Below are positions 1 through 64,000 of a DNA stretch of 64,000 bases, in pieces. A program made the translations under genes and the position numbers. The notes beneath the pieces are model-generated. The model did not search any database, was not told the origin of the DNA, and saw nothing but the letters and a program-made list of their open reading frames with translations. The stretch is from Streptomyces roseochromogenus subsp. oscitans DS 12.976 (GTDB taxonomy: Bacteria; Actinomycetota; Actinomycetes; Streptomycetales; Streptomycetaceae). Positions within the stretch are counted from its first letter, which is position 1; every line of letters starts with the position of its first letter. Where the stretch lies: positions 5,668,652 through 5,732,651 of the forward strand of contig NZ_CM002285.1 in the NCBI RefSeq assembly GCF_000497445.1, written 5' to 3'.

Positions 1-71
1 GTTCCCAGACGGCTGCCCGAACAGCGGCAGCCCCGGCCGGCACACGGCGAATCCTGCCGACCGGGGCCGAA
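1..71. repeat. Direct repeat copy 1 (about 71 bp, cut by window edge)
   Basis: The first 71 bases recur at 226-296 with one substitution, followed by one indel just beyond. The copy may extend left of the window. It overlaps an open reading frame that ends at 153. The 225-bp offset is a whole number of codons, but the sequence between the copies is not repeated, so this is not a simple tandem duplication. Confidence 0.85.
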
Positions 72-153
72 CGGCGCCGTACGGGACGACGTCGAACTGC
101 TCTGGGACATGGTCGAGGCACTGTGCCGCGACCGCGAGCCGCCCGCGGCCTGA
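1..153 (+). CDS. Possible 3' end of a hypothetical protein
   Basis: Frame 1 is open from the window edge to a TGA at 151-153. It encodes a 50-residue tail whose last ~23 residues (RDDVELLWDMVEALCRDRE...) are acidic and amphipathic and look like ordinary protein. The first ~24 codons lie in the 71-bp repeat and are Pro/Arg-rich, so the frame could be fortuitous. No family is recognised. A small downstream remnant is equally possible. Confidence 0.25.
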   Translation, partial: VPRRLPEQRQPRPAHGESCRPGPNGAVRDDVELLWDMVEALCRDREPPAA

Positions 154-225
154 CGCCCCCTCACCGAGGGCCGGTGCGCGAGCTCCGAACGGAGGCCCGC
201 ACCGGCAACACCCCTTGGGATACGC

Positions 226-296
226 GTTCCCAGACGGCTGCCCGAACAGCGACAGCCCCGGCCGGCACACGGCGAATCCTGCCGACCGGGGCCGAA
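226..296. repeat. Direct repeat copy 2 (about 71 bp)
   Basis: Near-identical copy of bases 1-71 in what looks like non-coding sequence. Similarity ends abruptly around 296. The function is unknown. It could be a recombination scar or a duplicated gene end at the edge of an accessory region. Confidence 0.85.
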
Positions 297-904
297 GGCG
301 TACCGGCTCAGTGCTCGCGCGGCCGGTAGGGCAACTGCGTGAGCCTGCCCCGCCAGGGTCCCGGGCCGGGACACGACGGAGGTGCGGAGGTTCCGGAGGG
401 GCGACAGGCTCCCACACGGCAGGCAGTAGCCCCACCCCGTTTCGGGGTCCGTCACCCACCCGGCGCGACAGCGCGGGCACTCCTGCATGAGCCGCACTCT
501 CAGAACCCATCTGTGAACCTCTGTTGATCTCATACGTGGGACGCAACCCACGAGACTGGACGGCTGTTCCGTGTGGGGCCGGTGGCCCCTACCAGCGTTG
601 GGCACCGCCCCCGACCTCGCTCGGCTGAGCAGCTGCCGACAGCAGTGCAAGGAAAAAGACGTCCACGGAGGCGTGGTCGATGAACGTGATGTTTCATTGA
701 CCGCGCTCACGGAACGGCTTCCTCGCCGAGGCCGACGTCAGGTTGGCGATGGGCGTCACTCGATCGGGTTGTGGTCCCGCGGGAGGGCGGAGCCGGTGCT
801 CCAGCCCTGCAACGATCGACTGTCTGAATGGCCCCTGGCTTCCCCGACCGCCAACCGACTTCCCATTCCTGCATTTTCTCCATGCCGTGAAAAAGAGGTT
901 TCCC
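297..904. other. Gene-poor stretch upstream of the EF-hand/MGS gene
   Basis: I see no convincing gene here. Several frames stay open but have Arg/Pro/Gly-rich compositions typical of non-coding high-GC DNA. A small perfect hairpin (CGTGGG, 6-nt loop, CCCACG) lies at 535-552. The last ~30 bases hold the ribosome-binding site of the next gene (AAGAGG just before 905). Confidence 0.5.
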
Positions 905-1858
905 ATGGCGCATGAGGACTGGCTGCCCCGGATCACATCGATCTTCCGCATGTACGACTTGGACGGCGACGGTCAACTGGGCCGCGAGGACCTGATCGCC
1001 TACGCCGGCCGAGTCGCCGAGAATCTCACCGAGCCGGGCGACACCAAGCGGCGAGCGGCGCTCTACGACGCCTACGCTGAGCTGTGGACCCAACTGTCCG
1101 CCGTCTCCGACACCGACCGCGGCGGACGGATCAGCGAGCAGGAGTTCGTCGCTGCCACCGCGCGCGGGGCGTTCGACGGCGACCCCCACTTCCGTGACTC
1201 GACGCTGCGTGCCCTCGACGCGCTCGCCGACGCCCTGGACCGGGATGGTGACGGCACCATCGATCCGGCCGAGTACGAGCGGATCTTCGGTGCCACTGGG
1301 CTCGACACGACCACCTCCGCGCTCGGGTTCGCGGCTGTCGACACCGACGGCGACGGCCGCATCACCCGTGCCGAGCTGCGAGCAGCCGCCGTCCACCTGT
1401 ACCCACTGGCCGACCCCGCCTGGCTGACCACCGACGCGGCTCCCACCTCGGGCCCCCGCGGTATCGCGCTGGTCGCACACGACACCCGTAAGGCCGACTT
1501 GCTGGGCTGGACCGAGCGCCGCGCCAAGGAGCTGGAGCAGCACCGCCTCTTCGGCACCGGCACCACGGGAACCCTCATCACCCGTCGCCTCGGCTTGCCC
1601 GTAACCGCCCTGCGCAGCGGCCCCCTCGGCGGCGACCAGCAGATCGGCGCCCTGGTCACCCGCGGCGAGATCGACCTCCTCGTCTTCTTCTTCGACCCAC
1701 TCTCCTCCCACCCTCATGGGGACGACGTCCGCGCGCTCATCCGTCTTGCCGTCCTGGCCAACATCCCCGTCGCCCTCAACGCCGCCAGCGCCGACGCCAT
1801 GATCCTCGCCCTCACGCCCCACATCCCCGCACAGGTCGGCGCGGCCGCCCTCACGTAG
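905..1858 (+). CDS. EF-hand calcium-sensor / methylglyoxal synthase fusion protein
   Basis: This 317-aa protein has two parts. Residues 1-165 carry four EF-hand loops of calerythrin type: 18-29 (DLDGDGQLGRED), 69-80 (DTDRGGRISEQE), 112-123 (DRDGDGTIDPAE) and 146-157 (DTDGDGRITRAE). Loop 2 deviates most because it has Gly at position 5. Residues 185-305 match methylglyoxal synthase (dihydroxyacetone phosphate to methylglyoxal plus phosphate), with the ALVAHD, ATGTTG-like and GPLGGDQQ motifs. The residues equivalent to E. coli MgsA His19, Asp71, Asp91, His98 and Asp101 are present as H192, D244, D264, H271 and D274. The ATG at 905 is chosen because AAGAGG precedes it and the first EF-hand begins soon after. 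No signal peptide is visible, so it should be cytosolic. The fold assignments are seen in the sequence; calcium control of the synthase is inference. Confidence 0.88.
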   Translation: MAHEDWLPRITSIFRMYDLDGDGQLGREDLIAYAGRVAENLTEPGDTKRRAALYDAYAELWTQLSAVSDTDRGGRISEQEFVAATARGAFDGDPHFRDSTLRALDALADALDRDGDGTIDPAEYERIFGATGLDTTTSALGFAAVDTDGDGRITRAELRAAAVHLYPLADPAWLTTDAAPTSGPRGIALVAHDTRKADLLGWTERRAKELEQHRLFGTGTTGTLITRRLGLPVTALRSGPLGGDQQIGALVTRGEIDLLVFFFDPLSSHPHGDDVRALIRLAVLANIPVALNAASADAMILALTPHIPAQVGAAALT

Positions 1859-2058
1859 GTTAAGGTCCCACCACACGCAGACCGAACAGGCGTTCGCGTT
1901 CCTCGCGCGCTCGCCCGGCTTCATCGCGGTGAGTAGCGATCAAGACTCGCGGGCCGATCAACCCACCTGCCCGGGCCCGTTCTTCTTCTCTTACATCCCG
2001 TCCAAGGAGCCACAACCCGCACTGGTTCGCCCTGCGGGTTTAAGGATGGGTTCTCAGG
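1859..2058. other. Intergenic, nothing recognised
   Basis: About 200 bases between the EF-hand/MGS stop and a convergent DUF397 remnant. A short open stretch near 1870-1940 has protein-like codons but no start, stop context or recognisable family. No terminator with a T-run is visible. Confidence 0.4.
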
Positions 2059-2270
2059 TCATGCCGTGATGTCGTACGCCCCGGCCTTCACGGCGTCGGT
2101 GAACAGCGCCCAGGACTCCGCCGTCATCGTAACGATGATGTCCGGGTCGCCGCTGTCGCGAAAGGCGACGATGCCGGGAACACCGGCGGCCACCGGCGGC
2201 AGTTGTTGACCCCGGAGCGGGGGCGGCACGCGGACATGCCGACGAACTCGAATGCGGACCGGTCAGCCAT
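2059..2270 (-). pseudogene. Frameshifted DUF397 gene
   Basis: On the minus strand an ATG at 2270 opens a frame starting MADRSAFEFVG, the typical N-terminus of a DUF397 protein. The second half, in another frame, reads VPGIVAFRDSGDPD followed by TAESWALFTDAVKAG and ends at 2059. That is the conserved DUF397 C-terminus. The 212-bp span is not a multiple of three, so the two halves are joined by a frameshift around 2190-2220. DUF397 proteins are small Streptomyces proteins usually encoded next to XRE regulators, and no XRE gene is seen here. A sequencing error is an alternative. Confidence 0.7.
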
Positions 2271-2629
2271 GGGGGCGTAGGTCGTGTACTCCCACTGCCG
2301 CGCGTCGGTGGCCGCCTCTGCCCGCTGGCGACGGACCCTGCCGACGAGCCCTGCCACGAGTCGCTGGGTCTGTGTGCCGTGCCTGGCCGGGCTCTCCGGA
2401 GGACCCTGGCTGCTCCGGCGTCGCGAAACGCCGCATCCGTTCGCTGCGGGACTTTCCTGACCAGCGGCTTTCCGTCCTCCCGGCCCCGCTTCACCGCCGC
2501 TTGGTCGCGCGCTGGCCGTCGCTTGGCAGCCCCCCTGCAGTCTGTTCCTGCGGCAGGGGGAACGCAGCGACAAGGTTCTCCGGCCGGAACCGAACGCCCA
2601 GAAAGTTTCCCCGAGTTGTGGAGGAAAGC
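2271..2629. other. Gene-free stretch before the biosynthetic block
   Basis: No convincing gene is seen on either strand. Open frames are low-complexity Arg/Pro/Ser. It contains the left end of the co-directional block and presumably its first promoter, but I cannot point to clear -35/-10 elements. The Shine-Dalgarno GGAGG at 2619-2624 belongs to the methyltransferase. Confidence 0.4.
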
Positions 2630-3298
2630 ATGACCACGGACGTCTCGTACAAGGATCTCCAGTACGGCTGGGAGGCCGCGTACCAGCAGCAGTCCGAAGG
2701 GCCGCTCTGGCAGGACGACCCGATCCCCGTGATCCCGCAGGCCATCAAGGCGCTCACCGCGCGTGAGGCGCGTACGGTCGTCGACCTCGGCTGCGGTGAC
2801 GGCCGTAACCTCGCGGCGCTGGTGGACGCCGGCTTCACCGCGCTCGGTGTGGACATCGCGCCGACCGGTCTGCAGCACGCCCGCCGGATCATCCGGCAGC
2901 GCTCCTTCCTGCTCCGCGCGGACGCCACCGAACTCCCGCTCATCGACGCCTCGGTGGACGCGGTCACCTGCTTCGACGTCTTCGGCCAGATCCAGGACCC
3001 GAGCGCCCTGATCGCCGAGGCGCGCCGGCTCCTGGCCGAGGGCGGCATCTTCGTCACCAACGCCTTCACCCCGCAGGACGACACCTACGGCGAGGGCGAG
3101 GAGATCGCGCCGAACACCTTCGCCTACAAGGACACCCTCTTCCGCTACTACAGCGAGGAGGAGATCCGGGCCCTGTTCGACGGGTGGGAGATCATCGCGC
3201 TGGAGCGCGTGTCCTGGGACGACCCGCCGCACGGCGACTTCCGTCCCTACGCGCACACCCACGACAACTGGATCGTCTACGCGACCCCGGTGGACTGA
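2630..3298 (+). CDS. Class I SAM-dependent methyltransferase
   Basis: A 222-aa protein with a Rossmann methyltransferase fold. Motif I (VVDLGCGDGRN) is near residues 48-58, an acidic motif II (GVDIAPTGL) follows, and a DVFGQIQDPSALIAEARRLL post-motif segment is typical of the Methyltransf_11/25 families. The C-terminal third contains HTHDNWIVYA. The start at 2630 has a strong GGAGG six bases upstream. It is the first gene of a co-directional block that also encodes a full SAM-recycling pathway, and it is the only obvious methyltransferase in that block, so it is the likely consumer of the recycled SAM. The methyl acceptor is unknown. The next gene starts 5 bases after its stop, implying coupling. 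Confidence 0.88.
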   Translation: MTTDVSYKDLQYGWEAAYQQQSEGPLWQDDPIPVIPQAIKALTAREARTVVDLGCGDGRNLAALVDAGFTALGVDIAPTGLQHARRIIRQRSFLLRADATELPLIDASVDAVTCFDVFGQIQDPSALIAEARRLLAEGGIFVTNAFTPQDDTYGEGEEIAPNTFAYKDTLFRYYSEEEIRALFDGWEIIALERVSWDDPPHGDFRPYAHTHDNWIVYATPVD

Positions 3299-3303
3299 GC
3301 CGG

Positions 3304-4365
3304 ATGAGCCGGATGACCACGGTCGAAGGCCCGGCCGGGTCGGCGTTGCAGGAGCGTCTGCGTCACTTCCGGGCGCTCCTCGGCCCCACCCCGGTCACGC
3401 CCGTCACCCTGAACATCGGCGGTCGCCCGCGAACCGTCCACCTCAAGCTGGAAGGGCACAACCTCGCCGGCTCGGTGAAGGCGCGCACGGCCTACGGTCT
3501 GGTGCGCGGTCTGCTGGAGTCGGGACGGCTGCGGCCCGGCGACCGGCTCCTGGAGTCCACCTCCGGGAACCTCGGCATCGCGCTCGCGATGCTGGCGCGC
3601 TATCTGCAGATCGGTTTCACCGCCGTGGTGGACCCGCTGGTGGCGCCGGAGAGTCTGCGGCGGCTGTCGGAACTGGGCGCCGAGGTGGTCACGGTCACCG
3701 AGCGGGACGCCTCCGGCGGATACCTCCTCTCCCGGCTGGACCGGGTGGCGGAACTCCTGAAGGAGAACCCCCGCTACGTCTGGACCAACCAGTACGGCAG
3801 CCCCGACAACCCCGCCGTACACCGGGAGTTGACCGGCCCGGAGCTGCTCGGGCAGCTGCCGGAGTCCCCGGACGCGGTCTTCGCCGCGATCTCCACCGGG
3901 GGGACGTTCGCCGGCGTCAGCCGGTACTTCCGGGAGCACAGCCCGACCACCGAGATGGTCGCGGTGGACATCGAGGGCTCGGTCGCCTTCCGCGGCCGGC
4001 CCGGTCGGCGGCACCTCTCCGGCATCGGAGCGAGCCGGCCCTCGGCGTTCCTCGACGACTCCCTCGTCGACCACCTCCAGGTCGCCGACATCCGGAGCGC
4101 GGCGCACTACTGCCGGCTGGTGCTGCGCGAGGCCGGACTGCACATCGGCGCCTCGGCGGGCGCGGTCCTCGCGGGCTGTGCGCGGTACCTGGAGACCCAT
4201 CCCGAGGCCGAACTCGTGGTCTGCCTCTGCGCGGACGGCGGGGAGAAGTACGCCGGCACCGTCTACAACGACCACTGGCTGCGCTCGATCGGGGTGGCAC
4301 CGCCCGGCGGCGACGCGGCCGGCTCCGCTCTCTCCGGGAGCGCTATCCTCTCTGGAGTCGGATGA
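3304..4365 (+). CDS. SbnA-like PLP enzyme, diaminopropionate precursor synthase
   Basis: A 353-aa fold-type II PLP enzyme of the cysteine synthase superfamily. The Schiff-base lysine is K59 (AGSVKARTAYG), the phosphate/substrate loop STSGN is at 85-89, and a glycine-rich STGGTFAG loop lies in the middle. It most resembles SbnA, which condenses O-phospho-L-serine with L-glutamate to N-(2-amino-2-carboxyethyl)-L-glutamate. The SbnB-like partner lies at 6843, which makes this assignment stronger than plain cysteine synthase. The methyltransferase stop and two candidate ATG starts (3304, 3313) sit in a duplicated 9-mer (TGAGCCGGA twice), so translation is probably coupled. No good Shine-Dalgarno is seen. 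Confidence 0.85.
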   Translation: MSRMTTVEGPAGSALQERLRHFRALLGPTPVTPVTLNIGGRPRTVHLKLEGHNLAGSVKARTAYGLVRGLLESGRLRPGDRLLESTSGNLGIALAMLARYLQIGFTAVVDPLVAPESLRRLSELGAEVVTVTERDASGGYLLSRLDRVAELLKENPRYVWTNQYGSPDNPAVHRELTGPELLGQLPESPDAVFAAISTGGTFAGVSRYFREHSPTTEMVAVDIEGSVAFRGRPGRRHLSGIGASRPSAFLDDSLVDHLQVADIRSAAHYCRLVLREAGLHIGASAGAVLAGCARYLETHPEAELVVCLCADGGEKYAGTVYNDHWLRSIGVAPPGGDAAGSALSGSAILSGVG

Positions 4366-4442
4366 AATAAATGCAGCTGAAATGAATACAGCGAACTGTG
4401 CGGAATTCCGAAGGAATTTCAGGGAATTCTAGAGGTTGGGGC
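4366..4442 (+). promoter_or_regulatory. AT-rich leader with phased GGAATT repeats
   Basis: This 77-bp gap is strikingly AT-rich for the genome. TGAAATAAATG at 4364 is echoed by TGAAATGAATA at 4378. GGAATT then occurs at 4402, 4413 and 4423, at 11- and 10-bp spacing, which puts the copies on the same DNA face. The first copy lies in a perfect palindrome, CGGAATTCCG (4401-4410). Such phasing suggests an operator or activator site for the following gene or the downstream operon. A weak Shine-Dalgarno (GAGGTTGGGG) precedes the ATG at 4443. No protein is known to bind here. Confidence 0.55.
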
Positions 4443-6239
4443 ATGCCAATGCAGAGTGTCTCGGAGATCCGGGACGAACTCCAGGAGTTCGTGCGGGGCG
4501 GTGGCCGTCCGGCCGCTGTCGAGCCGGCGTTCGCGGCCGTCGGGCAGCTGGCCGACAGCGAACTGCAGCGCACGGACGAGCACGACGTGGCCATGCTGCT
4601 GTGCCTGGCCGGCGTCTGCGCCGGCCTGGCGGGCGGCGGACCGTCGGCGCTCGAACTCCGCGCGGTGGCCGACCGGTACGCCGACACCTCCATCCTCTAC
4701 ACCGGCCGGGTCCTGCCCCGGGTCAAGGAGACCGTCGAGCTGATCTACCGGGGCGTCGCGGAGAAATCGGCGGAGATCCTGCTGGAGGCGGCCGACGCCA
4801 TCAGCCAGGGCTGGGCGGAATACGCCCGCTCCGATTTCCCCGCCGCCTTTTCGCAGCTGGCCTCGGCGCTGGGGATCGAGGGCGGCGGAGAAGAATTCCT
4901 GGAGACCTCGTACATCTCCTGGAAGCGAGGACTGGAGGACAGCGCCCGTGGCTCCGTCGAGGAGGCGCTCGCCGCTTTCGGGACCAGCCTGGAGAAATAC
5001 CGGAAATACTCCTACTACGCGGACGCCGCCTGGCTCTACACCGACCTGGTGATCGCCCGGCTGCTCGCCGGGGAGGTCCAGGCGGCCGTCCGGGTGCTGG
5101 ACGAGCAGCGCCGGTACGTGGACGACGTGATCGCGTCGGCCGGGCACCGGCCGGCCACGGAGGGTTCCTCCTACGCCTTCCACCTCGGCGACGTACGAAG
5201 CGGCGGGTACAGCTCGTTCGTGGACTCGGCGGCGGTGGGGCCGCAGGGGCTCGGCCCCGACGACCGCGCACTGCTGCGCCGCTACGTCCGGGTCAGCGAG
5301 AGCCTGCTGGCCTACGCCGGCTCGCGCTCCCGCCGGGACCTCGACGCGGCACTGGACCTGTTCTCCTTCGGCTGGCTGGGCTATCTCGACTCGCCTTACC
5401 CGGAGATCTTCCACCGGCTGGTCCGGCACCTGGAGGGCCCCGAACCGGTCGCACCCCTGCTGCTCACCGTGCACGTCCGCTGGCGCGGCCTGCTCCAGGC
5501 CAGCCAGCTGCGGATTCGGTCGGCCGATCTGATCCGCACCGCGATGGACCTGAGGGAGCGTCTGCAGGCCGCGGGCCTGGAGAAGGAGGCCGACATCGCC
5601 CTGCTGGACGCGGGCATGCTCCACTTCGCCCTCTACGGCAAGGCGGCCACCGCGTCCTGGCTCTCCCGGCAGCTCGCCGAGCTGCGCCGGCTGGTGCCGG
5701 GCCCCCTGCAAGCCGTCGTGGAGGCGCTCCAGGTGCCGCCGCAGGCCGGACTGCAGACCCCGCTGGCGCACTATCTCGGGGCCCGCGCGGCCTACCGGGT
5801 GCCGGACTTCATGCCGGCGTTCGGGGTGTTCCGCCGGGACCTGCGCAGCAGACGGGAACTGCCCGCCGAGGTGGACCTCGCCTGCTACGGGGAGAGCCTG
5901 TGGATCAACGGAATCCTGATCTACGAGACCGCTCCCGCCGCACTCGTCGGGATCCTCGGCGAACTCGGCCGCGAGCTGAAGGAGGCCCGCGCCGAAGAGC
6001 GTGAGGTCCCCTACCTCTCCGCGGCGGAGCTGGCCGAGCGGACCGGACGGACCAGCAGTGCCGTGGTCCAGGTGGTACGGCGTTTCCGGGCCGTCTGCCA
6101 GGAACAGCTGGACCGCAGTACCGAGTTGGGCCTCAAACCGGACGACGTGCTCCAGGGCCGGCCCGGCTACCGGCTCAGCCCGACCGTCGTGGGCGAGGTC
6201 GAGTTCCGGCTGGTGCCGGGTGGCAAGTCCATGGCCTGA
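4443..6239 (+). CDS. Large putative cluster regulator, helical-repeat protein with C-terminal winged helix
   Basis: A 598-aa protein, predicted soluble and mainly alpha-helical. Repeated Ala/Leu-rich helix pairs across residues ~20-500 suggest TPR-like repeats. Near 523-560 the segment AAELAERTGRTSSAVVQVVR looks like a helix-turn-helix, and a later GYRLSP resembles the wing strand of a winged helix. I therefore infer a transcriptional regulator with its DNA-binding domain at the C-terminus and a sensory helical repeat region in front. No catalytic motif is visible. The ATG at 4443 is preferred over GTG 4398, which would overlap the repeat-rich leader. It sits between the two Dap-forming genes. 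I do not recognise a named family. Confidence 0.6.
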   Translation: MPMQSVSEIRDELQEFVRGGGRPAAVEPAFAAVGQLADSELQRTDEHDVAMLLCLAGVCAGLAGGGPSALELRAVADRYADTSILYTGRVLPRVKETVELIYRGVAEKSAEILLEAADAISQGWAEYARSDFPAAFSQLASALGIEGGGEEFLETSYISWKRGLEDSARGSVEEALAAFGTSLEKYRKYSYYADAAWLYTDLVIARLLAGEVQAAVRVLDEQRRYVDDVIASAGHRPATEGSSYAFHLGDVRSGGYSSFVDSAAVGPQGLGPDDRALLRRYVRVSESLLAYAGSRSRRDLDAALDLFSFGWLGYLDSPYPEIFHRLVRHLEGPEPVAPLLLTVHVRWRGLLQASQLRIRSADLIRTAMDLRERLQAAGLEKEADIALLDAGMLHFALYGKAATASWLSRQLAELRRLVPGPLQAVVEALQVPPQAGLQTPLAHYLGARAAYRVPDFMPAFGVFRRDLRSRRELPAEVDLACYGESLWINGILIYETAPAALVGILGELGRELKEARAEEREVPYLSAAELAERTGRTSSAVVQVVRRFRAVCQEQLDRSTELGLKPDDVLQGRPGYRLSPTVVGEVEFRLVPGGKSMA

Positions 6240-6240
6240 C

Positions 6241-6333
6241 CCATAATTTGACCGGCCATCAACTCCCAACCATCAACGCCAGCCATCAACTCCGAACCGT
6301 CAATTTCGAAACCGTCAATTTCGAACCGTTTCA
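6241..6333 (+). repeat. Seven-unit tandem array (13-15 bp) in a leader
   Basis: The gap before the DUF2000 gene is almost entirely built of related units starting CCATAATT, CCATCAAC (three times), CCGTCAAT (twice) and CCGTTTCA. They begin at 6241, 6256, 6270, 6283, 6297, 6312 and 6326, so the period is 13-15 bp. The array ends just before the AAGGAG ribosome-binding site (6333-6338). The region is AT-richer than its surroundings. It could be an iteron-like operator, a structured 5' leader, or a product of replication slippage. If translated in frame with the next gene it gives a repetitive TVNFE peptide, which I consider accidental. Confidence 0.8.
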
Positions 6334-6343
6334 AGGAGCCCGG

Positions 6344-6805
6344 GTGTCCCGCCTGATCATCGAGTCGTCCGACGTCGCCGCGGACTGGAAGTTCGCCGTG
6401 GTCCTCAAGGCCAAGTTGCCCGCCGGGGTGGCGATCAACGCCGCCACGCACACCGCTCTCGGACTGGCCGCCAAGGCCGCGGCCGAGCACCCCGAACTGG
6501 CCGCCAAGATGTCCTTCCTGAACTTCCTGGACGCCGACGGCGGTACCCACGCGCCGATCTCCGGGCTCTCCCTGGTCGTCCTGGAGGGCCGCGCGGCCGG
6601 ACTGCGCCGGTTCCGCGCCGAGGCGAGCGCCGCCGGGCTGCTGGTCAACGACTTCGTCTCGGCGATGACTGGGGACACCTATGCCGAACAGCTGGAGCGG
6701 GTCGCCGCCCTGCCCGAGGCGGAGCTGGAGTACTACGCCGTGGCCGCGTTCGGCCGGCGCGACGAACTCGATCCGCTCACCAAGAAGTTCTCCCTGTGGA
6801 AGTAG
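6344..6805 (+). CDS. DUF2000 family protein (PTH2-like fold)
   Basis: A 153-aa protein matching the DUF2000 family. The conserved N-terminal pattern WKFAVVLKAKLPAGVAINAA is followed by a helix-rich region and a central THAPISGLSLVVL strand. Family structures resemble peptidyl-tRNA hydrolase 2, but the biochemical role is unknown. The GTG at 6344 is chosen because AAGGAG lies five bases upstream; an in-frame upstream extension would run through the tandem repeats. It lies 37 bases before the SbnB-like gene in the same operon, so a role tied to Dap metabolism, for example handling an aminoacyl or amide intermediate, is possible but unproven. Confidence 0.75.
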   Translation: MSRLIIESSDVAADWKFAVVLKAKLPAGVAINAATHTALGLAAKAAAEHPELAAKMSFLNFLDADGGTHAPISGLSLVVLEGRAAGLRRFRAEASAAGLLVNDFVSAMTGDTYAEQLERVAALPEAELEYYAVAAFGRRDELDPLTKKFSLWK

Positions 6806-6842
6806 CCGCGGGGAGTCATGAACATCCAGGAGATGAGGATTC

Positions 6843-7868
6843 ATGACCACTGCAACGCCCCTCGCCGTCATACCGGGCGCCCTCGTCGAGGACGTCCTGC
6901 GTGACGCCCACGCGGAGGCGCTCCGGATCGTCGAGGAGGTCTACGTCCAGTCCGTCGGAAACCGCCTGGTCAACCCGGAGAGCCTGTTCCTGCGCCCGGA
7001 CGCGGAAGCACGGGAACGGGTGATCGCCCTCCCCGCCTATGTGCCCGAGCCGACCCCGGCCATGGGCATCAAGTGGATCTCCAGCTTCCCGGGGAACCTC
7101 AGCCTCGGGCTGCCCCGGGCCTCCGCGGCCATCGTCCTGAACGACGTGGCCACCGGCTTCCCGGTGGCCCTCCTGGAGGGCGCCCGGATCAGCGGGCTGC
7201 GCACCGCGCTCTCCGCCCTGGTCGGCGCCAACGCGCTGACCGCGGGCGCCCGGCGGGCCGCCAAGGTCGCGATTCTGGGCAGCGGGTACATCGCCGCGAA
7301 CACGGTCTCCGCGTTCCTCGCCGACGGCTGGACGTGGGACCAGGCCGTGGTGTTCGACCTCGCCACCGAGCGCGCCGAGGCCTTCGCCGGCCGGTTCGCC
7401 GGCCGGGCCGAACCGGGTGCGGCCGGGCTGGCTGTGGCACACAGCGCCGAGGAGGCACTGACCGATGCCGACCTGGTGCTGCTCACCACCACCGCGATCA
7501 CCCCGCACATCGACAGCCTCGCCCCGCTCGCCCCGCACGCCACCGTCCTGCACATGTCCCTGCGGGACCTGACCGCCGACGCCCTGGCCGGGGCCGAGCA
7601 CTTCGTCGACGACGTCTCCCACGCCCTGCGTGAGCGCACCTCGCTCGCCCTCGCCGTCGAGGCCGGAACGGTTCAGCGCGCCGCGATCCGCGCCGTGGGC
7701 GAGGTGCTCATCGGCGACTGCCGGCGCACCCCGGACCGCCGTGCCGTGTACGCCCCCTTCGGCCTGGGCTCCCTCGACATCGCCCTCGCCTCGCTCGTCC
7801 TCGACCGCGCCCGCGATCTGCCCGAGGCCCTGATCGTCGAGGATTTCTCCGGCACCGCCGCACAGTGA
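6843..7868 (+). CDS. SbnB-like dehydrogenase, 2,3-diaminopropionate biosynthesis
   Basis: A 341-aa member of the ornithine cyclodeaminase/mu-crystallin family. Conserved features are GIKWISSFPGN near residues 75-85, LNDVATGFPVALLEG at 99-113, and a Rossmann dinucleotide loop VAILGSGYIA at 142-151. SbnB oxidatively hydrolyses N-(2-amino-2-carboxyethyl)-L-glutamate to L-2,3-diaminopropionate plus 2-oxoglutarate using NAD+. With the SbnA-like gene at 3304 this completes a Dap pathway. The start has a suitable Shine-Dalgarno (CAGGAGATG region). Plain ornithine cyclodeaminase is the alternative, but the length and paired partner favour SbnB. Confidence 0.85.
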   Translation: MTTATPLAVIPGALVEDVLRDAHAEALRIVEEVYVQSVGNRLVNPESLFLRPDAEARERVIALPAYVPEPTPAMGIKWISSFPGNLSLGLPRASAAIVLNDVATGFPVALLEGARISGLRTALSALVGANALTAGARRAAKVAILGSGYIAANTVSAFLADGWTWDQAVVFDLATERAEAFAGRFAGRAEPGAAGLAVAHSAEEALTDADLVLLTTTAITPHIDSLAPLAPHATVLHMSLRDLTADALAGAEHFVDDVSHALRERTSLALAVEAGTVQRAAIRAVGEVLIGDCRRTPDRRAVYAPFGLGSLDIALASLVLDRARDLPEALIVEDFSGTAAQ

Positions 7869-7999
7869 CCCTTCCGGCACCGCCGGACATCACTGACCTC
7901 ACCCTCACCTGACCCGCATCACCGGCAGCCCACGCGCGGGCCGCGCCGTCGATGCCCCCTGCCCTGCTGCCCCCTGCTGACCCCGTCTGGAGTACCGGC
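7869..7999 (+). other. Short intergenic gap before sahH
   Basis: 131 bases between the SbnB-like and SAH hydrolase genes. It contains short C-rich words but no clear hairpin, riboswitch or promoter. The Shine-Dalgarno GGAG at about 7990 serves the next gene. Confidence 0.4.
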
Positions 8000-9424
<1,425 letters not shown>

Positions 9425-9472
9425 TCCGTCCTGACCAGCAGTCAACTCCCCGACCAGCAAAGGGAATCCACC

Positions 9473-10681
<1,209 letters not shown>

Positions 10682-10682
10682 A

Positions 10683-10698
10683 CGGTCCGGCCGGACCG
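10683..10698. other. Perfect 16-bp palindrome after metK
   Basis: CGGTCCGGCCGGACCG is an exact palindrome two bases after the metK stop. It has no loop and no T-run, so it is not a classical terminator. It could be a protein-binding site or could slow RNA polymerase between metK and the kinase gene. Confidence 0.7.
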
Positions 10699-10733
10699 CC
10701 TGCCGTCACCTCATACGAGACAAGGAGCAGACC

Positions 10734-11717
10734 GTGCGCATCGCCGTCACGGGTTCGATCGCCACCGACCACCTCATGCAGTTCCCCGGCCGGTTCACCG
10801 ATCAGCTGATAGCCGACCGCCTCGACACGGTCTCGCTGTCCTTCCTGGTGGACCATCTGGAGGTGCGCCGCGGCGGGGTCGCCGCCAACATCGCCTTCGG
10901 CCTCGGCCGGCTCGGGCTGCGCCCGCTGCTGGTGGGCGCCGTCGGAGCTGACTTCGGCCCCTACCGCGCCTGGCTGGAGGAGAACGGCGTGGACACCGGA
11001 TGTGTCCATGTCTCCGGCACCGCCCAGACCGCCCGCTTCATGTGCACGACCGACCTCGACCAGAACCAGATCGCCTCCTTCTATGCCGGGGCGATGGCCG
11101 AGGCCGACCGTATCTCGCTGCGCTCGGTGGCCGAGGCCGCCGAGGGACTCGACCTGGTCGTGATCTCGCCCAACGCGCCCGAGGCGATGGTCCGGCACAC
11201 CGAGGAGGCCCGCGAACTCGCTGTGCCCTTCCTCGCCGACCCCTCGCAGCAGCTGCCCCGGCTCACCCCGGAGCAGGTCCGCTCGCTGGTCGACGGCGCC
11301 CGCTACCTCTTCACCAACGAGTACGAGGCCGTCCTGCTGCTGGAGCGCACCGGCTGGAGCGAGGCGGAGGTGCTGGACCGGGTGGGCGCCTGGGTCACCA
11401 CGCTGGGCCCGCGCGGTGCCCGTATCGAGCGGGCGGGCGGTGCGACGGTGACCGTGGACGCCGTACCCGCCGAGGCCGTCGCCGACCCGACCGGTATCGG
11501 CGACGCCTTCCGGGCCGGGTTCCTCGCGGCCGTGAGCCGGGGGCTCGGCGACGAGGACGCCGCCCGGCTGGGCAGCGCCTGCGCGACGCTGGTGCTGGAG
11601 GCGGTGGGCTCGCAGGACCTGGGCCTCGGCCCGGCCGCCGTGGTCGACCGGCTCCGCACGGCCTACGGCGAGCAGGTGGCCGCGCGCCTGGTGGAGCGGC
11701 TGGCGGTGGCGGCATGA
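10734..11717 (+). CDS. Adenosine kinase, PfkB family
   Basis: A 327-aa ribokinase-family enzyme. The N-terminus (IAVTGSIATDHLMQFPGRF), the RRGGVAANIAFGLGRLGL segment and the C-terminal ADPTGIGDAFRAGF anion-hole/catalytic Asp motif closely follow the mycobacterial-type adenosine kinase AdoK. Its expected role is adenosine + ATP to AMP + ADP. That removes the adenosine released by the SAH hydrolase and pulls that reaction forward, which fits its place in the cassette. GTG start with a strong AAGGAG. The stop overlaps the metH start (ATGA), so the two are translationally coupled. Confidence 0.9.
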   Translation: MRIAVTGSIATDHLMQFPGRFTDQLIADRLDTVSLSFLVDHLEVRRGGVAANIAFGLGRLGLRPLLVGAVGADFGPYRAWLEENGVDTGCVHVSGTAQTARFMCTTDLDQNQIASFYAGAMAEADRISLRSVAEAAEGLDLVVISPNAPEAMVRHTEEARELAVPFLADPSQQLPRLTPEQVRSLVDGARYLFTNEYEAVLLLERTGWSEAEVLDRVGAWVTTLGPRGARIERAGGATVTVDAVPAEAVADPTGIGDAFRAGFLAAVSRGLGDEDAARLGSACATLVLEAVGSQDLGLGPAAVVDRLRTAYGEQVAARLVERLAVAA

Positions 11718-14700
11718 GTGCCGACGCCGGTCGCGTCCGGGTGGCCGCGCTGCGCGAGGCACTCGCCACCCGGGTCGTGGTCGGTGACGGCGCCATGGGC
11801 ACCATGCTGCAGGCGCGGAACCCCACGCTCGCGGACTTCCAGCAGCTGGAGGGGTGCAACGAGATCCTCAACGTGACCCGCCCGGACATCGTCCGCTCGG
11901 TCCACGAGGAGTACTTCGCGGCCGGCGTCGACTGCGTGGAGACCAACACCTTCGGCGCCAATCTCTCCGCGCTCGGGGAGTACGACATCGGGGACCGGAT
12001 CCTCGAACTGGCCGAGGCGGGCGCACGGATCGCCCGGGAGGCCGCCGACGCGTTCACCGCGCGGGACGGCCGTACCCGCTGGGTGCTCGGCTCCATGGGC
12101 CCCGGCACCAAGCTGCCCACCCTGGGCCATGTGCCGTACGAGCCGCTGTACGAGGGCTACCGGCTGAACGCGGCGGGGCTGATCGCGGGCGGCGCGGACG
12201 CGCTGCTGGTGGAGACCAGCCAGGACCTGCTGCAGGCGAAGGCGGCCGTCCTCGGGGCGAAGCGGGCCATGGCCGAGGCCCGTCTCACGCTGCCGCTGCT
12301 CGTCCATGTGACCGTCGAGACGACCGGGACGATGCTGGTCGGCTCGGAGATCGGCGCGGCCCTGACCGCGCTGGAGCCGCTCGGCATCGACCACATCGGC
12401 CTGAACTGCGCGACCGGCCCCGCGGAGATGAGCGAGCATCTGCGCCATCTGGCCCGCAACGCCAGGATCGGGCTGTCCTGCATGCCCAACGCGGGGCTGC
12501 CCGTCCTCACCTCCGACGGGGCACACTATCCGCTGACCCCGGCCGAACTGGCCGACGCGATCGAGGTGTTCGTCCAGGACTACGGCCTCGGCCTGGTCGG
12601 CGGCTGCTGTGGCACCACGCCGGAGCACCTGAGGGCCGTGGTGGACCGGGTGCGCGGCCGCGCCCTCAGCCCGCGCTCCCCGCGGCCCGAGCCGTCGGCG
12701 GCCTCGCTGTACCAGTCGGTGCCGTTCCGGCAGGACACCTCCTACCTGGCCATCGGCGAACGCACCAACGCCAACGGGTCGAAGAAGTTCCGCGAGGCGA
12801 TGCTCGCGGCCGACTGGCAGACCTGTGTGGAGATCGCCCGGGAGCAGATCCGGGAGGGTGCGCACCTGCTGGACCTGTGCGTGGACTACGTCGGCCGGGA
12901 CGGCACCGAGGACATGCGGGAGCTGGCCGGCCGGCTGGCCACCGCCTCCACGCTGCCGATCGTGCTGGACTCGACCGAGCCGAAGGTGCTGGAGGCCGGG
13001 CTGCGGATGCTCGGCGGGCGGGCGGTGCTGAACTCGGTCAACTTCGAGGACGGCGACGGCGAGGACTCCCGCTTCACCCGGATCGCGCGCCTGGCGCAGG
13101 AGTACGGCGCCGCGCTGATCGCGCTGACCATCGACGAGGAGGGCCAGGCCCGCACCGCCGAGAAGAAGGTCGCGGTCGCCGAGCGGCTGATCGAGACCCT
13201 CGGCAGCCGCCATGGCATTCCCGAGCACGACATCCTGGTGGACTGTCTCGCGTTCACGCTGGGCACCGGGCAGGAGGAGTCGCGCCGCGACGGCGTGGAG
13301 ACCATCGAGGCGATCCGCGAGCTGAAGCGGCGCCACCCGGACGTGCAGACCACGCTGGGCCTGTCCAACATCTCCTTCGGCCTGAACCCGGCCGCACGGA
13401 TCGTGCTGAACTCGGTGTTCCTCGACGAGTGCGTGGCGGCCGGCCTGGACTCGGCGATCGTGCACGCCGCCAAGATCCTCCCGATGGCCCGGATCCCCGC
13501 CGAGCAGCGCGAGGCCGCCCTCGACCTGATCCATGACCGGCGCCGGGAGGGCTACGACCCGCTGCAGCGCTTCCTCACCCTGTTCGAGGGCGCCACCGCC
13601 ACGTCCCTGAAGGCCGGCAAGGCCGAGGAGCTGGCCGCGCTGCCGCTGGAGGAGAGGCTGCGGCGGCGCGTCGTGGACGGCGAGCGCACCGGTCTGGAAG
13701 CCGACCTGGACGAGGCGCTGACCGTCCGGCCGGCGCTGGAGATCGTCAACGAGGTGCTGTTGGAGGGCATGAAGACGGTCGGCGAGCTGTTCGGCTCCGG
13801 CCAGATGCAGCTGCCGTTCGTGCTGCAGTCCGCCGAGGTCATGAAGGCCGCGGTGGCCCATCTCGAACCGCACATGGAGAAGGCCGGGGACGGAAAGGGC
13901 GGGGCGGGCAAGGGCACCGTCGTGCTGGCCACGGTCAAGGGCGATGTCCACGACATCGGCAAGAACCTTGTCGACATCATCCTGTCCAACAATGGCTATG
14001 ACGTGGTCAACATCGGCATCAAGCAGCCGGTCTCGGCCATCGTGGAGGCGGCCCAGGAGCACCAGGCCGATGTGATCGGCATGTCCGGGCTGCTGGTGAA
14101 GTCCACGGTGATCATGAAGGAGAACCTTCAGGAGCTGAACCGGCGCGGCCTCGCCGCCGACTTCCCGGTGATCCTCGGCGGCGCCGCCCTCACCCGCGCC
14201 TATGTCGAGCAGGACCTGCACGAGATCTACGACGGCGAGGTCCGCTACGCCCGCGACGCCTTCGAGGGCCTGCGCCTGATGGACGCCCTGATGGCCGTCA
14301 AGCGCGGGGTACCCGGCGCCCGGCTGCCCGAGCTGAAACAGCGCCGGCACGCGCGCGTGGAGGTCACGGAGCCGGAGGACTCCACCCGGCGCTCGGACGT
14401 GGCCACGGACAACCCGGTGCCCGTGCCGCCGTTCTGGGGCGACCGCGTCGTCAAGGGACTGCACCTCGCCGACTACGCCTCCTGGCTGGACGAGGACGCG
14501 CTGTTCAAGGGCCAGTGGGGGCTCAAGGCCGCGCGCACCGGCGGCCCCTCCTACGAGGAGCTGGTGGAGACCGAGGGGCGGCCCCGGCTGCGGATGTGGC
14601 TGGACCGCCTGCAGACTGAGGGCTGGCTGGAACCCGCCGTCGTCTACGGCTACTTCCCGGCCGTGTCCAGCGGCAACGACCTGCTGGTCCTCGGTGACGA

Positions 14701-15208
14701 CGGCGCCGAGCACACCCGCTTCGCCTTCCCCCGCCAGCGCCGCGGCCGCCGGCTGTGCCTGGCCGACTACTTCCGCCCGGAGGAGTCGGGCGAGAAGGAC
14801 GTCGTCGCCTTCCAGGTGGTGACCATGGGCGCCCGCGTCTCTGCGGCCGCGGCCGAGCTGTTCGCCGCCGACTCCTACCGCGAGTACGTCGAACTGCACG
14901 GTCTGTCCGTCCAGTTGGCCGAGGCGCTCGCCGAGTACTGGCACGCCCGGGTCCGCGCCGAGCTGGGCTTCTCGGGCGAGGATCCGCAGGAGATGAAGGA
15001 CATGTTCGCGCTCAAGTACCGCGGGGCGCGCTTCTCCCTCGGCTACGGCGCCTGCCCCGACCTGGCGGACCGCGCCAAGATCGCCGGGCTGCTGAAGCCG
15101 GAGCGGATCGGCGTCCATCTGTCGGAGGAGTTCCAGCTGGACCCGGAGCAGTCCACCGACGCCCTCGTCATCCACCACCCCGAAGCCAAGTACTTCAACG
15201 CCCGTTGA
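11714..15208 (+). CDS. metH: Cobalamin-dependent methionine synthase
   Basis: A 1164-aa full-length MetH that transfers the methyl group of 5-methyl-THF to homocysteine. Domains in order: homocysteine-binding barrel (about 1-320, zinc ligands C232, C298, C299 in NCATGP and GGCCGTTP); pterin-binding barrel (about 335-620, GERTNANGSKKFREAM); cobalamin cap and Rossmann domains (about 640-870, DVHDIGKN with axial H746); and the reactivation domain (to the C-terminus, GYGACPDLADR). All four modules are intact, so it needs cobalamin and a flavodoxin-type reductant. It overlaps the kinase gene by 4 bp and is followed after 30 bp by metF. Confidence 0.96.
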   Translation: MSADAGRVRVAALREALATRVVVGDGAMGTMLQARNPTLADFQQLEGCNEILNVTRPDIVRSVHEEYFAAGVDCVETNTFGANLSALGEYDIGDRILELAEAGARIAREAADAFTARDGRTRWVLGSMGPGTKLPTLGHVPYEPLYEGYRLNAAGLIAGGADALLVETSQDLLQAKAAVLGAKRAMAEARLTLPLLVHVTVETTGTMLVGSEIGAALTALEPLGIDHIGLNCATGPAEMSEHLRHLARNARIGLSCMPNAGLPVLTSDGAHYPLTPAELADAIEVFVQDYGLGLVGGCCGTTPEHLRAVVDRVRGRALSPRSPRPEPSAASLYQSVPFRQDTSYLAIGERTNANGSKKFREAMLAADWQTCVEIAREQIREGAHLLDLCVDYVGRDGTEDMRELAGRLATASTLPIVLDSTEPKVLEAGLRMLGGRAVLNSVNFEDGDGEDSRFTRIARLAQEYGAALIALTIDEEGQARTAEKKVAVAERLIETLGSRHGIPEHDILVDCLAFTLGTGQEESRRDGVETIEAIRELKRRHPDVQTTLGLSNISFGLNPAARIVLNSVFLDECVAAGLDSAIVHAAKILPMARIPAEQREAALDLIHDRRREGYDPLQRFLTLFEGATATSLKAGKAEELAALPLEERLRRRVVDGERTGLEADLDEALTVRPALEIVNEVLLEGMKTVGELFGSGQMQLPFVLQSAEVMKAAVAHLEPHMEKAGDGKGGAGKGTVVLATVKGDVHDIGKNLVDIILSNNGYDVVNIGIKQPVSAIVEAAQEHQADVIGMSGLLVKSTVIMKENLQELNRRGLAADFPVILGGAALTRAYVEQDLHEIYDGEVRYARDAFEGLRLMDALMAVKRGVPGARLPELKQRRHARVEVTEPEDSTRRSDVATDNPVPVPPFWGDRVVKGLHLADYASWLDEDALFKGQWGLKAARTGGPSYEELVETEGRPRLRMWLDRLQTEGWLEPAVVYGYFPAVSSGNDLLVLGDDGAEHTRFAFPRQRRGRRLCLADYFRPEESGEKDVVAFQVVTMGARVSAAAAELFAADSYREYVELHGLSVQLAEALAEYWHARVRAELGFSGEDPQEMKDMFALKYRGARFSLGYGACPDLADRAKIAGLLKPERIGVHLSEEFQLDPEQSTDALVIHHPEAKYFNAR

Positions 15209-15238
15209 GCGGACAGCAGCAGAGAGGGGACCTTCACC

Positions 15239-16312
15239 ATGGTCCTGCACCAAGGGCCGCAGCCGAAGCCGGCGCCCCGGCCGTCAACGTTCGCCCCGTC
15301 GCGACGCCCGGCACACACCCCCGCTGCCCTGAGGGCGCGGGAGGTGCTCCCACTCGCCGCACCGGAGCCCGCACCGGACGCCGCTCCGCTCCTTGACGGG
15401 CAAACGTCGCCCGCCGGGACGCTGGGCGAGGTCATCGCTGCCGGAGGCACCTCGTACTCCTTCGAGTTCTTCCCGCCCCGGGGCGAACTCGCCGAGCGCC
15501 GCTTCTGGAAGGCGCTGCGCCGGGTGGAGGCGGTCGCACCGGCCTTCGTCTCCCTCACCTACGGAGCCGGGGGCACCTCCCGGGACCGGACGGTGCGCAT
15601 CGCCGAACGGATCGCCGCCGAGACCACGCTGACCCCCGTCGCGCACCTGACGGCCGTCGGCCACTCGCGGGCCGAACTGCGCAACATCATCGGCCAGTAC
15701 GCCGAGTCCGGCATCACCAACGTGCTCGCGCTGCGCGGCGACCCGCCGGGCGATCCCAGCGGCGAGTGGATCCCCCACCCGCAGGGCGTCAGGCACGCGG
15801 CGGAGCTGGTGGAGATGGTCAGGTCCTGCGGGGAGTTCTCCATCGGCGTGGCCGCCTTCCCCGAGGGGCACCCGCGGTCCGCCGACCCGGACTCCGAGCT
15901 GCGCCACTTCGTGGACAAGTGCCGGGCCGGCGCCGACTACGCGATCACCCAGATGTTCTTCCGCGTCGAGGCGTATCTGCGGCTGCGTGACCGTGTCGCC
16001 GCCGCCGGCTGCCCGACCCCGATCGTCCCGGAGATCATCCCGATCACCGACCACAAGCAGCTGCGCCGGTTCGCCGCGCTCAGCGACGCCCCCCTGCCCG
16101 CCGCGCTCGCCGACCGGCTGGAGCGGCACCGGGACGACCCGGCCGCCGTACGCCGGATCGGCATGGAGCACGCGCACGCGATGTGCGCGCGACTGGTCGC
16201 GGAGGGCGTGCCCGGGCTGCACTTCATCACCCTCAACCGGGCCGAGGACGCGCTGGCGCTGCACGCGGCCGTCGCCCCGCACCGCCCCGCCCGTCACCCC
16301 GTAGGAGCCTGA
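15239..16312 (+). CDS. metF: 5,10-methylenetetrahydrofolate reductase
   Basis: A 357-aa FAD-dependent reductase supplying 5-methyl-THF to MetH. Conserved motifs are [37 protein letters not shown] and DYAITQMFF. It carries a Pro/Ala-rich N-terminal extension of about 60 residues before the barrel, absent from the usual ~300-aa enzymes. The start at 15239 has GAGAGGGGA upstream; a later start is possible. It completes the in-cluster methyl cycle (methylene-THF, methyl-THF, Met, SAM, SAH, Hcy). Confidence 0.94.
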
Positions 16313-16352
16313 CGCGACATCAGGTCATCGTCTGGAGTCCGAGTGTTCCCCC

Positions 16353-16388
16353 CTGAGTCCCCTGAGTTCCCCGAGTCCCACGAGTTCC
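16353..16388 (+). repeat. 9-bp tandem repeat (four units) before the oxidoreductase
   Basis: CTGAGTCCC, CTGAGTTCC, CCGAGTCCC and ACGAGTTCC follow each other without gaps, and a degenerate fifth unit leads into the gene start. The 91-bp gap has no clear Shine-Dalgarno, so the repeats make up most of the leader. Confidence 0.85.
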
Positions 16389-16403
16389 ACGAATGGTTCG
16401 CCC

Positions 16404-17873
16404 ATGCATCGCGAGATCGTCATCATCGGCGGCGGGGCCACCGCGGTCGCCGCCTTCACCCAGGTCGTACGGACGCCGGGTATCGCCTCCGTCACCACGG
16501 TCGACCCGAATCCCGTGGGCCTGGGCCACGCCTTCGGTGTCACCGATCCGATGCTGCTGTGCAACACCTCGGTAGACGTCACCTCCCTCCATCCTGACGG
16601 CCCCTCCGACCTGCTCGACTATCTGACCGAGCGCGGCTGGGCCGCCCGGCCCGAGGACTTCGTGCCGCGCTATCTCGTCGGCCACTACTGCCGGGAGCGC
16701 TATCTGGCGGGCAGGCGCGAGGCCGAACGGCAGGGCATCGCCGTATCCCACCACCCTGCGCGGGCCACCGCCGTCCGGTCCACGGCGGACGGCTATCGCG
16801 TCGAACTCGCCGACGGCCGGCGGCTGGCCGCCACCGACGTCCTGGTCTGCCTCGGCCTCGACCGGCCCCGGCTGCCCGAGCTGCTGCGCCCGTACGACGG
16901 TCACCCGCGGCTGCTGCCCCAGCCCTACCCGACCGACCGCCTGCGTGCGCTGCCGGAGAAGGCCGAGGTCCTGGTCATCGGCACCAAGCTGTCGGCCATC
17001 GACGCCGCCCTGGTGCTGTGCGCCGGCGGCCGCCGGACGGTGATGGCCTCCCCGTCCGGCGGCCTCCCCGCCGTACGCACCCGGCTGTGCCGCCCCGGCC
17101 GGCCGCTGCTCGACTCCCGCCGCTGGCAGCGACTCGACCCGCGCGCCGAAGACCTGGACCGGGAGCTGACCCGGCTGCTGCTGCGGGCGATCGGCCGCGC
17201 CGGATCCGGGCTGGGGCTGCGGGCGCAGACCTCCTCGGCGGCCGTGGGGGACGAGCGGCTCCGCGAGGAGCTGGCCCTGGCCGCGGCCGGCCGGGTGCCC
17301 TGGCAGGACGTGATCGCCGAGGTCATCGACGCGATCAACGCGTGGACCGCGCCGTGGGATCCGGCTCTGCGCGCCGAGGTGCTGGCCCGGTACCGGGGAC
17401 TGATGTCCCGGTACATCTCCTCCATCCCGGCCCGCAACGCCCGCCTGCTCAGCGGCCATCTGGACACCGGCCGGCTGGCGCTCGCGCCCGGCTACCCCGT
17501 CGGTGTCGAGCCCGCCGCGGACGACGACGGCTGGCAGGTGGAGTGGCCGGACGGCCGCCGTGAGCGCTTCACCCATGTGGTGTGCGGGACCGGGTTCCAC
17601 ACCCCGCAGCTCGACGTGGCCGCCCCGGGCCTCTACAGGATCGGTCCCGCCGTCACCCACGGTGCCGCCCCGGCGATCACCGAGGAGCTGCGGCTGTGCG
17701 ATCCGCACCGCGGCTCCGTCGAACGGATCTGGGTGCTGGGCGCCGCCGCGCATCCGCGCACCGCCATCGTCAACTACCTCAACACGGCCGCCAAGCAGGC
17801 CCAGCGCGTGGCCGCCCAGTTCACCGCGACCGCCGCGACTGCCGCGGCCGCCCCGAGCGTGCTGGCCGCCTGA
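16404..17873 (+). CDS. FAD/NAD(P)-binding oxidoreductase (NAD_binding_9-like)
   Basis: A 489-aa flavoprotein. The FAD dinucleotide fold is at the extreme N-terminus (IVIIGGGATAVAAF). DVLVCLGLDRPRLPELL is typical of the first Rossmann half, EVLVIGTKLSAIDAALVL near residue 190 is a second nucleotide-binding loop, and VVCGTGFHTPQL near the C-terminus is the usual ATG-like closing motif. The layout resembles the PF13454-type FAD/NAD(P)-binding proteins and, more distantly, amino-acid N-monooxygenases. The substrate is unknown. In this cluster an oxidation or N-hydroxylation of a Dap-derived amine is plausible but unproven. The ATG at 16404 is chosen because the Rossmann strand starts three residues later. 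Confidence 0.72.
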   Translation: MHREIVIIGGGATAVAAFTQVVRTPGIASVTTVDPNPVGLGHAFGVTDPMLLCNTSVDVTSLHPDGPSDLLDYLTERGWAARPEDFVPRYLVGHYCRERYLAGRREAERQGIAVSHHPARATAVRSTADGYRVELADGRRLAATDVLVCLGLDRPRLPELLRPYDGHPRLLPQPYPTDRLRALPEKAEVLVIGTKLSAIDAALVLCAGGRRTVMASPSGGLPAVRTRLCRPGRPLLDSRRWQRLDPRAEDLDRELTRLLLRAIGRAGSGLGLRAQTSSAAVGDERLREELALAAAGRVPWQDVIAEVIDAINAWTAPWDPALRAEVLARYRGLMSRYISSIPARNARLLSGHLDTGRLALAPGYPVGVEPAADDDGWQVEWPDGRRERFTHVVCGTGFHTPQLDVAAPGLYRIGPAVTHGAAPAITEELRLCDPHRGSVERIWVLGAAAHPRTAIVNYLNTAAKQAQRVAAQFTATAATAAAAPSVLAA

Positions 17874-17919
17874 CACCCGCCCGATCCTTCGGAACCCGAC
17901 CTTTCGAAAGCAGACTCCC

Positions 17920-19182
17920 GTGATCGTTCTCGTCAGCCCCGTCTCCACCGGCGCCGAACTGGCCCGCGCCTTCCGCGAGGAGGGCGCCGACTGCCTGCAC
18001 CTCTACGAACCCGAGCTGCGCGAGGCCTGGGAGGCCGACCGGACCTCACCGCACAAGCTGCTCCACCAGGACCTGCCCACCACCCTCGCGCACCTGCGCG
18101 CCCTCCGGCCCACCGCAGTCATCGCGGCCAGCGAGTACGGCGTCATCCTCGCCGACACCCTCGCCGTCGCACTGGGCCTGGACCACCACCGCCCCGAACT
18201 GATCGAGGCCCGGCGCGACAAGCAGCTGATGGTGGAGGCGCTCCGGGCCGCCGGCGTCCCGGCCGCGCGCACCGTCTCCGTCCGCACCGGCGAGGAGTTG
18301 CGCACCACGCTCGACACCTGGCAGGAGGGCTACCCGCTGATGATCAAGCCGCGTAACAGCGCGGGCAGCGACGGCTGCCGGATCTGCCACAGCCGCGAGG
18401 AGGCCCAGGAGGCGTTCGCCGCGATCGCGGCCGAGCGGAACCTGATGGGCGAGGTCAACGACGAGGTACTGGTCCAGGAGTTCCTGGCCGGCACCCAGTA
18501 CATCGTCAACACCGTGAGCCTGCACGGGCGTCATCTGCTCACCGAGGTCTACCGCGAGCGCATCGACCACATCGAGGGCGCACCGGTGCTGCGGCACATC
18601 ATCTCCCGGCCCACCCTGACCGCGGCCGAACAGGGGCTGACCGCGTACGTCCTCGACTGCCTCGACGCGCTCGGCATCCGCGAGGGCGCCGCCCACACCG
18701 AGGTCATGCTGACCCCGCGCGGACCCCGGCTGATCGAGGTCAACTCCCGGGTCATGGGCCCGTCCCTCGCACCGGACCCGTATTTCTCCGCGCTCTCCTA
18801 CAGCCAGCAGCACCTGGTGGTGGAGCGCTATCTGCGGCCGGCCGAGTTCGCGGCCCGGTTCGAGCAGCCGTACGCGCCGCCGCGCACGGTCGCCAAGGCG
18901 TTCCTGCGCCCCCATCGCGAAGGGGTGCTGCGGGCGGTGGACGGCCTGCGCGTGCTGCGCCGGCTGCCCGGCTTCCACAGCCTGGACCGGGCCCCCGTCA
19001 TCGGCGAGCCGGTGCGCGACCGCTACCTGACCACCGGCACCTCCGGGATCGCCTTCCTGGTCCACGAGGACGAGACGGTGCTGCTCGACTCGCTGGCCAC
19101 GCTGCACGCCATCGAGGACGAGGGCCGCTTCTTCCGGCTGGCAGAGGCGGCACCGCGGCCCGTACCGGAGGGTGTGAGCTGA
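17920..19182 (+). CDS. ATP-grasp carboxylate-amine ligase
   Basis: A 420-aa ATP-grasp enzyme. An N-terminal pre-ATP-grasp fold (MIVLVSPVSTGAELARAF) is followed by the central domain with YPLMIKPRNSAGSDG (nucleotide lysine and glycine loop), VLVQEFLAGTQYIVNTVS, and the Mg-binding pair HTEVMLTPRGPRLIEVNSR. A C-terminal ~100-residue domain follows. Family members form amide or peptide bonds via an acyl-phosphate. With a Dap pathway upstream it probably joins Dap, or a modified Dap, to another acid. GTG start at 17920, 46 bases after the oxidoreductase; the exporter gene begins one base after its stop. Confidence 0.88.
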   Translation: MIVLVSPVSTGAELARAFREEGADCLHLYEPELREAWEADRTSPHKLLHQDLPTTLAHLRALRPTAVIAASEYGVILADTLAVALGLDHHRPELIEARRDKQLMVEALRAAGVPAARTVSVRTGEELRTTLDTWQEGYPLMIKPRNSAGSDGCRICHSREEAQEAFAAIAAERNLMGEVNDEVLVQEFLAGTQYIVNTVSLHGRHLLTEVYRERIDHIEGAPVLRHIISRPTLTAAEQGLTAYVLDCLDALGIREGAAHTEVMLTPRGPRLIEVNSRVMGPSLAPDPYFSALSYSQQHLVVERYLRPAEFAARFEQPYAPPRTVAKAFLRPHREGVLRAVDGLRVLRRLPGFHSLDRAPVIGEPVRDRYLTTGTSGIAFLVHEDETVLLDSLATLHAIEDEGRFFRLAEAAPRPVPEGVS

Positions 19183-19183
19183 C

Positions 19184-20128
19184 GTGCCGACCGCCCTCAT
19201 CCTGGTCTCGGTCCTGCTCCAGGCCCTCGCCGACGGCTTTCTCTCCGGACGGCTGGGCTTCGGCGGCAGCCTGCGGTTCTCCTGCATCGCCTTCGTCACC
19301 GCCACCGTGGCCTGCGGCGCGCTCCACGCCGTGCGCAGCCGCCGTACGGCCCGGCGCCCGGCACCGCGCGGCCGCGGGACCCTCCGGCTCATGGTGCTGA
19401 TGAACCTGGCCACCGCCGTCACCTTCCTCGGCTTCTACGTCTCGCTGGCGTGGGTTCCCGCGGCGCTCGCCAGCAGTGTGCAGTCCGGGGTGGGGCCGCT
19501 CGCGGTGATCTGCACCGGCCTGGTGCGCGGCGAGGGGCGGCCGAGAGCGGGGAGGGCGGCCGCGGCACTCGGCCTCCTGGTCCTGTCGGGGGCGATCGCC
19601 CTACGACTGGACGGCCGGGCCGGCCTCCTCGACGGCGCCGCGCTCGGCGGTACGGCCCTGGTCGCGCTGTCGGGCGTCTCGGCGGCGCTGCTGGCCCGGC
19701 TGTCCCGGCAGCTGGGGCAGGCGGGCGCGGAGCCGGCCTGGGTGATGACCCACCGCTTCCACCTGACCTACGTCTGCGCGGGCGCCCTGCTGCTCCTCGG
19801 CGCCGGCGGTACCGCGTCCGCCGGGCCCGCGCTGCCCCTCATGGCGCTGACGGCCCTCGGGGCGGTCGCTCTCCCGCTGCTCCTGCTGCAGATCGGCCTG
19901 CAGCGCGCGGAACCCCTGTCGGCCATGGTCCTGCTCAGCACCCTGCCCGGCCTGGTCTACCTGAGCCAGTCGCTGTTCGGCGGCACCCTCGACGCGGTGA
20001 CCTGCGCCCTCATCGCCCTGCTGATCGCTGTGGCGGTCCTCGCGGCCCGCCCGGAACGCCCCGCCGCACCACCGGCGGACGTGCGGACTCCGCAGCCCGC
20101 TTCGCTCACCTCAGCGCCACCCGGGTGA
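19184..20128 (+). CDS. EamA/DMT-family exporter
   Basis: A 314-aa integral membrane protein with about ten hydrophobic segments in two homologous halves, as in EamA drug/metabolite transporters of the RhaT/YdcZ superfamily. The conserved SVQSGVGPLAVICTG follows the fourth helix, and PLSAMVLLSTLPGLVYL fills the second repeat. GTG start one base after the ATP-grasp stop, so tightly coupled. As the last gene of the block it is the likely exporter of the product. Its 3' end overlaps the convergent IclR gene by 23 bp, which marks the right edge of the cluster. Confidence 0.86.
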   Translation: MPTALILVSVLLQALADGFLSGRLGFGGSLRFSCIAFVTATVACGALHAVRSRRTARRPAPRGRGTLRLMVLMNLATAVTFLGFYVSLAWVPAALASSVQSGVGPLAVICTGLVRGEGRPRAGRAAAALGLLVLSGAIALRLDGRAGLLDGAALGGTALVALSGVSAALLARLSRQLGQAGAEPAWVMTHRFHLTYVCAGALLLLGAGGTASAGPALPLMALTALGAVALPLLLLQIGLQRAEPLSAMVLLSTLPGLVYLSQSLFGGTLDAVTCALIALLIAVAVLAARPERPAAPPADVRTPQPASLTSAPPG

Positions 20129-21713
20129 ACCGCGACGCCGTGTGCAGGTCGCGCTGGATCTCGTCGGCGGTGGCGCGGAGTTCGGGCAGGAGGGTGTGGA
20201 CGCAGTCCTCCAGGGTGCGGCGGGCCGGGTGGGTCGCCACGTTCAGCGCGGCCACCGTGCGGCCCGTGCGGTCGCGCACCGGGACCGCGATCGACCGTGG
20301 TCCCGACTCCAGCTCCTCGTCGACGAGGGCGTAGCCCCGGGCACGTACCTCGGCGAACTCCCGGGACCGCGGGTCGGCGTCCGCGAGGAGCACCCGGCCG
20401 AGCGAGGTCGCGGCGGCGGGCAGGCGCGCGCCCACGGTGACGTCCACCGTCAGCACCCGGCTCGTGCCCGCCCCGGCCGTGTACTGGATCTCCGTACCGT
20501 CCCCCGTCAGCACCGCGAGCGCCGCCGGCTCGTGCACCCGGTCCGCCAGGGCCCGCAGCCGGGGCCCCGCGAGCCGGGCGAGCGTGCTGCGGGACAGCGG
20601 CGGGAAGCCGAGGTCCAGGACGCGCGGGGTGAGCGTGAAGGTGCGGTCGGCGTGCGCCGTCACCAGGCCCAGGTGCTCGTGGGTGAGCAGGGCGCGCCGG
20701 GCGGTGGCCCGGCTGAGGCCGGTCGCCCGCGCCGCCTCCGTCAGCGTCAGCGCCGGGCGGCCCGCCCCGAAAGCGGTCAGCACGGTCAGGCCACGGGCCA
20801 GCGACTCCACGAACTCCCGGCCCAGTTCCTGCTTGGAGGCCGCCGTCCAGATCGCCAGGCCCGCGGGCGGCGGCCCCGGCTGGGGCGGCGGCGCCGTACG
20901 CAGCTCGGCCTCCATCGCCGCCACCGCCGTACGCAGGCGCGGCAGGAGGCTGGTGCGCAGGCCGGCCGCGGAGTGCCGGCTGGTGTGGCTGACCACGCTC
21001 GCCACGCAGGCCGGACGGCCGGTGCCCGGCTCCCGTACCGGTACGGACACGGCGACCAGCCCCGGTTCGATCAGCTGGTCGTCCACCGCCCAGCCGTCCC
21101 GGCGCGCCCGCTCCACCCGCCGCGCGAAGGCGAAGTCGTCGGCGGGCGGCTGCCGGGGCGGTACGGCGGGGAAGGCCGCGTCCGCCGGATCCGCCGCCCG
21201 GCGGGCCCGCCACCGCGCCCAGTCGCCCTCGGCCCACTCGGTCGCGAACAGCGGCCCCGGCGCCGTGCGTTCGGCCGGCAGCAGGTCGCCGATCCGGAAG
21301 CTCACCGACATCGCGCGGCGGCGGGTGGCCTGCCGGATGAACCGGATCCCGTCGAGGTCGGCGACCGCGAGCGACACCGACTCGTCCAGCTCGTCGGCGA
21401 GGGCGTCGGCGCGGGCGCCGAGCAGCGCGGGCAGCCGCAGGGCGGCCAGATAGGCGTTGCCCAGTTCCATCACACCGGCGGTGAGGACGACGTCCCGGCC
21501 GTCGAGACGGACGTAGCCCATGCGGGCCAGGGTCGCCGTGATCCGGTCGACCGTGGACCGGGCGAGCCCGGTGGCCCGCTCCAGCGCGCTCGGGCTCAGG
21601 GTGCCGCCCGCCTCGGTCAGCCGCCGCAGCACACCGACCCCGCGCACCAACGGCCCGACCGCTTCCCCCGCTTCACCACGGGCGTCGGCATCCAGTGCGG
21701 TCTTCGCGGGCAT
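20106..21713 (-). CDS. Tandem (double) IclR-type regulator
   Basis: A 535-aa protein made of two IclR units. Unit 1 (about 1-265) has the helix-turn-helix SALERATGLARSTVDRITATL and effector-domain motifs. Unit 2 (about 290-535) has a second HTH, TEAARATGLSRATARRALLT, and a second effector domain ending LLPELRATADEIQRDL. IclR proteins are usually ~260 aa and act as tetramers, so this duplication gives two DNA-binding heads per chain. The PcaR/CatR branch controls aromatic catabolism. The start at 21713 (MPAKTALD) is preferred; an upstream in-frame start at 21758 exists. Targets are not evident, since neither neighbour is an aromatic catabolic gene. Confidence 0.88.
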   Translation of the reverse strand: MPAKTALDADARGEAGEAVGPLVRGVGVLRRLTEAGGTLSPSALERATGLARSTVDRITATLARMGYVRLDGRDVVLTAGVMELGNAYLAALRLPALLGARADALADELDESVSLAVADLDGIRFIRQATRRRAMSVSFRIGDLLPAERTAPGPLFATEWAEGDWARWRARRAADPADAAFPAVPPRQPPADDFAFARRVERARRDGWAVDDQLIEPGLVAVSVPVREPGTGRPACVASVVSHTSRHSAAGLRTSLLPRLRTAVAAMEAELRTAPPPQPGPPPAGLAIWTAASKQELGREFVESLARGLTVLTAFGAGRPALTLTEAARATGLSRATARRALLTHEHLGLVTAHADRTFTLTPRVLDLGFPPLSRSTLARLAGPRLRALADRVHEPAALAVLTGDGTEIQYTAGAGTSRVLTVDVTVGARLPAAATSLGRVLLADADPRSREFAEVRARGYALVDEELESGPRSIAVPVRDRTGRTVAALNVATHPARRTLEDCVHTLLPELRATADEIQRDLHTASRFTRVALR

Positions 21714-21773
21714 CGGCTCTCCGGTACGGCATACGGGCACGCCTACGGTAAACCCCACCGCCCGCCCGTCTCC

Positions 21774-23162
21774 TTACCCGCGAGTCACCCGCACCCGGTA
21801 GTTCCCGTCCGCGTCCGTGTCGAGGATCTCCACGGTGATGCCGTGGCCCGGGTCCTTGAAGGTCTCGCCGGGGGTGAAGGTGGCGTCGGAGAGCTCGGCC
21901 TGGACGTTGGGGCTGCGGGTGCAGCCGCCGCTGTTGCGATGGCTGTCGTAGACCGTGACTGGGCCGCGGCCGGTGTCGATCGTGCCGTCCACCTTGTAGA
22001 TCAGCACGCCGGGCCGGCACACCGCCTCGTCGTTGCCGCCCTGCGCGCGGACCTCCAGTGCGTAGGAGCTCTGCGCGCTGACGGGCACGAGGACCAGCTT
22101 TCCGCCGCCGGGCTTGTACAGCGGCGTCAGCTGGTACTCGGAGCTGCCCCGGGTCGCCGCGCAGGCCACCTGGGAGCCGTCCAGCCAGCCCAGCTTCCAC
22201 TTGTGCCAGCCGAGCAGATCGTTGTCGGCCCCCCAGTCCTCGCTCATGATGTCCCAGTGCCCGACCGCGCCCCCGCCCTCCTGCGTGTACAGGTCGGGCA
22301 GCCCGAAGGTGTGGCTGTTCTCGTGCGGCAGCACCCGGTAGCCGGTACGGGCGTAGGAGCCGGAGCCGTCGTCCTGCCGGGAGTAGATGAACGACGCGTT
22401 GGCGACGGGGACCCCGTCGGCGACCGGCGCGTCGCCGTTCCCGGCGAAGGTCACGGACAGGACCGTGTCCAGCGCGGAGGGGCCGGCGTTCGGGGTGACC
22501 AGGACGTTCAGGATGTCGTACGAGCGGAAGTCCACTTTCTGGCCGGCTGCGGCCACCATGTCCTTCACCAGCTCCCGGTAGCCGGGATCGAAGGGCGCGC
22601 CGCGCTCGATGCCGTACGCCTTGAACGGTTTCGGCATCCGCAGCCAGCCGCTGATCGGCGTCAGCGCCTGGTAGCGCAGGCGGCCGTACGACGCGGTGCG
22701 GAACCACCGCTCGGTCTGCGGGAAGAACTCATGGAAGCGGTCCATGGCGTTGCCCTCGCCGGGCGCGTCGGAGAAGTCGACCATCAGGGTCAGCGCGTGC
22801 AGTGTGCCGGTGGAGCGGGCGTAGCCGTGCGGGGTGGGCAGGCCCTCGGTCATCTGGATGTCCAGACCGGCGTGGACGGTGCAGGGGGCGAGGGCGGAGG
22901 AGCGGGCCAGGCCGACGGGCCCGGCGGTGGTGGGCGCCGACAGATGTCCGGTCCCGGCCGAGGTGCTGACCGCGAGGGTCAGCGCGGTCACCGCGGCGAG
23001 AGCGGCCACCCGGCGCACGCGTATGTGCCGGCGTCCGCCGGACGTGTGCCCGCCGGACGTGTGCCCGCCGGATGTGCGCCCGCCGGACGTGCGCCCGCTG
23101 GACGTGCGCCCGCCGGATATGGAGAGGGATATCGGGCGCGGCGGCTCGGGCTGCGGCTGCAT
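21774..23162 (-). CDS. Secreted M6-type zinc metallopeptidase
   Basis: A 462-aa M6-like metallopeptidase. The zinc motif is H280-E-N-S-H284 (LPHENSHTFGLPDLY), followed by the HWDIMSEDWG metzincin-like turn. The N-terminus is unusual: about 45 residues with five (S/T)SGG(R/H)T-type repeats precede the signal-like segment VAALAAVTALTLAVSTSAG. Secretion is predicted. The start at 23162 is chosen for GAGAGG upstream. A GTG at 23018 just before the hydrophobic core would give a standard signal peptide but lacks a ribosome-binding site. The C-terminal ~150 residues are beta-rich, as in other M6 proteins. Confidence 0.86.
   Translation of the reverse strand: MQPQPEPPRPISLSISGGRTSSGRTSGGRTSGGHTSGGHTSGGRRHIRVRRVAALAAVTALTLAVSTSAGTGHLSAPTTAGPVGLARSSALAPCTVHAGLDIQMTEGLPTPHGYARSTGTLHALTLMVDFSDAPGEGNAMDRFHEFFPQTERWFRTASYGRLRYQALTPISGWLRMPKPFKAYGIERGAPFDPGYRELVKDMVAAAGQKVDFRSYDILNVLVTPNAGPSALDTVLSVTFAGNGDAPVADGVPVANASFIYSRQDDGSGSYARTGYRVLPHENSHTFGLPDLYTQEGGGAVGHWDIMSEDWGADNDLLGWHKWKLGWLDGSQVACAATRGSSEYQLTPLYKPGGGKLVLVPVSAQSSYALEVRAQGGNDEAVCRPGVLIYKVDGTIDTGRGPVTVYDSHRNSGGCTRSPNVQAELSDATFTPGETFKDPGHGITVEILDTDADGNYRVRVTRG
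23041..23115. repeat. Five 15-bp tandem units in the metallopeptidase 5' end
   Basis: Five consecutive 15-bp units (consensus GACGTGCGCCCGCCG on the plus strand) differ by one or two bases each. On the minus strand they encode repeats of S-G-G-(R/H)-T ahead of the signal peptide. Copy number probably varies between strains. Confidence 0.9.
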
Positions 23163-23365
23163 GCATGGACCTCTCGCTCCACGGCAGCCGCCGTTCTCCG
23201 GCTGCACCCTTGCGATCACCCTGTGTCGGAGGGGTGCGGGGCGCGCGCTGGAGGAGACCGATCGTGGGAAAGCCGGCCCGCAGGAGGGTGAATCCCGGCG
23301 GGAGATGAGTGTGTCTCAGGTCACAGGGGTTCTTTTGGCGGGCGGGAAATAACCGGGGAGCCTTT

Positions 23366-23398
23366 CCCCGTTTGGACCTGTGTCCGAGCGAAACGGGG
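23366..23398. promoter_or_regulatory. Inverted repeat, putative TetR operator
   Basis: CCCCGTTT (23366-23373) and AAACGGGG (23391-23398) are exact inverted arms 17 bp apart, with a nested GGAC/GTCC pair inside. They lie 44 bp upstream of the TetR gene start, in the divergent gap with the metallopeptidase, where an autoregulatory operator is expected. Confidence 0.55.
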
Positions 23399-23441
23399 AC
23401 ACCCTCCCCGGATCGCCCTCATCGCCTCCGAGGAGTCCGCC

Positions 23442-24089
23442 GTGCCGACCGCGACCACCCCCGCACCGCGCAAGGTGACCCGGCCCCGCGCCGACGCCGT
23501 GCGCAACCGGGAGCGGATCGTCACCGCCGCCCGGGAGATGTTCGTCGAGCACGGCCCGGACGTGCCGCTCGACGAGATCGCCCGCCGGGCCGGCGTCGGC
23601 AACGCCACGGTGTACCGCAACTTCCCCGACCGCGAGGCCCTCGTCCGCGAGGTCGTCTGCTCCGTCATGGACCGTACGGCCGAGGCGGCCGAGCTGGCCC
23701 TCGCCGAGACCGGGGACGCCTTCGCCGCACTGGAGCGCTTCGTGCACGCCTCCGCCGACGAGCGGATCAGCGCGCTGTGCCCGATGATCTCCAGCACCTT
23801 CGACCAGCACCACCCCGACCTGCAGGCCTCCCGCGAGCGCGTCGAGCGGCTCATCGAGGAGGTCATGGGCCGGGCCAGGGCGGCCGGGCAGCTCAGGCCG
23901 GATGTCGGCGTCGGCGACCTGATGATCGTCGTGGCCCAGCTGAGCCGGCCCCCGGCCGGCACGGACTGTCTGCGCGGCGACCGTTTCGTCCACCGTCATC
24001 TGCAGCTGTTGCTCGACGGGCTGCGGGCACCCGCCCGCTCCGCCCTGCCGGGCGAGGCCGTGACGATCAAGGAGCTGCGCGCGCCCTGA
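23442..24089 (+). CDS. TetR-family regulator of the adjacent exporter
   Basis: A 215-aa TetR protein. The N-terminal HTH spans about residues 25-72 (IVTAAREMFVEHG, DEIARRAGVGNATVYRNFPDR), followed by an all-helical ligand domain of the SbtR-like type. GTG start with GAGGAG upstream. It lies 140 bp before a DHA2-type MFS efflux gene on the same strand, so it most likely represses itself and the transporter until a toxic ligand binds. Confidence 0.88.
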   Translation: MPTATTPAPRKVTRPRADAVRNRERIVTAAREMFVEHGPDVPLDEIARRAGVGNATVYRNFPDREALVREVVCSVMDRTAEAAELALAETGDAFAALERFVHASADERISALCPMISSTFDQHHPDLQASRERVERLIEEVMGRARAAGQLRPDVGVGDLMIVVAQLSRPPAGTDCLRGDRFVHRHLQLLLDGLRAPARSALPGEAVTIKELRAP

Positions 24090-24229
24090 CCGATGAGTTC
24101 GGCCCCGCACCTCAGTCCACCACAACGCCCGACCGCAGACCCCCGGCCGTCACCGTCGACGAGCCGCTTCCACTGTCTTCCGTTTTTCCGGCACGTTTTC
24201 CGTCACGAAGTCCCGAAGTGGGTACCCCC

Positions 24230-25768
24230 ATGTCCGAATCAGCCCTCAAGGCTCCCGGCGCCGCCGCACCGGCCGGCGACGCCAACCGCTGGAAGGCGCT
24301 CGTCTTCATCGCGCTCGCCCAGCTGATGGTCGTCCTCGACGCCACCATCGTGAACATCGCCCTGCCCTCGGCCCAGACCGACCTCGGCATATCCGACGGC
24401 AACCGGCAGTGGGTGGTCACCGCCTACGCGCTCGCCTTCGGTGGTCTGCTGCTGTTCGGCGGCCGTATCGCCGACAAGTGGGGCCGCAAGCGCGCCTTCG
24501 TCACCGGCCTGGCCGGCTTCGCCCTCGCCTCAGCGCTCGGCGGCGCCGCCACCAGCGGCCCGATGATGTTCGGCGCCCGCGCCCTCCAGGGCGTCTTCGG
24601 CGCCCTGCTCGCACCGGCCGCCCTCTCCCTGCTCGCGGTGATGTTCACCGACGCCAAGGAGCGCGCCAAGGCGTTCGGCATCTACGGCGCCATCGCCGGC
24701 GGCGGCGGTGCCGTCGGCCTGATCCTCGGCGGCTTCCTCACCGAGTACCTGAACTGGCGCTGGACCTTCTTCGTGAACGTCCCGTTCGCCGTGATCGCCG
24801 CGGCCGGCGCCTACTTCGTCATCCGTGAGCCCGAGGGCGGCCGCAACCGCGCCCCGCTCGACATCCCCGGCGTGATCCTGTCCACCCTGGGCCTGGTCGC
24901 CCTCGTCTACGGCTTCACCCGCGCCGAGTCCGACGGCTGGGGCGACACCGTGACCGTCTCGATGTTCGTCGCGTCCGCGGTGCTGCTGCTCGCCTTCGTG
25001 GCCGTCGAGTCCCGGGTCAAGGCCCCGCTCCTGCCGCTGCGTGTGGTCAGCAACCGCAACCGCGGCGGTATCTACCTCTCCCTCGGCCTCGCCATCATCG
25101 GCATGTTCGGCCTGTTCCTCTTCCTGACCTACTACCTGCAGGTCGTGAAGGGCTACTCGCCGGTCAAGACGGGCTTCGCGTTCCTGCCGATGATCGCCGG
25201 CATGATCACGGGCTCCACCCAGATCGGCACCCGCCTGATGACCAGGATCGCGCCCCGGCTGCTGATGGGCCCCGGCTTCCTGGTCGCCGGCGTCGGCATG
25301 CTGCTGCTGACCCAGCTGAAGATCGACTCCTCGTACGGCATGCTCCTGCTGCCCGCGATGCTGCTGCTCGGCCTCGGCATGGGTACCGCGTTCATGCCGG
25401 CCATGTCCCTGGCCACCACGGGCGTCGAGCCCCGGGACGCCGGTGTCGCCTCCGCGATGGTCAACACCTCGCAGCAGGTGGGCGGCGCGATCGGCACCGC
25501 CCTGCTGAACACCATCGCCGCGTCCGCGAAGACGTCGTACGTCAAGGACCACATCGCCGGTGCGGCCACCAAGCCGCAGCAGCAGCTGGTCGGGCTCCAG
25601 GCCATGGTGCACGGCTACAGCACCGCGATCTGGTTCGCCGTCGGCATCCTCGGGCTCGCCGCTCTGATCGCCTTCACCTTCGTCAACGCCGGCCGCCCGG
25701 GCGGCACCGAGGTGATCCGCGGCGAGGGCGTCGAGGACGAGGTGCCGGTGCCGGTGGTGGCCCACTGA
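24230..25768 (+). CDS. MFS multidrug exporter, DHA2 (14-TM) family
   Basis: A 512-aa membrane protein with 14 predicted helices. Motif A is FGGRIADKWGRKRAF, motif C (drug/H+ antiporter signature) is around GAIAGGGGAVGLILGG, and the first helix carries the D-A/V-TIVNIALP motif typical of DHA2 transporters (LDATIVNIALPSAQ). ATG at 24230 is the first start before helix 1. It is probably controlled by the upstream TetR. It ends near a convergent MarR gene. Confidence 0.92.
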   Translation: MSESALKAPGAAAPAGDANRWKALVFIALAQLMVVLDATIVNIALPSAQTDLGISDGNRQWVVTAYALAFGGLLLFGGRIADKWGRKRAFVTGLAGFALASALGGAATSGPMMFGARALQGVFGALLAPAALSLLAVMFTDAKERAKAFGIYGAIAGGGGAVGLILGGFLTEYLNWRWTFFVNVPFAVIAAAGAYFVIREPEGGRNRAPLDIPGVILSTLGLVALVYGFTRAESDGWGDTVTVSMFVASAVLLLAFVAVESRVKAPLLPLRVVSNRNRGGIYLSLGLAIIGMFGLFLFLTYYLQVVKGYSPVKTGFAFLPMIAGMITGSTQIGTRLMTRIAPRLLMGPGFLVAGVGMLLLTQLKIDSSYGMLLLPAMLLLGLGMGTAFMPAMSLATTGVEPRDAGVASAMVNTSQQVGGAIGTALLNTIAASAKTSYVKDHIAGAATKPQQQLVGLQAMVHGYSTAIWFAVGILGLAALIAFTFVNAGRPGGTEVIRGEGVEDEVPVPVVAH

Positions 25769-25773
25769 CCTGG

Positions 25774-25815
25774 TCCGTACGGTGATCTCCGTACGGTGAT
25801 CTCCGTCGGGTGATT
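25774..25815. repeat. Three 14-bp tandem units at a convergent gene junction
   Basis: TCCGTACGGTGATC occurs twice exactly and once as TCCGTCGGGTGATT, filling the 46-bp gap between the MFS stop and the MarR stop. The last base touches the MarR stop codon. Each of the first two units contains CCGTACGG, a perfect palindrome. Confidence 0.88.
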
Positions 25816-26333
25816 TAGCGGAGCCAGGGCAGGTCCGCACCCGCTTCGTTGGGCTGGAGGCCCTCGGCGACGATCTCCATGATCTCGCCGAGGGCCTTCT
25901 GCTGCTGGGGGGTGAGCCGGTCGAACAGCGCCTGCCGTACGGCGTTCACATGGCCGGGCGCGGTGCGCTTCAGCACCTCGACACCCTCGTCCGTGAGCAC
26001 CGCGAACTGGCCGCGCTTGTCGGAGGGGCAGTCCTCGCGGCGTACCCAGCCGTTCTTCTCCAGCCGTGCGATCGCGTGCGAGAGCCGGGACCGGGTGATC
26101 TTCGCCTGCATCGCCAGCTCGGTCATCCGCAGCCGGCGGCGCGGGGCCTCGGCGAGGCCGACGAGCAGGCCGTAGTAGATGTGCGGCATGCCCGCGTCGC
26201 GCTGCAGCTGCCGGTCGAGGTGGTCCTCCAGCAGGGTGGTGGCGTGCAGATAGGCGCGCCAGACGCGCTGTTCCTCGTCGCTGAGCCAGCGGGGCTGTGC
26301 GGCGGAGTCGGATGCCGTGTTCATGTGTCCCAC
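25815..26333 (-). CDS. MarR-family regulator
   Basis: A 172-aa winged-helix protein. The HTH (MTELAMQAKITRSRLSHAIARL) is followed by the wing DKRGQFAVLTDEG. Two starts are possible: GTG at 26333 (AAGGAG 12 bp upstream) or ATG at 26324. It is divergent from the ring-cleavage dioxygenase gene, with two inverted-repeat operators between them. That is the usual arrangement for a MarR repressor of a quinone/catechol-responsive dioxygenase. Confidence 0.88.
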   Translation of the reverse strand: MGHMNTASDSAAQPRWLSDEEQRVWRAYLHATTLLEDHLDRQLQRDAGMPHIYYGLLVGLAEAPRRRLRMTELAMQAKITRSRLSHAIARLEKNGWVRREDCPSDKRGQFAVLTDEGVEVLKRTAPGHVNAVRQALFDRLTPQQQKALGEIMEIVAEGLQPNEAGADLPWLR

Positions 26334-26354
26334 TGTACGAGCCGGCTCCTTGAA

Positions 26355-26399
26355 ACTTGAACAAGTCAGGCGTACGGTTCGGCATAGAACTTGAGAGTT
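26355..26399. promoter_or_regulatory. Two MarR-type operator candidates
   Basis: ACTTG-AA-CAAGT (26355-26366) and AACTTGAGAGTT (26388-26399) lie in the 101-bp divergent gap. Both are AT-rich inverted repeats sharing the AACTTGA word, with starts 33 bp apart (about three helical turns). One site could sit on each promoter. Confidence 0.6.
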
Positions 26400-26434
26400 A
26401 AAGCATTCGCATCTGATGACCGGGAGCCGCAGTC

Positions 26435-27238
26435 ATGTCCGCCGCAACGTCCGCCGCCGCCCAGGAGCGCATGCCCGCCCTCTACCTCAGCCACGGCGCC
26501 CCTCCCCTCGCCGACGACCCCGTCTGGCCCGGCCAGCTCGCCGCCTGGTCCGCCGCCCTGCCCCGCCCCAAGGCGATCCTCATGGTCTCCGCCCACTGGG
26601 AGGAGGCCCCGCTCGCCCTGGGCGCGGTGGACACCGTCCCGCTCGTCCACGACTTCTGGGGCTTCCCCGAGCACTACTACCAGGTCCGGTACGCCGCCCC
26701 CGGCGCCCCCGAGCTGGCCGCATCCGTCCGCAAACTGCTGCGCGCCCCCGGCCTCCCCGTCCAGGACATCCCGGACCGCGGCCTCGACCACGGCGCCTAC
26801 GTCCCGCTCGTCGAGATGTACCCCGGCGCCGACATCCCGGTGCTCCAGATCTCCCTGCCCACTCTCGACCCCGTCCGCCTGATGGACGTCGGCCGCAAGC
26901 TCGCCCCGCTGCGGGACGAGGGCGTGCTGATCGTCGGATCCGGCTTCTTCACCCACAATCTGGCCGCCCTGCGGTACGCGGGCAGCGGCGTGCCCAGCTG
27001 GTCCTCCGAGTTCGACGACTGGGGCCGGCGGGCCCTGGAGGCCCGCGACTGGGACGCCCTGCTGGACTTCCTGCACAAGGCCCCGGCCGGCCGCTACGCC
27101 CACCCGCGCACCGAACACTTCGCCCCGCTCTTCGTCACCATGGGCGCGGCGGAGGCGGGCGGCGAGCTGGACGCGCAGAAGTCGGTGATCGACGGTTTCT
27201 GGATGGGGATGGCGAAGCGGTCGGTGCAGTTCGGCTGA
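26435..27238 (+). CDS. DODA-type extradiol ring-cleavage dioxygenase
   Basis: A 267-aa class III extradiol dioxygenase of the YgiD/DODA type, a non-heme iron(II)/zinc protein opening catechol-like rings. Metal-site motifs are LYLSHGAPPLADD near the N-terminus, VSAHWEE, DHGAYVPLVEMYP and GSGFFTHNL. The length matches. ATG at 26435 is upstream of the MPALYLSHG core, and a start at that Met is also possible. It is divergent from the MarR gene and probably induced by its ligand. Confidence 0.88.
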   Translation: MSAATSAAAQERMPALYLSHGAPPLADDPVWPGQLAAWSAALPRPKAILMVSAHWEEAPLALGAVDTVPLVHDFWGFPEHYYQVRYAAPGAPELAASVRKLLRAPGLPVQDIPDRGLDHGAYVPLVEMYPGADIPVLQISLPTLDPVRLMDVGRKLAPLRDEGVLIVGSGFFTHNLAALRYAGSGVPSWSSEFDDWGRRALEARDWDALLDFLHKAPAGRYAHPRTEHFAPLFVTMGAAEAGGELDAQKSVIDGFWMGMAKRSVQFG

Positions 27239-27239
27239 G

Positions 27240-27758
27240 CTACAGCTCTTTCTCGTACCAGGCCACGTCCCAGTAGCGGCCGAACTTGCGGCCGACCTCG
27301 CGGTACGTGCCGACGTGGCGGAAGCCGAAGCGGGCGTGCAGCCGCTCGGAGGCCTCGTTGGGCTGGGCGATCCCGGCGTAGGCGCGGTGCACGTCCTCGT
27401 CGGCCAGCGCCTTGAAGAGGGCGTCGTAGAGCAGCGTGCCGATACCGCGTTGGCCGGCGTCTGCGGCGACGTACACCGAAACCTCCACGGATGTCTCGTA
27501 CGCGGGCTTCGGTCGGTAAGGACTGGATGTGGCGTACCCCAGGATTTGCTGTGATTCCGCTCCCGTGGCAACCATGAGCCGGTGCGGGCCGTCTTCCGGG
27601 TGGGAGAGCAGCCAAGGACGGCGCTCTTCCGGAGTGAAGATCGCGGTATCGAATGTGATGGCCGTCTCGCGTACATAGTGGTTGTAGATCGCCGTGAGGG
27701 CGTCGAGGTCCCCCTCGATTCCCGCCCTGACCTGCACCTCTGTGTGTTCTGTCGGCAT
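27240..27758 (-). CDS. GNAT acetyltransferase, phosphinothricin acetyltransferase-like
   Basis: A 172-aa GNAT enzyme resembling PAT/bar. It has the IYNHYVRETAITFDT segment, the EERRPWL helix, the acetyl-CoA loop QRGIGTLLYDAL, and the C-terminal GFRHVGTYREVGRKFGRYWDV that is diagnostic of the PAT group. Members acetylate phosphinothricin or related amines such as methionine sulfoximine; many homologues have unknown substrates. Start at 27758 has GGGAGG. It ends two bases from the dioxygenase stop and is divergent from hrdD. Confidence 0.9.
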   Translation of the reverse strand: MPTEHTEVQVRAGIEGDLDALTAIYNHYVRETAITFDTAIFTPEERRPWLLSHPEDGPHRLMVATGAESQQILGYATSSPYRPKPAYETSVEVSVYVAADAGQRGIGTLLYDALFKALADEDVHRAYAGIAQPNEASERLHARFGFRHVGTYREVGRKFGRYWDVAWYEKEL

Positions 27759-27818
27759 GCCGCCTCCCCAGGTGGCGGACAGGGTACTGCATGATCATAA
27801 AAATTGGGGGGCGGGTTG

Positions 27819-27844
27819 GGAATTCTGTCCGGATTCCAGTCGTT
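27819..27844 (+). promoter_or_regulatory. SigR-type promoter of hrdD
   Basis: GGAAT at 27819-27823, exactly 18 bases, then GTT at 27842-27844. This matches the SigR (thiol-oxidative stress) consensus GGAAT-N18-GTT. It is about 105 bp upstream of the hrdD start and in the correct orientation. In S. coelicolor hrdD is a known target of stress ECF sigma factors, including SigR. Confidence 0.75.
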
Positions 27845-27950
27845 GTTTCCCACGGATGCAGGGCGCTCGGAGAGAGTCCCAGAGTCACTCCCCCCGGTGC
27901 CGAGCGTTCGTCAGGACCACCCGCCAGACCACCATCGCAAGGGAGCACGC

Positions 27951-28949
27951 ATGGCAACCCGTGCCGTCGCCCGTCGTCAGTCCGCCACCGGCGAGACGGC
28001 CGACTCGGCAAGCAGTGTTCGCGCTCATGGCGGCGAGATCGCAGACCGCGACCTGGTCGGCATGTACCTCGACGAGATCGCGCGTACGCCGCTGCTCGAC
28101 GCCGCAAAGGAGGTCGAGCTGTCCCAGACCATCGAGGCGGGTGTCTTCGCGCAGCAGGTCCTCGACGGTGAGGAGGAGTCCAAGACGGACGCCACCCGCG
28201 AGGAGCTGGAAGCGCTGGCCGCCGCCGGCGAGCGGGCCAAGGACGTCTTCATCCGCTCCAACCTCCGCCTGGTCGTCGCCGTCGCCCGGCGCTACCCGCG
28301 CAGCGGCCTGCCCCTGCTGGACCTGATCCAGGAGGGCAACGCCGGCCTGGTGCGCGCCGTCGAGAAGTTCGACTACCGCAAGGGCTTCAAGTTCTCGACG
28401 TACGCCACCTGGTGGATCCGTCAGGCCATCACCCGCTCCATCGCCGACCAGTCCCGCACCATCCGGCTCCCCGTCCACCTGGTGGAGGAGCTGGGCCGTA
28501 TCCGCCGTGTGCAGCGCGAGTTCAACCGGGAGAACGGCCGCGACCCGGAGCCCGCGGAGATCGCCGCGGAGCTGGCCACCACGCCGGAGCGCGTCACCGA
28601 CGTCCTCGACTGGGCCCGCGACCCCGTCTCGCTGAACATGTCGGTGGACGACGAGGGCGAGACCCAGTTCGGCGACCTGCTGGAGGACACGTCGGCGGTG
28701 TCGCCCGAGCAGTCGGTCCTCACCCTGCTCCGCAGTGAGGAACTGGACGACCTGATCGGCCGCCTGGACCAGCGCACGGCCTCCATCATCAAGATGCGGT
28801 ACGGCATCGAGGACGGCCGCGAGCGCACGCTGACCGAGGTCGGCAAGGAGCACGGCCTGACCCGCGAACGCATCCGCCAGATCGAGAAGCACGCGCTGCT
28901 CGAACTGAAGAAGCTGGCGCGGGACACGGGCTTCGACGCGGCGGCGTAA
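27951..28949 (+). CDS. hrdD: HrdD-type group 2 sigma-70 factor
   Basis: A 332-aa sigma factor. Regions in order: 1.2 (GMYLDEIARTPLL), 2.1-2.4 (RLVVAVARRYP, LIQEGNAGLVRAVEKFDYRKGFKFSTYATWWIRQAI), 3.0-3.1, and 4.1-4.2 ending ERTLTEVGKEHGLTRERIRQIE. It lacks the long N-terminal region 1.1 of HrdB, as expected of a dispensable group 2 factor. Length and flanking genes fit hrdD. Expression is probably driven by the SigR-type promoter at 27819. Confidence 0.9.
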   Translation: MATRAVARRQSATGETADSASSVRAHGGEIADRDLVGMYLDEIARTPLLDAAKEVELSQTIEAGVFAQQVLDGEEESKTDATREELEALAAAGERAKDVFIRSNLRLVVAVARRYPRSGLPLLDLIQEGNAGLVRAVEKFDYRKGFKFSTYATWWIRQAITRSIADQSRTIRLPVHLVEELGRIRRVQREFNRENGRDPEPAEIAAELATTPERVTDVLDWARDPVSLNMSVDDEGETQFGDLLEDTSAVSPEQSVLTLLRSEELDDLIGRLDQRTASIIKMRYGIEDGRERTLTEVGKEHGLTRERIRQIEKHALLELKKLARDTGFDAAA

Positions 28950-29108
28950 CGGCAGGGCTGTATGGGCCAGGCGCCGGATATACGGCGCCTGGCGGCCTCC
29001 GGTGACCTGCAGTCTGTTGTTTCCGGCAGTCTGCGGTCGTGCCTCCGGTTCTCCGCTTCTCCGGTGTGCCGTGCCCGGCCGACTGGGGCGCCTGTGGCCG
29101 TGCGGTGC

Positions 29109-29211
29109 GGGGGTACGGTGCTTGGAGGGGGGTGGCGCCAGTGGGCGTAGGGTGCATGGGCGCGGTGCTCGGGGGCGGGTGGCGGCAGTGGGCGTACGGT
29201 GCCTGGGGGGC
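29109..29211. repeat. Imperfect tandem duplication, about 50 bp
   Basis: Two adjacent G-rich units share words such as CAGTGGGCGTA and GGTGC(C/A)TGG in the same order. The units are at about 29109-29160 and 29161-29211. No coding function is evident. Confidence 0.65.
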
Positions 29212-29457
29212 GCGCACGCCGGTGGCGAAAGACGGCGCAAACATGGCCTGGTCGCATCGCTTCAAGTCCCGGACCCGCGGGAACAACCTCTGCGGGTCCA
29301 GCAGCAGCCAGGCCCAGGGAAACGCACTCCCCCCACGGCACCTCATCGCACCGCACCGAACAGACCGGCCGACCCCACAAGCTAGCCCCGCACGACCCAC
29401 CTCACCCCCAGCCACGTCCCGACGCACATCCCCCCCGGCGCCGGGACCTTCCCAAGT

Positions 29458-29495
29458 CGGGCTTCGGCACCTGTCCCCCCGGGTGCCGAAGCCCG
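29458..29495. terminator. Strong hairpin (14-bp perfect stem)
   Basis: CGGGCTTCGGCACC (29458-29471) pairs exactly with GGTGCCGAAGCCCG (29482-29495) across a 10-nt C-rich loop. No T-run follows on either strand, so it may be a Streptomyces-type terminator, an RNA element or a processing signal. Confidence 0.6.
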
Positions 29496-29701
29496 GCTTC
29501 ATCTGTGTCCCTGTTCGTAGGGTGCGCGCAGGTCCGTCAAAGGGCTGGGGTACTGGCCAACTGCTCTGATCTGCTTGACCGTTGAGGACTGTTCCAGGCC
29601 GCCCTTTCCCGTCGGGCAGCCGCCCGTGCGCGCAGTGCCGTGGCCGCCCAGTCGATCACCGGGTCACCGGTTGCGCCAGGGCGCCCCACCTTCCGGTCTC
29701 C

Positions 29702-29739
29702 CCTTGGGGGAGACTCAAGTCCTTGGGGGACACTCAAGT
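29702..29739. repeat. 19-bp tandem repeat, two units
   Basis: CCTTGGGGGAGACTCAAGT (29702-29720) is followed directly by the same sequence with one change (29721-29739). It lies about 120 bp upstream of the TetR gene, so it may be regulatory. Confidence 0.85.
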
Positions 29740-29859
29740 CCGCGTGGGTGACGGGGCGCTGCCGGAACCTGGAACTTGGAATGGCGGCCCACCCCGTACC
29801 TGAACCCCGGGGTGGACCGCCGGATGGCAGATTCTGCCACATGGGCATAGCCTGCCGGA

Positions 29860-30780
29860 GTGAGCACCACCCCCAGCCCCGCCCACCAGCAGTTTTCCGC
29901 TTCCGCGCCGGTCTCGCTGACCGAGCGCCGGAAGGCCGAGACCCGGACGGAGATCGCCCGCGCGGCGGCCGCCCTGTTCGTCCGCCAGGGCCTGCGGGCC
30001 ACCCGCGCCGAGGACATCGCCCAGGCCGCGGGCATCGCACCTCGTACGTTCTACCGCTACTTCGCCACCAAGGAGGAAGCGGTCGCCCCTCTCTACGCGG
30101 CGGGCGCCCAGCGCTGGGCGGAAGCGGTCCGCGCGGCCCCGGCCCACCTCACCGTCCCGGAGGCTCTGGAACACGCCGTCCACCACACCCTCACCCCCGG
30201 TGTCGGTGTCTCGGCGGCGTCCTGGGAATGGGTCCGCACTCTCATCCGCCTGGCCGACGCCAGCCCCGCCCTGCGCAAGGTCTGGGCCGAGGTATGTCAG
30301 GAGTCGGACCAAACCCTGGCCGAGATCCTGGCGTCCAGGCCAACTGGCCTCAAAAGCAGCGGAGTTGACGCGAGCGAAGCTGCTGGATCCGAGTCAGCCG
30401 AAGACCGCGAAGAATCCGGAGGCCACGGAGGCCACGGAGGACGCGGAGGACGCGGAGGACGCGAGGGCTACGAAAGACGCGAGGGCCACGTAAGACGCGA
30501 AGCCTACGAAAGACGCGAAGCCTACGAAGGGCGCGAAGCGAACGACAACGTTGACGCGCGTCCCACGCCCTCCATGCCCCCCACACGCCCCTTTTCCGTC
30601 ACCCCGGACCTCCGCTTCGCCGCGGCCGTCGCCGGTGCGGCCGTCCGCGTGGCCGTGGAGTCCTGGGCCGCCACCTCCTCCCCGCCCACCGGCCCCGAAG
30701 GCCCCGCAGCCCTGGCGCTGCACAACCTCGGATCCTTGCGGGGCTTCGGGTGGGGCGGGCAAACCCAGGGCTACACCTAG
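29860..30780 (+). CDS. TetR-family regulator with low-complexity insertion
   Basis: A 306-aa TetR protein. The HTH is at residues ~27-75 (TEIARAAAALFVRQGLRA, EDIAQAAGIAPRTFYRYFATKEEA). The ligand domain is split: residues ~187-228 are a repetitive Gly/Arg/Glu/Tyr stretch encoded by short tandem repeats. The domain then resumes with PDLRFAAAVAGAAVRVAVESWAA. Typical members are ~200 aa, so the insertion is most of the excess. GTG start, GGAG upstream. It occupies the hrdD-proximal position held in S. coelicolor by the pleiotropic TetR SCO3201, but orthology is inferred only from position. Confidence 0.82.
   Translation: MSTTPSPAHQQFSASAPVSLTERRKAETRTEIARAAAALFVRQGLRATRAEDIAQAAGIAPRTFYRYFATKEEAVAPLYAAGAQRWAEAVRAAPAHLTVPEALEHAVHHTLTPGVGVSAASWEWVRTLIRLADASPALRKVWAEVCQESDQTLAEILASRPTGLKSSGVDASEAAGSESAEDREESGGHGGHGGRGGRGGREGYERREGHVRREAYERREAYEGREANDNVDARPTPSMPPTRPFSVTPDLRFAAAVAGAAVRVAVESWAATSSPPTGPEGPAALALHNLGSLRGFGWGGQTQGYT
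30417..30540 (+). repeat. Short tandem repeats inside the TetR gene
   Basis: Degenerate 9-bp units (GGAGGCCAC, GGACGCGGA) grade into 18-21-bp units (GAAAGACGCGAAGCCTAC-like). They encode GGHGG/GRGGREGYERREA-type residues. The stretch is in frame throughout, so the array keeps the gene open. Confidence 0.85.
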
Positions 30781-30979
30781 GTCACCCCAGCCGGGACCTC
30801 GCACAGGCGGTAACTACCGGGGCTCCAAGACCGGCCGCCCCCGCCTGCCCCAACCCCCCGCCCGACTCCCCCCGGCCCGACTCGCCCTACCGGCCCGTCT
30901 CGCCCCCACGCTGCTCAACGACCCACCCGACTCAATCACCCAACCCCACCCACTCCTCACCTCTTCCCTCTCACCCGGC
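30781..30979. other. C-rich gap between convergent genes
   Basis: About 200 bases with repeated CCCGACTC / CGGCCCGACTC words and long C runs. No gene, and no clear hairpin terminator. The TetR and WYL genes converge here. Confidence 0.45.
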
Positions 30980-31942
30980 TCAACGACCCGCCCGACTCAG
31001 CCGTCCCCCCAACTCCCGCACGCATTCCACCAGTTCATCCGGCCCCCGCACCGTGAACTCGCACCCCGCCATCGCCAGCCGCATCGCCAGCCATTCCACG
31101 GGTTCGCCGGAGGTGCCCCGCAGGACACAGCCGCCCTCGCCGTCGTCCTCCGGCACCCCGAGCCAGGCCTGCACCCGCGTGGAGACCTGCGCCGCCGGTG
31201 CGGCGAACCGCACCGCGAACTCGTACGTCTCCTGTCGCCGATGAATGGACCGCCGTAGATACTCGGCGGCGCTCCCTGTCGGCAACTCCCGTGGCACGAA
31301 CCGGACTCCGGTCGCGAACGGCTGACTCACCCGGTCCACCCGGAAGGTGCGCCAGTCGGCGCGGTCGAGGTCGTAGGCGACGAGATACCACCGCCGCCCG
31401 GTCGACACCAGCCGATACGGCTCGGTCAGCCGTCGCGACTCGCTGTCGTCCTTGTCGCGGTAGGCGAACCGCAGCCGCTCATGCCCCGCTACCGTCGAGG
31501 CCATCACGGTCAGCGTCTCCGGCGCGATGCTCGGTCCGTCCCCGCTGGTCAGCGAGGTGGTCGCCGCCTGCAGCGTGGACACCCGGTGGCGCAGCCGGGT
31601 CGGCAGCACCTGCTCCAGCTTGGCCAGGGCCCGTACGGACGCCTCGTCCACGCCCTCCACCGCATGCCCGGCACCGGCCCGCAGGCCCACCGCGATCGCC
31701 ACCGCCTCCTCGTCGTCCAGCACCAGCGGCGGCATCGCCTTGCCCGCGACCAGCCGGTACCCGCCGTCCGCGCCTTTCGTGGCCTGCACCGGATAGCCCA
31801 GCTCCCGCAACCGGTCGATGTCCCGCCGCACGGTACGACGCGACACCCCGAGTCGCTCGGCCAGTTCCCCACCGGGCCACTCGCGAGGCGTCTGGAGGAG
31901 CGAGAGCAGCTGCAACACCCGGGCGGGTGTGTCGGTAGTCAT
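30980..31942 (-). CDS. WYL-domain (YafY-type) transcriptional regulator
   Basis: A 320-aa regulator. The N-terminal HTH_11 spans about residues 8-60 (LLQTPREWPGGELAERLGVSRRTVRRDIDRL). The WYL domain lies at about 135-215 (RLRFAYRDKD, GRRWYLVAYDLDRADWRTFRVDRV), and a WCX-like C-terminal extension follows. These one-component regulators often control a divergent transporter, as here. ATG at 31942 is preferred over 31954. An inverted repeat lies in the shared promoter. Confidence 0.88.
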   Translation of the reverse strand: MTTDTPARVLQLLSLLQTPREWPGGELAERLGVSRRTVRRDIDRLRELGYPVQATKGADGGYRLVAGKAMPPLVLDDEEAVAIAVGLRAGAGHAVEGVDEASVRALAKLEQVLPTRLRHRVSTLQAATTSLTSGDGPSIAPETLTVMASTVAGHERLRFAYRDKDDSESRRLTEPYRLVSTGRRWYLVAYDLDRADWRTFRVDRVSQPFATGVRFVPRELPTGSAAEYLRRSIHRRQETYEFAVRFAAPAAQVSTRVQAWLGVPEDDGEGGCVLRGTSGEPVEWLAMRLAMAGCEFTVRGPDELVECVRELGGRLSRAGR

Positions 31943-31962
31943 ACCTACGAGCATGCCGCACG

Positions 31963-31985
31963 ACTAGGACACAATCTGACCTAGT
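31963..31985. promoter_or_regulatory. Inverted repeat in the WYL/MFS divergent promoter
   Basis: ACTAGG (31963-31968) and CCTAGT (31980-31985) are exact inverted arms 11 bp apart. They are centred in the 62-bp gap between the two divergent starts. This is a likely operator controlling both genes. Confidence 0.6.
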
Positions 31986-32004
31986 GCCGTCCTACCTTCA
32001 GGTC

Positions 32005-33618
32005 ATGACTTCGCACGACGACAACACCCTCAAGGGGCGCGGGACTGTGTCCGGCAGCGGCTCCGCCGCGCGGCGCGACAAGCCGCAGACGACCGGCAGC
32101 CGGGACGACTCGGGGACTCCGACGGTGCTTCCCGAACCGTCACCCGACCGAACCCGCTGGCTGGCTCTGGCGATCGTCATGGCCGCAGCCTTCATGGACC
32201 TGGTCGACGTGACGATCGTCAACATCGCCATCCCGTCCATCCAGCGGAGTGCAGACGCCTCGGTCAGCCAGATCCAGTGGATAACCGCCGGCTACGCCCT
32301 GGCCTTCGCCGCCGGTCTGATCACCGGCGGCCGTCTCGGCGACATCCACGGCCGCAAACGGCTCTTCCTCATCGGTATCGGCGGTTTCACCCTCGCCTCC
32401 GCCCTGTGCGGCTTCGCCGCGAACCCGGAGATGCTGGTCGCCTCCCGCCTGCTGCAGGGAGGTATGGCGGCGATGATGGTGCCGCAGGTGCTGTCGATCG
32501 TGCACGCCACCTTCCCGGCCCACGAACGCGGCAAGGTGTTCGGCATGTTCGGCGCGGTCGTCGGTCTGGGCGCGGTCTCCGGCCCGCTGCTGGGCGCGCT
32601 GCTGACGGAGTGGAACCTTTTCGGCCTCGAATGGCGGCCCATCTTCCTCATCAACCTCCCTGTAGGTGTTCTGGCCTGGATGCTGGGCCGCCGTTTCATC
32701 ACGGAATCGAAGGCCCCCAAGGCCCTGAAACTGGACCTCGTCGGTGTCGCCCTGGTCTCGCTCGGTCTGCTGATGCTGCTGTACCCGCTCACACGCGGCC
32801 GTGAGCTGGGCTGGCCGCTGTGGGGGTACGGCTGTATGGCCGGTGCGCTCGTCGTCTTCGTGGCGCTGGTGTCGTACGAAAAACGGAAGGCGGCCGGCGA
32901 CGGTTCCCCGCTCATCGAGCTGTCCCTCTTCCGGGTGAAGAGCTTCGCGGCGGGCATCGCCGTACAGACCGTCTTCGGTGTCGCGCTCGGCATCTTCTTC
33001 CTGGTCTGGACGCTGTACATGCAGATCGGCCTGGGCTGGAGCCCGCTGCGAGCCGGGCTCACCGGCGTGCCGTTCTCCCTCGCGGTGTCGACGGCGGCCG
33101 GGATGTCGGTGCAGAAGCTGGTCCCGAGGTTCGGGCGGAAGGTGCTCCAGGCGGGCGCGCTGGTGATGGGAGCGGGCGTGCTGCTCTATCTGTGGGAGGC
33201 ACACCGGTACGGCCTCGCCATCGCCTCCTGGCAGATGGCGCTGCCGCTGGTCGTCATGGGCGCCGGCATGGGTCTGATCGTCGCCCCGCTGACCGACGCG
33301 GTGCTCTCGGAGGTGCCGCGCGAGCACGCCGGATCCGCGTCCGGACTGATCAACACGGTCCAGCAGATGGGTAACGCGCTCGGCCTGGGGCTCGTGTCGG
33401 TGGTGTTCTTCGGTGAGATCGGCGACCGGCTGGCCCCGGCGCAGGTCGGGCCGGCCTTCGTGCACGCTTTCCAGCACGCGCTGTGGTGGGTCGCCGGGAT
33501 CATGGTCGCGATCTTCCTGCTGATGTCCGCCCTGCCGAAACGGCCCGCGCAGCATGTCGAAGGGGCGGCGGACGCCGAGCCGCCGACGCTGAGTAGGGAA
33601 CCCGAACTGGTGCCCTGA
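32005..33618 (+). CDS. MFS exporter, DHA2 family
   Basis: A 537-aa transporter with a ~45-residue polar N-terminus and about 14 helices. Signatures are MDLVDVTIVNIAIPSI in helix 1, GGRLGDIHGRKRLF (motif A), and a motif C-like GAVVGLGAVSGPLLGALL. ATG at 32005 follows the divergent operator by 20 bp. Likely an antibiotic or toxic-metabolite exporter controlled by the WYL regulator; the substrate is unknown. A strong terminator follows. Confidence 0.9.
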   Translation: MTSHDDNTLKGRGTVSGSGSAARRDKPQTTGSRDDSGTPTVLPEPSPDRTRWLALAIVMAAAFMDLVDVTIVNIAIPSIQRSADASVSQIQWITAGYALAFAAGLITGGRLGDIHGRKRLFLIGIGGFTLASALCGFAANPEMLVASRLLQGGMAAMMVPQVLSIVHATFPAHERGKVFGMFGAVVGLGAVSGPLLGALLTEWNLFGLEWRPIFLINLPVGVLAWMLGRRFITESKAPKALKLDLVGVALVSLGLLMLLYPLTRGRELGWPLWGYGCMAGALVVFVALVSYEKRKAAGDGSPLIELSLFRVKSFAAGIAVQTVFGVALGIFFLVWTLYMQIGLGWSPLRAGLTGVPFSLAVSTAAGMSVQKLVPRFGRKVLQAGALVMGAGVLLYLWEAHRYGLAIASWQMALPLVVMGAGMGLIVAPLTDAVLSEVPREHAGSASGLINTVQQMGNALGLGLVSVVFFGEIGDRLAPAQVGPAFVHAFQHALWWVAGIMVAIFLLMSALPKRPAQHVEGAADAEPPTLSREPELVP

Positions 33619-33624
33619 CCAGGC

Positions 33625-33667
33625 GCGACGAGGGCCCGACACCGACCAGGTGCCGGGCCCTCGCGCT
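33625..33667 (+). terminator. Terminator after the MFS gene
   Basis: An extended hairpin. GAGGGCCCG then CACC on the left pairs with GGTG and CGGGCCCTC on the right, with one mismatch and a 5-nt loop. It begins 7 bases after the MFS stop. There is no T-run, as is common in Streptomyces. Confidence 0.7.
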
Positions 33668-33710
33668 GTCCGCGAGGACCTGTCACAGGACCCTTCGTGC
33701 AGGGTCGGAA

Positions 33711-33816
33711 GTCCGTTCATGCCCGATTGAAATCCGAACCTGTTTACTTTCCAGAAATCCGGGCGTAGCCTCCCAGTGAAACCACACGTTCGGGCATCAC
33801 TCGGAAGTGAACGGAC
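33711..33816 (+). promoter_or_regulatory. fru operon promoter flanked by inverted operator half-sites
   Basis: GTCCGTTCA joined to TGCCCGA (33711-33726) recurs inverted downstream as TCGGGCA (33790-33796) and TGAACGGAC (about 33808-33816), the latter pair separated by ~11 bp. Between them, TTTACT (33743-33748) and TAGCCT (33766-33771) at 17-bp spacing form a plausible promoter. A DeoR-type FruR is encoded just downstream, so these are candidate FruR sites that would loop across the promoter. Confidence 0.5.
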
Positions 33817-33863
33817 GCCAGCAACGGGCACCACGAACGGACATCGAGGCGGAGGCCAACGAC

Positions 33864-34625
33864 ATGTACGCACCGGAACGGCAGCAGGAGATCCTCCGGC
33901 TCGCCCGTGACGGCGGCCGGGTGGACGTGCTGTCGCTCGCCGAGGAGTTCCAGGTCACCGCGGAAACGATCCGCCGCGATCTGAAGGCCCTCGACCGCGC
34001 AGGTCTCGTCCGCCGGGTGCACGGCGGTGCCATCCCGGTCGGCCGCCTCGACTTCGAACCGGACCTCACCGAGCGCGAGTCCACCGCCGCCGACGAAAAG
34101 GACCGCATCGCCAAGGCCGCCCTCGCCGAACTCCCGGCCGAGGGCACGATGATCCTCGACGCCGGTACGACGGTCGCCCGGGTCGCCGCCGCGATCCCGC
34201 TGGAGGCCTCCCTGACCGTCGTCACGCACAGCCTCCCCATCGCCGCCCGCCTCGCCGACCACCCCGGCATCCAGCTCCACCTGGTCGGGGGGCGCGTACG
34301 CCACCGCACGCGCGCCGCCGTGGACGCCTGGGCGCTCCGCGCGTACGGAGAGATCCGCGCCGACGTGCTGTTCGTGGCGGCGAACGGCTTCTCCGCCGAG
34401 CACGGTCTGACCACCCCGGACCTCGCCGAGGCCGCGGTCAAGCGGGCCGCGGTCGCCGCCGCCCGCCGCGTCGTGCTGCTGGCCGACTCCTCCAAGCACG
34501 GTCAGGAGCACTTCGCCCGCTTCGGAGACCTGAGCGATGTGGACCTGCTGATCACCGACAGCGGGCTGAGCCCCGAAGACGCCGCCGCGATCGAGCGCGG
34601 CGGCACGGAAGTAGTGCGCGCATGA
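33864..34625 (+). CDS. fruR: DeoR-family fructose operon repressor
   Basis: A 253-aa DeoR/GlpR-type regulator. The HTH (RQQEILRLARDGGRVDVLSLAEEF, TAETIRRDLKALDRAGLVRRVHGGAI) is followed by the sugar-phosphate sensor domain (ILDAGTTVARVAAAI, GLTTPDLAEAAVKRA, LLADSSKHG). ATG at 33864 has GGAGG; an in-frame upstream start at 33807 lacks one. The stop overlaps the fruK start (ATGA). The gene order fruR-fruK-fruA matches Streptomyces, where the effector is expected to be fructose-1-phosphate. Confidence 0.92.
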   Translation: MYAPERQQEILRLARDGGRVDVLSLAEEFQVTAETIRRDLKALDRAGLVRRVHGGAIPVGRLDFEPDLTERESTAADEKDRIAKAALAELPAEGTMILDAGTTVARVAAAIPLEASLTVVTHSLPIAARLADHPGIQLHLVGGRVRHRTRAAVDAWALRAYGEIRADVLFVAANGFSAEHGLTTPDLAEAAVKRAAVAAARRVVLLADSSKHGQEHFARFGDLSDVDLLITDSGLSPEDAAAIERGGTEVVRA

Positions 34626-35569
34626 TCCTCACCGTCACCCCCAACCCCTCCCTCGACCGCACCTATGAGGTCCAGGCCCTGAAGCGCGGCGAGGTCATCC
34701 GTGCCGACACCGAGCGCATGGACCCCGGCGGCAAGGGCGTGAACGTCTCGCGCGCCGTCGCGGCCGCCGGGCGGCGTACGGTCGCCGTTCTGCCCCTGGG
34801 TGGTGCGCCGGGGGCGCTCATCGCCGATCTGCTCGACGCGCAGGGCATCGAGGTCGCGCCGGTCCCGATCACCGGAGCCACCCGTTCCAACATCGCACTC
34901 GCCGAGTCCGACGGGGTGCTCACCAAGATCAACGCGCCGGGTCCGGAGCTCTCCGCGGCCGAGCAGGCCCTGCTCCTGGTCACCGTCCGCGAGCAGTCCC
35001 GCGATGCCGACTGGATCGCGTGCTGCGGGAGCCTGCCCCGGGGGCTGGCGCCCTCGTGGTACGCCGATGTCGTCACGGAGGCGCACGCGGGGGGCGCGCG
35101 CATCGCGCTGGACACCTCGGGGCGTGCGCTGCTGGAGGCGCTGCCCGCGCGGCCGGACGTGGTGAAGCCCAACGCCGAGGAGCTCGCGGAAACCGTCGGG
35201 CGCCCCCTGGCGACCGTGGGCGACGCACTGAAGGCGGCCGAGGAGGTGCGCGGCATGGGCGCACGCGCCGTGCTCGCGAGCCTGGGCGCCGACGGACAGC
35301 TCCTCGTGGAAGACGCGGGCGCCTGGTTCGCCACCGCCCACGTGGACATCGTCCGCAGCAACGTCGGCGCCGGCGACTCCTCCCTCGCCGGCTTCCTGGT
35401 CGCCGGCGGCACCGGCCCCGAGGCCCTCGCCTCCGCCGTCGCCCACGGCGCCGCCGCCGTCCAGCTCCCCGGCAGCGTCATGCCGACCCCCACCGACCTG
35501 GACCCGGCGGCGGTGACCGTCACGGCCGAGATCCCCCTCGACCGCGAACTGACGGAGCCCGTGTCATGA
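34622..35569 (+). CDS. fruK: 1-phosphofructokinase
   Basis: A 315-aa PfkB-family kinase (fructose-1-phosphate + ATP to fructose-1,6-bisphosphate). N-terminal ILTVTPNPSLDRTYEV and PGGKGVNVSRAVAAAG are diagnostic of the 1-PFK/tagatose-6-phosphate kinase branch. The C-terminal NVGAGDSSLAGFL holds the catalytic Asp. It overlaps fruR by 4 bp and precedes the fructose PTS permease. Confidence 0.95.
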   Translation: MILTVTPNPSLDRTYEVQALKRGEVIRADTERMDPGGKGVNVSRAVAAAGRRTVAVLPLGGAPGALIADLLDAQGIEVAPVPITGATRSNIALAESDGVLTKINAPGPELSAAEQALLLVTVREQSRDADWIACCGSLPRGLAPSWYADVVTEAHAGGARIALDTSGRALLEALPARPDVVKPNAEELAETVGRPLATVGDALKAAEEVRGMGARAVLASLGADGQLLVEDAGAWFATAHVDIVRSNVGAGDSSLAGFLVAGGTGPEALASAVAHGAAAVQLPGSVMPTPTDLDPAAVTVTAEIPLDRELTEPVS

Positions 35570-35729
35570 CCCCTCTGACCCGCCGCCGTACGCCCACCCC
35601 GCCCCGGCCATGGCGAGACTCCCCGTCACTCACCACGGCCGCCACCCCCACCGCTTCCCCCCACAGCACCCCCGTCCCCCTCTCCGCCCACCCCTCTCCC
35701 CGGGCGATACGCGTGCATAGGAGCCCGCG

Positions 35730-37997
35730 ATGAGCCACATGATCACCGCGGACCTGGTCGACCTCGACCTGTCCGCCAGCACCAAGGAAGCGGCGGCACG
35801 CGCCCTCGCCGAACGCATGGTGGCCCAGGGCCGGGTGACCGACCTGGAAGGCTTCCTCGGCGACGTGGCCGCCCGCGAGGCCCAGATGCCGACCGGCCTC
35901 GACGGCGGCATCGGCATCCCGCACTGCCGCAGCACCCACGTCACCGAGCCGACCCTCGCCTTCGGCCGCAGCGCCGCAGGCATCGACTTCGGTGCCCCGG
36001 ACGGCCCGGCCGACCTGATCTTCCTGATCGCGGCCCCGGCCGGCGCCGACGACGCCCATCTCACCATCCTCTCCTCGCTGGCCCGCCAGCTGATGAACAC
36101 CGACTTCACCTCGGCCCTGCGCGCGGCGACCGACGGGGACACGGCCGCGGCACTGATCCGCGGGGACGAGACCCCGAGCGCGCCCCAGGCGCCGTCGGCT
36201 GCGCGGGAGGGCGCGGACGCGGACGTGAGCGCGAGCGGCTCGACGACTGCCGGGAGCGAGGACTCGGGCACGGGTGCGAACGCTACGGCGAGCGCTGCTC
36301 AGGGCGCTGTGAGCGCCGCGGGCGCCGCAGGCGCAGCCAGCCAGGCGGGCGCCTCCGAAGACACCGCTGCGGCGCCGGTGGCGGCCTCCGCCTGCGCCGC
36401 AGCGGCCACTACGGCGCAGGCGCCAGGAGCATCCGCCCCGGCGCAGGCAAACCCGGCGGGTGCCGGCTCCGCCTCGGACTCCGGCGAGCGCCCCTTCCGG
36501 ATCGTCGCTGTCACCTCCTGCCCGACCGGCATCGCGCACACCTACATGGCAGCCGAGTCCCTGGAGAACGCGGGCCGCGAGGCGGGCGTCGAACTCATCG
36601 TCGAAACCCAGGGCTCGGCCGGCTTCACCCGGCTGGACCCGGCGGTGATCGCGGCGGCGGACGGCGTGATCTTCGCGCACGACGTCCCCGTACGCGACAA
36701 GGACCGCTTCGCCGGCAAACCCACCCTCGACGTCGGAGTGAAGGCCGGAATCAACCGACCCGCCGAACTCATCACGGAGGTGCGCGAGAAGGCGGCGCGC
36801 GGCGAGACGAGCGCCCCGGCGCCCGCGTCGGGCAATACGCCGGTCGAGCGCGCGGGCGACTCCACCGAGGGATACGGCACCAGGCTCCGCAAGTGGCTGA
36901 TGAGCGGCGTGAGCTACATGGTTCCGTTCGTCGCCGCGGGCGGCCTCCTCATCGCCCTCGGCTTCGCGATCGGCGGTTACAAGATCAACAAGGCGCCGTC
37001 GGTGATGGACCACTTCGTGTGGACCCAGGCCGACAGCTGGGGTGCCCTGCTGTTCCAGATCGGCGCCGTGGCCTTCGGCTTCCTGGTGCCGGTCCTGGCC
37101 GGCTACGTCGCCTACGGCATGGCCGACCGCCCCGGCCTGGTCCCCGGCTTCGTGGGCGGCGCGATCTCACTCACCATCAACGCGGGCTTCCTCGGCGGCC
37201 TGGTGGCCGGCCTGATCGCCGGCGGCGTGGTGATGGCCATCCAGAAGATCAACATCCCCGCGGCCCTGAGGGGCATCATGCCGGTGGTGGTGATCCCGCT
37301 GATCTCCTCGGCGATCGTCGGATTCCTGATGTTCGTCGTCATCGGCAAGCCCATCGCCACCGCCCAGAAGGGTCTCACCAGCTGGCTGAACGGCCTCACC
37401 GGCACCAACGCGATCCTGCTCGGCGCCCTGCTCGGCCTGATGATGTGCTTCGACCTGGGCGGCCCGGTCAACAAGGTCGCTTACACCTTCGCCACCGCCG
37501 GCATCGCCGTCTCGAACCCCAGCGACTCCGCGATGAAGATCATGGCCGCGGTGATGGCGGCCGGCATGGTCCCGCCGCTGGCGATGGCCCTGGCCACCAC
37601 CGTGCGGGGCAAGCTGTTCACGCACACCGAGCGCGAGAACGGCAAGGCCGCCTGGGTCCTCGGCGCCTCCTTCATCTCCGAGGGCGCGATCCCGTTCGCC
37701 GCCGCGGACCCGCTGCGGGTCATCCCGTCCGCCATGGTGGGCGGCGCGCTCACCGGCGCCCTCTCGATGGCCTTCGGCGCCACCCTGCGCGCCCCGCACG
37801 GCGGCATCTTCGTCGTCCCGCTGATCGGCAACCCGCTGCTGTACCTCATCGCCATCGCGGCCGGCGTCTGCGCCACCACGGCCCTGGTCGTCCTCCTCAA
37901 GGGCATGCGCAAGCAGACCCCCGAAAGCCCGGCCACCGACCCCGCCACGAACGCGGCCAACCCGACGAAGGGGAGCAAGCAGCCCGTGGCGGCCTGA
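35730..37997 (+). CDS. fruA: Fructose-specific PTS enzyme IIABC
   Basis: A 755-aa fused permease. EIIA domain (1-~145): phosphorylation H65 in GGIGIPHCRS. An Ala/Ser-rich linker (~150-250) follows. EIIB domain (~252-350): phospho-cysteine C264 in TSCPTGIAHTYMAAESLE. EIIC domain (~385-730) has eight or more helices. It takes up fructose as fructose-1-phosphate with phosphate from HPr. AGGAG upstream of ATG 35730. The linker is unusually long and low in complexity. Operon partner of fruR and fruK. Confidence 0.95.
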   Translation: MSHMITADLVDLDLSASTKEAAARALAERMVAQGRVTDLEGFLGDVAAREAQMPTGLDGGIGIPHCRSTHVTEPTLAFGRSAAGIDFGAPDGPADLIFLIAAPAGADDAHLTILSSLARQLMNTDFTSALRAATDGDTAAALIRGDETPSAPQAPSAAREGADADVSASGSTTAGSEDSGTGANATASAAQGAVSAAGAAGAASQAGASEDTAAAPVAASACAAAATTAQAPGASAPAQANPAGAGSASDSGERPFRIVAVTSCPTGIAHTYMAAESLENAGREAGVELIVETQGSAGFTRLDPAVIAAADGVIFAHDVPVRDKDRFAGKPTLDVGVKAGINRPAELITEVREKAARGETSAPAPASGNTPVERAGDSTEGYGTRLRKWLMSGVSYMVPFVAAGGLLIALGFAIGGYKINKAPSVMDHFVWTQADSWGALLFQIGAVAFGFLVPVLAGYVAYGMADRPGLVPGFVGGAISLTINAGFLGGLVAGLIAGGVVMAIQKINIPAALRGIMPVVVIPLISSAIVGFLMFVVIGKPIATAQKGLTSWLNGLTGTNAILLGALLGLMMCFDLGGPVNKVAYTFATAGIAVSNPSDSAMKIMAAVMAAGMVPPLAMALATTVRGKLFTHTERENGKAAWVLGASFISEGAIPFAAADPLRVIPSAMVGGALTGALSMAFGATLRAPHGGIFVVPLIGNPLLYLIAIAAGVCATTALVVLLKGMRKQTPESPATDPATNAANPTKGSKQPVAA

Positions 37998-38071
37998 CCA
38001 GCGCACCGCCCCTCGCCGCACCTTGTCCCTTTAGTTCGCTGTGAGTTGTTCACGGCACCTGCGAGATACGT

Positions 38072-38101
38072 CACGGTCCGGGATCAAAGTCCCGGACCGT
38101 G
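38072..38101. terminator. Hairpin after fruA
   Basis: CACGGTCCGGGA (38072-38083) pairs perfectly with TCCCGGACCGTG (38090-38101) across a 6-nt AT-rich loop. It lies 75 bp beyond the fruA stop and just before a small membrane protein gene, so it is probably the fru operon terminator. Confidence 0.75.
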
Positions 38102-38117
38102 GTGTGTACTGGGACGC

Positions 38118-38369
38118 ATGCTTGAGCACGCCCCGACTCTCCAGCTGATCGGCGTGGTCGTCCTCGCCGTGGCCGCCGTCGCCTGGACCGTCGTCCTGAT
38201 GCGCCTGCTGCGCCGCACGAGCCTCCAGACTCCCACGCGGCGCACCCCCACCGCTCTCCCGGCCCTGCCGCGCCAGCGGCGGATGGGCCCCGCTCTGGAG
38301 TCCGTCGAGCTGACCCCCGCCGAGCAGGACGCCTTCGCGGGCCTGGCACGGCAACTCGCCAACGGCTGA
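38118..38369 (+). CDS. Small single-TM protein of unknown function
   Basis: An 83-aa protein with one N-terminal transmembrane helix (residues ~9-31, LIGVVVLAVAAVAWTVVLMRLL). A basic Thr/Pro-rich segment follows, then a short amphipathic C-terminus (LTPAEQDAFAGLARQLANG). I recognise no family. It starts 16 bp after the fru terminator hairpin. The start is chosen at the ATG right before the helix. It is likely real because of codon bias and the coherent topology. Confidence 0.65.
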   Translation: MLEHAPTLQLIGVVVLAVAAVAWTVVLMRLLRRTSLQTPTRRTPTALPALPRQRRMGPALESVELTPAEQDAFAGLARQLANG

Positions 38370-38432
38370 CGACGAGAAAAGGCCCCGAACCCTCAAAGCG
38401 CCCTTCACGCCGGGCGCACACCGCTACGCGCG

Positions 38433-39179
38433 CTACCCCTGCCGCGCCGCGCGCCGTTCCATCGCGTCCCGGGCTGCGTCCTCCGACATGTACACCTCGC
38501 ACATGTGCCGCCCGTCCGGCGTCGCCGTGTGCTCGACCTCCCACAGGGAGATCTCACGGTCGTCCGGCAGCAGGAACGCGTGCTCATACAGCGCGTAGCT
38601 CAGCCCCGCACGCCCGGCGCGCCCCGGGCGCCCGAACGCCTGCGTGATCTCGTGTGCGGTCGCGGTCGCCAGCAGTGCCGCCGTCTCCGCATCGGGCCGG
38701 TCTGGATTCTCCGCACGGCGCAGGAGCCGGCGCGCGTGGTCGGCCGAGTCATCGGAGGCGAACACGTGCCGGGGCTCCGGAATCGCCCACAGCCGCATCA
38801 GCGCGGGCAGCTCGAACTCCGGAGTGTCCGGCGACAGTCCGAGCCGCGCCGTGGCCGTCTGCAGCTCTTCCTCGTCGACGTACACCTCGTGCTCCGGGGC
38901 GGCGCCCGGCGTCGGGTTGTGTACGAGCTCCCACAGCGTGACCGCACTGCCGTCGGCGAGCAGCCAGGTGTGCCGGTACGTCTCCCGGTGCAGCCCCGCG
39001 CTGTGGTACGCCGAGTGCAGCGAACTGTCGTGCGCCAGCGCGCAGTCGAGCCGCCGTATCACGTCGTCGGGCAGCTCGAAGGAGTTCAGGGCGCGACCGA
39101 GGAGTCGCGCGAGATGCTCCTCCGGAGACTCGGGCGACTCGGCTGGTTCGTACGCTGCTGTCTCGTACGGAACGCTCAA
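38433..39179 (-). CDS. DUF6227 family protein
   Basis: A 248-aa soluble acidic protein resembling the Streptomyces-specific DUF6227 family. It has two internally similar halves, each with a Tyr/His-rich helix then LPDD/LADG plus a (V/I)(T/S)LWE strand and an (V/C)EVY(V/M) strand. Examples are WLLADGSAVTLWELVHNPTP with HEVYVDEEE, and FLLPDDREISLWEVEHTATP with CEVYMSEDA. TTG start at 39179 with GGGAG upstream. Function unknown; the duplicated fold suggests a pseudo-dimer. Confidence 0.8.
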   Translation of the reverse strand: MSVPYETAAYEPAESPESPEEHLARLLGRALNSFELPDDVIRRLDCALAHDSSLHSAYHSAGLHRETYRHTWLLADGSAVTLWELVHNPTPGAAPEHEVYVDEEELQTATARLGLSPDTPEFELPALMRLWAIPEPRHVFASDDSADHARRLLRRAENPDRPDAETAALLATATAHEITQAFGRPGRAGRAGLSYALYEHAFLLPDDREISLWEVEHTATPDGRHMCEVYMSEDAARDAMERRAARQG

Positions 39180-39284
39180 GGCATCTCCCGGCGTTGCTGC
39201 ATGTCACCTTGTGGGTGCATACCGTAGCCCCTCAGCCGGGCATCATGTCCGGGAACCGAGAAAACGTATGCCGGGAAAACGCGC

Positions 39285-39313
39285 GGGCCGCGCAAGAAGT
39301 TCCCGCGCGGCCC
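39285..39313 (-). terminator. Terminator of the L,D-transpeptidase gene
   Basis: GGGCCGCGC (39285-39293) pairs with GCGCGGCCC (39305-39313) around an 11-nt loop, 36 bp beyond the minus-strand stop at 39349. Confidence 0.7.
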
Positions 39314-39348
39314 CACGTGGCGTCAAAAGCTGCCGTAAAAGCTCCCGT

Positions 39349-40575
39349 TCAGACGGCACTTCCGGCGGCCCAGGCGCTCCACGACATGTTCCAGCCGTTG
39401 AGCCCGTTGTCCGGAGCGACCGTCGTGTCGGGGGAGTTCTTCACGATCACAACGTCCCCGACGAGCGTGTTGTCGAAGAACCACTTGGCCGAGGTCGCCC
39501 CCTGCGCGCCCTGCACGTCCGCGAGGCCGATGCAGCCGTGGCTGGTGCCCTGCCGGCCGAACGGCGGGTCGCCCTTGCTGTACCAGTAGTTGCCGTGGAT
39601 GAACGTCCCCGACGACGTCAGCCGCATCGCGTGCGGCACGTCCGGGATGTCGTACTCGCCGCCGAAGCCGACCGTCGAGCCGTTCATGCGGGTCTGCACG
39701 AACTTCTCGGAGATCACCATCTGCCCGTTGTACGTGGTGTGCTGCGCGCTGCCCGCGGAGATCGGCACCGACTTGATCGTCTTGCCGTCCCGCACCACCG
39801 TCATCGTCTGCGTGTTGGCGTCGACCGTGGAGACCTGCGACCGCCCGATGGTGAAGGAGACGGTCTTCTTCTGCACTCCGTAGACGCCCTTCGCGCCCTC
39901 GACCCCGTCCAGGTCGATCTTCATCGTGACTTTGGAACCGGCCTTCCAGTACTCCTGCGGCCGGAAATCCAGCCGCCGGTCCCCGAACCAGTGCCCCACC
40001 ACCTGCTGACCACCACTGGAGTTGACCGTGATGTGCGACTGCACGGCCTTCTTGTCGCTGATCGACTTGTCGAACGTGAACGACACCGGCATACCCACTC
40101 CGACCGTGGCGCCGTTGTCCGGCGTGTAGGTGCCGATGAAGCTGTTCGCCGACGTGACGGTGGTGAAGATGGAATTGGCGGCCGCCGTACGCCCGTCCGC
40201 GTCCTTCGCGGTCGCACCTATCTCGTACTTCGTCCCGCGCTCCAGCTGCTCCTTCGGCTTCCAGCTGCTGCCGTCCGCCGATATCGCCCCGGTCACGGCC
40301 TGCCCCGTCCCCGCCACGGTCATCTTCACGTCGGTCAGCTTGCCGCCGCTGACCTTCACGCCGGTCGCGTTGATGGATGCGTCGGTCGAACCGTCCTTGG
40401 CCGAGATCACGATGTTCGCCGTCGACGTCTTGGGGGAGTCCTTGCCGTCGCTGGTCGCATTGGCGCTGCCACCACAAGCGGTCAGGGTGAGGGCGCCGAC
40501 CATCAGGGCGGCACAGGCCCCCAGTGCGCGCCGCGCTGTAATGTCCGGCGTTGTCACGGGATGCTCCAGGTTCAT
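39349..40575 (-). CDS. L,D-transpeptidase lipoprotein (YkuD, Ig-like)
   Basis: A 408-aa cell-wall enzyme. The lipoprotein signal ends in the lipobox LTAC, followed by a Ser/Thr/Gly-rich spacer. Two bacterial Ig-like regions of the actinobacterial Ldt type come next, then the YkuD domain with the catalytic SHGCIGL (Cys nucleophile, His). It should form 3-3 crosslinks in peptidoglycan at the outer face of the membrane. The start at 40575 (MNLEHPVT) is preferred over a longer in-frame start, because the signal peptide then has normal length. Confidence 0.93.
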   Translation of the reverse strand: MNLEHPVTTPDITARRALGACAALMVGALTLTACGGSANATSDGKDSPKTSTANIVISAKDGSTDASINATGVKVSGGKLTDVKMTVAGTGQAVTGAISADGSSWKPKEQLERGTKYEIGATAKDADGRTAAANSIFTTVTSANSFIGTYTPDNGATVGVGMPVSFTFDKSISDKKAVQSHITVNSSGGQQVVGHWFGDRRLDFRPQEYWKAGSKVTMKIDLDGVEGAKGVYGVQKKTVSFTIGRSQVSTVDANTQTMTVVRDGKTIKSVPISAGSAQHTTYNGQMVISEKFVQTRMNGSTVGFGGEYDIPDVPHAMRLTSSGTFIHGNYWYSKGDPPFGRQGTSHGCIGLADVQGAQGATSAKWFFDNTLVGDVVIVKNSPDTTVAPDNGLNGWNMSWSAWAAGSAV

Positions 40576-40782
40576 GTGATGTGCGTGATCCGTTCCAGTG
40601 CGTGGAGAAAGAGGGCACTGGCGCCGGGGAAGGTTCCCTCCCGCTCCCGTGAACGCCATCACGTGACAAAACCGCGACAATTCGAGCCCGGCGGGGGAGT
40701 CCCGCCCCGGCCCTCAGCACGCCGCCGCCCCAACGCGGTCCGCCGCGCCGACCCTTGGGCGACGCGCGGGTGACGCGCGCAC

Positions 40783-40812
40783 TGGTGAGGGCGCACCTCT
40801 GCGCCCTCACCA
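40783..40812 (-). terminator. Perfect hairpin after the P1 peptidase gene
   Basis: TGGTGAGGGCGCA (40783-40795) pairs exactly with TGCGCCCTCACCA (40800-40812) across a 4-nt loop, just past the minus-strand stop at 40816. A very stable intrinsic-type terminator. Confidence 0.8.
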
Positions 40813-40815
40813 CCC

Positions 40816-41841
40816 CTACCGCGCCCCGTACAACTCCCTGTATGACGGCCATGTCCCGCCCGGCCCGTCCACCGACTCGGCGGCGCGCACCCCCCGCACG
40901 ATCGCGCGCGTCACGACATCCGCGCCGGCGGCAAGGATCTCATTGAGCCCCAACGGGTGCTCGGCGAGCGAGCGTGCACCGGTCGCCAGCGCGAACACCG
41001 TGTCCCCGTCGTGCAAGAGGTGCACCGGCCGAACGGCGCGCGCGATCCCGTCGTGCGCCGTGCCCGCCAGCTTCTGTGCCTGCGCTTTGGAGAGGTTCGC
41101 GTCGGTCGCGACCACCGCCAGCGTCGTGTTGAGCGGGGGCGGCGCCTTCCTGACGGCGGCTTCGTCGAGGCGCCGGCGCGCGGCCTCGTGCACGCTCTCC
41201 TCGGGATACTCCACCCGCCCCTGACACAACTCCCCGTACAGCGCCCCCGACTCGGGCTCGATCACCGACCCCGCAGCGTTCACGACCGCCAGCGCGGCCA
41301 CGGTGATCCCCGAGTCGAGGACCGAGCTCGCGGTGCCCACCCCGCCCTTGATCTGTCCCGCCACGGCGCCCGCGCCGGCCCCGACGCACCCCTCCGGCAC
41401 CCGCGCCCCAGGCGCAGTCTCCGCCGCGGCCTCCACCGCCGCGCGTCCCGTGCCCGCGTCCGGTCGCGCGCGGAAGTCTCCGCCGCGCCCCAGATCGAAG
41501 ACGCACGCGGCGGGCACAACCGGCACGACGTGTGCCGGGTCCGTCCCCACCCGCACCCCGCGCCGCTGCTCCTCCAGCCAGGCCATCACACCGGACGCCG
41601 CGTCGAGCCCGTACGCGCTGCCGCCGGTCAGCACCACCGCATCGACCCGGTTCACGACGTTGCGCGGGTCGAGCGCGTCGGTCTCCTTGGTGCCGGGGCC
41701 GCCGCCGCGCACGTCCACAGCGACGACTGCGCCGTCGTCCGGAGCAAGAACGACCGTGGTGCCGGTGAGCCAGCCGTCCCCGCTGCGGGTGGCGTGCCCC
41801 ACCCGCACTCCGGCGACGTCCGTGATTGCGTCAACTGTCAT
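40816..41841 (-). CDS. P1-family (DmpA-like) peptidase
   Basis: A 341-aa member of the P1/DmpA/Endo-type 6-aminohexanoate hydrolase family (Ntn fold, self-processing). Visible motifs are GVRVGHAT near the N-terminus, VVLTGGSAYGLDAASGVMAWLEE, GAGAGAVAGQIKGGVGTAS, and the cleavage region PLNTTLAVVATDANL, where the Thr after Asn is the probable N-terminal nucleophile. Aminopeptidase or amidase activity is expected; the substrate is unknown. Gly/Ala-rich stretches are normal for the family. Confidence 0.88.
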   Translation of the reverse strand: MTVDAITDVAGVRVGHATRSGDGWLTGTTVVLAPDDGAVVAVDVRGGGPGTKETDALDPRNVVNRVDAVVLTGGSAYGLDAASGVMAWLEEQRRGVRVGTDPAHVVPVVPAACVFDLGRGGDFRARPDAGTGRAAVEAAAETAPGARVPEGCVGAGAGAVAGQIKGGVGTASSVLDSGITVAALAVVNAAGSVIEPESGALYGELCQGRVEYPEESVHEAARRRLDEAAVRKAPPPLNTTLAVVATDANLSKAQAQKLAGTAHDGIARAVRPVHLLHDGDTVFALATGARSLAEHPLGLNEILAAGADVVTRAIVRGVRAAESVDGPGGTWPSYRELYGAR

Positions 41842-41878
41842 GGACGCCAGTCTCGCCCCTGCAGGCGCCGCTGAGGAC

Positions 41879-43117
41879 TCAGGCGGCCGGCGCGGTGGCG
41901 CTCGCCGCGCGCTCCCGGCCGGTCATGCGCGCCGTCAGCGTCACTCCGGTCGCGACCGCGGCCGCGGACACGAGCCCCGCCGCGAGCACCGCCCAGTCGC
42001 CCAGGAAGGTGCAGCAGATCACCAGCAGCGCCGTGACCGGCAGCACCAGCTGCTGGGCGATGCCGACTTTGAAGTGCCTTGAGTGGAGCGCCCAGACGGT
42101 CAGCAGGTACAGCGCCGTGGGCAGCGTCACGGCTGCAGACGCGGACAGCGTGGAGATGTGGTTCTTGCCGACCGCGTGTTCGACGGCCACCTCCAGGCCG
42201 GCGCCGATCGCCGCGGCGGAGGCGAAGATCAGGTAGTGCCCGTAGCCCCACAGGAACGCCTGCCCGTTGGAGCGCAGATGGCCGTGGATGGGCACAACGA
42301 AGTAGATCCACCACGCGGAGAAGACGATCAGGAGCCCGCCCGCCGCGATCGGAAGCAACTCGCCCAGCGCATCGTGTTCGTCCACGGCCGACTTCACGGC
42401 GAAGGTTGCCGCGGAGATCGTCTCACCGAGCACGATGATGGTGAACAGGCCGTACCGTTCGGCGATGTGGTGGGGATGCCAGGCGGTCCCGTAGTTCTTC
42501 TCGGCGAACAGCGGCACGCACATTTCCACGATCGCCATCACGAGGAACACCCAGGGCCGCGCGGGCCCGGGCAACACCACCAGTCCGAGCCAGCCGACCA
42601 GGCACAGCAGCACACCGCACGCGTACCGCAACGCCATGGCTCTCTCGGCGCCCTCGGCTGATCTCGCGGCTCTCAGCCACTGCGCGGCCATCGCCAGCCG
42701 CATGATCAGGTAGCCGAGCCAGACCACCAGGTAGTCGTGACGCTGAAAGGCCTGGGAGATTCCGGCGGCCAGCACCAGGACACCGGCGATCTGCACCAGG
42801 GTGACGACCCGGTAGAGCGCGTCGTCGTTGTCGTACGCCGAGGCGAACCAGGTGAAGTTCATCCAGGCCCACCAGATGGCGAAGAACTGCATGGCGTAGT
42901 TGAGGATGCCGTCGCCCGCATGCCCCTCGGCGACGGCGTGCACCAGTTGCACACCCGCCTGCGCGATCGCCACGACGAAGCACAGGTCGAAGAAGAGCTC
43001 TAGCGGCGAGGAGACCCGGTGCGCCTCGTCGCGTCCGCGCGCGGTGAGCCGCCGCAGCGGTCCGGAGGATTGTGGTGCGCCCGGGGAGACGGGCGCCGGA
43101 GCGGAACTCGACGTCAT
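41879..43117 (-). CDS. Low temperature requirement protein A (LtrA)
   Basis: A 412-aa membrane protein of the LtrA family with about 10-12 helices. Family signatures are SPLELFFDLCFVVAIAQ, FFAIWWAWMNFTWFASAYDNDD and HIAERYGLFTIIVLGE. First described in Listeria for growth at low temperature; the molecular function is unknown. ATG at 43117 with GGGAGG is clear. Convergent or unrelated neighbours on both sides. Confidence 0.92.
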   Translation of the reverse strand: MTSSSAPAPVSPGAPQSSGPLRRLTARGRDEAHRVSSPLELFFDLCFVVAIAQAGVQLVHAVAEGHAGDGILNYAMQFFAIWWAWMNFTWFASAYDNDDALYRVVTLVQIAGVLVLAAGISQAFQRHDYLVVWLGYLIMRLAMAAQWLRAARSAEGAERAMALRYACGVLLCLVGWLGLVVLPGPARPWVFLVMAIVEMCVPLFAEKNYGTAWHPHHIAERYGLFTIIVLGETISAATFAVKSAVDEHDALGELLPIAAGGLLIVFSAWWIYFVVPIHGHLRSNGQAFLWGYGHYLIFASAAAIGAGLEVAVEHAVGKNHISTLSASAAVTLPTALYLLTVWALHSRHFKVGIAQQLVLPVTALLVICCTFLGDWAVLAAGLVSAAAVATGVTLTARMTGRERAASATAPAA

Positions 43118-43593
43118 GCCTCCCAGGACAGCAGAAAACCGCCTCCAAATCTTGTGAACGAATTCACAAACGAGGGAGGGTCCAAAGCCCCGAACGAACC
43201 CCCAGGTCAGGGTGCGCTTCTTTGCCTTGGACCGACGCGGGCCGGGACTTACGGGCATGGATCCGGGACCAACGCGGCGTCCGGGCCGTCTCTCACGGGC
43301 GTGCAATGGACTCGCAGCGACCCCCCGATGCGGAAGGTGCGGATCATGACCGCCACGCCTGCGGAAATCACCACGTTCCCCTTGCGGAAGATGCCGCGGG
43401 AACCGCTCCGACGCCCGTGGACGCCTGGACCGGCTTCCGGGGCGGACACCGGCGCGACACGTCCTGCTTCCTGGGCGTCCGCGCGACCGACGCGTTGCTG
43501 CGCGACACCGACATGGTCCTGCTCGACATCAAGCCCTCCGCCTGCGGCGAGCGCTCCGCCCGGACGCTCGGGCCAGGGCCGTACCCTTGAGGC
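43118..43593. other. Intergenic region with a possible gene remnant
   Basis: About 475 bp upstream of LtrA and of a 58-aa ORF. Apart from the radical-SAM-like fragment at 43453-43539 no coding sequence is convincing. Several frames are open without start signals. Confidence 0.45.
43453..43539 (+). pseudogene. Possible fragment of a radical SAM activase (PflA-like)
   Basis: One frame reads RDTSCFLGVRATDALL followed by RDTDMVLLDIKPS. That resembles the DTSGFLG...LLxxTDLVLLDIKS core of pyruvate formate-lyase activating enzymes. Both similarity and length are limited (29 residues), and no cluster-binding CxxxCxxC motif is nearby. If real it is a relic of a lost gene. Confidence 0.4.
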
Positions 43594-43770
43594 ATGAGCA
43601 CCGCCCCCGAATCCGAGCCCAGCGATCCGAAGCCCGCGCTGGTCTTCGACGACCCGCTGGACCAGCAGTCCTCGGACGACACCGATCGCGGCTGGGGCGA
43701 GCGCACGGACGGCGACAGCGCCGCCGACCTGAAGCGCTTCCTCGACGAGAAGCCGCCCCACCACCTCTGA
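43594..43770 (+). CDS. 58-aa acidic hypothetical protein
   Basis: A small ORF from ATG 43594 (GAGG four bases upstream) to TGA 43768-43770. The product is acidic (PALVFDDPLDQQSSDD), then has a conserved-looking C-terminus (SAADLKRFLDEKPPHHL). No membrane segment. Codon use is strongly GC3-biased. It converges on mscL with 19 bp between stops. I recall similar short proteins near mscL in other Streptomyces but cannot assign a function. Confidence 0.65.
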   Translation: MSTAPESEPSDPKPALVFDDPLDQQSSDDTDRGWGERTDGDSAADLKRFLDEKPPHHL

Positions 43771-43789
43771 ACCGTCCGCAGGAGCGCGG

Positions 43790-44248
43790 CTAGCGCTCGT
43801 CGTGCCCGGACCCGCGCTGCGCGACCAAGGCGTCGCGGATCTCCTTGAGCACCTCCAGCTCGGTCACCTCGATGGCCTCCTGCGTGCCCGCGCGCGCCTT
43901 CTTGCGGGCCTCCTGCCGTGCCAGATACTTGGACATCGGCAGCACCATCAGGAAGTACACCACCGTGGCCGTGATCACGAAGGTCAGGGCGGCGCCGAGC
44001 ACGGAGCCCCACATCAGCTGGATGCCGTGCGTCCCCTTGCACGAGGGGCTGAGACACGTGCTGTAGTTGTCCAGGTTCTGTGTGCCGATCGCGCCGACCA
44101 GCGGGTTGATGATCCCTTTCACCACCGAGTTCACGATGTTCGTGAACGCGGCTCCGATGACCACCGCGACTGCCAGATCGACGACGTTGCCGCGCATCAG
44201 AAAGGCCTTGAAGCCCTGCCAGACGCTCGGTTCCTGCTTCGCGCTCAC
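43790..44248 (-). CDS. mscL: Large-conductance mechanosensitive channel
   Basis: A 152-aa MscL. N-terminal amphipathic GFKAFLMRGNVVDLAVAVVIGAAF, TM1, a periplasmic loop with two Cys residues, TM2 (FVITATVVYFLMVLPMSKYL) and a C-terminal helical bundle (EVLKEIRDALVAQRG). It forms a pentamer releasing solutes during hypo-osmotic shock. It may share an operon with the SAF-domain gene upstream on the same strand. Confidence 0.96.
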   Translation of the reverse strand: MSAKQEPSVWQGFKAFLMRGNVVDLAVAVVIGAAFTNIVNSVVKGIINPLVGAIGTQNLDNYSTCLSPSCKGTHGIQLMWGSVLGAALTFVITATVVYFLMVLPMSKYLARQEARKKARAGTQEAIEVTELEVLKEIRDALVAQRGSGHDER

Positions 44249-44386
44249 CTAGGGAACTCTCCTCGCATGCACAGGTTGTGGAACGAAACGCTCCGCAACC
44301 TACGGCACGGTGAGGCCATTGTGTCCAGTTCGATCGCTCGATCCAGCGACTTGACAGCAAGTCGCCGAGAAATTGTCCGAGTCGGT

Positions 44387-45040
44387 TCAGCACAGCGTCA
44401 CCGCCAGGCGTGCCGTGGCGCTCGCGCCGACGAGCCGTGCCGCAGCGGCACGCGGCACCGACAACACGACCAGCGCCCCGCTCTCGGCTCCGCCCTCCAC
44501 AGGCTCGGGCACCTTGGTCACCCGTACACCGCGCGCGAGCACCCGGGCGACGCCTCCGGCCGAGGGGTCCTCGGCGGCGATCACGTCGACGCGGTCACCG
44601 GGCCGTAGGAGCTGGACCGCGGCCGCATCGGCGATCCGCACCGGCGCCGCCACTGTCTCCACGGCCGAGTGCCGGCGTACGTGCTCTGTGACCGGGTGAC
44701 CGCGGGCCTGTTCCGCGCGGTGCGGTTCGGGGGCGGTGTACGGTCCCGCGGCGACGAGCGCGGCCGCGGTCACCGCGAGGCCGGCCGCGATGGCCCGCCT
44801 GCGGTGCCGTACGAGCCGCTGCAGCTGGTAACGCCCCCCGCGTACGCGTACCGGAGGGAACTGCGGAACGTCACAGGTCGCGGGGGCGTCCGTGCCCAGC
44901 GGGCGCGGGAGCCGAAGGGGAGGGGGGAAAGGAGAGCGGTTGGGTGGGGCAGAAGAGCGAGAGTGCGGAGAAGGAGGAAAGGGACGAGAGGGCCAGGGCG
45001 AAGTCGGGGACGGATTCGAGGACGACGAGGACCGAGGCAT
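44387..45040 (-). CDS. SAF-domain (RcpC/CpaB-like) membrane-anchored protein
   Basis: A 217-aa protein with a Pro/Ser-rich cytoplasmic N-terminus (~1-65), a basic patch (LVRHRRR), one TM helix (AIAAGLAVTAAALVAAG), and an extracytoplasmic SAF-like domain (TVAAPVRIADAAAVQLLRPGDRVDVIAA). Related RcpC/CpaB proteins assist Flp/Tad pilus secretin assembly. No other tad genes are visible nearby, so function is open. An ATG at 45040 or GTG at 45049 can start it. Its upstream region contains the DnaA boxes. Confidence 0.75.
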   Translation of the reverse strand: MPRSSSSSNPSPTSPWPSRPFPPSPHSRSSAPPNRSPFPPPLRLPRPLGTDAPATCDVPQFPPVRVRGGRYQLQRLVRHRRRAIAAGLAVTAAALVAAGPYTAPEPHRAEQARGHPVTEHVRRHSAVETVAAPVRIADAAAVQLLRPGDRVDVIAAEDPSAGGVARVLARGVRVTKVPEPVEGGAESGALVVLSVPRAAAARLVGASATARLAVTLC

Positions 45041-45132
45041 GAGGATCACCGCCTGCGACGAGGATTTCGGCTTGCGATGCCACGATGAGGCCTCGCGCCG
45101 AACCCCGCCGGAGCCGGTGGATCACGGACGGG

Positions 45133-45235
45133 TTGTGGACAACTCGCCCACCCGAACGGGGAATTCCGCGTGGTTGCCCACCGGCTCGTCCGGTGTTTGT
45201 CCACAGGGTGTTTGTCCACAGGGTGCTTGTACACA
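45133..45235. promoter_or_regulatory. Cluster of DnaA boxes
   Basis: Two exact Streptomyces-type DnaA boxes TTGTCCACA lie at 45197-45205 and 45212-45220 in the same orientation, 15 bp apart. A degenerate third (TTGTACACA) follows at 45227-45235 with the same period. An exact inverted box (TGTGGACAA) is at 45134-45142. They fill the gap between the SAF-domain and MTAP genes. Known DnaA-box clusters outside oriC in S. coelicolor titrate DnaA; transcriptional control of the adjacent gene is the alternative. Confidence 0.75.
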
Positions 45236-45262
45236 CCACCGCGGGAACTGCTCGCGCGTGCG

Positions 45263-46096
45263 TTACGGCAGCTCGAAGCCCGGATCCATCCCGCCGAGTG
45301 CGTTCACGCACAGACAGTCCCGCGCCCCGGTCTCCGGCAGTGCCGCCACGGCGTCGAACAGCACGCCGCGCAGCCGGTCCACGTTCGCGGCGAAGACCTG
45401 CAGCACCTCTTCGTGCGAGACACCCTCGCCGGTCTCGGCGCCGGCGTCCAGGTCGGTGACCAGGGTGAGCGACGTGTAGCACAGCTCCAGTTCCCGGGCG
45501 AGCGCCGCTTCGGGGTGACCGGTCATGCCCACGACCGACCAGCCCTGCGCCTGGTGCCACAACGATTCGGCGCGCGTCGAGAAGCGCGGCCCCTCGACCA
45601 CGACCAGCGTGCCGCCATCCACCGGTTCCCAGTTCCGCCCCCGGGCAGCCTTCAGGGCGACCGTCCGTCCGGTGGGGCAGTACGGGTCGGCCATGGAGAC
45701 GTGCACGACATTCGGCACCGTGCCGTCAGGCAGCGGCAACCCGTCGAAGTACGTCTGCGCCCGGGACTTCGTACGGTCCACGAACTGGTCCGGCACCAGC
45801 AGGGTGCCGGGGCCGTACTCGGGCCGCAGCCCGCCCACCGCGCAGGGGCCGAGAACCTGACGTACGCCGACGGAGCGGAGCGCCCACAGGTTGGCGCGGT
45901 AGTTGATGCGATGCGGCGGCAGGTGGTGGCCGCGGCCGTGCCGGGGCAGGAAGGCGACCCGCCGGCCGGCGATCTCGCCGAAGAAGAGGGAGTCGCTGGG
46001 CGGCCCGTACGGGGTGTCCACCTGGACCTCGGTCACGTGGTCGAGGAACGAGTAGAAGCCTGAACCACCGATTACGCCGATCTCTGCGTTCGCCAT
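45263..46096 (-). CDS. mtnP: S-methyl-5'-thioadenosine phosphorylase
   Basis: A 277-aa purine nucleoside phosphorylase-family enzyme cleaving methylthioadenosine (a by-product of SAM use) to adenine and methylthioribose-1-phosphate. Motifs: IGVIGGSGFYSF, PRHGRGHHLPPHRINYRANLWAL, VVVEGPRFSTRAES and VVGMTGHPEAALARELELCY. The start MANAEIGV at 46096 fits family N-termini; an upstream in-frame start at 46120 is less likely. This looks like the housekeeping copy, not part of the SAM-recycling block far to the left. Confidence 0.93.
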   Translation of the reverse strand: MANAEIGVIGGSGFYSFLDHVTEVQVDTPYGPPSDSLFFGEIAGRRVAFLPRHGRGHHLPPHRINYRANLWALRSVGVRQVLGPCAVGGLRPEYGPGTLLVPDQFVDRTKSRAQTYFDGLPLPDGTVPNVVHVSMADPYCPTGRTVALKAARGRNWEPVDGGTLVVVEGPRFSTRAESLWHQAQGWSVVGMTGHPEAALARELELCYTSLTLVTDLDAGAETGEGVSHEEVLQVFAANVDRLRGVLFDAVAALPETGARDCLCVNALGGMDPGFELP

Positions 46097-46155
46097 GACC
46101 AGCACACTAGCGGGCGGCAAAACAGCAGGGGAGCCGGTGCCGTTGAGCGCCGAAG

Positions 46156-46183
46156 ACCCTGCCGTCGCACGACGGCAGGGTCC
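46156..46183 (-). terminator. Terminator after the FmdB gene
   Basis: GACCCTGCCGTCG (46156-46168) and CGACGGCAGGGTC (46171-46183) form a perfect hairpin just beyond the minus-strand stop at 46196. Confidence 0.8.
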
Positions 46184-46195
46184 GGGGAAGAGATG

Positions 46196-46486
46196 TCAGG
46201 CCGCGGAGCTGCTGGCGGAGCTCGACGAGGACGGCTTGGAGTCGGATGAGGAGGAGCCGGCCGACGACGTGCTCGACGACTTCGACGCCGGGCTGCTGCT
46301 CGACGTGGAGCCGCGGGAGTCGTTGCGGTAGAAGCCGGAGCCCTTGAAGACGATGCCGACCGCGGAGAACACCTTCTTCAGGCGGCCACTGCAGTTGGGG
46401 CACTCGGTCAGGGCGTCATCGGTGAACTTCTGCACCGCCTCAAGGCCCTCGCCGCACTCGGTGCACTGGTACTGGTAGGTCGGCAC
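46196..46486 (-). CDS. FmdB-type zinc-ribbon protein with Ser-rich tail
   Basis: A 96-aa protein. The N-terminal zinc ribbon starts PTYQYQCTECGEGLEAVQKF and has a second CPNCSGRLKKVF pair, i.e. two CxxC knuckles, followed by GIVFKGSGFYRND. The C-terminal ~35 residues are nearly all Ser/Ala/Lys. FmdB proteins are putative regulators of unknown target. The GTG at 46486 is chosen because AGGAGG lies 6 bp upstream and family members begin MPTY. Confidence 0.92.
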   Translation of the reverse strand: MPTYQYQCTECGEGLEAVQKFTDDALTECPNCSGRLKKVFSAVGIVFKGSGFYRNDSRGSTSSSSPASKSSSTSSAGSSSSDSKPSSSSSASSSAA

Positions 46487-46553
46487 TGTCTTCCTCCTGG
46501 CACTCTCACTCAATGAGTGCTAACGACGGTCCATAGTGACGCATTCCCGGGGA

Positions 46554-47852
46554 TCAGTCCACCGTCACCGGCACGCGGTGACCGACGCCACGTGCGACGG
46601 TGCGGTTCTGCTGCCGTGCGACCAGCCTCGATCGCCGCGCCAGCAGGGTCGCCAGCGCGAGCACCGTGCCGGCCATCGGCACCAGGAATCCCGCGCCGCC
46701 CCACAGACGGTCCTCCAGCTGTCCGGCAACCGTGACGGCGGCCGCCTGCCCGAGTGCGACCGCGCCGGTCAGCCAGGTGAAGGCCTCCGTGCGGGCACCG
46801 GCCGGGACCAGGCTCTCGACCAGCGTGTAGCCGGTGATCAGCGCTGGCGCGATGCACATGCCGACCAGCAGGCCGAGCCCGGCGAGCAGCAGCACCGAGT
46901 GCGCCGTCCACAGGGCGGACGCGATGATCGCGAGCGCCGTGTAGCCGACGACCAGGCGGCGCTGGGGAGCGGTCTTCCAGGCGATGGCGCCGCAGACGAT
47001 GCCGGACAGCATGTTTCCGGCGGCGAAGACGCCGTACAGGACGCCGTTCAGGCCGGGCTCGCCGATCGACTCCGTGAACGCCGCCAGCGACACCTGCATG
47101 CCGCCGAAGACGGACCCGATACCGAGGAAGGTCACGACCAGCACGCGCACGCCCGGCACGCGCAACGCGGAGGCGTGCTGCACGCGCGCGTGCCCGCTCT
47201 CACCGGTCACCGGCGGCTGCGTGCCCTTTTGCGCGGCGAACAGCAGACCGCCGACGAGGGTCAGCGCGCCCTCCGTGACCAGGCCTGCCGCCGGCGTCAC
47301 GGTGGTGCACAGCGCGGTCGCCAGCAGCGGACCGAAGACGAAGGTGAGCTCGTCCGTGACCGACTCGAACGCCGCCGCGGTGGTCATCAGGGGTGAGCCC
47401 TGCAGCTTCACGCCCCAGCGCGCACGCACCATGGGGCCGACCTGCGGCACCGAGGCGCCGGTCGGGACGGCCGCCAGGAACAGCGCCCACAGGGGTGCGT
47501 GCGCCAGCGCGAGCGCCGTCAGCGACAGGCCCGACACCGTGTGCACCAGAACGCCGGGCATCAGCACGGCGCGCTGGCCGTAGCGATCGGCGAGGCGGCC
47601 GCTGTACGGCGCGAACAGCGCCATGGAGACACCGGTGACGGCTGCGGTGGCGCCTGCGGCGCCGTACGAGCCGGTGGTGTGCTGCACCAGCAGCACGATG
47701 GAGATGGTGAGCATCGCGAACGGCTGGCGTGCCGCGAAGCCGGGGAGCAGGAAGGTCCAGGCGCCGCGGGTGCGCAGCAGCTGTCCGTATCCCGGGCGGG
47801 ACGAGACCGGGGAGGTCTTCTCCGGTTCGGTGGTGGTGACCGTGGATACCAC
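46554..47852 (-). CDS. MFS transporter (12-TM type)
   Basis: A 432-aa MFS protein with about 12 helices. The loop FAPYSGRLADRYGQRAVL corresponds to motif A. Pro/Gly-rich helix 5 segments and a short polar N-terminus (VTTTEPEKTSPVSSRPG) are seen. GTG at 47852 with AAAGG upstream is chosen; a longer in-frame version would add ~42 non-conserved residues. The substrate is unknown. No regulator is adjacent. Confidence 0.88.
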   Translation of the reverse strand: MVSTVTTTEPEKTSPVSSRPGYGQLLRTRGAWTFLLPGFAARQPFAMLTISIVLLVQHTTGSYGAAGATAAVTGVSMALFAPYSGRLADRYGQRAVLMPGVLVHTVSGLSLTALALAHAPLWALFLAAVPTGASVPQVGPMVRARWGVKLQGSPLMTTAAAFESVTDELTFVFGPLLATALCTTVTPAAGLVTEGALTLVGGLLFAAQKGTQPPVTGESGHARVQHASALRVPGVRVLVVTFLGIGSVFGGMQVSLAAFTESIGEPGLNGVLYGVFAAGNMLSGIVCGAIAWKTAPQRRLVVGYTALAIIASALWTAHSVLLLAGLGLLVGMCIAPALITGYTLVESLVPAGARTEAFTWLTGAVALGQAAAVTVAGQLEDRLWGGAGFLVPMAGTVLALATLLARRSRLVARQQNRTVARGVGHRVPVTVD

Positions 47853-48149
47853 GGCCCGTGCCTTTCTGCCGCCTGGTAGCGCGGGCCTGGAGTGGGCCAA
47901 GGCGCCGAGAGCTGTCCTCTTGCGCGGACTGCGGTAGATGCCGGCGCCCACTGCGGGTGGGGGCGGTGCGGCCGCCATACGGTCGCGCCAGCTCTGCGTC
48001 AGGCAGAGTTGGTTCGATCAGGGTGCCCTTCATGGTACAGGGAACACTGCCTTCCCTGTCTGTGAAAACGAGCACCATGGGCGTGAGCACCTGGGAATTC
48101 ACGGGACGTGAACCCTGAGATCAGGATATGAACCCTGAGGGAAGACCTC
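47853..48149. other. Intergenic region with a short direct repeat
   Basis: About 300 bp upstream of the MFS gene and downstream of the antiporter. TGAACCCTGAG occurs at 48109 and 48129, 20 bp apart (two helical turns). A small hairpin (ACAGGG/CCCTGT) lies near 48034-48056. No gene is seen. Confidence 0.5.
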
Positions 48150-49655
48150 CTAACGCGAACTGCCTGCCCCGTTCGCCCCCAGCCAGCCCGCCAGCTTGCC
48201 GCCGTGGGCGACTGCGCGCAGGCGTCGCTCCGCCGCGTCGCGCACCGGGTCGGTGGCGACGACGAGCAGCTCGTCGCCCTGGCGCAGCACCGTCGTGGGC
48301 AGCGGAACAAACGATTTTTCTTCGCGGACGACGAGGGTGACGGCGGCGCCGGGCGGCAGGCGCAGCTCGCTGACTTCCACGCCGTGCATCCGGGAGCGCT
48401 CGGGGACCGAGATGGACAGCAGGTGCCCGCGAAGCCGCTCCAGGGGCGCCGACTCGATGCCGAGGTCGGAGGCCTCGCCCTCCTCGCCCAGGCGCAGCTT
48501 GCGCGCCAGCCACGGCAGGGTCGGCCCTTGGACGAGGGTGTAGACGACGACCAGGACGAAGACGATGTTGAAGATGCGACGGCTGTCGGCGACGCCGTTC
48601 ACCATCGGGATGGTGGCCAGAATGATGGGCACGGCGCCACGCAGGCCGGCCCAGGACATCAGCGTCTGCTCCTGCCACGGCACGCGGAACGGCGCCAGGC
48701 TGAACACGACGCTCAGCGGGCGGGCCACCATGGTCAGGATCAGCCCGATGATGAGAGCGGGCCAGACGTCGTCGCCCAGCTCGTGTGGGGTGACCAGCAG
48801 GCCGAGCAGGACGAACATGCCGATCTGGGCGATCCAGCCGAGCCCCTCGGCGAAGCCGCGTGTTGCCGGCCAGTGCGGAAGCTTGGCGTTGCCGAGAACC
48901 ATCGAGGCCAGGTAGACGGCCAGGAAGCCGCTGCCGTGCGCCAGGGCGCCGGCGGCGTACGCGGTCACGGCGATCGCCATGACCGCGATCGGGTAGAGGC
49001 CGGAGGCGGGCAGGGCCACGTGCTTGAGCCCCCAGGAGCCGAACCAGCCCACCGCGAGCCCTATGGCCGCGCCGATGGCCAGCTCCAGGGCTATCTCGCC
49101 CAGCAGGACGTACCAGTGCTCGACCGGGCCGGCCGTGGAGAAGGCGACGACCAGGATGACCACCGGGGCGTCGTTGAAGCCTGACTCCGCCTCCAGCGTG
49201 CCCGTCACGCGCGCGGGGAGCGGAACTTTGCGCAGCACCGAGAAGACCGCCGCCGCGTCCGTCGACGACACCACCGCGCCGATGATGAGCGCCTGCCGCC
49301 ACTCCAGCCCGACCAGGTAGTGCGCGCCGGCCGCGGTGACACCCACGCTGACGGCGACGCCGAGGGTCGCCAGGACCGAGGCGGACGACAGGACCGGCTT
49401 GATCTCCTTCCACTTCGTGCCGAGACCACCCTCGGCGAGGATCACGACCAGGGCCGCGTACCCCATGACCTGGGTCGCCGCGGCGCTGTTGAAGTGGATT
49501 TCGCCGAGGCCGTCCTGGCCCATCAGGACGCCGATCGCCAGGTAGACGAGCAGGCTGGGGAGCCCGCTGCGGGAGGAGATCCGCACGGCCGCGACGGCGA
49601 CGAGCAGGACCACGGAGCAGACGAGCAAGAGCTGGTTGAGGTGGTGAACAGTCAG
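48150..49655 (-). CDS. K+(Na+)/H+ antiporter, CPA1/NhaP2 type
   Basis: A 501-aa protein. It has 12-13 TM helices of the Na_H_Exchanger domain with ESGFNDAPVV (the catalytic ND-type motif) and SSTDAAAVFSVL, then a C-terminal TrkA-C/RCK domain (LLSISVPERSRMHGVEVSEL, GDELLVVATDPVRDAAE). It likely expels K+ or Na+ in exchange for H+. The start is odd: the best ribosome-binding site (GGAAGG) is followed by CTG CTG ACT GTT and no ATG/GTG, so a CTG start at 49655 or 49658 is inferred. A GTG at 49613 would cut into the first helix. Confidence 0.85.
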   Translation of the reverse strand: MTVHHLNQLLLVCSVVLLVAVAAVRISSRSGLPSLLVYLAIGVLMGQDGLGEIHFNSAAATQVMGYAALVVILAEGGLGTKWKEIKPVLSSASVLATLGVAVSVGVTAAGAHYLVGLEWRQALIIGAVVSSTDAAAVFSVLRKVPLPARVTGTLEAESGFNDAPVVILVVAFSTAGPVEHWYVLLGEIALELAIGAAIGLAVGWFGSWGLKHVALPASGLYPIAVMAIAVTAYAAGALAHGSGFLAVYLASMVLGNAKLPHWPATRGFAEGLGWIAQIGMFVLLGLLVTPHELGDDVWPALIIGLILTMVARPLSVVFSLAPFRVPWQEQTLMSWAGLRGAVPIILATIPMVNGVADSRRIFNIVFVLVVVYTLVQGPTLPWLARKLRLGEEGEASDLGIESAPLERLRGHLLSISVPERSRMHGVEVSELRLPPGAAVTLVVREEKSFVPLPTTVLRQGDELLVVATDPVRDAAERRLRAVAHGGKLAGWLGANGAGSSR

Positions 49656-49922
49656 CAGCGGTTCCCTTCCTTGGCTCGCGCGCCGGCGCGCGAGCTCACG
49701 TACACAAGACCCGAGGCTGCGGCGCACCGCACCCAAGTACTTCGTTACCTTACCTAAGTCTTGACACTTTCTTGACGCTCGTGGGGGCAAGATCGAACGC
49801 TCGTGCGCGCTGGTTCCCCACTCCGCGTCAAGCGGCGCAGGGCCCTGCGCCTATGGTTGCTCCAGCGCTCATTCAAAGTCACAGCCCGACCTGCCGCTCG
49901 CGTTAGGACAGCAAGGACAGCG

Positions 49923-52739
49923 ATGCCCCCCAACACCACCGCCACAACGGGTGACAAGCCCGCCGAGTCCGGCAGGAAGAAGGGGCGCAAAGCCCGATTG
50001 ATCGTGCTGGTACTGGTACTGGCCATCATCGGAGGCATCGCCTACGGCGCGTACTGGTCGATCAGCACCGTCCGTGCCTCCTTCCCGCAGACCAAGGGCT
50101 CGATCACGCTCGACGGCCTGTCGGGGCCGGTCGACGTCAAGCGGGACGGCAACGGCATCCCGCAGATCTACGCGTCCTCTGACGAGGACCTGTTCATGGC
50201 GCAGGGCTACGTGCAGGCGCAGGACAGGTTCTACGAGATGGACGTGCGCCGGCACATGACGTCCGGGCGCCTGTCGGAGATGTTCGGCAAGGGCCAGGTC
50301 AAGAACGATGAGTTCCTGCGCACCCTCGGCTGGGACCGGATCGCCGAGCAGGAGTACGACACCAAGCTGTCGGCCTCCACGAAGAAGTACCTCCAGGCGT
50401 ACGCCAAGGGAGTCAACGCCTACCTTCAGGGCAAGGACGGCAAGGACATCTCCCTCGAGTACGCCGCTCTGGGCTTCACCAACGACTACAAGCCGGAGAA
50501 GTGGACCCCGGTCGACTCCGTCTCCTGGCTGAAGGCGATGGCCTGGGACCTGCGCGGCAACATGCAGGACGAGATCGACCGCGCGCTGATGACCAGCCGG
50601 CTCGGCCCGCAGCAGATCCAGGATTTGTACCCGGAGTACCCGTACAGCCGCAACAAGCCGATCGTCCAGGAGGGCCAGTACAACCAGCTGACCAAGTCCT
50701 TCCGGCAGAGCGGCGGCACGGGCACCTCTCAGGGCACCGGCACGACGGGCGCGACCGGTAAGGCCGGCGGCGCCACAAGCGCCTCTGGGGCCACGAAGGG
50801 CGCGACCAGCTCCTCCGCCTCGTCCACGACCGGATCGACGCTCACAAGCCAGCTGGCGGGCCTCTACAACGTCCTGGACAATGTCCCGACCGCCGTCGGC
50901 GTGAACGGCCAGGGCATCGGCTCCAACTCCTGGGTGGTGTCCGGGAAGTACACCATCACCAAGAAGCCGCTGCTCGCCAACGACCCGCACCTGTCGGCGT
51001 CGCTCCCGTCCGTCTGGTACCAGATGGGCCTGCACTGCCGCAGCGTCTCCAGCACATGCCAGTACGACGTGACCGGCTACACCTTTGCCGGCATGCCCGG
51101 TGTGATCATCGGTCACAATGCCGGCATCGCCTGGGGCATGACCAACTCCGAGGTCGACGTTACCGACCTCTACCTGGAGAAGGTGAGCGCGAACGGCTAC
51201 CTGTACGACGGCAAGGTCCGGCCGTTCAAGACCCGCGAGGAGACCATCAAGGTCGCCGACGGCACGTCCAAGACGATCGTCGTGCGCCAGACCCAGGACG
51301 GCATGCCACTGCTGTCCGACCGCGACGACGAACTCGTCCAGGTCGGCAAGCGAGCCACGGTCAACACCGCCGCCCCCGACCGCGGCGACGGTTACGGCAT
51401 CGCCCTGAGGTGGACCGCGCTGGACCCGGGCACCTCCATGGACGCCATCTTCGCCATCGACAGGGCGGCCGACTGGAGCGAGTTCCGCCAGGCCGCCGCC
51501 CTCTTCGACGTGCCCTCGCAGAACCTGGTCTACGCCGACACCGACGGCCACATCGGCTACACGCTGCCCGGCAAGATCCCCACCCGCTCCGCCGCCGACG
51601 ATGGCTCCATCCCCGCGCCCGGCTGGGACTCGAAGTACCGCTGGACGGGCTTCATCAAGCAGAACGAGCTCCCCTACGAGTTCGATCCCGAGCGCGGCTA
51701 CATCGTCACCGCCAACCAGGCCGTGGTCGACAAGGGCAAGTACCCGTACACGCTCACCACGGACTGGGGCTACGGCACCCGCAGTCAGCGCATCACCGAC
51801 CTGATCGAGTCCAAGATCAAGGACGGCGGCAAGATCTCCACCGACGACATGCGGCAGATGCAGCTGGACAACAGCAGTGAGATCGCCAAGCTCCTGGTGC
51901 CCAGGCTGCTGAAGATCAACCTCGACGACAAGAACGTGCGCGAGGCGCAGAAGCTGCTTGAGGGCTGGGACTACACCCAGGACGCCGACTCCGCGGCGGC
52001 CGCCTACTTCAACGCCGTCTGGCGCAACATCCTCAAGCTCGCCTTCGGCAACAAGCTCCCCAAGGAGCTGCGCGTCGACGGACAGTGCCTGTCTGTCCCC
52101 AAGATCAACAGCACTGGCCCGGTCGACGACAACACCAAGGTGCGCGAGTGCGGCGAGCGCGACACCGACCAGGCGCAGCCGGATGGCGGCGACCGCTGGT
52201 TCGAGGTCGTGCGCACCCTGATGGACAAGCCGGACAGCGACTGGTGGAAGACGCCCAAGTCGGGCACCCGTCCGGCCGCGAACAACGTGGACCAGCTCTT
52301 CGCGCGCGCCATGATCGACGCCCGCTGGGAGCTGACCGCCAAGCTCGGCAAGGACATCGACACCTGGAGCTGGGGCCGGCTGCACCGCCTGTTCCTGAAG
52401 AACCAGACACTCGGCACCGACGGCCCCACGGTCCTGCAGTACATCCTCAACCGCGGCCCCTGGAAGCTCAGCGGCGGCGAGGCCACGGTGAACGCGACCG
52501 GCTGGAACGCCGCCGGCGGCTACAACGTCGTCTGGGTGCCGTCCATGCGGATGGTCGTCAACCTCGCCGACCTCGACAAGTCCAAGTGGATCAACCTGAC
52601 CGGCGCCTCCGGGCACGCCTTCAGTGCGCACTACACGGACCAGACGAGCCTGTGGGCCAAGGGCGAGCTGCTGCCCTGGTCGTTCTCGGACAAGGCGGTC
52701 GACCAGAGCACGAGCGACACACTCGTCCTCAAGCCGTGA
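49923..52739 (+). CDS. Penicillin acylase family protein (Ntn hydrolase), membrane-anchored
   Basis: A 938-aa precursor. A basic N-terminus (GRKKGRKARL) and one hydrophobic segment (IVLVLVLAIIGGIAYGAYW) indicate a signal anchor. The alpha region begins GPVDVKRDGNGIPQIYA. A low-complexity Gly/Thr/Ser linker (about 265-300) lies in the spacer. The self-cleavage site GSNSW places the Ntn nucleophile at S334, followed by the beta chain with LLANDPHL and NYVV-like motifs. Members hydrolyse amides such as beta-lactam side chains or acyl-homoserine lactones; the specificity here is unknown. ATG 49923 has AAGGA upstream. Confidence 0.92.
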   Translation: MPPNTTATTGDKPAESGRKKGRKARLIVLVLVLAIIGGIAYGAYWSISTVRASFPQTKGSITLDGLSGPVDVKRDGNGIPQIYASSDEDLFMAQGYVQAQDRFYEMDVRRHMTSGRLSEMFGKGQVKNDEFLRTLGWDRIAEQEYDTKLSASTKKYLQAYAKGVNAYLQGKDGKDISLEYAALGFTNDYKPEKWTPVDSVSWLKAMAWDLRGNMQDEIDRALMTSRLGPQQIQDLYPEYPYSRNKPIVQEGQYNQLTKSFRQSGGTGTSQGTGTTGATGKAGGATSASGATKGATSSSASSTTGSTLTSQLAGLYNVLDNVPTAVGVNGQGIGSNSWVVSGKYTITKKPLLANDPHLSASLPSVWYQMGLHCRSVSSTCQYDVTGYTFAGMPGVIIGHNAGIAWGMTNSEVDVTDLYLEKVSANGYLYDGKVRPFKTREETIKVADGTSKTIVVRQTQDGMPLLSDRDDELVQVGKRATVNTAAPDRGDGYGIALRWTALDPGTSMDAIFAIDRAADWSEFRQAAALFDVPSQNLVYADTDGHIGYTLPGKIPTRSAADDGSIPAPGWDSKYRWTGFIKQNELPYEFDPERGYIVTANQAVVDKGKYPYTLTTDWGYGTRSQRITDLIESKIKDGGKISTDDMRQMQLDNSSEIAKLLVPRLLKINLDDKNVREAQKLLEGWDYTQDADSAAAAYFNAVWRNILKLAFGNKLPKELRVDGQCLSVPKINSTGPVDDNTKVRECGERDTDQAQPDGGDRWFEVVRTLMDKPDSDWWKTPKSGTRPAANNVDQLFARAMIDARWELTAKLGKDIDTWSWGRLHRLFLKNQTLGTDGPTVLQYILNRGPWKLSGGEATVNATGWNAAGGYNVVWVPSMRMVVNLADLDKSKWINLTGASGHAFSAHYTDQTSLWAKGELLPWSFSDKAVDQSTSDTLVLKP

Positions 52740-52764
52740 GCCACTGACGACACGGCACGGGAAG

Positions 52765-52794
52765 CGGCCCTCCACACGCACGCGTGGAGGGCCG
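52765..52794. terminator. Bidirectional terminator
   Basis: CGGCCCTCCAC (52765-52775) pairs exactly with GTGGAGGGCCG (52784-52794), followed by TTT on the plus strand. It separates the convergent acylase and 5-FCL genes. Confidence 0.8.
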
Positions 52795-52869
52795 TTTCGT
52801 CGTACGGGGCAGTGCCGTATCGATGGCGCGTTGTGCTGTCGGCTGACGCAGCGGGGCGTGGGCGCTCGG

Positions 52870-53490
52870 TCAGGCGCTCGGGAAGCGGCGCACGCCGGAG
52901 GGCGTCACCACCGCGTGCACTGGTTTGTCGTGCGCCTCCGCCGGGACGTGCGCGACGACCTCCGTGTCGTACAGCAGCACCACGAGCCGGGGGTGTGCGC
53001 CCGCGCGCTCCAGACGAGCCAGTGCGCGGTCGTACGACCCTCCGCCGCGCCCCAGGCGCATCCCACGCGCGTCGACCGCGAGCCCAGGCAGCAGGACGAC
53101 GTCCGCGGCTGTGACGGCGTCCGGGCCGAGACGCGTCCCGGAGGGCTCGAAAAGCGCCATTTTCCCGCCGTGTTGGACCTGCGCGAGGGAGCCCGGGCCG
53201 GCGTATTCGCCCCAGTCCAGGTCGTTGTCGGGCAGGAGCGCGGGGAGCAGGACCCGCACGCCCCGCGCGCGCAGCGCGTCCAGCAGCGCCGACGTGCCGG
53301 GCTCGCTCCCCACGGAGACGTACGCCGCCACCGTGCGCGCATGCGCCAGCTCGGCCAGCTCCAGTGCACGCTCCGCCAGCGCGCGCCCTGTCGCGTCGAC
53401 GTCATCCTGCGTCAACCTGTTCCTCACCGAGAGGAACTCCCGCCGCAACATGCGCTTGTCAGGCTGGCTCGTGCGTCCGATGTGTTCCAC
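52870..53490 (-). CDS. 5-formyltetrahydrofolate cyclo-ligase
   Basis: A 206-aa enzyme (5-formyl-THF + ATP to 5,10-methenyl-THF). N-terminal RREFLSVRNRL and the C-terminal signature GLAVDARGMRLGRGGGSYDRAL with the GxGKG/Y-type loop are characteristic. The start is uncertain: GTG at 53490 (VEHIGRTS) is chosen, but an ATG at the MLRREF position is also possible. Divergent from galU. Confidence 0.9.
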   Translation of the reverse strand: MEHIGRTSQPDKRMLRREFLSVRNRLTQDDVDATGRALAERALELAELAHARTVAAYVSVGSEPGTSALLDALRARGVRVLLPALLPDNDLDWGEYAGPGSLAQVQHGGKMALFEPSGTRLGPDAVTAADVVLLPGLAVDARGMRLGRGGGSYDRALARLERAGAHPRLVVLLYDTEVVAHVPAEAHDKPVHAVVTPSGVRRFPSA

Positions 53491-53591
53491 GGGTCGTTCT
53501 CGCGTCCTTCTTGATTGTTCAATGCAGTCATAAAGGGTCAACCAATCGGAGCCACAGTTTTCCGACAAAGGCACCGGATATGGTGGCGGGC

Positions 53592-54503
53592 ATGACTCAG
53601 TCGCACCCCAGGATCAGCAAGGCTGTCATTCCCGCGGCGGGCCTCGGCACTCGGTTCCTGCCGGCTACCAAAGCCACTCCCAAGGAGATGCTGCCGGTCG
53701 TCGACAAGCCCGCGATCCAGTACGTGGTCGAGGAGGCCGTGTCGGCGGGTCTAGACGACGTCCTCATGATCACCGGGCGCAACAAGCGTCCGCTCGAGGA
53801 CCACTTCGACCGCAACTACGAGCTGGAATCGGCGCTCCAGAAGAAGGGCGACGCCGAGCGGCTGGCGAAGGTGCGGGAGTCCAGCGACCTGGCGACCATG
53901 CACTACGTGCGTCAGGGCGACCCCAGGGGACTCGGGCACGCCGTGCTGTGCGCTGCCCCGCACGTCGGCCACGAGCCTTTCGCGGTGCTCCTGGGCGACG
54001 ATCTGATCGACCCGCGCGACCCGCTCCTCCAGCGCATGATCGACGTACAGGAGCAGCACGGCGGCAGCGTGATCGCCCTCATGGAGGTCGCGCCCGAGCA
54101 GATCTACCTCTACGGCTGCGCGGCCGTGGAGGCGACCGCCGACGGCGACGTCGTCAAGGTGACCGGGATGGTCGAGAAGCCGGATCCGGCGGACGCCCCG
54201 TCGAACTACGCGATCATCGGCCGCTATGTCCTGGACCCGCACATCTTCGACATACTGCGCAAGACCGAGCCGGGCCGCGGCGGAGAGATCCAGCTCACCG
54301 ACGCCCTCCAGCAGCTCGCCGTGGACGAGAAGGTCGGCGGACCGGTGCACGGCGTCGTCTTCAAGGGCCGCCGCTATGACACCGGCGACCGTGGCGACTA
54401 TCTGCGTGCCATTGTCAGACTCGCGTGCGAACGTGAAGACCTGGGCCCGGACTTCCGGACCTGGCTTCGCAGTTACGTAGCCGAGGAGATGCAGCAATCT
54501 TGA
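53592..54503 (+). CDS. galU: UTP-glucose-1-phosphate uridylyltransferase
   Basis: A 303-aa nucleotidyltransferase producing UDP-glucose. KAVIPAAGLGTRFLPATKATPKEMLPVVDKP is the diagnostic N-terminus (quoted in two parts here: KAVIPAAGLGTRFLPATKA, then TPKEML); GLGHAVLCA, VLLGDDLI and GMVEKPDP follow. An ATG 12 bp upstream (53580) is possible. The stop overlaps the TTG start of the MoeA-like gene, and the order galU-moeA-rimJ-glpR is conserved in actinobacteria. Confidence 0.95.
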   Translation: MTQSHPRISKAVIPAAGLGTRFLPATKATPKEMLPVVDKPAIQYVVEEAVSAGLDDVLMITGRNKRPLEDHFDRNYELESALQKKGDAERLAKVRESSDLATMHYVRQGDPRGLGHAVLCAAPHVGHEPFAVLLGDDLIDPRDPLLQRMIDVQEQHGGSVIALMEVAPEQIYLYGCAAVEATADGDVVKVTGMVEKPDPADAPSNYAIIGRYVLDPHIFDILRKTEPGRGGEIQLTDALQQLAVDEKVGGPVHGVVFKGRRYDTGDRGDYLRAIVRLACEREDLGPDFRTWLRSYVAEEMQQS

Positions 54504-55822
54504 GCAGCGCCGCGACCCGCCCCGCCGGCCCGGACCACCTGTGGTCGGTGGACGAGCACCTGGAGGACATCCTCGAGACCGTCCGCCCCCTCGAACCCAT
54601 CGAGCTGCAGCTGCTCGATGCCCAGGGCTGCGTCCTGGTCGAAGACGTCACGGTGCCGGTGTCCCTGCCGCCTTTCGACAACAGCTCCATGGACGGGTAC
54701 GCGGTGCGGATCGCGGACGTCGCGGGCGCCAGCGAAGAGTTCCCGGCCGTCCTGGAGGTCGTGGGCGATGTCGCGGCGGGCGCGGCCGACCTGGTCCGGG
54801 TCGGCCCCGGCCAGGCCGCCCGCATCATGACCGGCGCCCCGCTGCCCCCAGGCGCCGAGGCCGTGGTCCCCGTCGAGTGGACCGACGGCGGGCTCGGCGA
54901 GGGTCCGGTGAGCGGCATGCGGGCCCGCAGCCTGGCCCCCGAGGGCGCCGAGGGGCACGTGCGCGTGCACCGCCCCGCCGAGGCACGCGCGCACGTGCGC
55001 GCCAAGGGCAGCGATGTGAAGGCCGGTGACCGCGCCTTGGAGGCCGGGACCGTCCTCGGCCCACCGCAGATCGCACTGCTGGCCGCAATCGGCCGCGGCA
55101 CGGTACGCGTGCGCCCGCGTCCGCGCGTGGTCGTCCTGTCCACGGGCAGCGAACTCGTCCAGCCCGGCGAGGAACTGGCCCGCGGCCAGATCTACGACTC
55201 CAACAGCTTCGCCCTCACCGCCGCCGCGCGGGACGCCGGCGCCATCGCCTACCGGGTGGGCGCCGTCGTCGATGACGCCGAGACCCTCCGCGCCACCATC
55301 GAGGACCAGCTCGTCCGCGCCGACCTGCTGGTGACCACGGGCGGGGTGAGCGTCGGGGCGTACGACGTCGTCAAGGAGGCGCTGTCGCACGTAGGCGACG
55401 AGGACGAGGCGGGCGGCGGCGTGGAGTTCCGCAAGCTCGCCATGCAGCCTGGCAAGCCGCAGGGCTTCGGCTCCGTCGGCCCCGACCACACACCGCTGCT
55501 GGCTCTGCCGGGTAACCCGGTGTCGTCGTACGTCTCCTTCGAGCTGTTCGTCCGTCCAGCCATCCGCGCCCTGATGGGCCTCACGGACGTGAACCGGCCC
55601 CGGGCCCGGGCCACCCTGAAGGCGGACAAGGCGCTGCGCTCGCCCAAGGGGCGTCGGCAGTTCCTGCGCGGTACGTACGGCGACGGCGAGGTGGCCCCCG
55701 TCGGCGGTTCCGGCTCGCATCTGATCGCGGCGCTGGCGCACGCCGACGCGCTGATCGTCGTCCCCGAGGACGTGGAGTCCGTCGATCCCGGAGCCGAGGT
55801 GGAGGTCGTGCTGCTCGGCTGA
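54500..55822 (+). CDS. glp: MoeA-family protein, probable gephyrin-like Glp
   Basis: A 440-aa MoeA/gephyrin fold. Domains: an N-terminal linker region with PPFDNSSMDGYAVR, a beta-rich domain II, a central MPT-binding domain (VVVLSTGSELVQPGEEL, TTGGVSVGAYDVVKEAL), and a C-terminal beta barrel. The family inserts molybdate into molybdopterin. In actinobacteria the copy encoded between galU and rimJ/glpR is the divisome protein Glp, which binds FtsZ and the receptor GlpR. The gene order here supports that identity, but moaC and mogA sit in the same operon, so a Moco role cannot be excluded. TTG start overlapping the galU stop. Confidence 0.82.
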   Translation: MSSAATRPAGPDHLWSVDEHLEDILETVRPLEPIELQLLDAQGCVLVEDVTVPVSLPPFDNSSMDGYAVRIADVAGASEEFPAVLEVVGDVAAGAADLVRVGPGQAARIMTGAPLPPGAEAVVPVEWTDGGLGEGPVSGMRARSLAPEGAEGHVRVHRPAEARAHVRAKGSDVKAGDRALEAGTVLGPPQIALLAAIGRGTVRVRPRPRVVVLSTGSELVQPGEELARGQIYDSNSFALTAAARDAGAIAYRVGAVVDDAETLRATIEDQLVRADLLVTTGGVSVGAYDVVKEALSHVGDEDEAGGGVEFRKLAMQPGKPQGFGSVGPDHTPLLALPGNPVSSYVSFELFVRPAIRALMGLTDVNRPRARATLKADKALRSPKGRRQFLRGTYGDGEVAPVGGSGSHLIAALAHADALIVVPEDVESVDPGAEVEVVLLG

Positions 55823-55959
55823 GGCACGCGTGCGTGCGCGGGCGCCAAGCCCCACAGGGGTCCTGGGCCGGTGCCTGCGCGGACATGGCGGTACCGTGTC
55901 GCGCACAACAGGCCCGTGCACCGCACTGTGACGGGCCCGGACCGGGAGCGGCACACAGC

Positions 55960-56439
55960 ATGAGTACGCAGGACGGACTGACACACATCGATGAGGCGGG
56001 CGCTGCTCGCATGGTCGACGTATCCGAGAAGGACGTGAGCGCGCGCACCGCCCGGGCCAGTGGGCGCGTCCTCGTCTCACCTCGCGTGGTCGAGCTGCTG
56101 CGCGGCGAGGGAGTGCCCAAGGGGGATGCCCTCGCCACCGCGCGCATCGCCGGCATCATGGGTGCCAAGCGCACCCCGGACCTGATCCCGCTGTGCCACC
56201 CATTGTCAGTGTCTGGTGTGAAACTGGATCTGTCGGTCGCGGACGACGCCGTGGAGATCCAGGCCACCGTGAAGACGACGGACCGTACGGGCGTCGAGAT
56301 GGAGGCCCTCACCGCCGTGACGGTCGCCGCGCTCACCGTGATCGACATGGTCAAGGCGGTCGACAAGGGAGCGGTCATCACGGACGTGCGGGTGGAGGAG
56401 AAGACGGGCGGCAAGTCGGGCGACTGGAGCCGGACATGA
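55960..56439 (+). CDS. moaC: Cyclic pyranopterin monophosphate synthase
   Basis: A 159-aa MoaC catalysing the second half of cPMP formation in molybdenum cofactor biosynthesis. The motifs [26 protein letters not shown] and [19 protein letters not shown] are fully conserved. It is 137 bp after the MoeA-like gene and overlaps the MogA gene by 4 bp. Confidence 0.96.
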
Positions 56440-56936
56440 CCTACCGCGCTCTGGTGGTCACCGCCTCCAACAGGGCTGCCGCGGGAGTCTACGAGGACAA
56501 GGGCGGCCCCTTGATCGCCGACGGCCTGAAGGGCTTCGGATTCGACGTCGACGGCCCTCAGGTCGTTCCAGACGGGGACCCCGTGGAGGCGGCCCTGCGC
56601 GCGGGGGCCGACGCCGGGTACGACGCCATCGTCACCACCGGCGGCACCGGGATCTCGCCCACCGACCGCACGCCCGAGGCGACCCGTGCGGTGATCGACC
56701 GCGAGGTGCCGGGCATCGCGGAGGCCATCCGGGCGTTCGGGCGGGAGAAGGTCCCGACAGCGGCGCTCTCGCGAGGCCTGGCCGGGGTGGCCGGGCGGAC
56801 CCTGATCGTCAATCTGCCGGGCTCCACGGGCGGGGTGAAGGACGGCCTCGCCGTGCTGGAGCCCCTGCTGATCCACGCCGTCGACCAGATCCGCGGCGGC
56901 GACCACCCCAGACCCAGTAGCGGGGGTGCGAACTGA
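56436..56936 (+). CDS. mogA: MogA/MoaB molybdopterin adenylyltransferase
   Basis: A 166-aa protein. RALVVTASNRAAAGVYEDKGG, the MPT-binding loop TTGGTGISPTDRTPEAT and the C-terminal NLPGSTGGVKDGL identify the MogA/MoaB family, which adenylylates molybdopterin. ATGA overlap with moaC. The acetyltransferase gene follows immediately. Confidence 0.94.
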   Translation: MTYRALVVTASNRAAAGVYEDKGGPLIADGLKGFGFDVDGPQVVPDGDPVEAALRAGADAGYDAIVTTGGTGISPTDRTPEATRAVIDREVPGIAEAIRAFGREKVPTAALSRGLAGVAGRTLIVNLPGSTGGVKDGLAVLEPLLIHAVDQIRGGDHPRPSSGGAN

Positions 56937-56956
56937 ACAGCCCATCCTGGCCCGTC

Positions 56957-57637
56957 GTGCTGGCGGACGGCGACGTCGTCCTCCGGCCGATAAGGCTGCG
57001 CGACCAGCGGGCCTGGCGCGAGGTGAACCGGCGCAACAGGGACTGGCTGCGCCCCTGGGAGGCGACCATCCCGCCGCCCACACCGAGCGGACCGATCGCG
57101 CACCGGCCGACCTACCGCCAGATGGTCCGGCACTTGCGTTCCGAGGCCAACGCGGGCCGGATGCTGCCGTTCGTCATCGAATACCAGGGGCGGCTCGTCG
57201 GGCAGTTGACTGTCGCGGGGATCACCTGGGGATCGATGTGCTCGGGGCATATCGGCTACTGGGTGGACGAGGCGGTGGCCGGGCGCGGGGTGATGCCGGC
57301 GGCTGTCGCGCTCGTGGTGGACCACTGTTTCCACACCGTCGGGCTGCACCGCATCGAGGTCTGCATTCGTCCCGAGAACCGGCCCAGCCGCCGGGTCGTG
57401 GAGAAACTCGGATTTCGTGAGGAGGGGCTCCGGCCCCGTTATCTCCACATCGACGGGGCCTGGCGCGACCACCTGGTCTTCGCGCTCACCGCGGAAGAGG
57501 TGCCCGACGGGTTGCTCGCGCGGTGGAAGCGGGCACGCTCTCAGGGAGAGCGGCGCACCGGGCGTGCGGACGACGGAGAGGGTGCGAGTGGTGCTTCGGG
57601 GGCGCCGGGCGCATCCGGCCCGGCGCGCAATCCGTAG
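56957..57637 (+). CDS. RimJ/RimL-type GNAT acetyltransferase
   Basis: A 226-aa protein. The GNAT core (VVLRPIRLRDQRAWREVN, GHIGYWVDEAVAGRGVMPAA, HRIEVCIRPENRPSRRVVEKLGF) is the ribosomal-protein-alanine acetyltransferase type. A Gly/Ala/Ser-rich C-terminal tail follows (~195-226). GTG at 56957 is used here. An in-frame CTG at 56933, overlapping the mogA stop and preceded by GGGGGTG, would give an NSPSWPVV start and better match family N-termini. It corresponds to the rimJ gene of the conserved galU-glp-rimJ-glpR locus. Confidence 0.88.
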   Translation: MLADGDVVLRPIRLRDQRAWREVNRRNRDWLRPWEATIPPPTPSGPIAHRPTYRQMVRHLRSEANAGRMLPFVIEYQGRLVGQLTVAGITWGSMCSGHIGYWVDEAVAGRGVMPAAVALVVDHCFHTVGLHRIEVCIRPENRPSRRVVEKLGFREEGLRPRYLHIDGAWRDHLVFALTAEEVPDGLLARWKRARSQGERRTGRADDGEGASGASGAPGASGPARNP

Positions 57638-57847
57638 AACACGCCGGGGAATCCCGCCCAGCCCTCGGAAATTGAATATATGTTCGAAATTGATCGAGTG
57701 TTGACCGTCTCGGGGTGCTGAATTCGCGGCTGTGGCAGCCCGTTGATCGCATCGATCGCAAAAAATGCTGGAAATATCAGCCAGATCGTGCGACACACCG
57801 GCCCAATTGGCGGATGGCCCCGCGCAAACCCCTCTACGGTGTGAGAT
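57638..57847 (+). promoter_or_regulatory. AT-rich gap upstream of sepX
   Basis: About 210 bp with clearly lower GC than its surroundings. GAAATTGA occurs twice (about 57668 and 57683) and GATCGCATCGATCGC forms a short palindromic run. No gene or strong hairpin. It probably contains a separate promoter for sepX. Confidence 0.45.
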
Positions 57848-59083
57848 GTGAGCAGCAGCGGCCTCATCTACGCAGTCATTGTCGGGGCCTGGGCCGCCTA
57901 CTTGGTGCCGATGTGGCTCCGTAGGCAGGACGAGCTGAACGAGGCCCGTCCGACGGAACGCTTCAGCACCGCCATCCGGCTGCTGTCCGGAAAGGCGGGA
58001 ATGGAGCGCCGGTACGCCAAGGACCTGCGGGCGCGCTCCGCCCAGGAGGGGGAGCCGGACACCGGCGCCCCGGACGCCGTCACCGATTCGGTGGACGTCC
58101 GGGCGTTCGCCATGCCTCCGACCCGACGTCAGGTGCACACCGACGCCGAGCCGGGGGTGCCCGGGAGGGCCGAACCGGCACGCGAACAGGCTGCCGAGCC
58201 GGCGCCCAAGCCGGCGCCCAAGCCCGCGCCCAAGCCCGCGTCCGGTTCGGCGCCGGCATCCGGCTCCGTACCCGCGTCGAAGCGGGTGCCGTCCGCGCGG
58301 CGCTCTCCCTCGGCGCAGGCGGCCGCAGCGCGCGCCCGGCGCTCGAAGGTCCTTGCGCGTCGTAGGCGCACCACCGTGATGCTCTTCTTCGCCTTCACAC
58401 TGGGCGCCGTCGTTGCGGCTGTCGGCGGGCTCGCCTTCCTGTGGGTGCCCGCCGTACCGGCCGTCTTGCTCAGCGGGTACATCGCGTACCTGCGCTCCCA
58501 GGAGCGCCGTCGTTTCGCCTACCAGATGGACCGTCGGCGCGCCGAGGTTGCAGCTCAGCGGCTGCGGGAGCGGGAGCGCCAGCCGCGTCGGCGCGCGTCT
58601 CTCGACGCGAGCCCCGGCGCGGACGAACCGGAGGATGCCCCGGAGGCTGGGACGGACACCGGGCTCGCCGCGCTCGCCGCAGACCGGCGTGCACTGGTCG
58701 AGCAGACGGATCACGCCGAGTGGGTCGATCAGCAGCGCGAGCGGCAGCGGCGGCCCGGCGGGGACAGCTGGGACCCGGTGCCGGTGCCCCTGCCGACGTA
58801 CGTGACCGCGCCGGTCGCGCCACGTGCCACCTCCGATGTGGATCTGGGGGCGCCCGACACATGGAGTTCGGCGCGCTCCAGCTCGGTCGTGCCGGAGCGC
58901 GGAGCGAGCCGGGCGCCGGAGGGTGAGGCGGGCGAGCAGGCGTCCGCGTCCGGGGGTAACCCAGCGGACGGCCGCAGCGACGCGCGCCGCGCGGCCTCCG
59001 CGCGCCGGGCGCGCGAGCGTGGACGCACGCCCCTCTTCGATCAGTACGAGGACGGCGACCGCCCGCGCGCGGCCAACGAGTGA
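57848..59083 (+). CDS. sepX: SepX/GlpR-type divisome membrane protein
   Basis: A 411-aa protein. An N-terminal TM helix (residues ~7-24, IYAVIVGAWAAYLVPMWL) is followed by the conserved RRQDELNEARPTERFSTA juxtamembrane motif, then a long disordered Pro/Ala-rich linker with APKP repeats (~117-135). Two TM helices span 176-215, and a charged, disordered C-terminal half follows. Topology and locus match SepX of Streptomyces, equivalent to GlpR of corynebacteria, the membrane receptor for Glp. It acts at hyphal cross-walls and sporulation septa. GTG start. Confidence 0.85.
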   Translation: MSSSGLIYAVIVGAWAAYLVPMWLRRQDELNEARPTERFSTAIRLLSGKAGMERRYAKDLRARSAQEGEPDTGAPDAVTDSVDVRAFAMPPTRRQVHTDAEPGVPGRAEPAREQAAEPAPKPAPKPAPKPASGSAPASGSVPASKRVPSARRSPSAQAAAARARRSKVLARRRRTTVMLFFAFTLGAVVAAVGGLAFLWVPAVPAVLLSGYIAYLRSQERRRFAYQMDRRRAEVAAQRLRERERQPRRRASLDASPGADEPEDAPEAGTDTGLAALAADRRALVEQTDHAEWVDQQRERQRRPGGDSWDPVPVPLPTYVTAPVAPRATSDVDLGAPDTWSSARSSSVVPERGASRAPEGEAGEQASASGGNPADGRSDARRAASARRARERGRTPLFDQYEDGDRPRAANE

Positions 59084-59209
59084 CCCCGCTCCCACCCTCC
59101 TCGGCGCTCTCCGGGCCGTGCGCGCCCCTACGGAAACCCCCGCCGTGACCAGTGAGGGAGCGGATTTCCAAGCACCCCGATCGGGATGCTAAAGTTTCAC
59201 TCGTTGCAA

Positions 59210-59283
59210 GGGCCTGTGGCGCAGTCCGGTAGCGCACCTCGTTCGCATCGAGGGGGCCAGGGGTTCAAATCCCCTCAGGTCCA
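59210..59283 (+). tRNA. tRNA-Ala (anticodon CGC)
   Basis: A complete cloverleaf. Acceptor GGGCCTG pairs with CAGGTCC and includes the alanine identity pair G3-U70. D arm GCGC/GCGC; anticodon stem CCTCG/CGAGG with loop TTCGCAT (anticodon CGC, reads GCG); T arm AGGGG-TTCAAAT-CCCCT. The discriminator base is A59283. The 3' CCA is not encoded (CGC follows). A strong terminator begins 8 bp later. Confidence 0.95.
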
Positions 59284-59290
59284 CGCAGCA

Positions 59291-59330
59291 TGGAGCCCCT
59301 GTCGGCAGTAGTCGACAGGGGCTCCATCAT
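59291..59330 (+). terminator. Terminator after tRNA-Ala
   Basis: TGGAGCCCCTGTCG (59291-59304) pairs perfectly with CGACAGGGGCTCCA (59313-59326) around an 8-nt loop and is followed by TCATTT. A classical intrinsic terminator. Confidence 0.9.
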
Positions 59331-59403
59331 TTATGTGCGCGGCCGTGGCTCGCGTGCAGGCCCGCCTGGCTCAAGCGGGCCTGGTGTGATCCGAGTTACA
59401 GAA

Positions 59404-59880
59404 TCAGAGTGCCTTCGCGTAGCAGCGGCTCTCCTCGTGGTGGCGGTAGTAGCCGAACTTGGTGCACGGTTCGTAGCCGCTGGAGGTGTACAGGGCGATG
59501 GCCTCCGGCTGTTTGGTGCCCGTCTCCAGGACCATGCGGAGGCGGCCGGCGGCGCGGGCATCCTCCTCCAGGGCCGTGAGTATCCGGCGCGCGAGCCCTC
59601 GGCCCCGCATGTCTGCGATCACGTACATGCGTTTGAGTTCGGCGTCGCCGTCTGTGTTGCCCTCGTCGTTGTGATCCTGGCTGCGCCAGCCGCCGGTCGC
59701 GACAGGGTGGCCGTGCTCGTCGTACGCGATCAGATACACGCCCCGGGGCGGGTCGAAGTCGGCTGCGTCGAGGGCCGTGGCGTCGCCGCCATCGCCGTAT
59801 CGCACGTGGTATTCGGCCTGGACCTCGTCGTTGAGCTTGACGGCGTCGGGGTGATCGAAACGAACACGACGTATGTTCAT
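59404..59880 (-). CDS. GNAT N-acetyltransferase
   Basis: A 158-aa GNAT enzyme. The core includes RGVYLIAYDEHGHPVATGGWR, ELKRMYVIADMRGRGLARRIL (acetyl-CoA loop RGRGLA) and AIALYTSSGYEP. Similar to the YhbS/ElaA-like small acetyltransferases; the substrate is unknown. The ATG at 59880 has no good ribosome-binding site, so it may be leaderless. Divergent from exonuclease III. Confidence 0.88.
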   Translation of the reverse strand: MNIRRVRFDHPDAVKLNDEVQAEYHVRYGDGGDATALDAADFDPPRGVYLIAYDEHGHPVATGGWRSQDHNDEGNTDGDAELKRMYVIADMRGRGLARRILTALEEDARAAGRLRMVLETGTKQPEAIALYTSSGYEPCTKFGYYRHHEESRCYAKAL

Positions 59881-59962
59881 GCTGAGTACCGTACTTCTAT
59901 GCGGACGTTGATCGTCGGGCTGCGCGGGTGGACCTCGTCCAGTGTGCCGGTATCGTGCCCTG

Positions 59963-60766
59963 GTGCTGACTGTGACCTCGGTGAACGTGAACGGACTGCG
60001 GGCCGCCGCCAAGAAGGGCTTCGTAGAGTGGCTCGCGCAGACCTCCGCGGATGTCGTCTGCCTGCAGGAGGTGCGTGCCGAACCAGACCAGCTACCGGAG
60101 CAGGTGCGCCAGCCCGACGGCTGGCACGTCGTGCACGCCCCGGCCGCAGCCAAGGGGCGCGCGGGTGTCTCCCTCTGCACGCGGCGCGAGCCCGACCGCG
60201 TCCGGGTCGGCTTCGGCTCGGCCGAGTTCGACGGCAGCGGGCGCTATGTCGAGGCCGACCTGCCCGGCGTCACGGTGGCCTCCCTGTATCTGCCCTCCGG
60301 CGAGGTCGGCACCGAGCGGCAGGACGAGAAGGTCCGCTTCATGGGCGAGTTCCTCGCCCACCTCAAGGCGCTGCGGGAGCGAGCCGCCGCCGACGGTCGC
60401 GAGGTGGTCGTCTGCGGCGACTGGAACATCGCCCATCAGGAGGCCGACCTCAAGAACTGGCGCGGCAACACCAAGAACTCCGGCTTCCTGCCCGAGGAGA
60501 GGGAGTGGCTCGGCCGGGTGCTCGCCGCCGAAGAGGGCGGCTACGTCGACGTCGTACGCGCCCTGCACCCCGACGTTGAGGGGCCGTACACCTGGTGGTC
60601 GTACCGCGGGCGGGCCTTCGACAACGACTCCGGCTGGCGTATCGACTACCACGTCGCCACGCCCGGTCTCGCCGGCAAGGCCGTCAAGGGCTTCGTCGAG
60701 CGCGCGGCCACGCACGCCGAGCGCTGGTCCGACCATGCGCCGGTGACGGTCGTCTACGACCTGTAG
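59963..60766 (+). CDS. xth: Exodeoxyribonuclease III
   Basis: A 267-aa member of the EEP/AP-endonuclease family acting in base excision repair. Motifs: VNVNGLRAAAKKGFVEWL, VVCLQEVRAE (catalytic Glu), VVVCGDWNIAHQ (Asp/Asn), FDNDSGWRIDY and the final WSDHAPV (catalytic His). GTG at 59963 is chosen because family members start LTVTSVNVNG. Confidence 0.95.
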   Translation: MLTVTSVNVNGLRAAAKKGFVEWLAQTSADVVCLQEVRAEPDQLPEQVRQPDGWHVVHAPAAAKGRAGVSLCTRREPDRVRVGFGSAEFDGSGRYVEADLPGVTVASLYLPSGEVGTERQDEKVRFMGEFLAHLKALRERAAADGREVVVCGDWNIAHQEADLKNWRGNTKNSGFLPEEREWLGRVLAAEEGGYVDVVRALHPDVEGPYTWWSYRGRAFDNDSGWRIDYHVATPGLAGKAVKGFVERAATHAERWSDHAPVTVVYDL

Positions 60767-60813
60767 GCGTACGACCTGCAGGCGCGCGCGTCGTCAGATG
60801 CGCCGGGGCGCGT

Positions 60814-61560
60814 TCAGGTCTCCCTCGCGCCTGTCCCCTTGTTGAGGCGGCGGTCCATGGCCAGGGAGAGTTCCGCCTCCACCACGCTGCGGGCCAGGGG
60901 GCGCAGGCGGTGGAGGTCCTCCTCTGGGGCGTGTCGCAGGATCAGGTCGGAGAAGAGCTCGGCCAGGGCATCGGCGTGTTCGCGGACGCGGGCGGCGGCC
61001 GTGAGGACCTCCCCGAGCGGGATGCCCTCGCGGACCAGCGCTGAGGAGACGTCCAGCAGGCGGCGGCTGATGTGGACGATCTCGTCGCCGTCGGTGCCCA
61101 GGTAGCCCAGTTCCATGGCGGCGGCGAGGTTCTCGGGGGTGACCTCGCCCTCGAAGCGGGCGGCGAGTTCCTCCGGGGTGAGGCGGACCGGTTCCTCCTC
61201 GGTGGGGCCGCCGACGCCGAGGAGGTCGGCGACGTCGCGGCCGTGGTCGAAGGCCTCGGCCAGTTCGGCGATGCCGTTGAGGGTGTGGCCGCGTTCCAGC
61301 AGGGCGGCGATGGTGCGCAGACGAGCCAGGTGGTGGTCGTCGTACCAGGCGATACGGCCCTCGCGGCGGGGCGGCGGGATCAGCTTGCGCTCGCGGTAGA
61401 AGCGCAGTGTGCGCACGGTGATGCCGGCCAGGTGCGCCAGCTCCCCCATGCGGTACTCGCGCGGTCCGGTGTCCATCGCGCCGTGGCGTGCGCCGTGCGC
61501 GCCGTCCCGTTCCTCGTGTCGGCCGCCCTGGCTCGCCCTGAGTGCACCGTCGTCTGCCAC
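60814..61560 (-). CDS. MerR-family regulator
   Basis: A 248-aa one-component regulator. A winged HTH spans about residues 35-75 (MGELAHLAGITVRTLRFYRERKLIPPP), a coiled-coil dimerisation helix follows, then an effector domain without MerR-type metal cysteines. A GTG at 61560 or an internal ATG at 61476 can start it; the first ~30 residues look non-conserved. Divergent from the monooxygenase gene with palindromes between, suggesting direct control. Confidence 0.88.
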   Translation of the reverse strand: MADDGALRASQGGRHEERDGAHGARHGAMDTGPREYRMGELAHLAGITVRTLRFYRERKLIPPPRREGRIAWYDDHHLARLRTIAALLERGHTLNGIAELAEAFDHGRDVADLLGVGGPTEEEPVRLTPEELAARFEGEVTPENLAAAMELGYLGTDGDEIVHISRRLLDVSSALVREGIPLGEVLTAAARVREHADALAELFSDLILRHAPEEDLHRLRPLARSVVEAELSLAMDRRLNKGTGARET

Positions 61561-61576
61561 ATCCGCAGCCTATGTT

Positions 61577-61660
61577 GTACCGCCGGTAACTTTCCCTTCC
61601 CGACCCCTACCGCTTGGTAGGGCGCTGCTCTACAGTCCCATTGCGCCAGTGTTTACTGGC
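61577..61660. promoter_or_regulatory. Palindromes in the MerR/monooxygenase gap
   Basis: CCCTACC-GCTT-GGTAGGG (61605-61622) and GCCAGT-GTTT-ACTGGC (61645-61660) are exact inverted repeats with 4-nt centres. TACC-GCC-GGTA lies at about 61579-61589. The first and third share the TACC/GGTA half-sites. They span the divergent promoters, so they are likely regulator sites. Confidence 0.55.
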
Positions 61661-61691
61661 AGAGTCCAAGGTGATGCGTGGAGGCTTCGGG

Positions 61692-63347
61692 ATGGCCCAG
61701 CACGAGCATGTACGGGTGGCGGTGATCGGGTCCGGGTTCGGCGGGCTGGGAGCCGCCGTGCGGCTGCGCCGCGAAGGGATCACCGACTTCGTCGTCCTGG
61801 AGCGGGCGGACAGCGTCGGCGGCACCTGGCGGGACAACAGTTACCCCGGGTGCGCCTGCGACGTGCCCTCCCACCTCTACTCCTTCTCCTTCGCACCCAA
61901 CCCCGACTGGCCGCGTACCTTCTCCGGGCAGCGGCACATCCGCGCCTACCTGGAGCACGTCACCGACCTCTTCGGACTGCGCCGGCACATCCGCTTCGAC
62001 TCCGAGGTCAAGCTGATGACCTGGGACGCGGACAACCTGCGGTGGAACATCGAGACCACGCGCGGGTCGCTCTCCGCCGACGTGGTCGTCTCCGCCACCG
62101 GGCCGCTTTCCGACCCGAAGATCCCCGAGATTCCGGGCCTGGAGTCCTTCCCGGGCGAGGTATTCCACTCCGCCCGCTGGGACCACGACTACGACCTGCG
62201 CGGCAAGCGCGTCGCCATGGTCGGCACCGGTGCGTCCGCCATCCAGATCGTGCCCGCGATCCAGCGCGAGGTCGGCCGGCTCACCCTCTTCCAGCGCACC
62301 CCGCCGTGGGTGATGCCCCGCGTCGACCGTGCCATCAGCGGCGCCGAGCGCTGGTTGCACCGGTCGCTGCCCTTCACCACCCAGCTGAGGCGGGGCCTGC
62401 TGTGGGGCATCCGGGAGCTGCAGGTGCAGGCGTTCACCAAGCACCCCGACGAACTCGGGCTCGTCGAGCAGCTCGCCAAGCGCAACATGGCCCGCGCCAT
62501 CAAGGACCCGGCCCTGCGCGCCAAGCTCACCCCCGACTACCGCATCGGCTGCAAGCGGATCCTGCTGTCCAGCGAGTACTACCCGGCGCTGGTCAAGCCG
62601 AATGTCGACGTCGTCGCCAGCGGGCTCAGCGCGATCCGCGGGTCGACCGTCGTCGCGGCCGACGGCACCGAGGCCGAGGTCGACGCGATCATTTTCGGCA
62701 CGGGCTTCCACGTCACGGACATGCCGATCGCCGAGCGGGTGGTCGGGGCGGAGGGCGTCACCCTCGCCGACTCCTGGAAGAACGGCATGCAGGCGCTGCG
62801 CGGCGCCACGGCCGCCGGGTTCCCGAACTGGATGACCATCATCGGGCCCAACACCGGCCTCGGGAACTCCTCCATGATCCTCATGATCGAGTCCCAGCTG
62901 AACTACATGGCCGACTATCTGCGGCAACTGGAAGTCCTGGGGGTCCCCCCAGGCCCTCAAGGCACTGGGGGAGGCCGTACGGCCCTCGATGCCCGGCCCG
63001 CTGCCGTCGAGGGCTGGAATCGCACGGTCCAGGAGCGCATGAAGCGCACCGTGTGGAACACCGGCGGATGCACCAGCTGGTACCTGGACGCGAGTGGCCG
63101 CAACACCACCATCTGGCCCGGTACGACGTCCGAGTTCCGGCGCGCGACCCAGCGGGTGGATCTGGGGGAGTACGTGGTCATCCGCAAGCCCGGCGTGAAG
63201 GACGCCGACGGCGACGCGGACGGCGCAGGCCGCGGCGTGAAGAAGGCGGGCGAGCCCGCGCGCACAACCAAGCGACCCGCGCGCGCCACCGGTAAGTCCG
63301 CGCCCGCGCGCATCGCCGACGCCCAGCAGAGCGAGGGCGCCGCATGA
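61692..63347 (+). CDS. Baeyer-Villiger-type flavin monooxygenase
   Basis: A 551-aa FAD/NADPH monooxygenase. The FAD fold is N-terminal (VAVIGSGFGGLGAAVRL). GGTWRDNSYPGCACDVPSHLYS is quoted here only by its ends GGTWRD and CDVPSHLYS. The BVMO fingerprint F153-x-G-x3-H-x3-W163 (FPGEVFHSARWD) precedes the NADPH loop MVGTGASAIQIVP. The C-terminus is lysine/alanine-rich and disordered. Residues ~416-430 are encoded by an in-frame palindromic insertion. It should oxidise ketones to esters or heteroatoms; the substrate is unknown. GGAGG upstream of ATG 61692. Overlaps the hydrolase gene by 4 bp. Confidence 0.9.
   Translation: MAQHEHVRVAVIGSGFGGLGAAVRLRREGITDFVVLERADSVGGTWRDNSYPGCACDVPSHLYSFSFAPNPDWPRTFSGQRHIRAYLEHVTDLFGLRRHIRFDSEVKLMTWDADNLRWNIETTRGSLSADVVVSATGPLSDPKIPEIPGLESFPGEVFHSARWDHDYDLRGKRVAMVGTGASAIQIVPAIQREVGRLTLFQRTPPWVMPRVDRAISGAERWLHRSLPFTTQLRRGLLWGIRELQVQAFTKHPDELGLVEQLAKRNMARAIKDPALRAKLTPDYRIGCKRILLSSEYYPALVKPNVDVVASGLSAIRGSTVVAADGTEAEVDAIIFGTGFHVTDMPIAERVVGAEGVTLADSWKNGMQALRGATAAGFPNWMTIIGPNTGLGNSSMILMIESQLNYMADYLRQLEVLGVPPGPQGTGGGRTALDARPAAVEGWNRTVQERMKRTVWNTGGCTSWYLDASGRNTTIWPGTTSEFRRATQRVDLGEYVVIRKPGVKDADGDADGAGRGVKKAGEPARTTKRPARATGKSAPARIADAQQSEGAA
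62936..62973 (+). repeat. Palindromic G/C-run insertion inside the monooxygenase gene
   Basis: CCTGGGGG (62936-62943) pairs with CCCCCAGG (62946-62953), and CTGGGGGAGG follows after ~10 bases. Such runs are common in Streptomyces intergenic DNA. Here it is in frame and encodes GVPPGPQGTGGG, residues that interrupt an otherwise conserved segment. Confidence 0.7.
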
Positions 63348-64000
63348 GCCGTCTCGCCTTCGTGGCCTCCGGACCGTACGCCCCGCCCACCCCCGCCCGC
63401 GAGCTCACCGTCGTCTCCGCCGACGGCGCGCGGCTGCACGTCGAGGTGCACGGGCCTGAGAACGCGCCCCCTGTCGTCCTCTCTCACGGCTGGACCTGCT
63501 CGACCGCCTTCTGGGCCGCGCAGATACGGGACCTGACCAAGGACCACCGGGTGATCGCGTACGACCAGAGGGGGCACGGGCGCAGCCCCGCGAGCCCCGC
63601 GTGTACCACCCACGCGCTGGCGGACGATCTGGAGGCGGTGCTCGCGCAGACGCTCGCGCGCGGAGAGAAGGCGCTGATCGTTGGCCACTCCATGGGCGGT
63701 ATGACGGTCATGGCCGCGGCCACGCGCCCCCGCTTCCGCGAACATGCCGCCGCCGTCCTGCTGTGCAGCACCGGCAGCTCGCGGCTGGTCGCGGAGGCGC
63801 GTGTGGTGCCGTTGCGCGCCGGGCGTGTGCGCACCTGGATCACCGGGCGCGTTCTCGGTTCGCGCGCCCCGCTCGGGCCGGTCACGCCGGTCGCGAAGAG
63901 CATCCTCAAGTACGCCACCATGGGAGCCGGTTCCGCCCCGCACATGGTGGAGGCGTGCGCGCGGATCGTACACGCCTGTCCGCGCGCTGTGCGCCACGCC
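63344..64000 (+). CDS. Alpha/beta hydrolase (3' end outside the window)
   Basis: 219 codons of an alpha/beta-fold hydrolase are present and the frame runs off the window. Oxyanion motif VVLSHGWTCSTAFW, YDQRGHGRSP, and the nucleophile elbow VGHSMGGMT (Ser). ATGA overlap with the monooxygenase gene implies co-translation, so a Baeyer-Villiger ester product may be hydrolysed by this enzyme. The rest of the catalytic triad lies beyond the edge. Confidence 0.9.
   Translation, partial: MSRLAFVASGPYAPPTPARELTVVSADGARLHVEVHGPENAPPVVLSHGWTCSTAFWAAQIRDLTKDHRVIAYDQRGHGRSPASPACTTHALADDLEAVLAQTLARGEKALIVGHSMGGMTVMAAATRPRFREHAAAVLLCSTGSSRLVAEARVVPLRAGRVRTWITGRVLGSRAPLGPVTPVAKSILKYATMGAGSAPHMVEACARIVHACPRAVRHA

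Follow-up and report, generated by a model that had tools for sequence, protein, structure and literature searches.

It is reasonably probable that Streptomyces and its relatives share a portable cassette for S-adenosylmethionine (SAM) recycling, in which the conserved genes undergo constant rewriting from the resident housekeeping copies by gene conversion. A moving cluster would then adopt the sequence of its host in patches and carry traces of former hosts. What is new here is that the cassette copies of metH, ahcY and metK are mosaics with the housekeeping copies of their own genome, with exact tracts as long as 1,514 bp, whereas the longest exact runs between genomes are at most 116 bp.

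The window (the whole stretch of 64,000 nucleotides that was analysed) contains a block of 13 genes on the plus strand at positions 2630-20128, with short gaps or overlaps between neighbours. A sequence-only reading had described this gene set, its order and its single strand, and the open reading frames and the Pfam and NCBIfam models bore the description out. The operon does end at 20128, although the cluster itself extends to about 17 kb before the first position of the window, with further related genes there that include four more of ATP-grasp type. As had also been described, a complete SAM cycle, ahcY-metK-adoK-metH-metF, lies next to the SbnA/SbnB-like genes of a diaminopropionate (Dap)-type pathway. 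The cycle consists of ahcY (adenosylhomocysteinase, 7952-9424, TIGR00936 at 641 bits, above the NCBIfam cutoff), metK (methionine adenosyltransferase, 9473-10681, TIGR01034 at 546 bits, above the NCBIfam cutoff), adoK (adenosine kinase, 10734-11717, PfkB at 165 bits), metH (B12-dependent methionine synthase, 11714-15208, TIGR02082 at 1424 bits, above cutoff, with five Pfam domains) and metF (methylenetetrahydrofolate reductase, 15239-16312, TIGR00676 at 315.7 bits, cutoff 293.7). The adenosine kinase is identified by its match, at 360 bits across residues 1-323 of 327, to adenosine kinases of solved structure (4o1g, 2pkf and others).

The sequence-only reading had set the finding of housekeeping second copies as a check. 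These are present in the genome for all five genes, and the objection that the cassette holds the sole copies does not apply. Over the matched parts the DNA identity between the two copies is 86% for ahcY, 89% for metK and 81% for metH, and 72% and 73% for adoK and metF. The window therefore shows the features of a recurrent cassette, namely five adjacent genes on one strand with second copies elsewhere. A high-scoring second adoK served to select 40 other loci from the same genus. The whole five-gene cycle is present in 25 of them, and a Dap-core gene in none of the 40. The order metK-adoK-metH-metF-ahcY is found in 24 of the 25 complete loci; the order in the window departs from it and is exactly matched by one (G210). 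Since order varies among cassettes, for example in S. goshikiensis, it is not taken here to define the cassette. In Streptomyces plasmid records carrying adoK (n=53), metH lies within 10 kb in 44, with the distances matched by hand and the strains partly redundant. In S. griseofuscus pSGRIFU1 (NZ_CP051007) the same five genes are adjacent and share a strand, with polyketide and sugar genes as neighbours; NBC_01351 also carries the set, and the S. goshikiensis plasmid carries it in its other gene order. Cassettes of the pSGRIFU1 type place ahcY last, whereas in the window ahcY comes first and the partners are a Dap/ATP-grasp cluster. The cassette is not always kept: G428 yielded no cycle gene other than ahcY, and the metK match of G202 is split in two. 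The cluster commonly found beside the cassette encodes an MFS transporter, a Cys/Met PLP enzyme, MaoC, LCM and a second methyltransferase, AurF and an ACP. An assignment of this neighbour as an azoxy cluster was considered and rejected, as the azoxy hallmark genes named in two papers are different ones (PMC9379638, PMC11705231).

As judged from these loci, the cassette is a portable accessory found beside unrelated clusters on Streptomyces chromosomes and plasmids. The sequence-only reading had instead proposed that the cluster is unique, its Dap pathway having evolved a dedicated SAM cycle that insulates it from the SAM levels of the cell. The second copies of all five genes agree with this proposal, as do the presence in the block of one methyltransferase gene for the cycle to serve and the conservation of the 13-gene block, in the same order, in three further genomes (G146, G425 and G492; four including the window). 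Uniqueness is nevertheless refuted by the 25 complete cassettes that lack Dap-core genes, since SAM genes so arranged in many Streptomyces in the absence of Dap genes had been named in the sequence-only reading itself as a refuting observation. The proposal as a whole is improbable, as the cassette also occurs beside other neighbourhoods and on plasmids lacking Dap genes, and three of the nine Dap-core loci read (G286, G771, G778) lack the cassette.

The mosaic structure was examined by comparing cassette and housekeeping copies within and between genomes. Out of 16 genomes, the pair tests covered 13 for metK, metH and metF and 12 for ahcY and adoK; they left out from G383 the second cassette and an additional metK, from G199 the second, mirrored copy, and any copies past a limit of 30 loci. 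The longest exact run within the own genome exceeds that of every cross-genome pair in 11 of 13 genomes for metH, 12 of 12 for ahcY and 8 of 13 for metK, and in 0 of 12 for adoK and 0 of 13 for metF. Neither of the latter two, more diverged genes has an own-genome exact tract in the 12 and 13 genomes compared; it is proposed that they keep the cassette's own lineage because they are too diverged for overwriting. In the window's own genome the conversion signal is modest. Candidate tracts of 143 bp are present in ahcY (9132-9274) and metK (10310-10452), as compared with longest runs of 108 bp among 180 and 116 bp among 195 cross-genome pairs, respectively. When counted by polymorphic sites, one of the 195 cross pairs has a metK run at least as long as the own-genome one. 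In metH the longest exact run is 69 bp, which is not a tract. A permutation test (p<=0.0025) was also passed by cross-genome pairs (metH 15/195, ahcY 15/180, metF 9/195 and metK 4/195) and by 2 of 13 own metF pairs; since it is unclean on cross-genome pairs, the exact-run comparison carries the claim of conversion.

Within single genes, the exact tracts are interspersed with segments showing 4-17% divergence. It could be asked whether the tracts are artefacts of assembly or polishing, as the paralogues are locally alike enough for reads to be mixed and the analysis is based on assembled sequence. This is very improbable given that the tracts occur in many assemblies, several of which comprise no more than four contigs (G210, G218, G285, G054, G083, G103, G199, G492 and G425), that they reach 1,514 bp inside genes diverged elsewhere, and that adoK and metF have no such tract. 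The mosaic tracts thus indicate recurrent gene conversion between cassette and housekeeping copies.

Phylogenetic trees are consistent with this interpretation. Grouping all cassette copies in a single clade is rejected both for metH (p-AU 3e-65) and for metK (p-AU 3e-6). The metH tree places 17 cassette rows together in one clade (SH-aLRT 99), and seven others fall within a clade that also holds 11 housekeeping rows (SH-aLRT 97). The adoK and metF trees require one change each between housekeeping and cassette, with the cassette lineages separate from housekeeping, and in metF the Dap-cluster rows are a separate group (SH-aLRT 99). Cassettes that were repeatedly rebuilt from duplicated housekeeping genes, with no conversion, would account for the direct sister relationship between a cassette gene and the housekeeping gene of its own genome, which is seen for metH in 7 of 16 genomes, for metK in 3 of 16 and for ahcY in 3 of 12. 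The alternation of exact and diverged segments within one gene argues strongly against such rebuilding, as do the lineages of adoK and metF in the same cassettes, which stand apart from housekeeping, and the gene order common to several lineages; we give it little chance of being correct. Conversion probably ran from housekeeping to cassette. In 11 of 11 genomes the sequence shared in metH tracts is closer to the housekeeping copies of other genomes than to the reference cassette copies (from four preset cassette genomes, those present in the alignment). This test is partly built in, as tracts were picked by cassette-housekeeping identity, and the direction therefore rests mainly on the metH tree. 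Against this direction, the housekeeping metH of G218 has a lower likeness to others inside tracts (0.831) than outside (0.862), and a distance-matrix correlation bearing on direction could draw on only the five genomes in which all copies are present. The metH of the window's Dap cluster groups with Streptacidiphilus/Kitasatospora copies, so transfer is needed besides conversion, and this affinity may be the trace of a former host.

The remaining genes of the block comprise the Dap core and three downstream genes. The class I SAM methyltransferase (2630-3298, PF08241) is the most conserved core gene, with 69-99% identity in eight other core loci and at least 82 homologues at E<=1e-40; an alignment of 21 rows shows conservation around WxDPPHGxFRPxxHxH. 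The PLP enzyme at 3304-4365 scores 311.8 bits against TIGR03945, the best of 24 models and below the curated cutoff of 349.95, which makes it SbnA-like only, and the dehydrogenase at 6843-7868 scores 314.9 bits against TIGR03944, below the curated NCBIfam cutoff of 326.9. This SbnB-like enzyme and the SbnA-like one would catalyze the second and first steps to L-2,3-diaminopropionate, which the SbnA/SbnB pathway forms from O-phosphoserine and glutamate, and the pair predicts a Dap-type pathway. A scan of genome contigs with SbnB gave six loci, three of them close (56-96%). Between the two genes lie a DUF2000 protein (about 6335-6805, in a reading frame that opens at 6248; PF09391 115.9 bits), which had no match in a PDB sequence search, and a 598-residue orphan (4443-6239). 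The orphan has no Pfam, NCBIfam or PDB sequence match and has at least 24 homologues among 7,994 candidates. Its AlphaFold model (pLDDT 88) is helical and TPR-like, with what looks like a winged helix at the C terminus. In the fold search TPR-like structures of the PDB matched weakly, and none of the matches listed reached E<=0.001. The gene that had been called a regulator is thus present, but it matches no Pfam or NCBIfam family and is predicted to be either a regulator or a scaffold.

Downstream of the cassette, the FAD/NAD(P)-binding flavoprotein (16404-17873, PF13454) had no PDB sequence match. Its predicted model (pLDDT 93) has as its best fold among the matches listed the aspartate N-hydroxylase FzmM (8cp2, E 5e-22, TM 0.70 by query length), which it resembles in overall fold and from which it differs in sequence, at 19% identity; the model places it in the FzmM/PvdA fold type, with ornithine N-hydroxylases also near. 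The ATP-grasp enzyme (17917-19182) matches the L-amino acid ligase 30vh (E 1.6e-49) and is best described in NCBIfam by PRK07206 (269.8 bits, cutoff 302), followed by the dapdiamide synthase DdaF at 180.5 bits, well under the cutoff of 840. The last gene (19184-20128), previously read as a DMT exporter, is EamA-like and conserved in G146, G425 and G492, but its PF00892 score is weak (22.8 bits, cutoff 28.2) and export is a prediction. From this gene content, the cluster probably builds a methylated diaminopropionate peptide; the methylated Dap-containing amide of the sequence-only reading is likewise an inference. A more specific product, an N-hydroxylated (or N-methoxylated) Dap derivative in which the flavoprotein hydroxylates the amine and the methyltransferase caps it, is possible but doubtful. 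It is suggested by the predicted N-hydroxylase fold, by relatives of the FAD protein, ATP-grasp enzyme and EamA protein adjoining the core in G202 (44-56%) and G778 (32-34%), and by protein P0162, which combines FAD and ATP-grasp domains. However, a fold match at 19% identity does not fix the substrate, the flavoprotein has no sequence match to solved structures, and no relative of it lies beside the core in the G286 and G771 stretches examined.

We think it likely that the block is a peptide-type operon assembled from two portable modules, in which a patchwise overwritten SAM cassette adds dosage. L-2,3-Diaminopropionate and a methylated form of it would come from the first module (methyltransferase, SbnA-like enzyme, orphan, DUF2000 protein and SbnB-like enzyme). 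Oxidation of the Dap unit would fall to the flavoprotein that resembles N-hydroxylases, and its coupling to other amino acids to as many as five ATP-grasp-type enzymes, one of them encoded here and four upstream of the window; EamA/MFS transporters would carry the product out. The second module would return the SAH left by the methyltransferase to SAM and clear adenosine as AMP, while the housekeeping genes of the host would overwrite patches of its metK, ahcY and metH by gene conversion. Such overwriting implies that the cassette most likely acts through dosage, and favours extra SAM-cycle dosage under cluster control over special enzyme properties.

A movable five-gene set for cofactor recycling would be a natural solution for pathways in which methyl groups are scarce. 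It could be used as a ready engineering part, and in genome mining it could serve as a beacon for methylation-heavy clusters that have no PKS/NRPS signatures. If overwriting is general, trees of "expanded" primary-metabolism genes would mislead on age, duplication and transfer; adoK and metF, set against metH, ahcY and metK, provide an internal control for testing it.

In the literature titles and abstract openings searched, no description of a portable SAM cassette or of its conversion was found. The saframycin cluster and the plasmid pSLA2-L carry SAM-cycle genes, and an earlier description of the cassette is therefore possible. The dapdiamide (dda) pathway and the SbnA/SbnB enzymes of staphyloferrin B are the Dap-forming systems for comparison. 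The window resembles them in its SbnA/SbnB-like pair and in an ATP-grasp ligase whose nearest model of named function is DdaF, but all of the model scores are below the curated cutoffs and the comparison is by models, not by dda gene content. The CDA cluster carries tryptophan genes and is likewise a cluster fed by embedded paralogues of primary metabolism (PMC11195616). In contrast to that cluster, the window has a complete cofactor cycle, and one that appears to be partially overwritten by the housekeeping copies.

The sequence-only reading had claimed a block of 13 genes on one strand at 2630-20128, and this was confirmed, with short gaps or overlaps between the genes. Searches of Pfam and NCBIfam also bore out the families that it had named: a class I methyltransferase, an SbnA-like PLP enzyme, a DUF2000 protein, an SbnB-like dehydrogenase, the five genes of the SAM cycle (ahcY, metK, a PfkB kinase, metH with five domains, and metF), a FAD protein, an ATP-grasp enzyme and an EamA-like transporter (a weak match). 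Sequence identifies the PfkB kinase as an adenosine kinase (adoK), at 360 bits against solved adenosine kinases. Two operon proteins match the SbnA and SbnB models best, but at scores under the curated cutoffs, hence the names SbnA-like and SbnB-like. The ATP-grasp enzyme matches an L-amino acid ligase, and it matches the PRK07206 and dapdiamide synthase models under their cutoffs. The predicted model of the FAD protein (pLDDT 93) has the aspartate N-hydroxylase FzmM as its best PDB fold, followed by ornithine N-hydroxylases. The 598-aa product of 4443-6239, previously read as a regulator and here called the orphan, had no match in Pfam or NCBIfam; its predicted model is helical and TPR-like with what we read as a C-terminal winged helix, and a fold search of this model against the PDB gave no match at E<=0.001. 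Residues 196-213 of the methyltransferase form a strongly conserved segment around WxDPPHGxFRPxxHxH, which is possibly involved in metal or substrate binding.

The cluster extends past the window, with related genes up to ~17 kb upstream of its start. This upstream stretch (L078:1653-18353) encodes an MFS transporter, a SARP regulator, an AfsA-type butyrolactone gene, ScbR-type regulators and four more ATP-grasp-type genes, one of which has no Pfam match and scores 92.5 bits, under the cutoff, with ATP-grasp NCBIfam models. Most of the upstream genes have counterparts in genome G146 and several have counterparts at a different placement in G425 and G492. An EF-hand protein with an MGS-like domain is encoded at 743-1858, flanked by an ScbR-type gene and the methyltransferase gene; it matched nothing in the 60 kb of G146 that were read. 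On the other side of the operon, 20106-21758 on the minus strand is a single ORF in which the IclR HTH matches in two stretches and the IclR C-terminal domain is repeated; its predicted product is a tandem IclR-type protein. At 29412-29503 on the plus strand the sequence matches the Streptomyces sRNA family Scr3202 (79.3 bits).

The methyltransferase, SbnA-like, orphan, DUF2000 and SbnB-like genes, referred to here as the Dap core (Dap, L-2,3-diaminopropionate), were found together in nine of the loci read: the genome of the window (G000), G146, G425, G492, G428, G202, G286, G771 and G778. The five cycle genes follow the core in order in the first four of these nine. In G428, ahcY was the sole cycle gene found beside the core, with no other in the ~6.5 kb of further sequence up to the contig end, and G202 has a partial cassette, made up of adoK, metF and a metK whose match is in two pieces. 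No cycle genes were found in the stretches read of G286, G771 and G778. Relatives of the FAD protein, ATP-grasp enzyme and EamA-like transporter adjoin the core in both G202 and G778 (32-34% identity in the latter); they were not found beside the core in G286 and G771, where it lies next to MFS- and ACP-like proteins (judged by eye). The G202 core methyltransferase is on the opposite strand, divergent from the other core genes, and the orphan gene is present there in a second copy (L067/L068). The orphan has at least 24 homologues at E<=0.001 (word-based search among 7,994 candidates) and matches strongly in 4 of 200 family genomes, while the methyltransferase has at least 82 homologues at E<=1e-40 and was found in 3 of 394 genomes drawn across the class (own genome included in both surveys). 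Close relatives of SbnB are few among 392 same-genus genomes, the own genome included: G146 (98%), G202 (58%) and G286 (55%) are followed by listed matches at 47% or less, and some match at E<=1e-40 occurs in 216 of the 392. Two database proteins join domains of the cluster, P0162 the same FAD domain with ATP-grasp domains and P0024 methyltransferase with PLP domains; either fusion may reflect faulty annotation.

The adoK of the window was also searched against the 392 same-genus genomes, at least two matches being listed in ~105 of them (hand count). Setting aside G000 and G146, each of the 28 best adoK loci (L082-L109) has metK, metH or metF next to adoK. Forty loci of up to 20 kb were fetched; this sample is not random because it was picked from the best-scoring second adoK copies. 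Of these loci, 25 have all five cycle genes, 3 have four, 5 have three and 7 have two; some are cut by contig ends (e.g. G046) or by the stretch taken (G386). None of the 40 contains the methyltransferase, SbnA, orphan, DUF2000, SbnB, FAD, ATP-grasp or EamA gene of the cluster at E<=1e-5. The order metK-adoK-metH-metF-ahcY is found in 24 of the 25 complete loci and the ahcY-metK-adoK-metH-metF order of the window in one (G210). One further cluster type lies upstream of the cassette in 19 of the 40 loci; MFS, MaoC and carboxyl-methyltransferase genes are common to all 19, and a Cys/Met PLP enzyme, AurF and an ACP are typical. The usual gene content of this type is MFS, Cys/Met PLP enzyme, MaoC, two methyltransferases, AurF, ACPS and ACP; in G004 (L143:60-16043), as in the 19 loci, this uncharacterised, widespread cluster stands directly before metK-adoK-metH-metF-ahcY.

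The cassette is also found on plasmids. A search of the plasmid collection with adoK matched 55 records, of which 53 are from Streptomyces; hand-matching with the metH search places metH within 10 kb of adoK in 44 of these 53. The records are partly redundant, some species being represented by several strains (S. goshikiensis, S. canus), and two are longer than 1.5 Mb. The orphan has no match in any plasmid record. Four annotated plasmid regions were viewed, three with all five genes and one with four: pSGRIFU1 has the five beside polyketide and sugar genes, the S. goshikiensis region has all five in permuted order, and one five-gene region adjoins type II polyketide genes. In G199 the cassette occurs at mirrored places near both chromosome ends (metK at C1:97953 and 8560943), apparently in terminal inverted repeats. 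The cassette thus recurs without the Dap genes in many Streptomyces, on chromosomes and plasmids, and the claim that the pairing was unique does not hold.

All five cycle genes have a second, housekeeping copy in the genome of the window, at five other places (DNA identity: ahcY 86%, metK 89%, metH 81%, adoK 72%, metF 73%), and the operon genes are therefore not the only copies. Gene conversion was examined with cassette and housekeeping copies from 16 genomes chosen among the cassette loci, with housekeeping loci labelled by genomic place. Their upstream and downstream flanks are conserved in 120/120 and 91/120 pairs for metK, 91/120 and 120/120 for metH, and 40/66 and 55/66 for ahcY. The adoK and metF trees each need one change between housekeeping and cassette. 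Cassette and housekeeping copies do not separate in the metK, ahcY and metH trees, the cassette copy being the direct sister of its own housekeeping copy in 7 of 16 genomes for metH, 3 of 16 for metK and 3 of 12 for ahcY. A single cassette clade was rejected for metH (p-AU 3e-65) and metK (p-AU 3e-6).

The longest exact run between each cassette gene and its own housekeeping copy was compared with that of every cross-genome pair. For metH the own-pair run was longest in 11 of 13 genomes (up to 1,514 bp vs 95 in 195 cross pairs), for ahcY in 12 of 12 (837 bp vs 108; 180 pairs) and for metK in 8 of 13 (480 bp vs 116; 195 pairs), but for adoK in 0 of 12 (33 bp vs 34; 180 pairs) and for metF in 0 of 13 (37 bp vs 60; 195 pairs). 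Exact tracts are interleaved with stretches of 4-17% divergence inside one gene. The split between genes tracks DNA similarity, as mean cross-genome identity is 82-86% for metH, ahcY and metK vs 69-71% for adoK and metF. A permutation test on polymorphic sites (p<=0.0025) was less clean than the exact-run comparison: own pairs passed in 12/13 (metH), 10/12 (ahcY), 7/13 (metK), 0/12 (adoK) and 2/13 (metF), and cross pairs in 15/195, 15/180, 4/195, 0/180 and 9/195, respectively. The signal in the genome of the window is modest, with 143 bp exact in metK (10310-10452), 143 bp in ahcY (9132-9274) and no exact tract in metH. We infer that the cassettes of G083, G054 and G103 are plasmid-borne, and conversion would therefore act between replicons there.

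In the metH tree, 17 cassette rows have a clade to themselves, and 7 others fall within one that also contains 11 housekeeping rows, a pattern that housekeeping sequence passing into the cassette would produce. Over the metH tracts of each of 11 genomes, the shared sequence resembles the housekeeping copies of other genomes more than it does the reference cassette copies. In 10 of the 11, the exception being G218, the housekeeping copy is at least as similar to its kin within the tracts as outside them. The outcome of this test is partly built in, and the tracts also coincide with conserved regions. The cassette copy of the window groups with Streptacidiphilus/Kitasatospora copies in the metH tree, and with these and three other cassettes in the metK tree; this grouping fits a transfer of the cluster into Streptomyces, although the ahcY tree differs, placing the copy with Streptomyces cassettes.

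Two modules recur apart and together, with second copies and mosaic genes. SbnA and SbnB convert phosphoserine and glutamate to Dap, and AhcY, AdoK, MetF, MetH and MetK close the SAM cycle. In the proposed pathway the methyltransferase would use SAM to methylate a Dap-derived substrate, the FAD protein may oxidize an amine and the ATP-grasp enzymes would form amide bonds, while the cassette would supply extra SAM-cycle dosage under the cluster regulators. An alternative role for the cassette metK, ahcY and metH is special kinetics, which appears unlikely because these genes are rewritten by housekeeping sequence. Searches that covered mostly open-access literature listed no paper describing a portable SAM cassette or its conversion. 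Primary-metabolism paralogues embedded in clusters are already known, for example for CDA, as described in PMC11195616.
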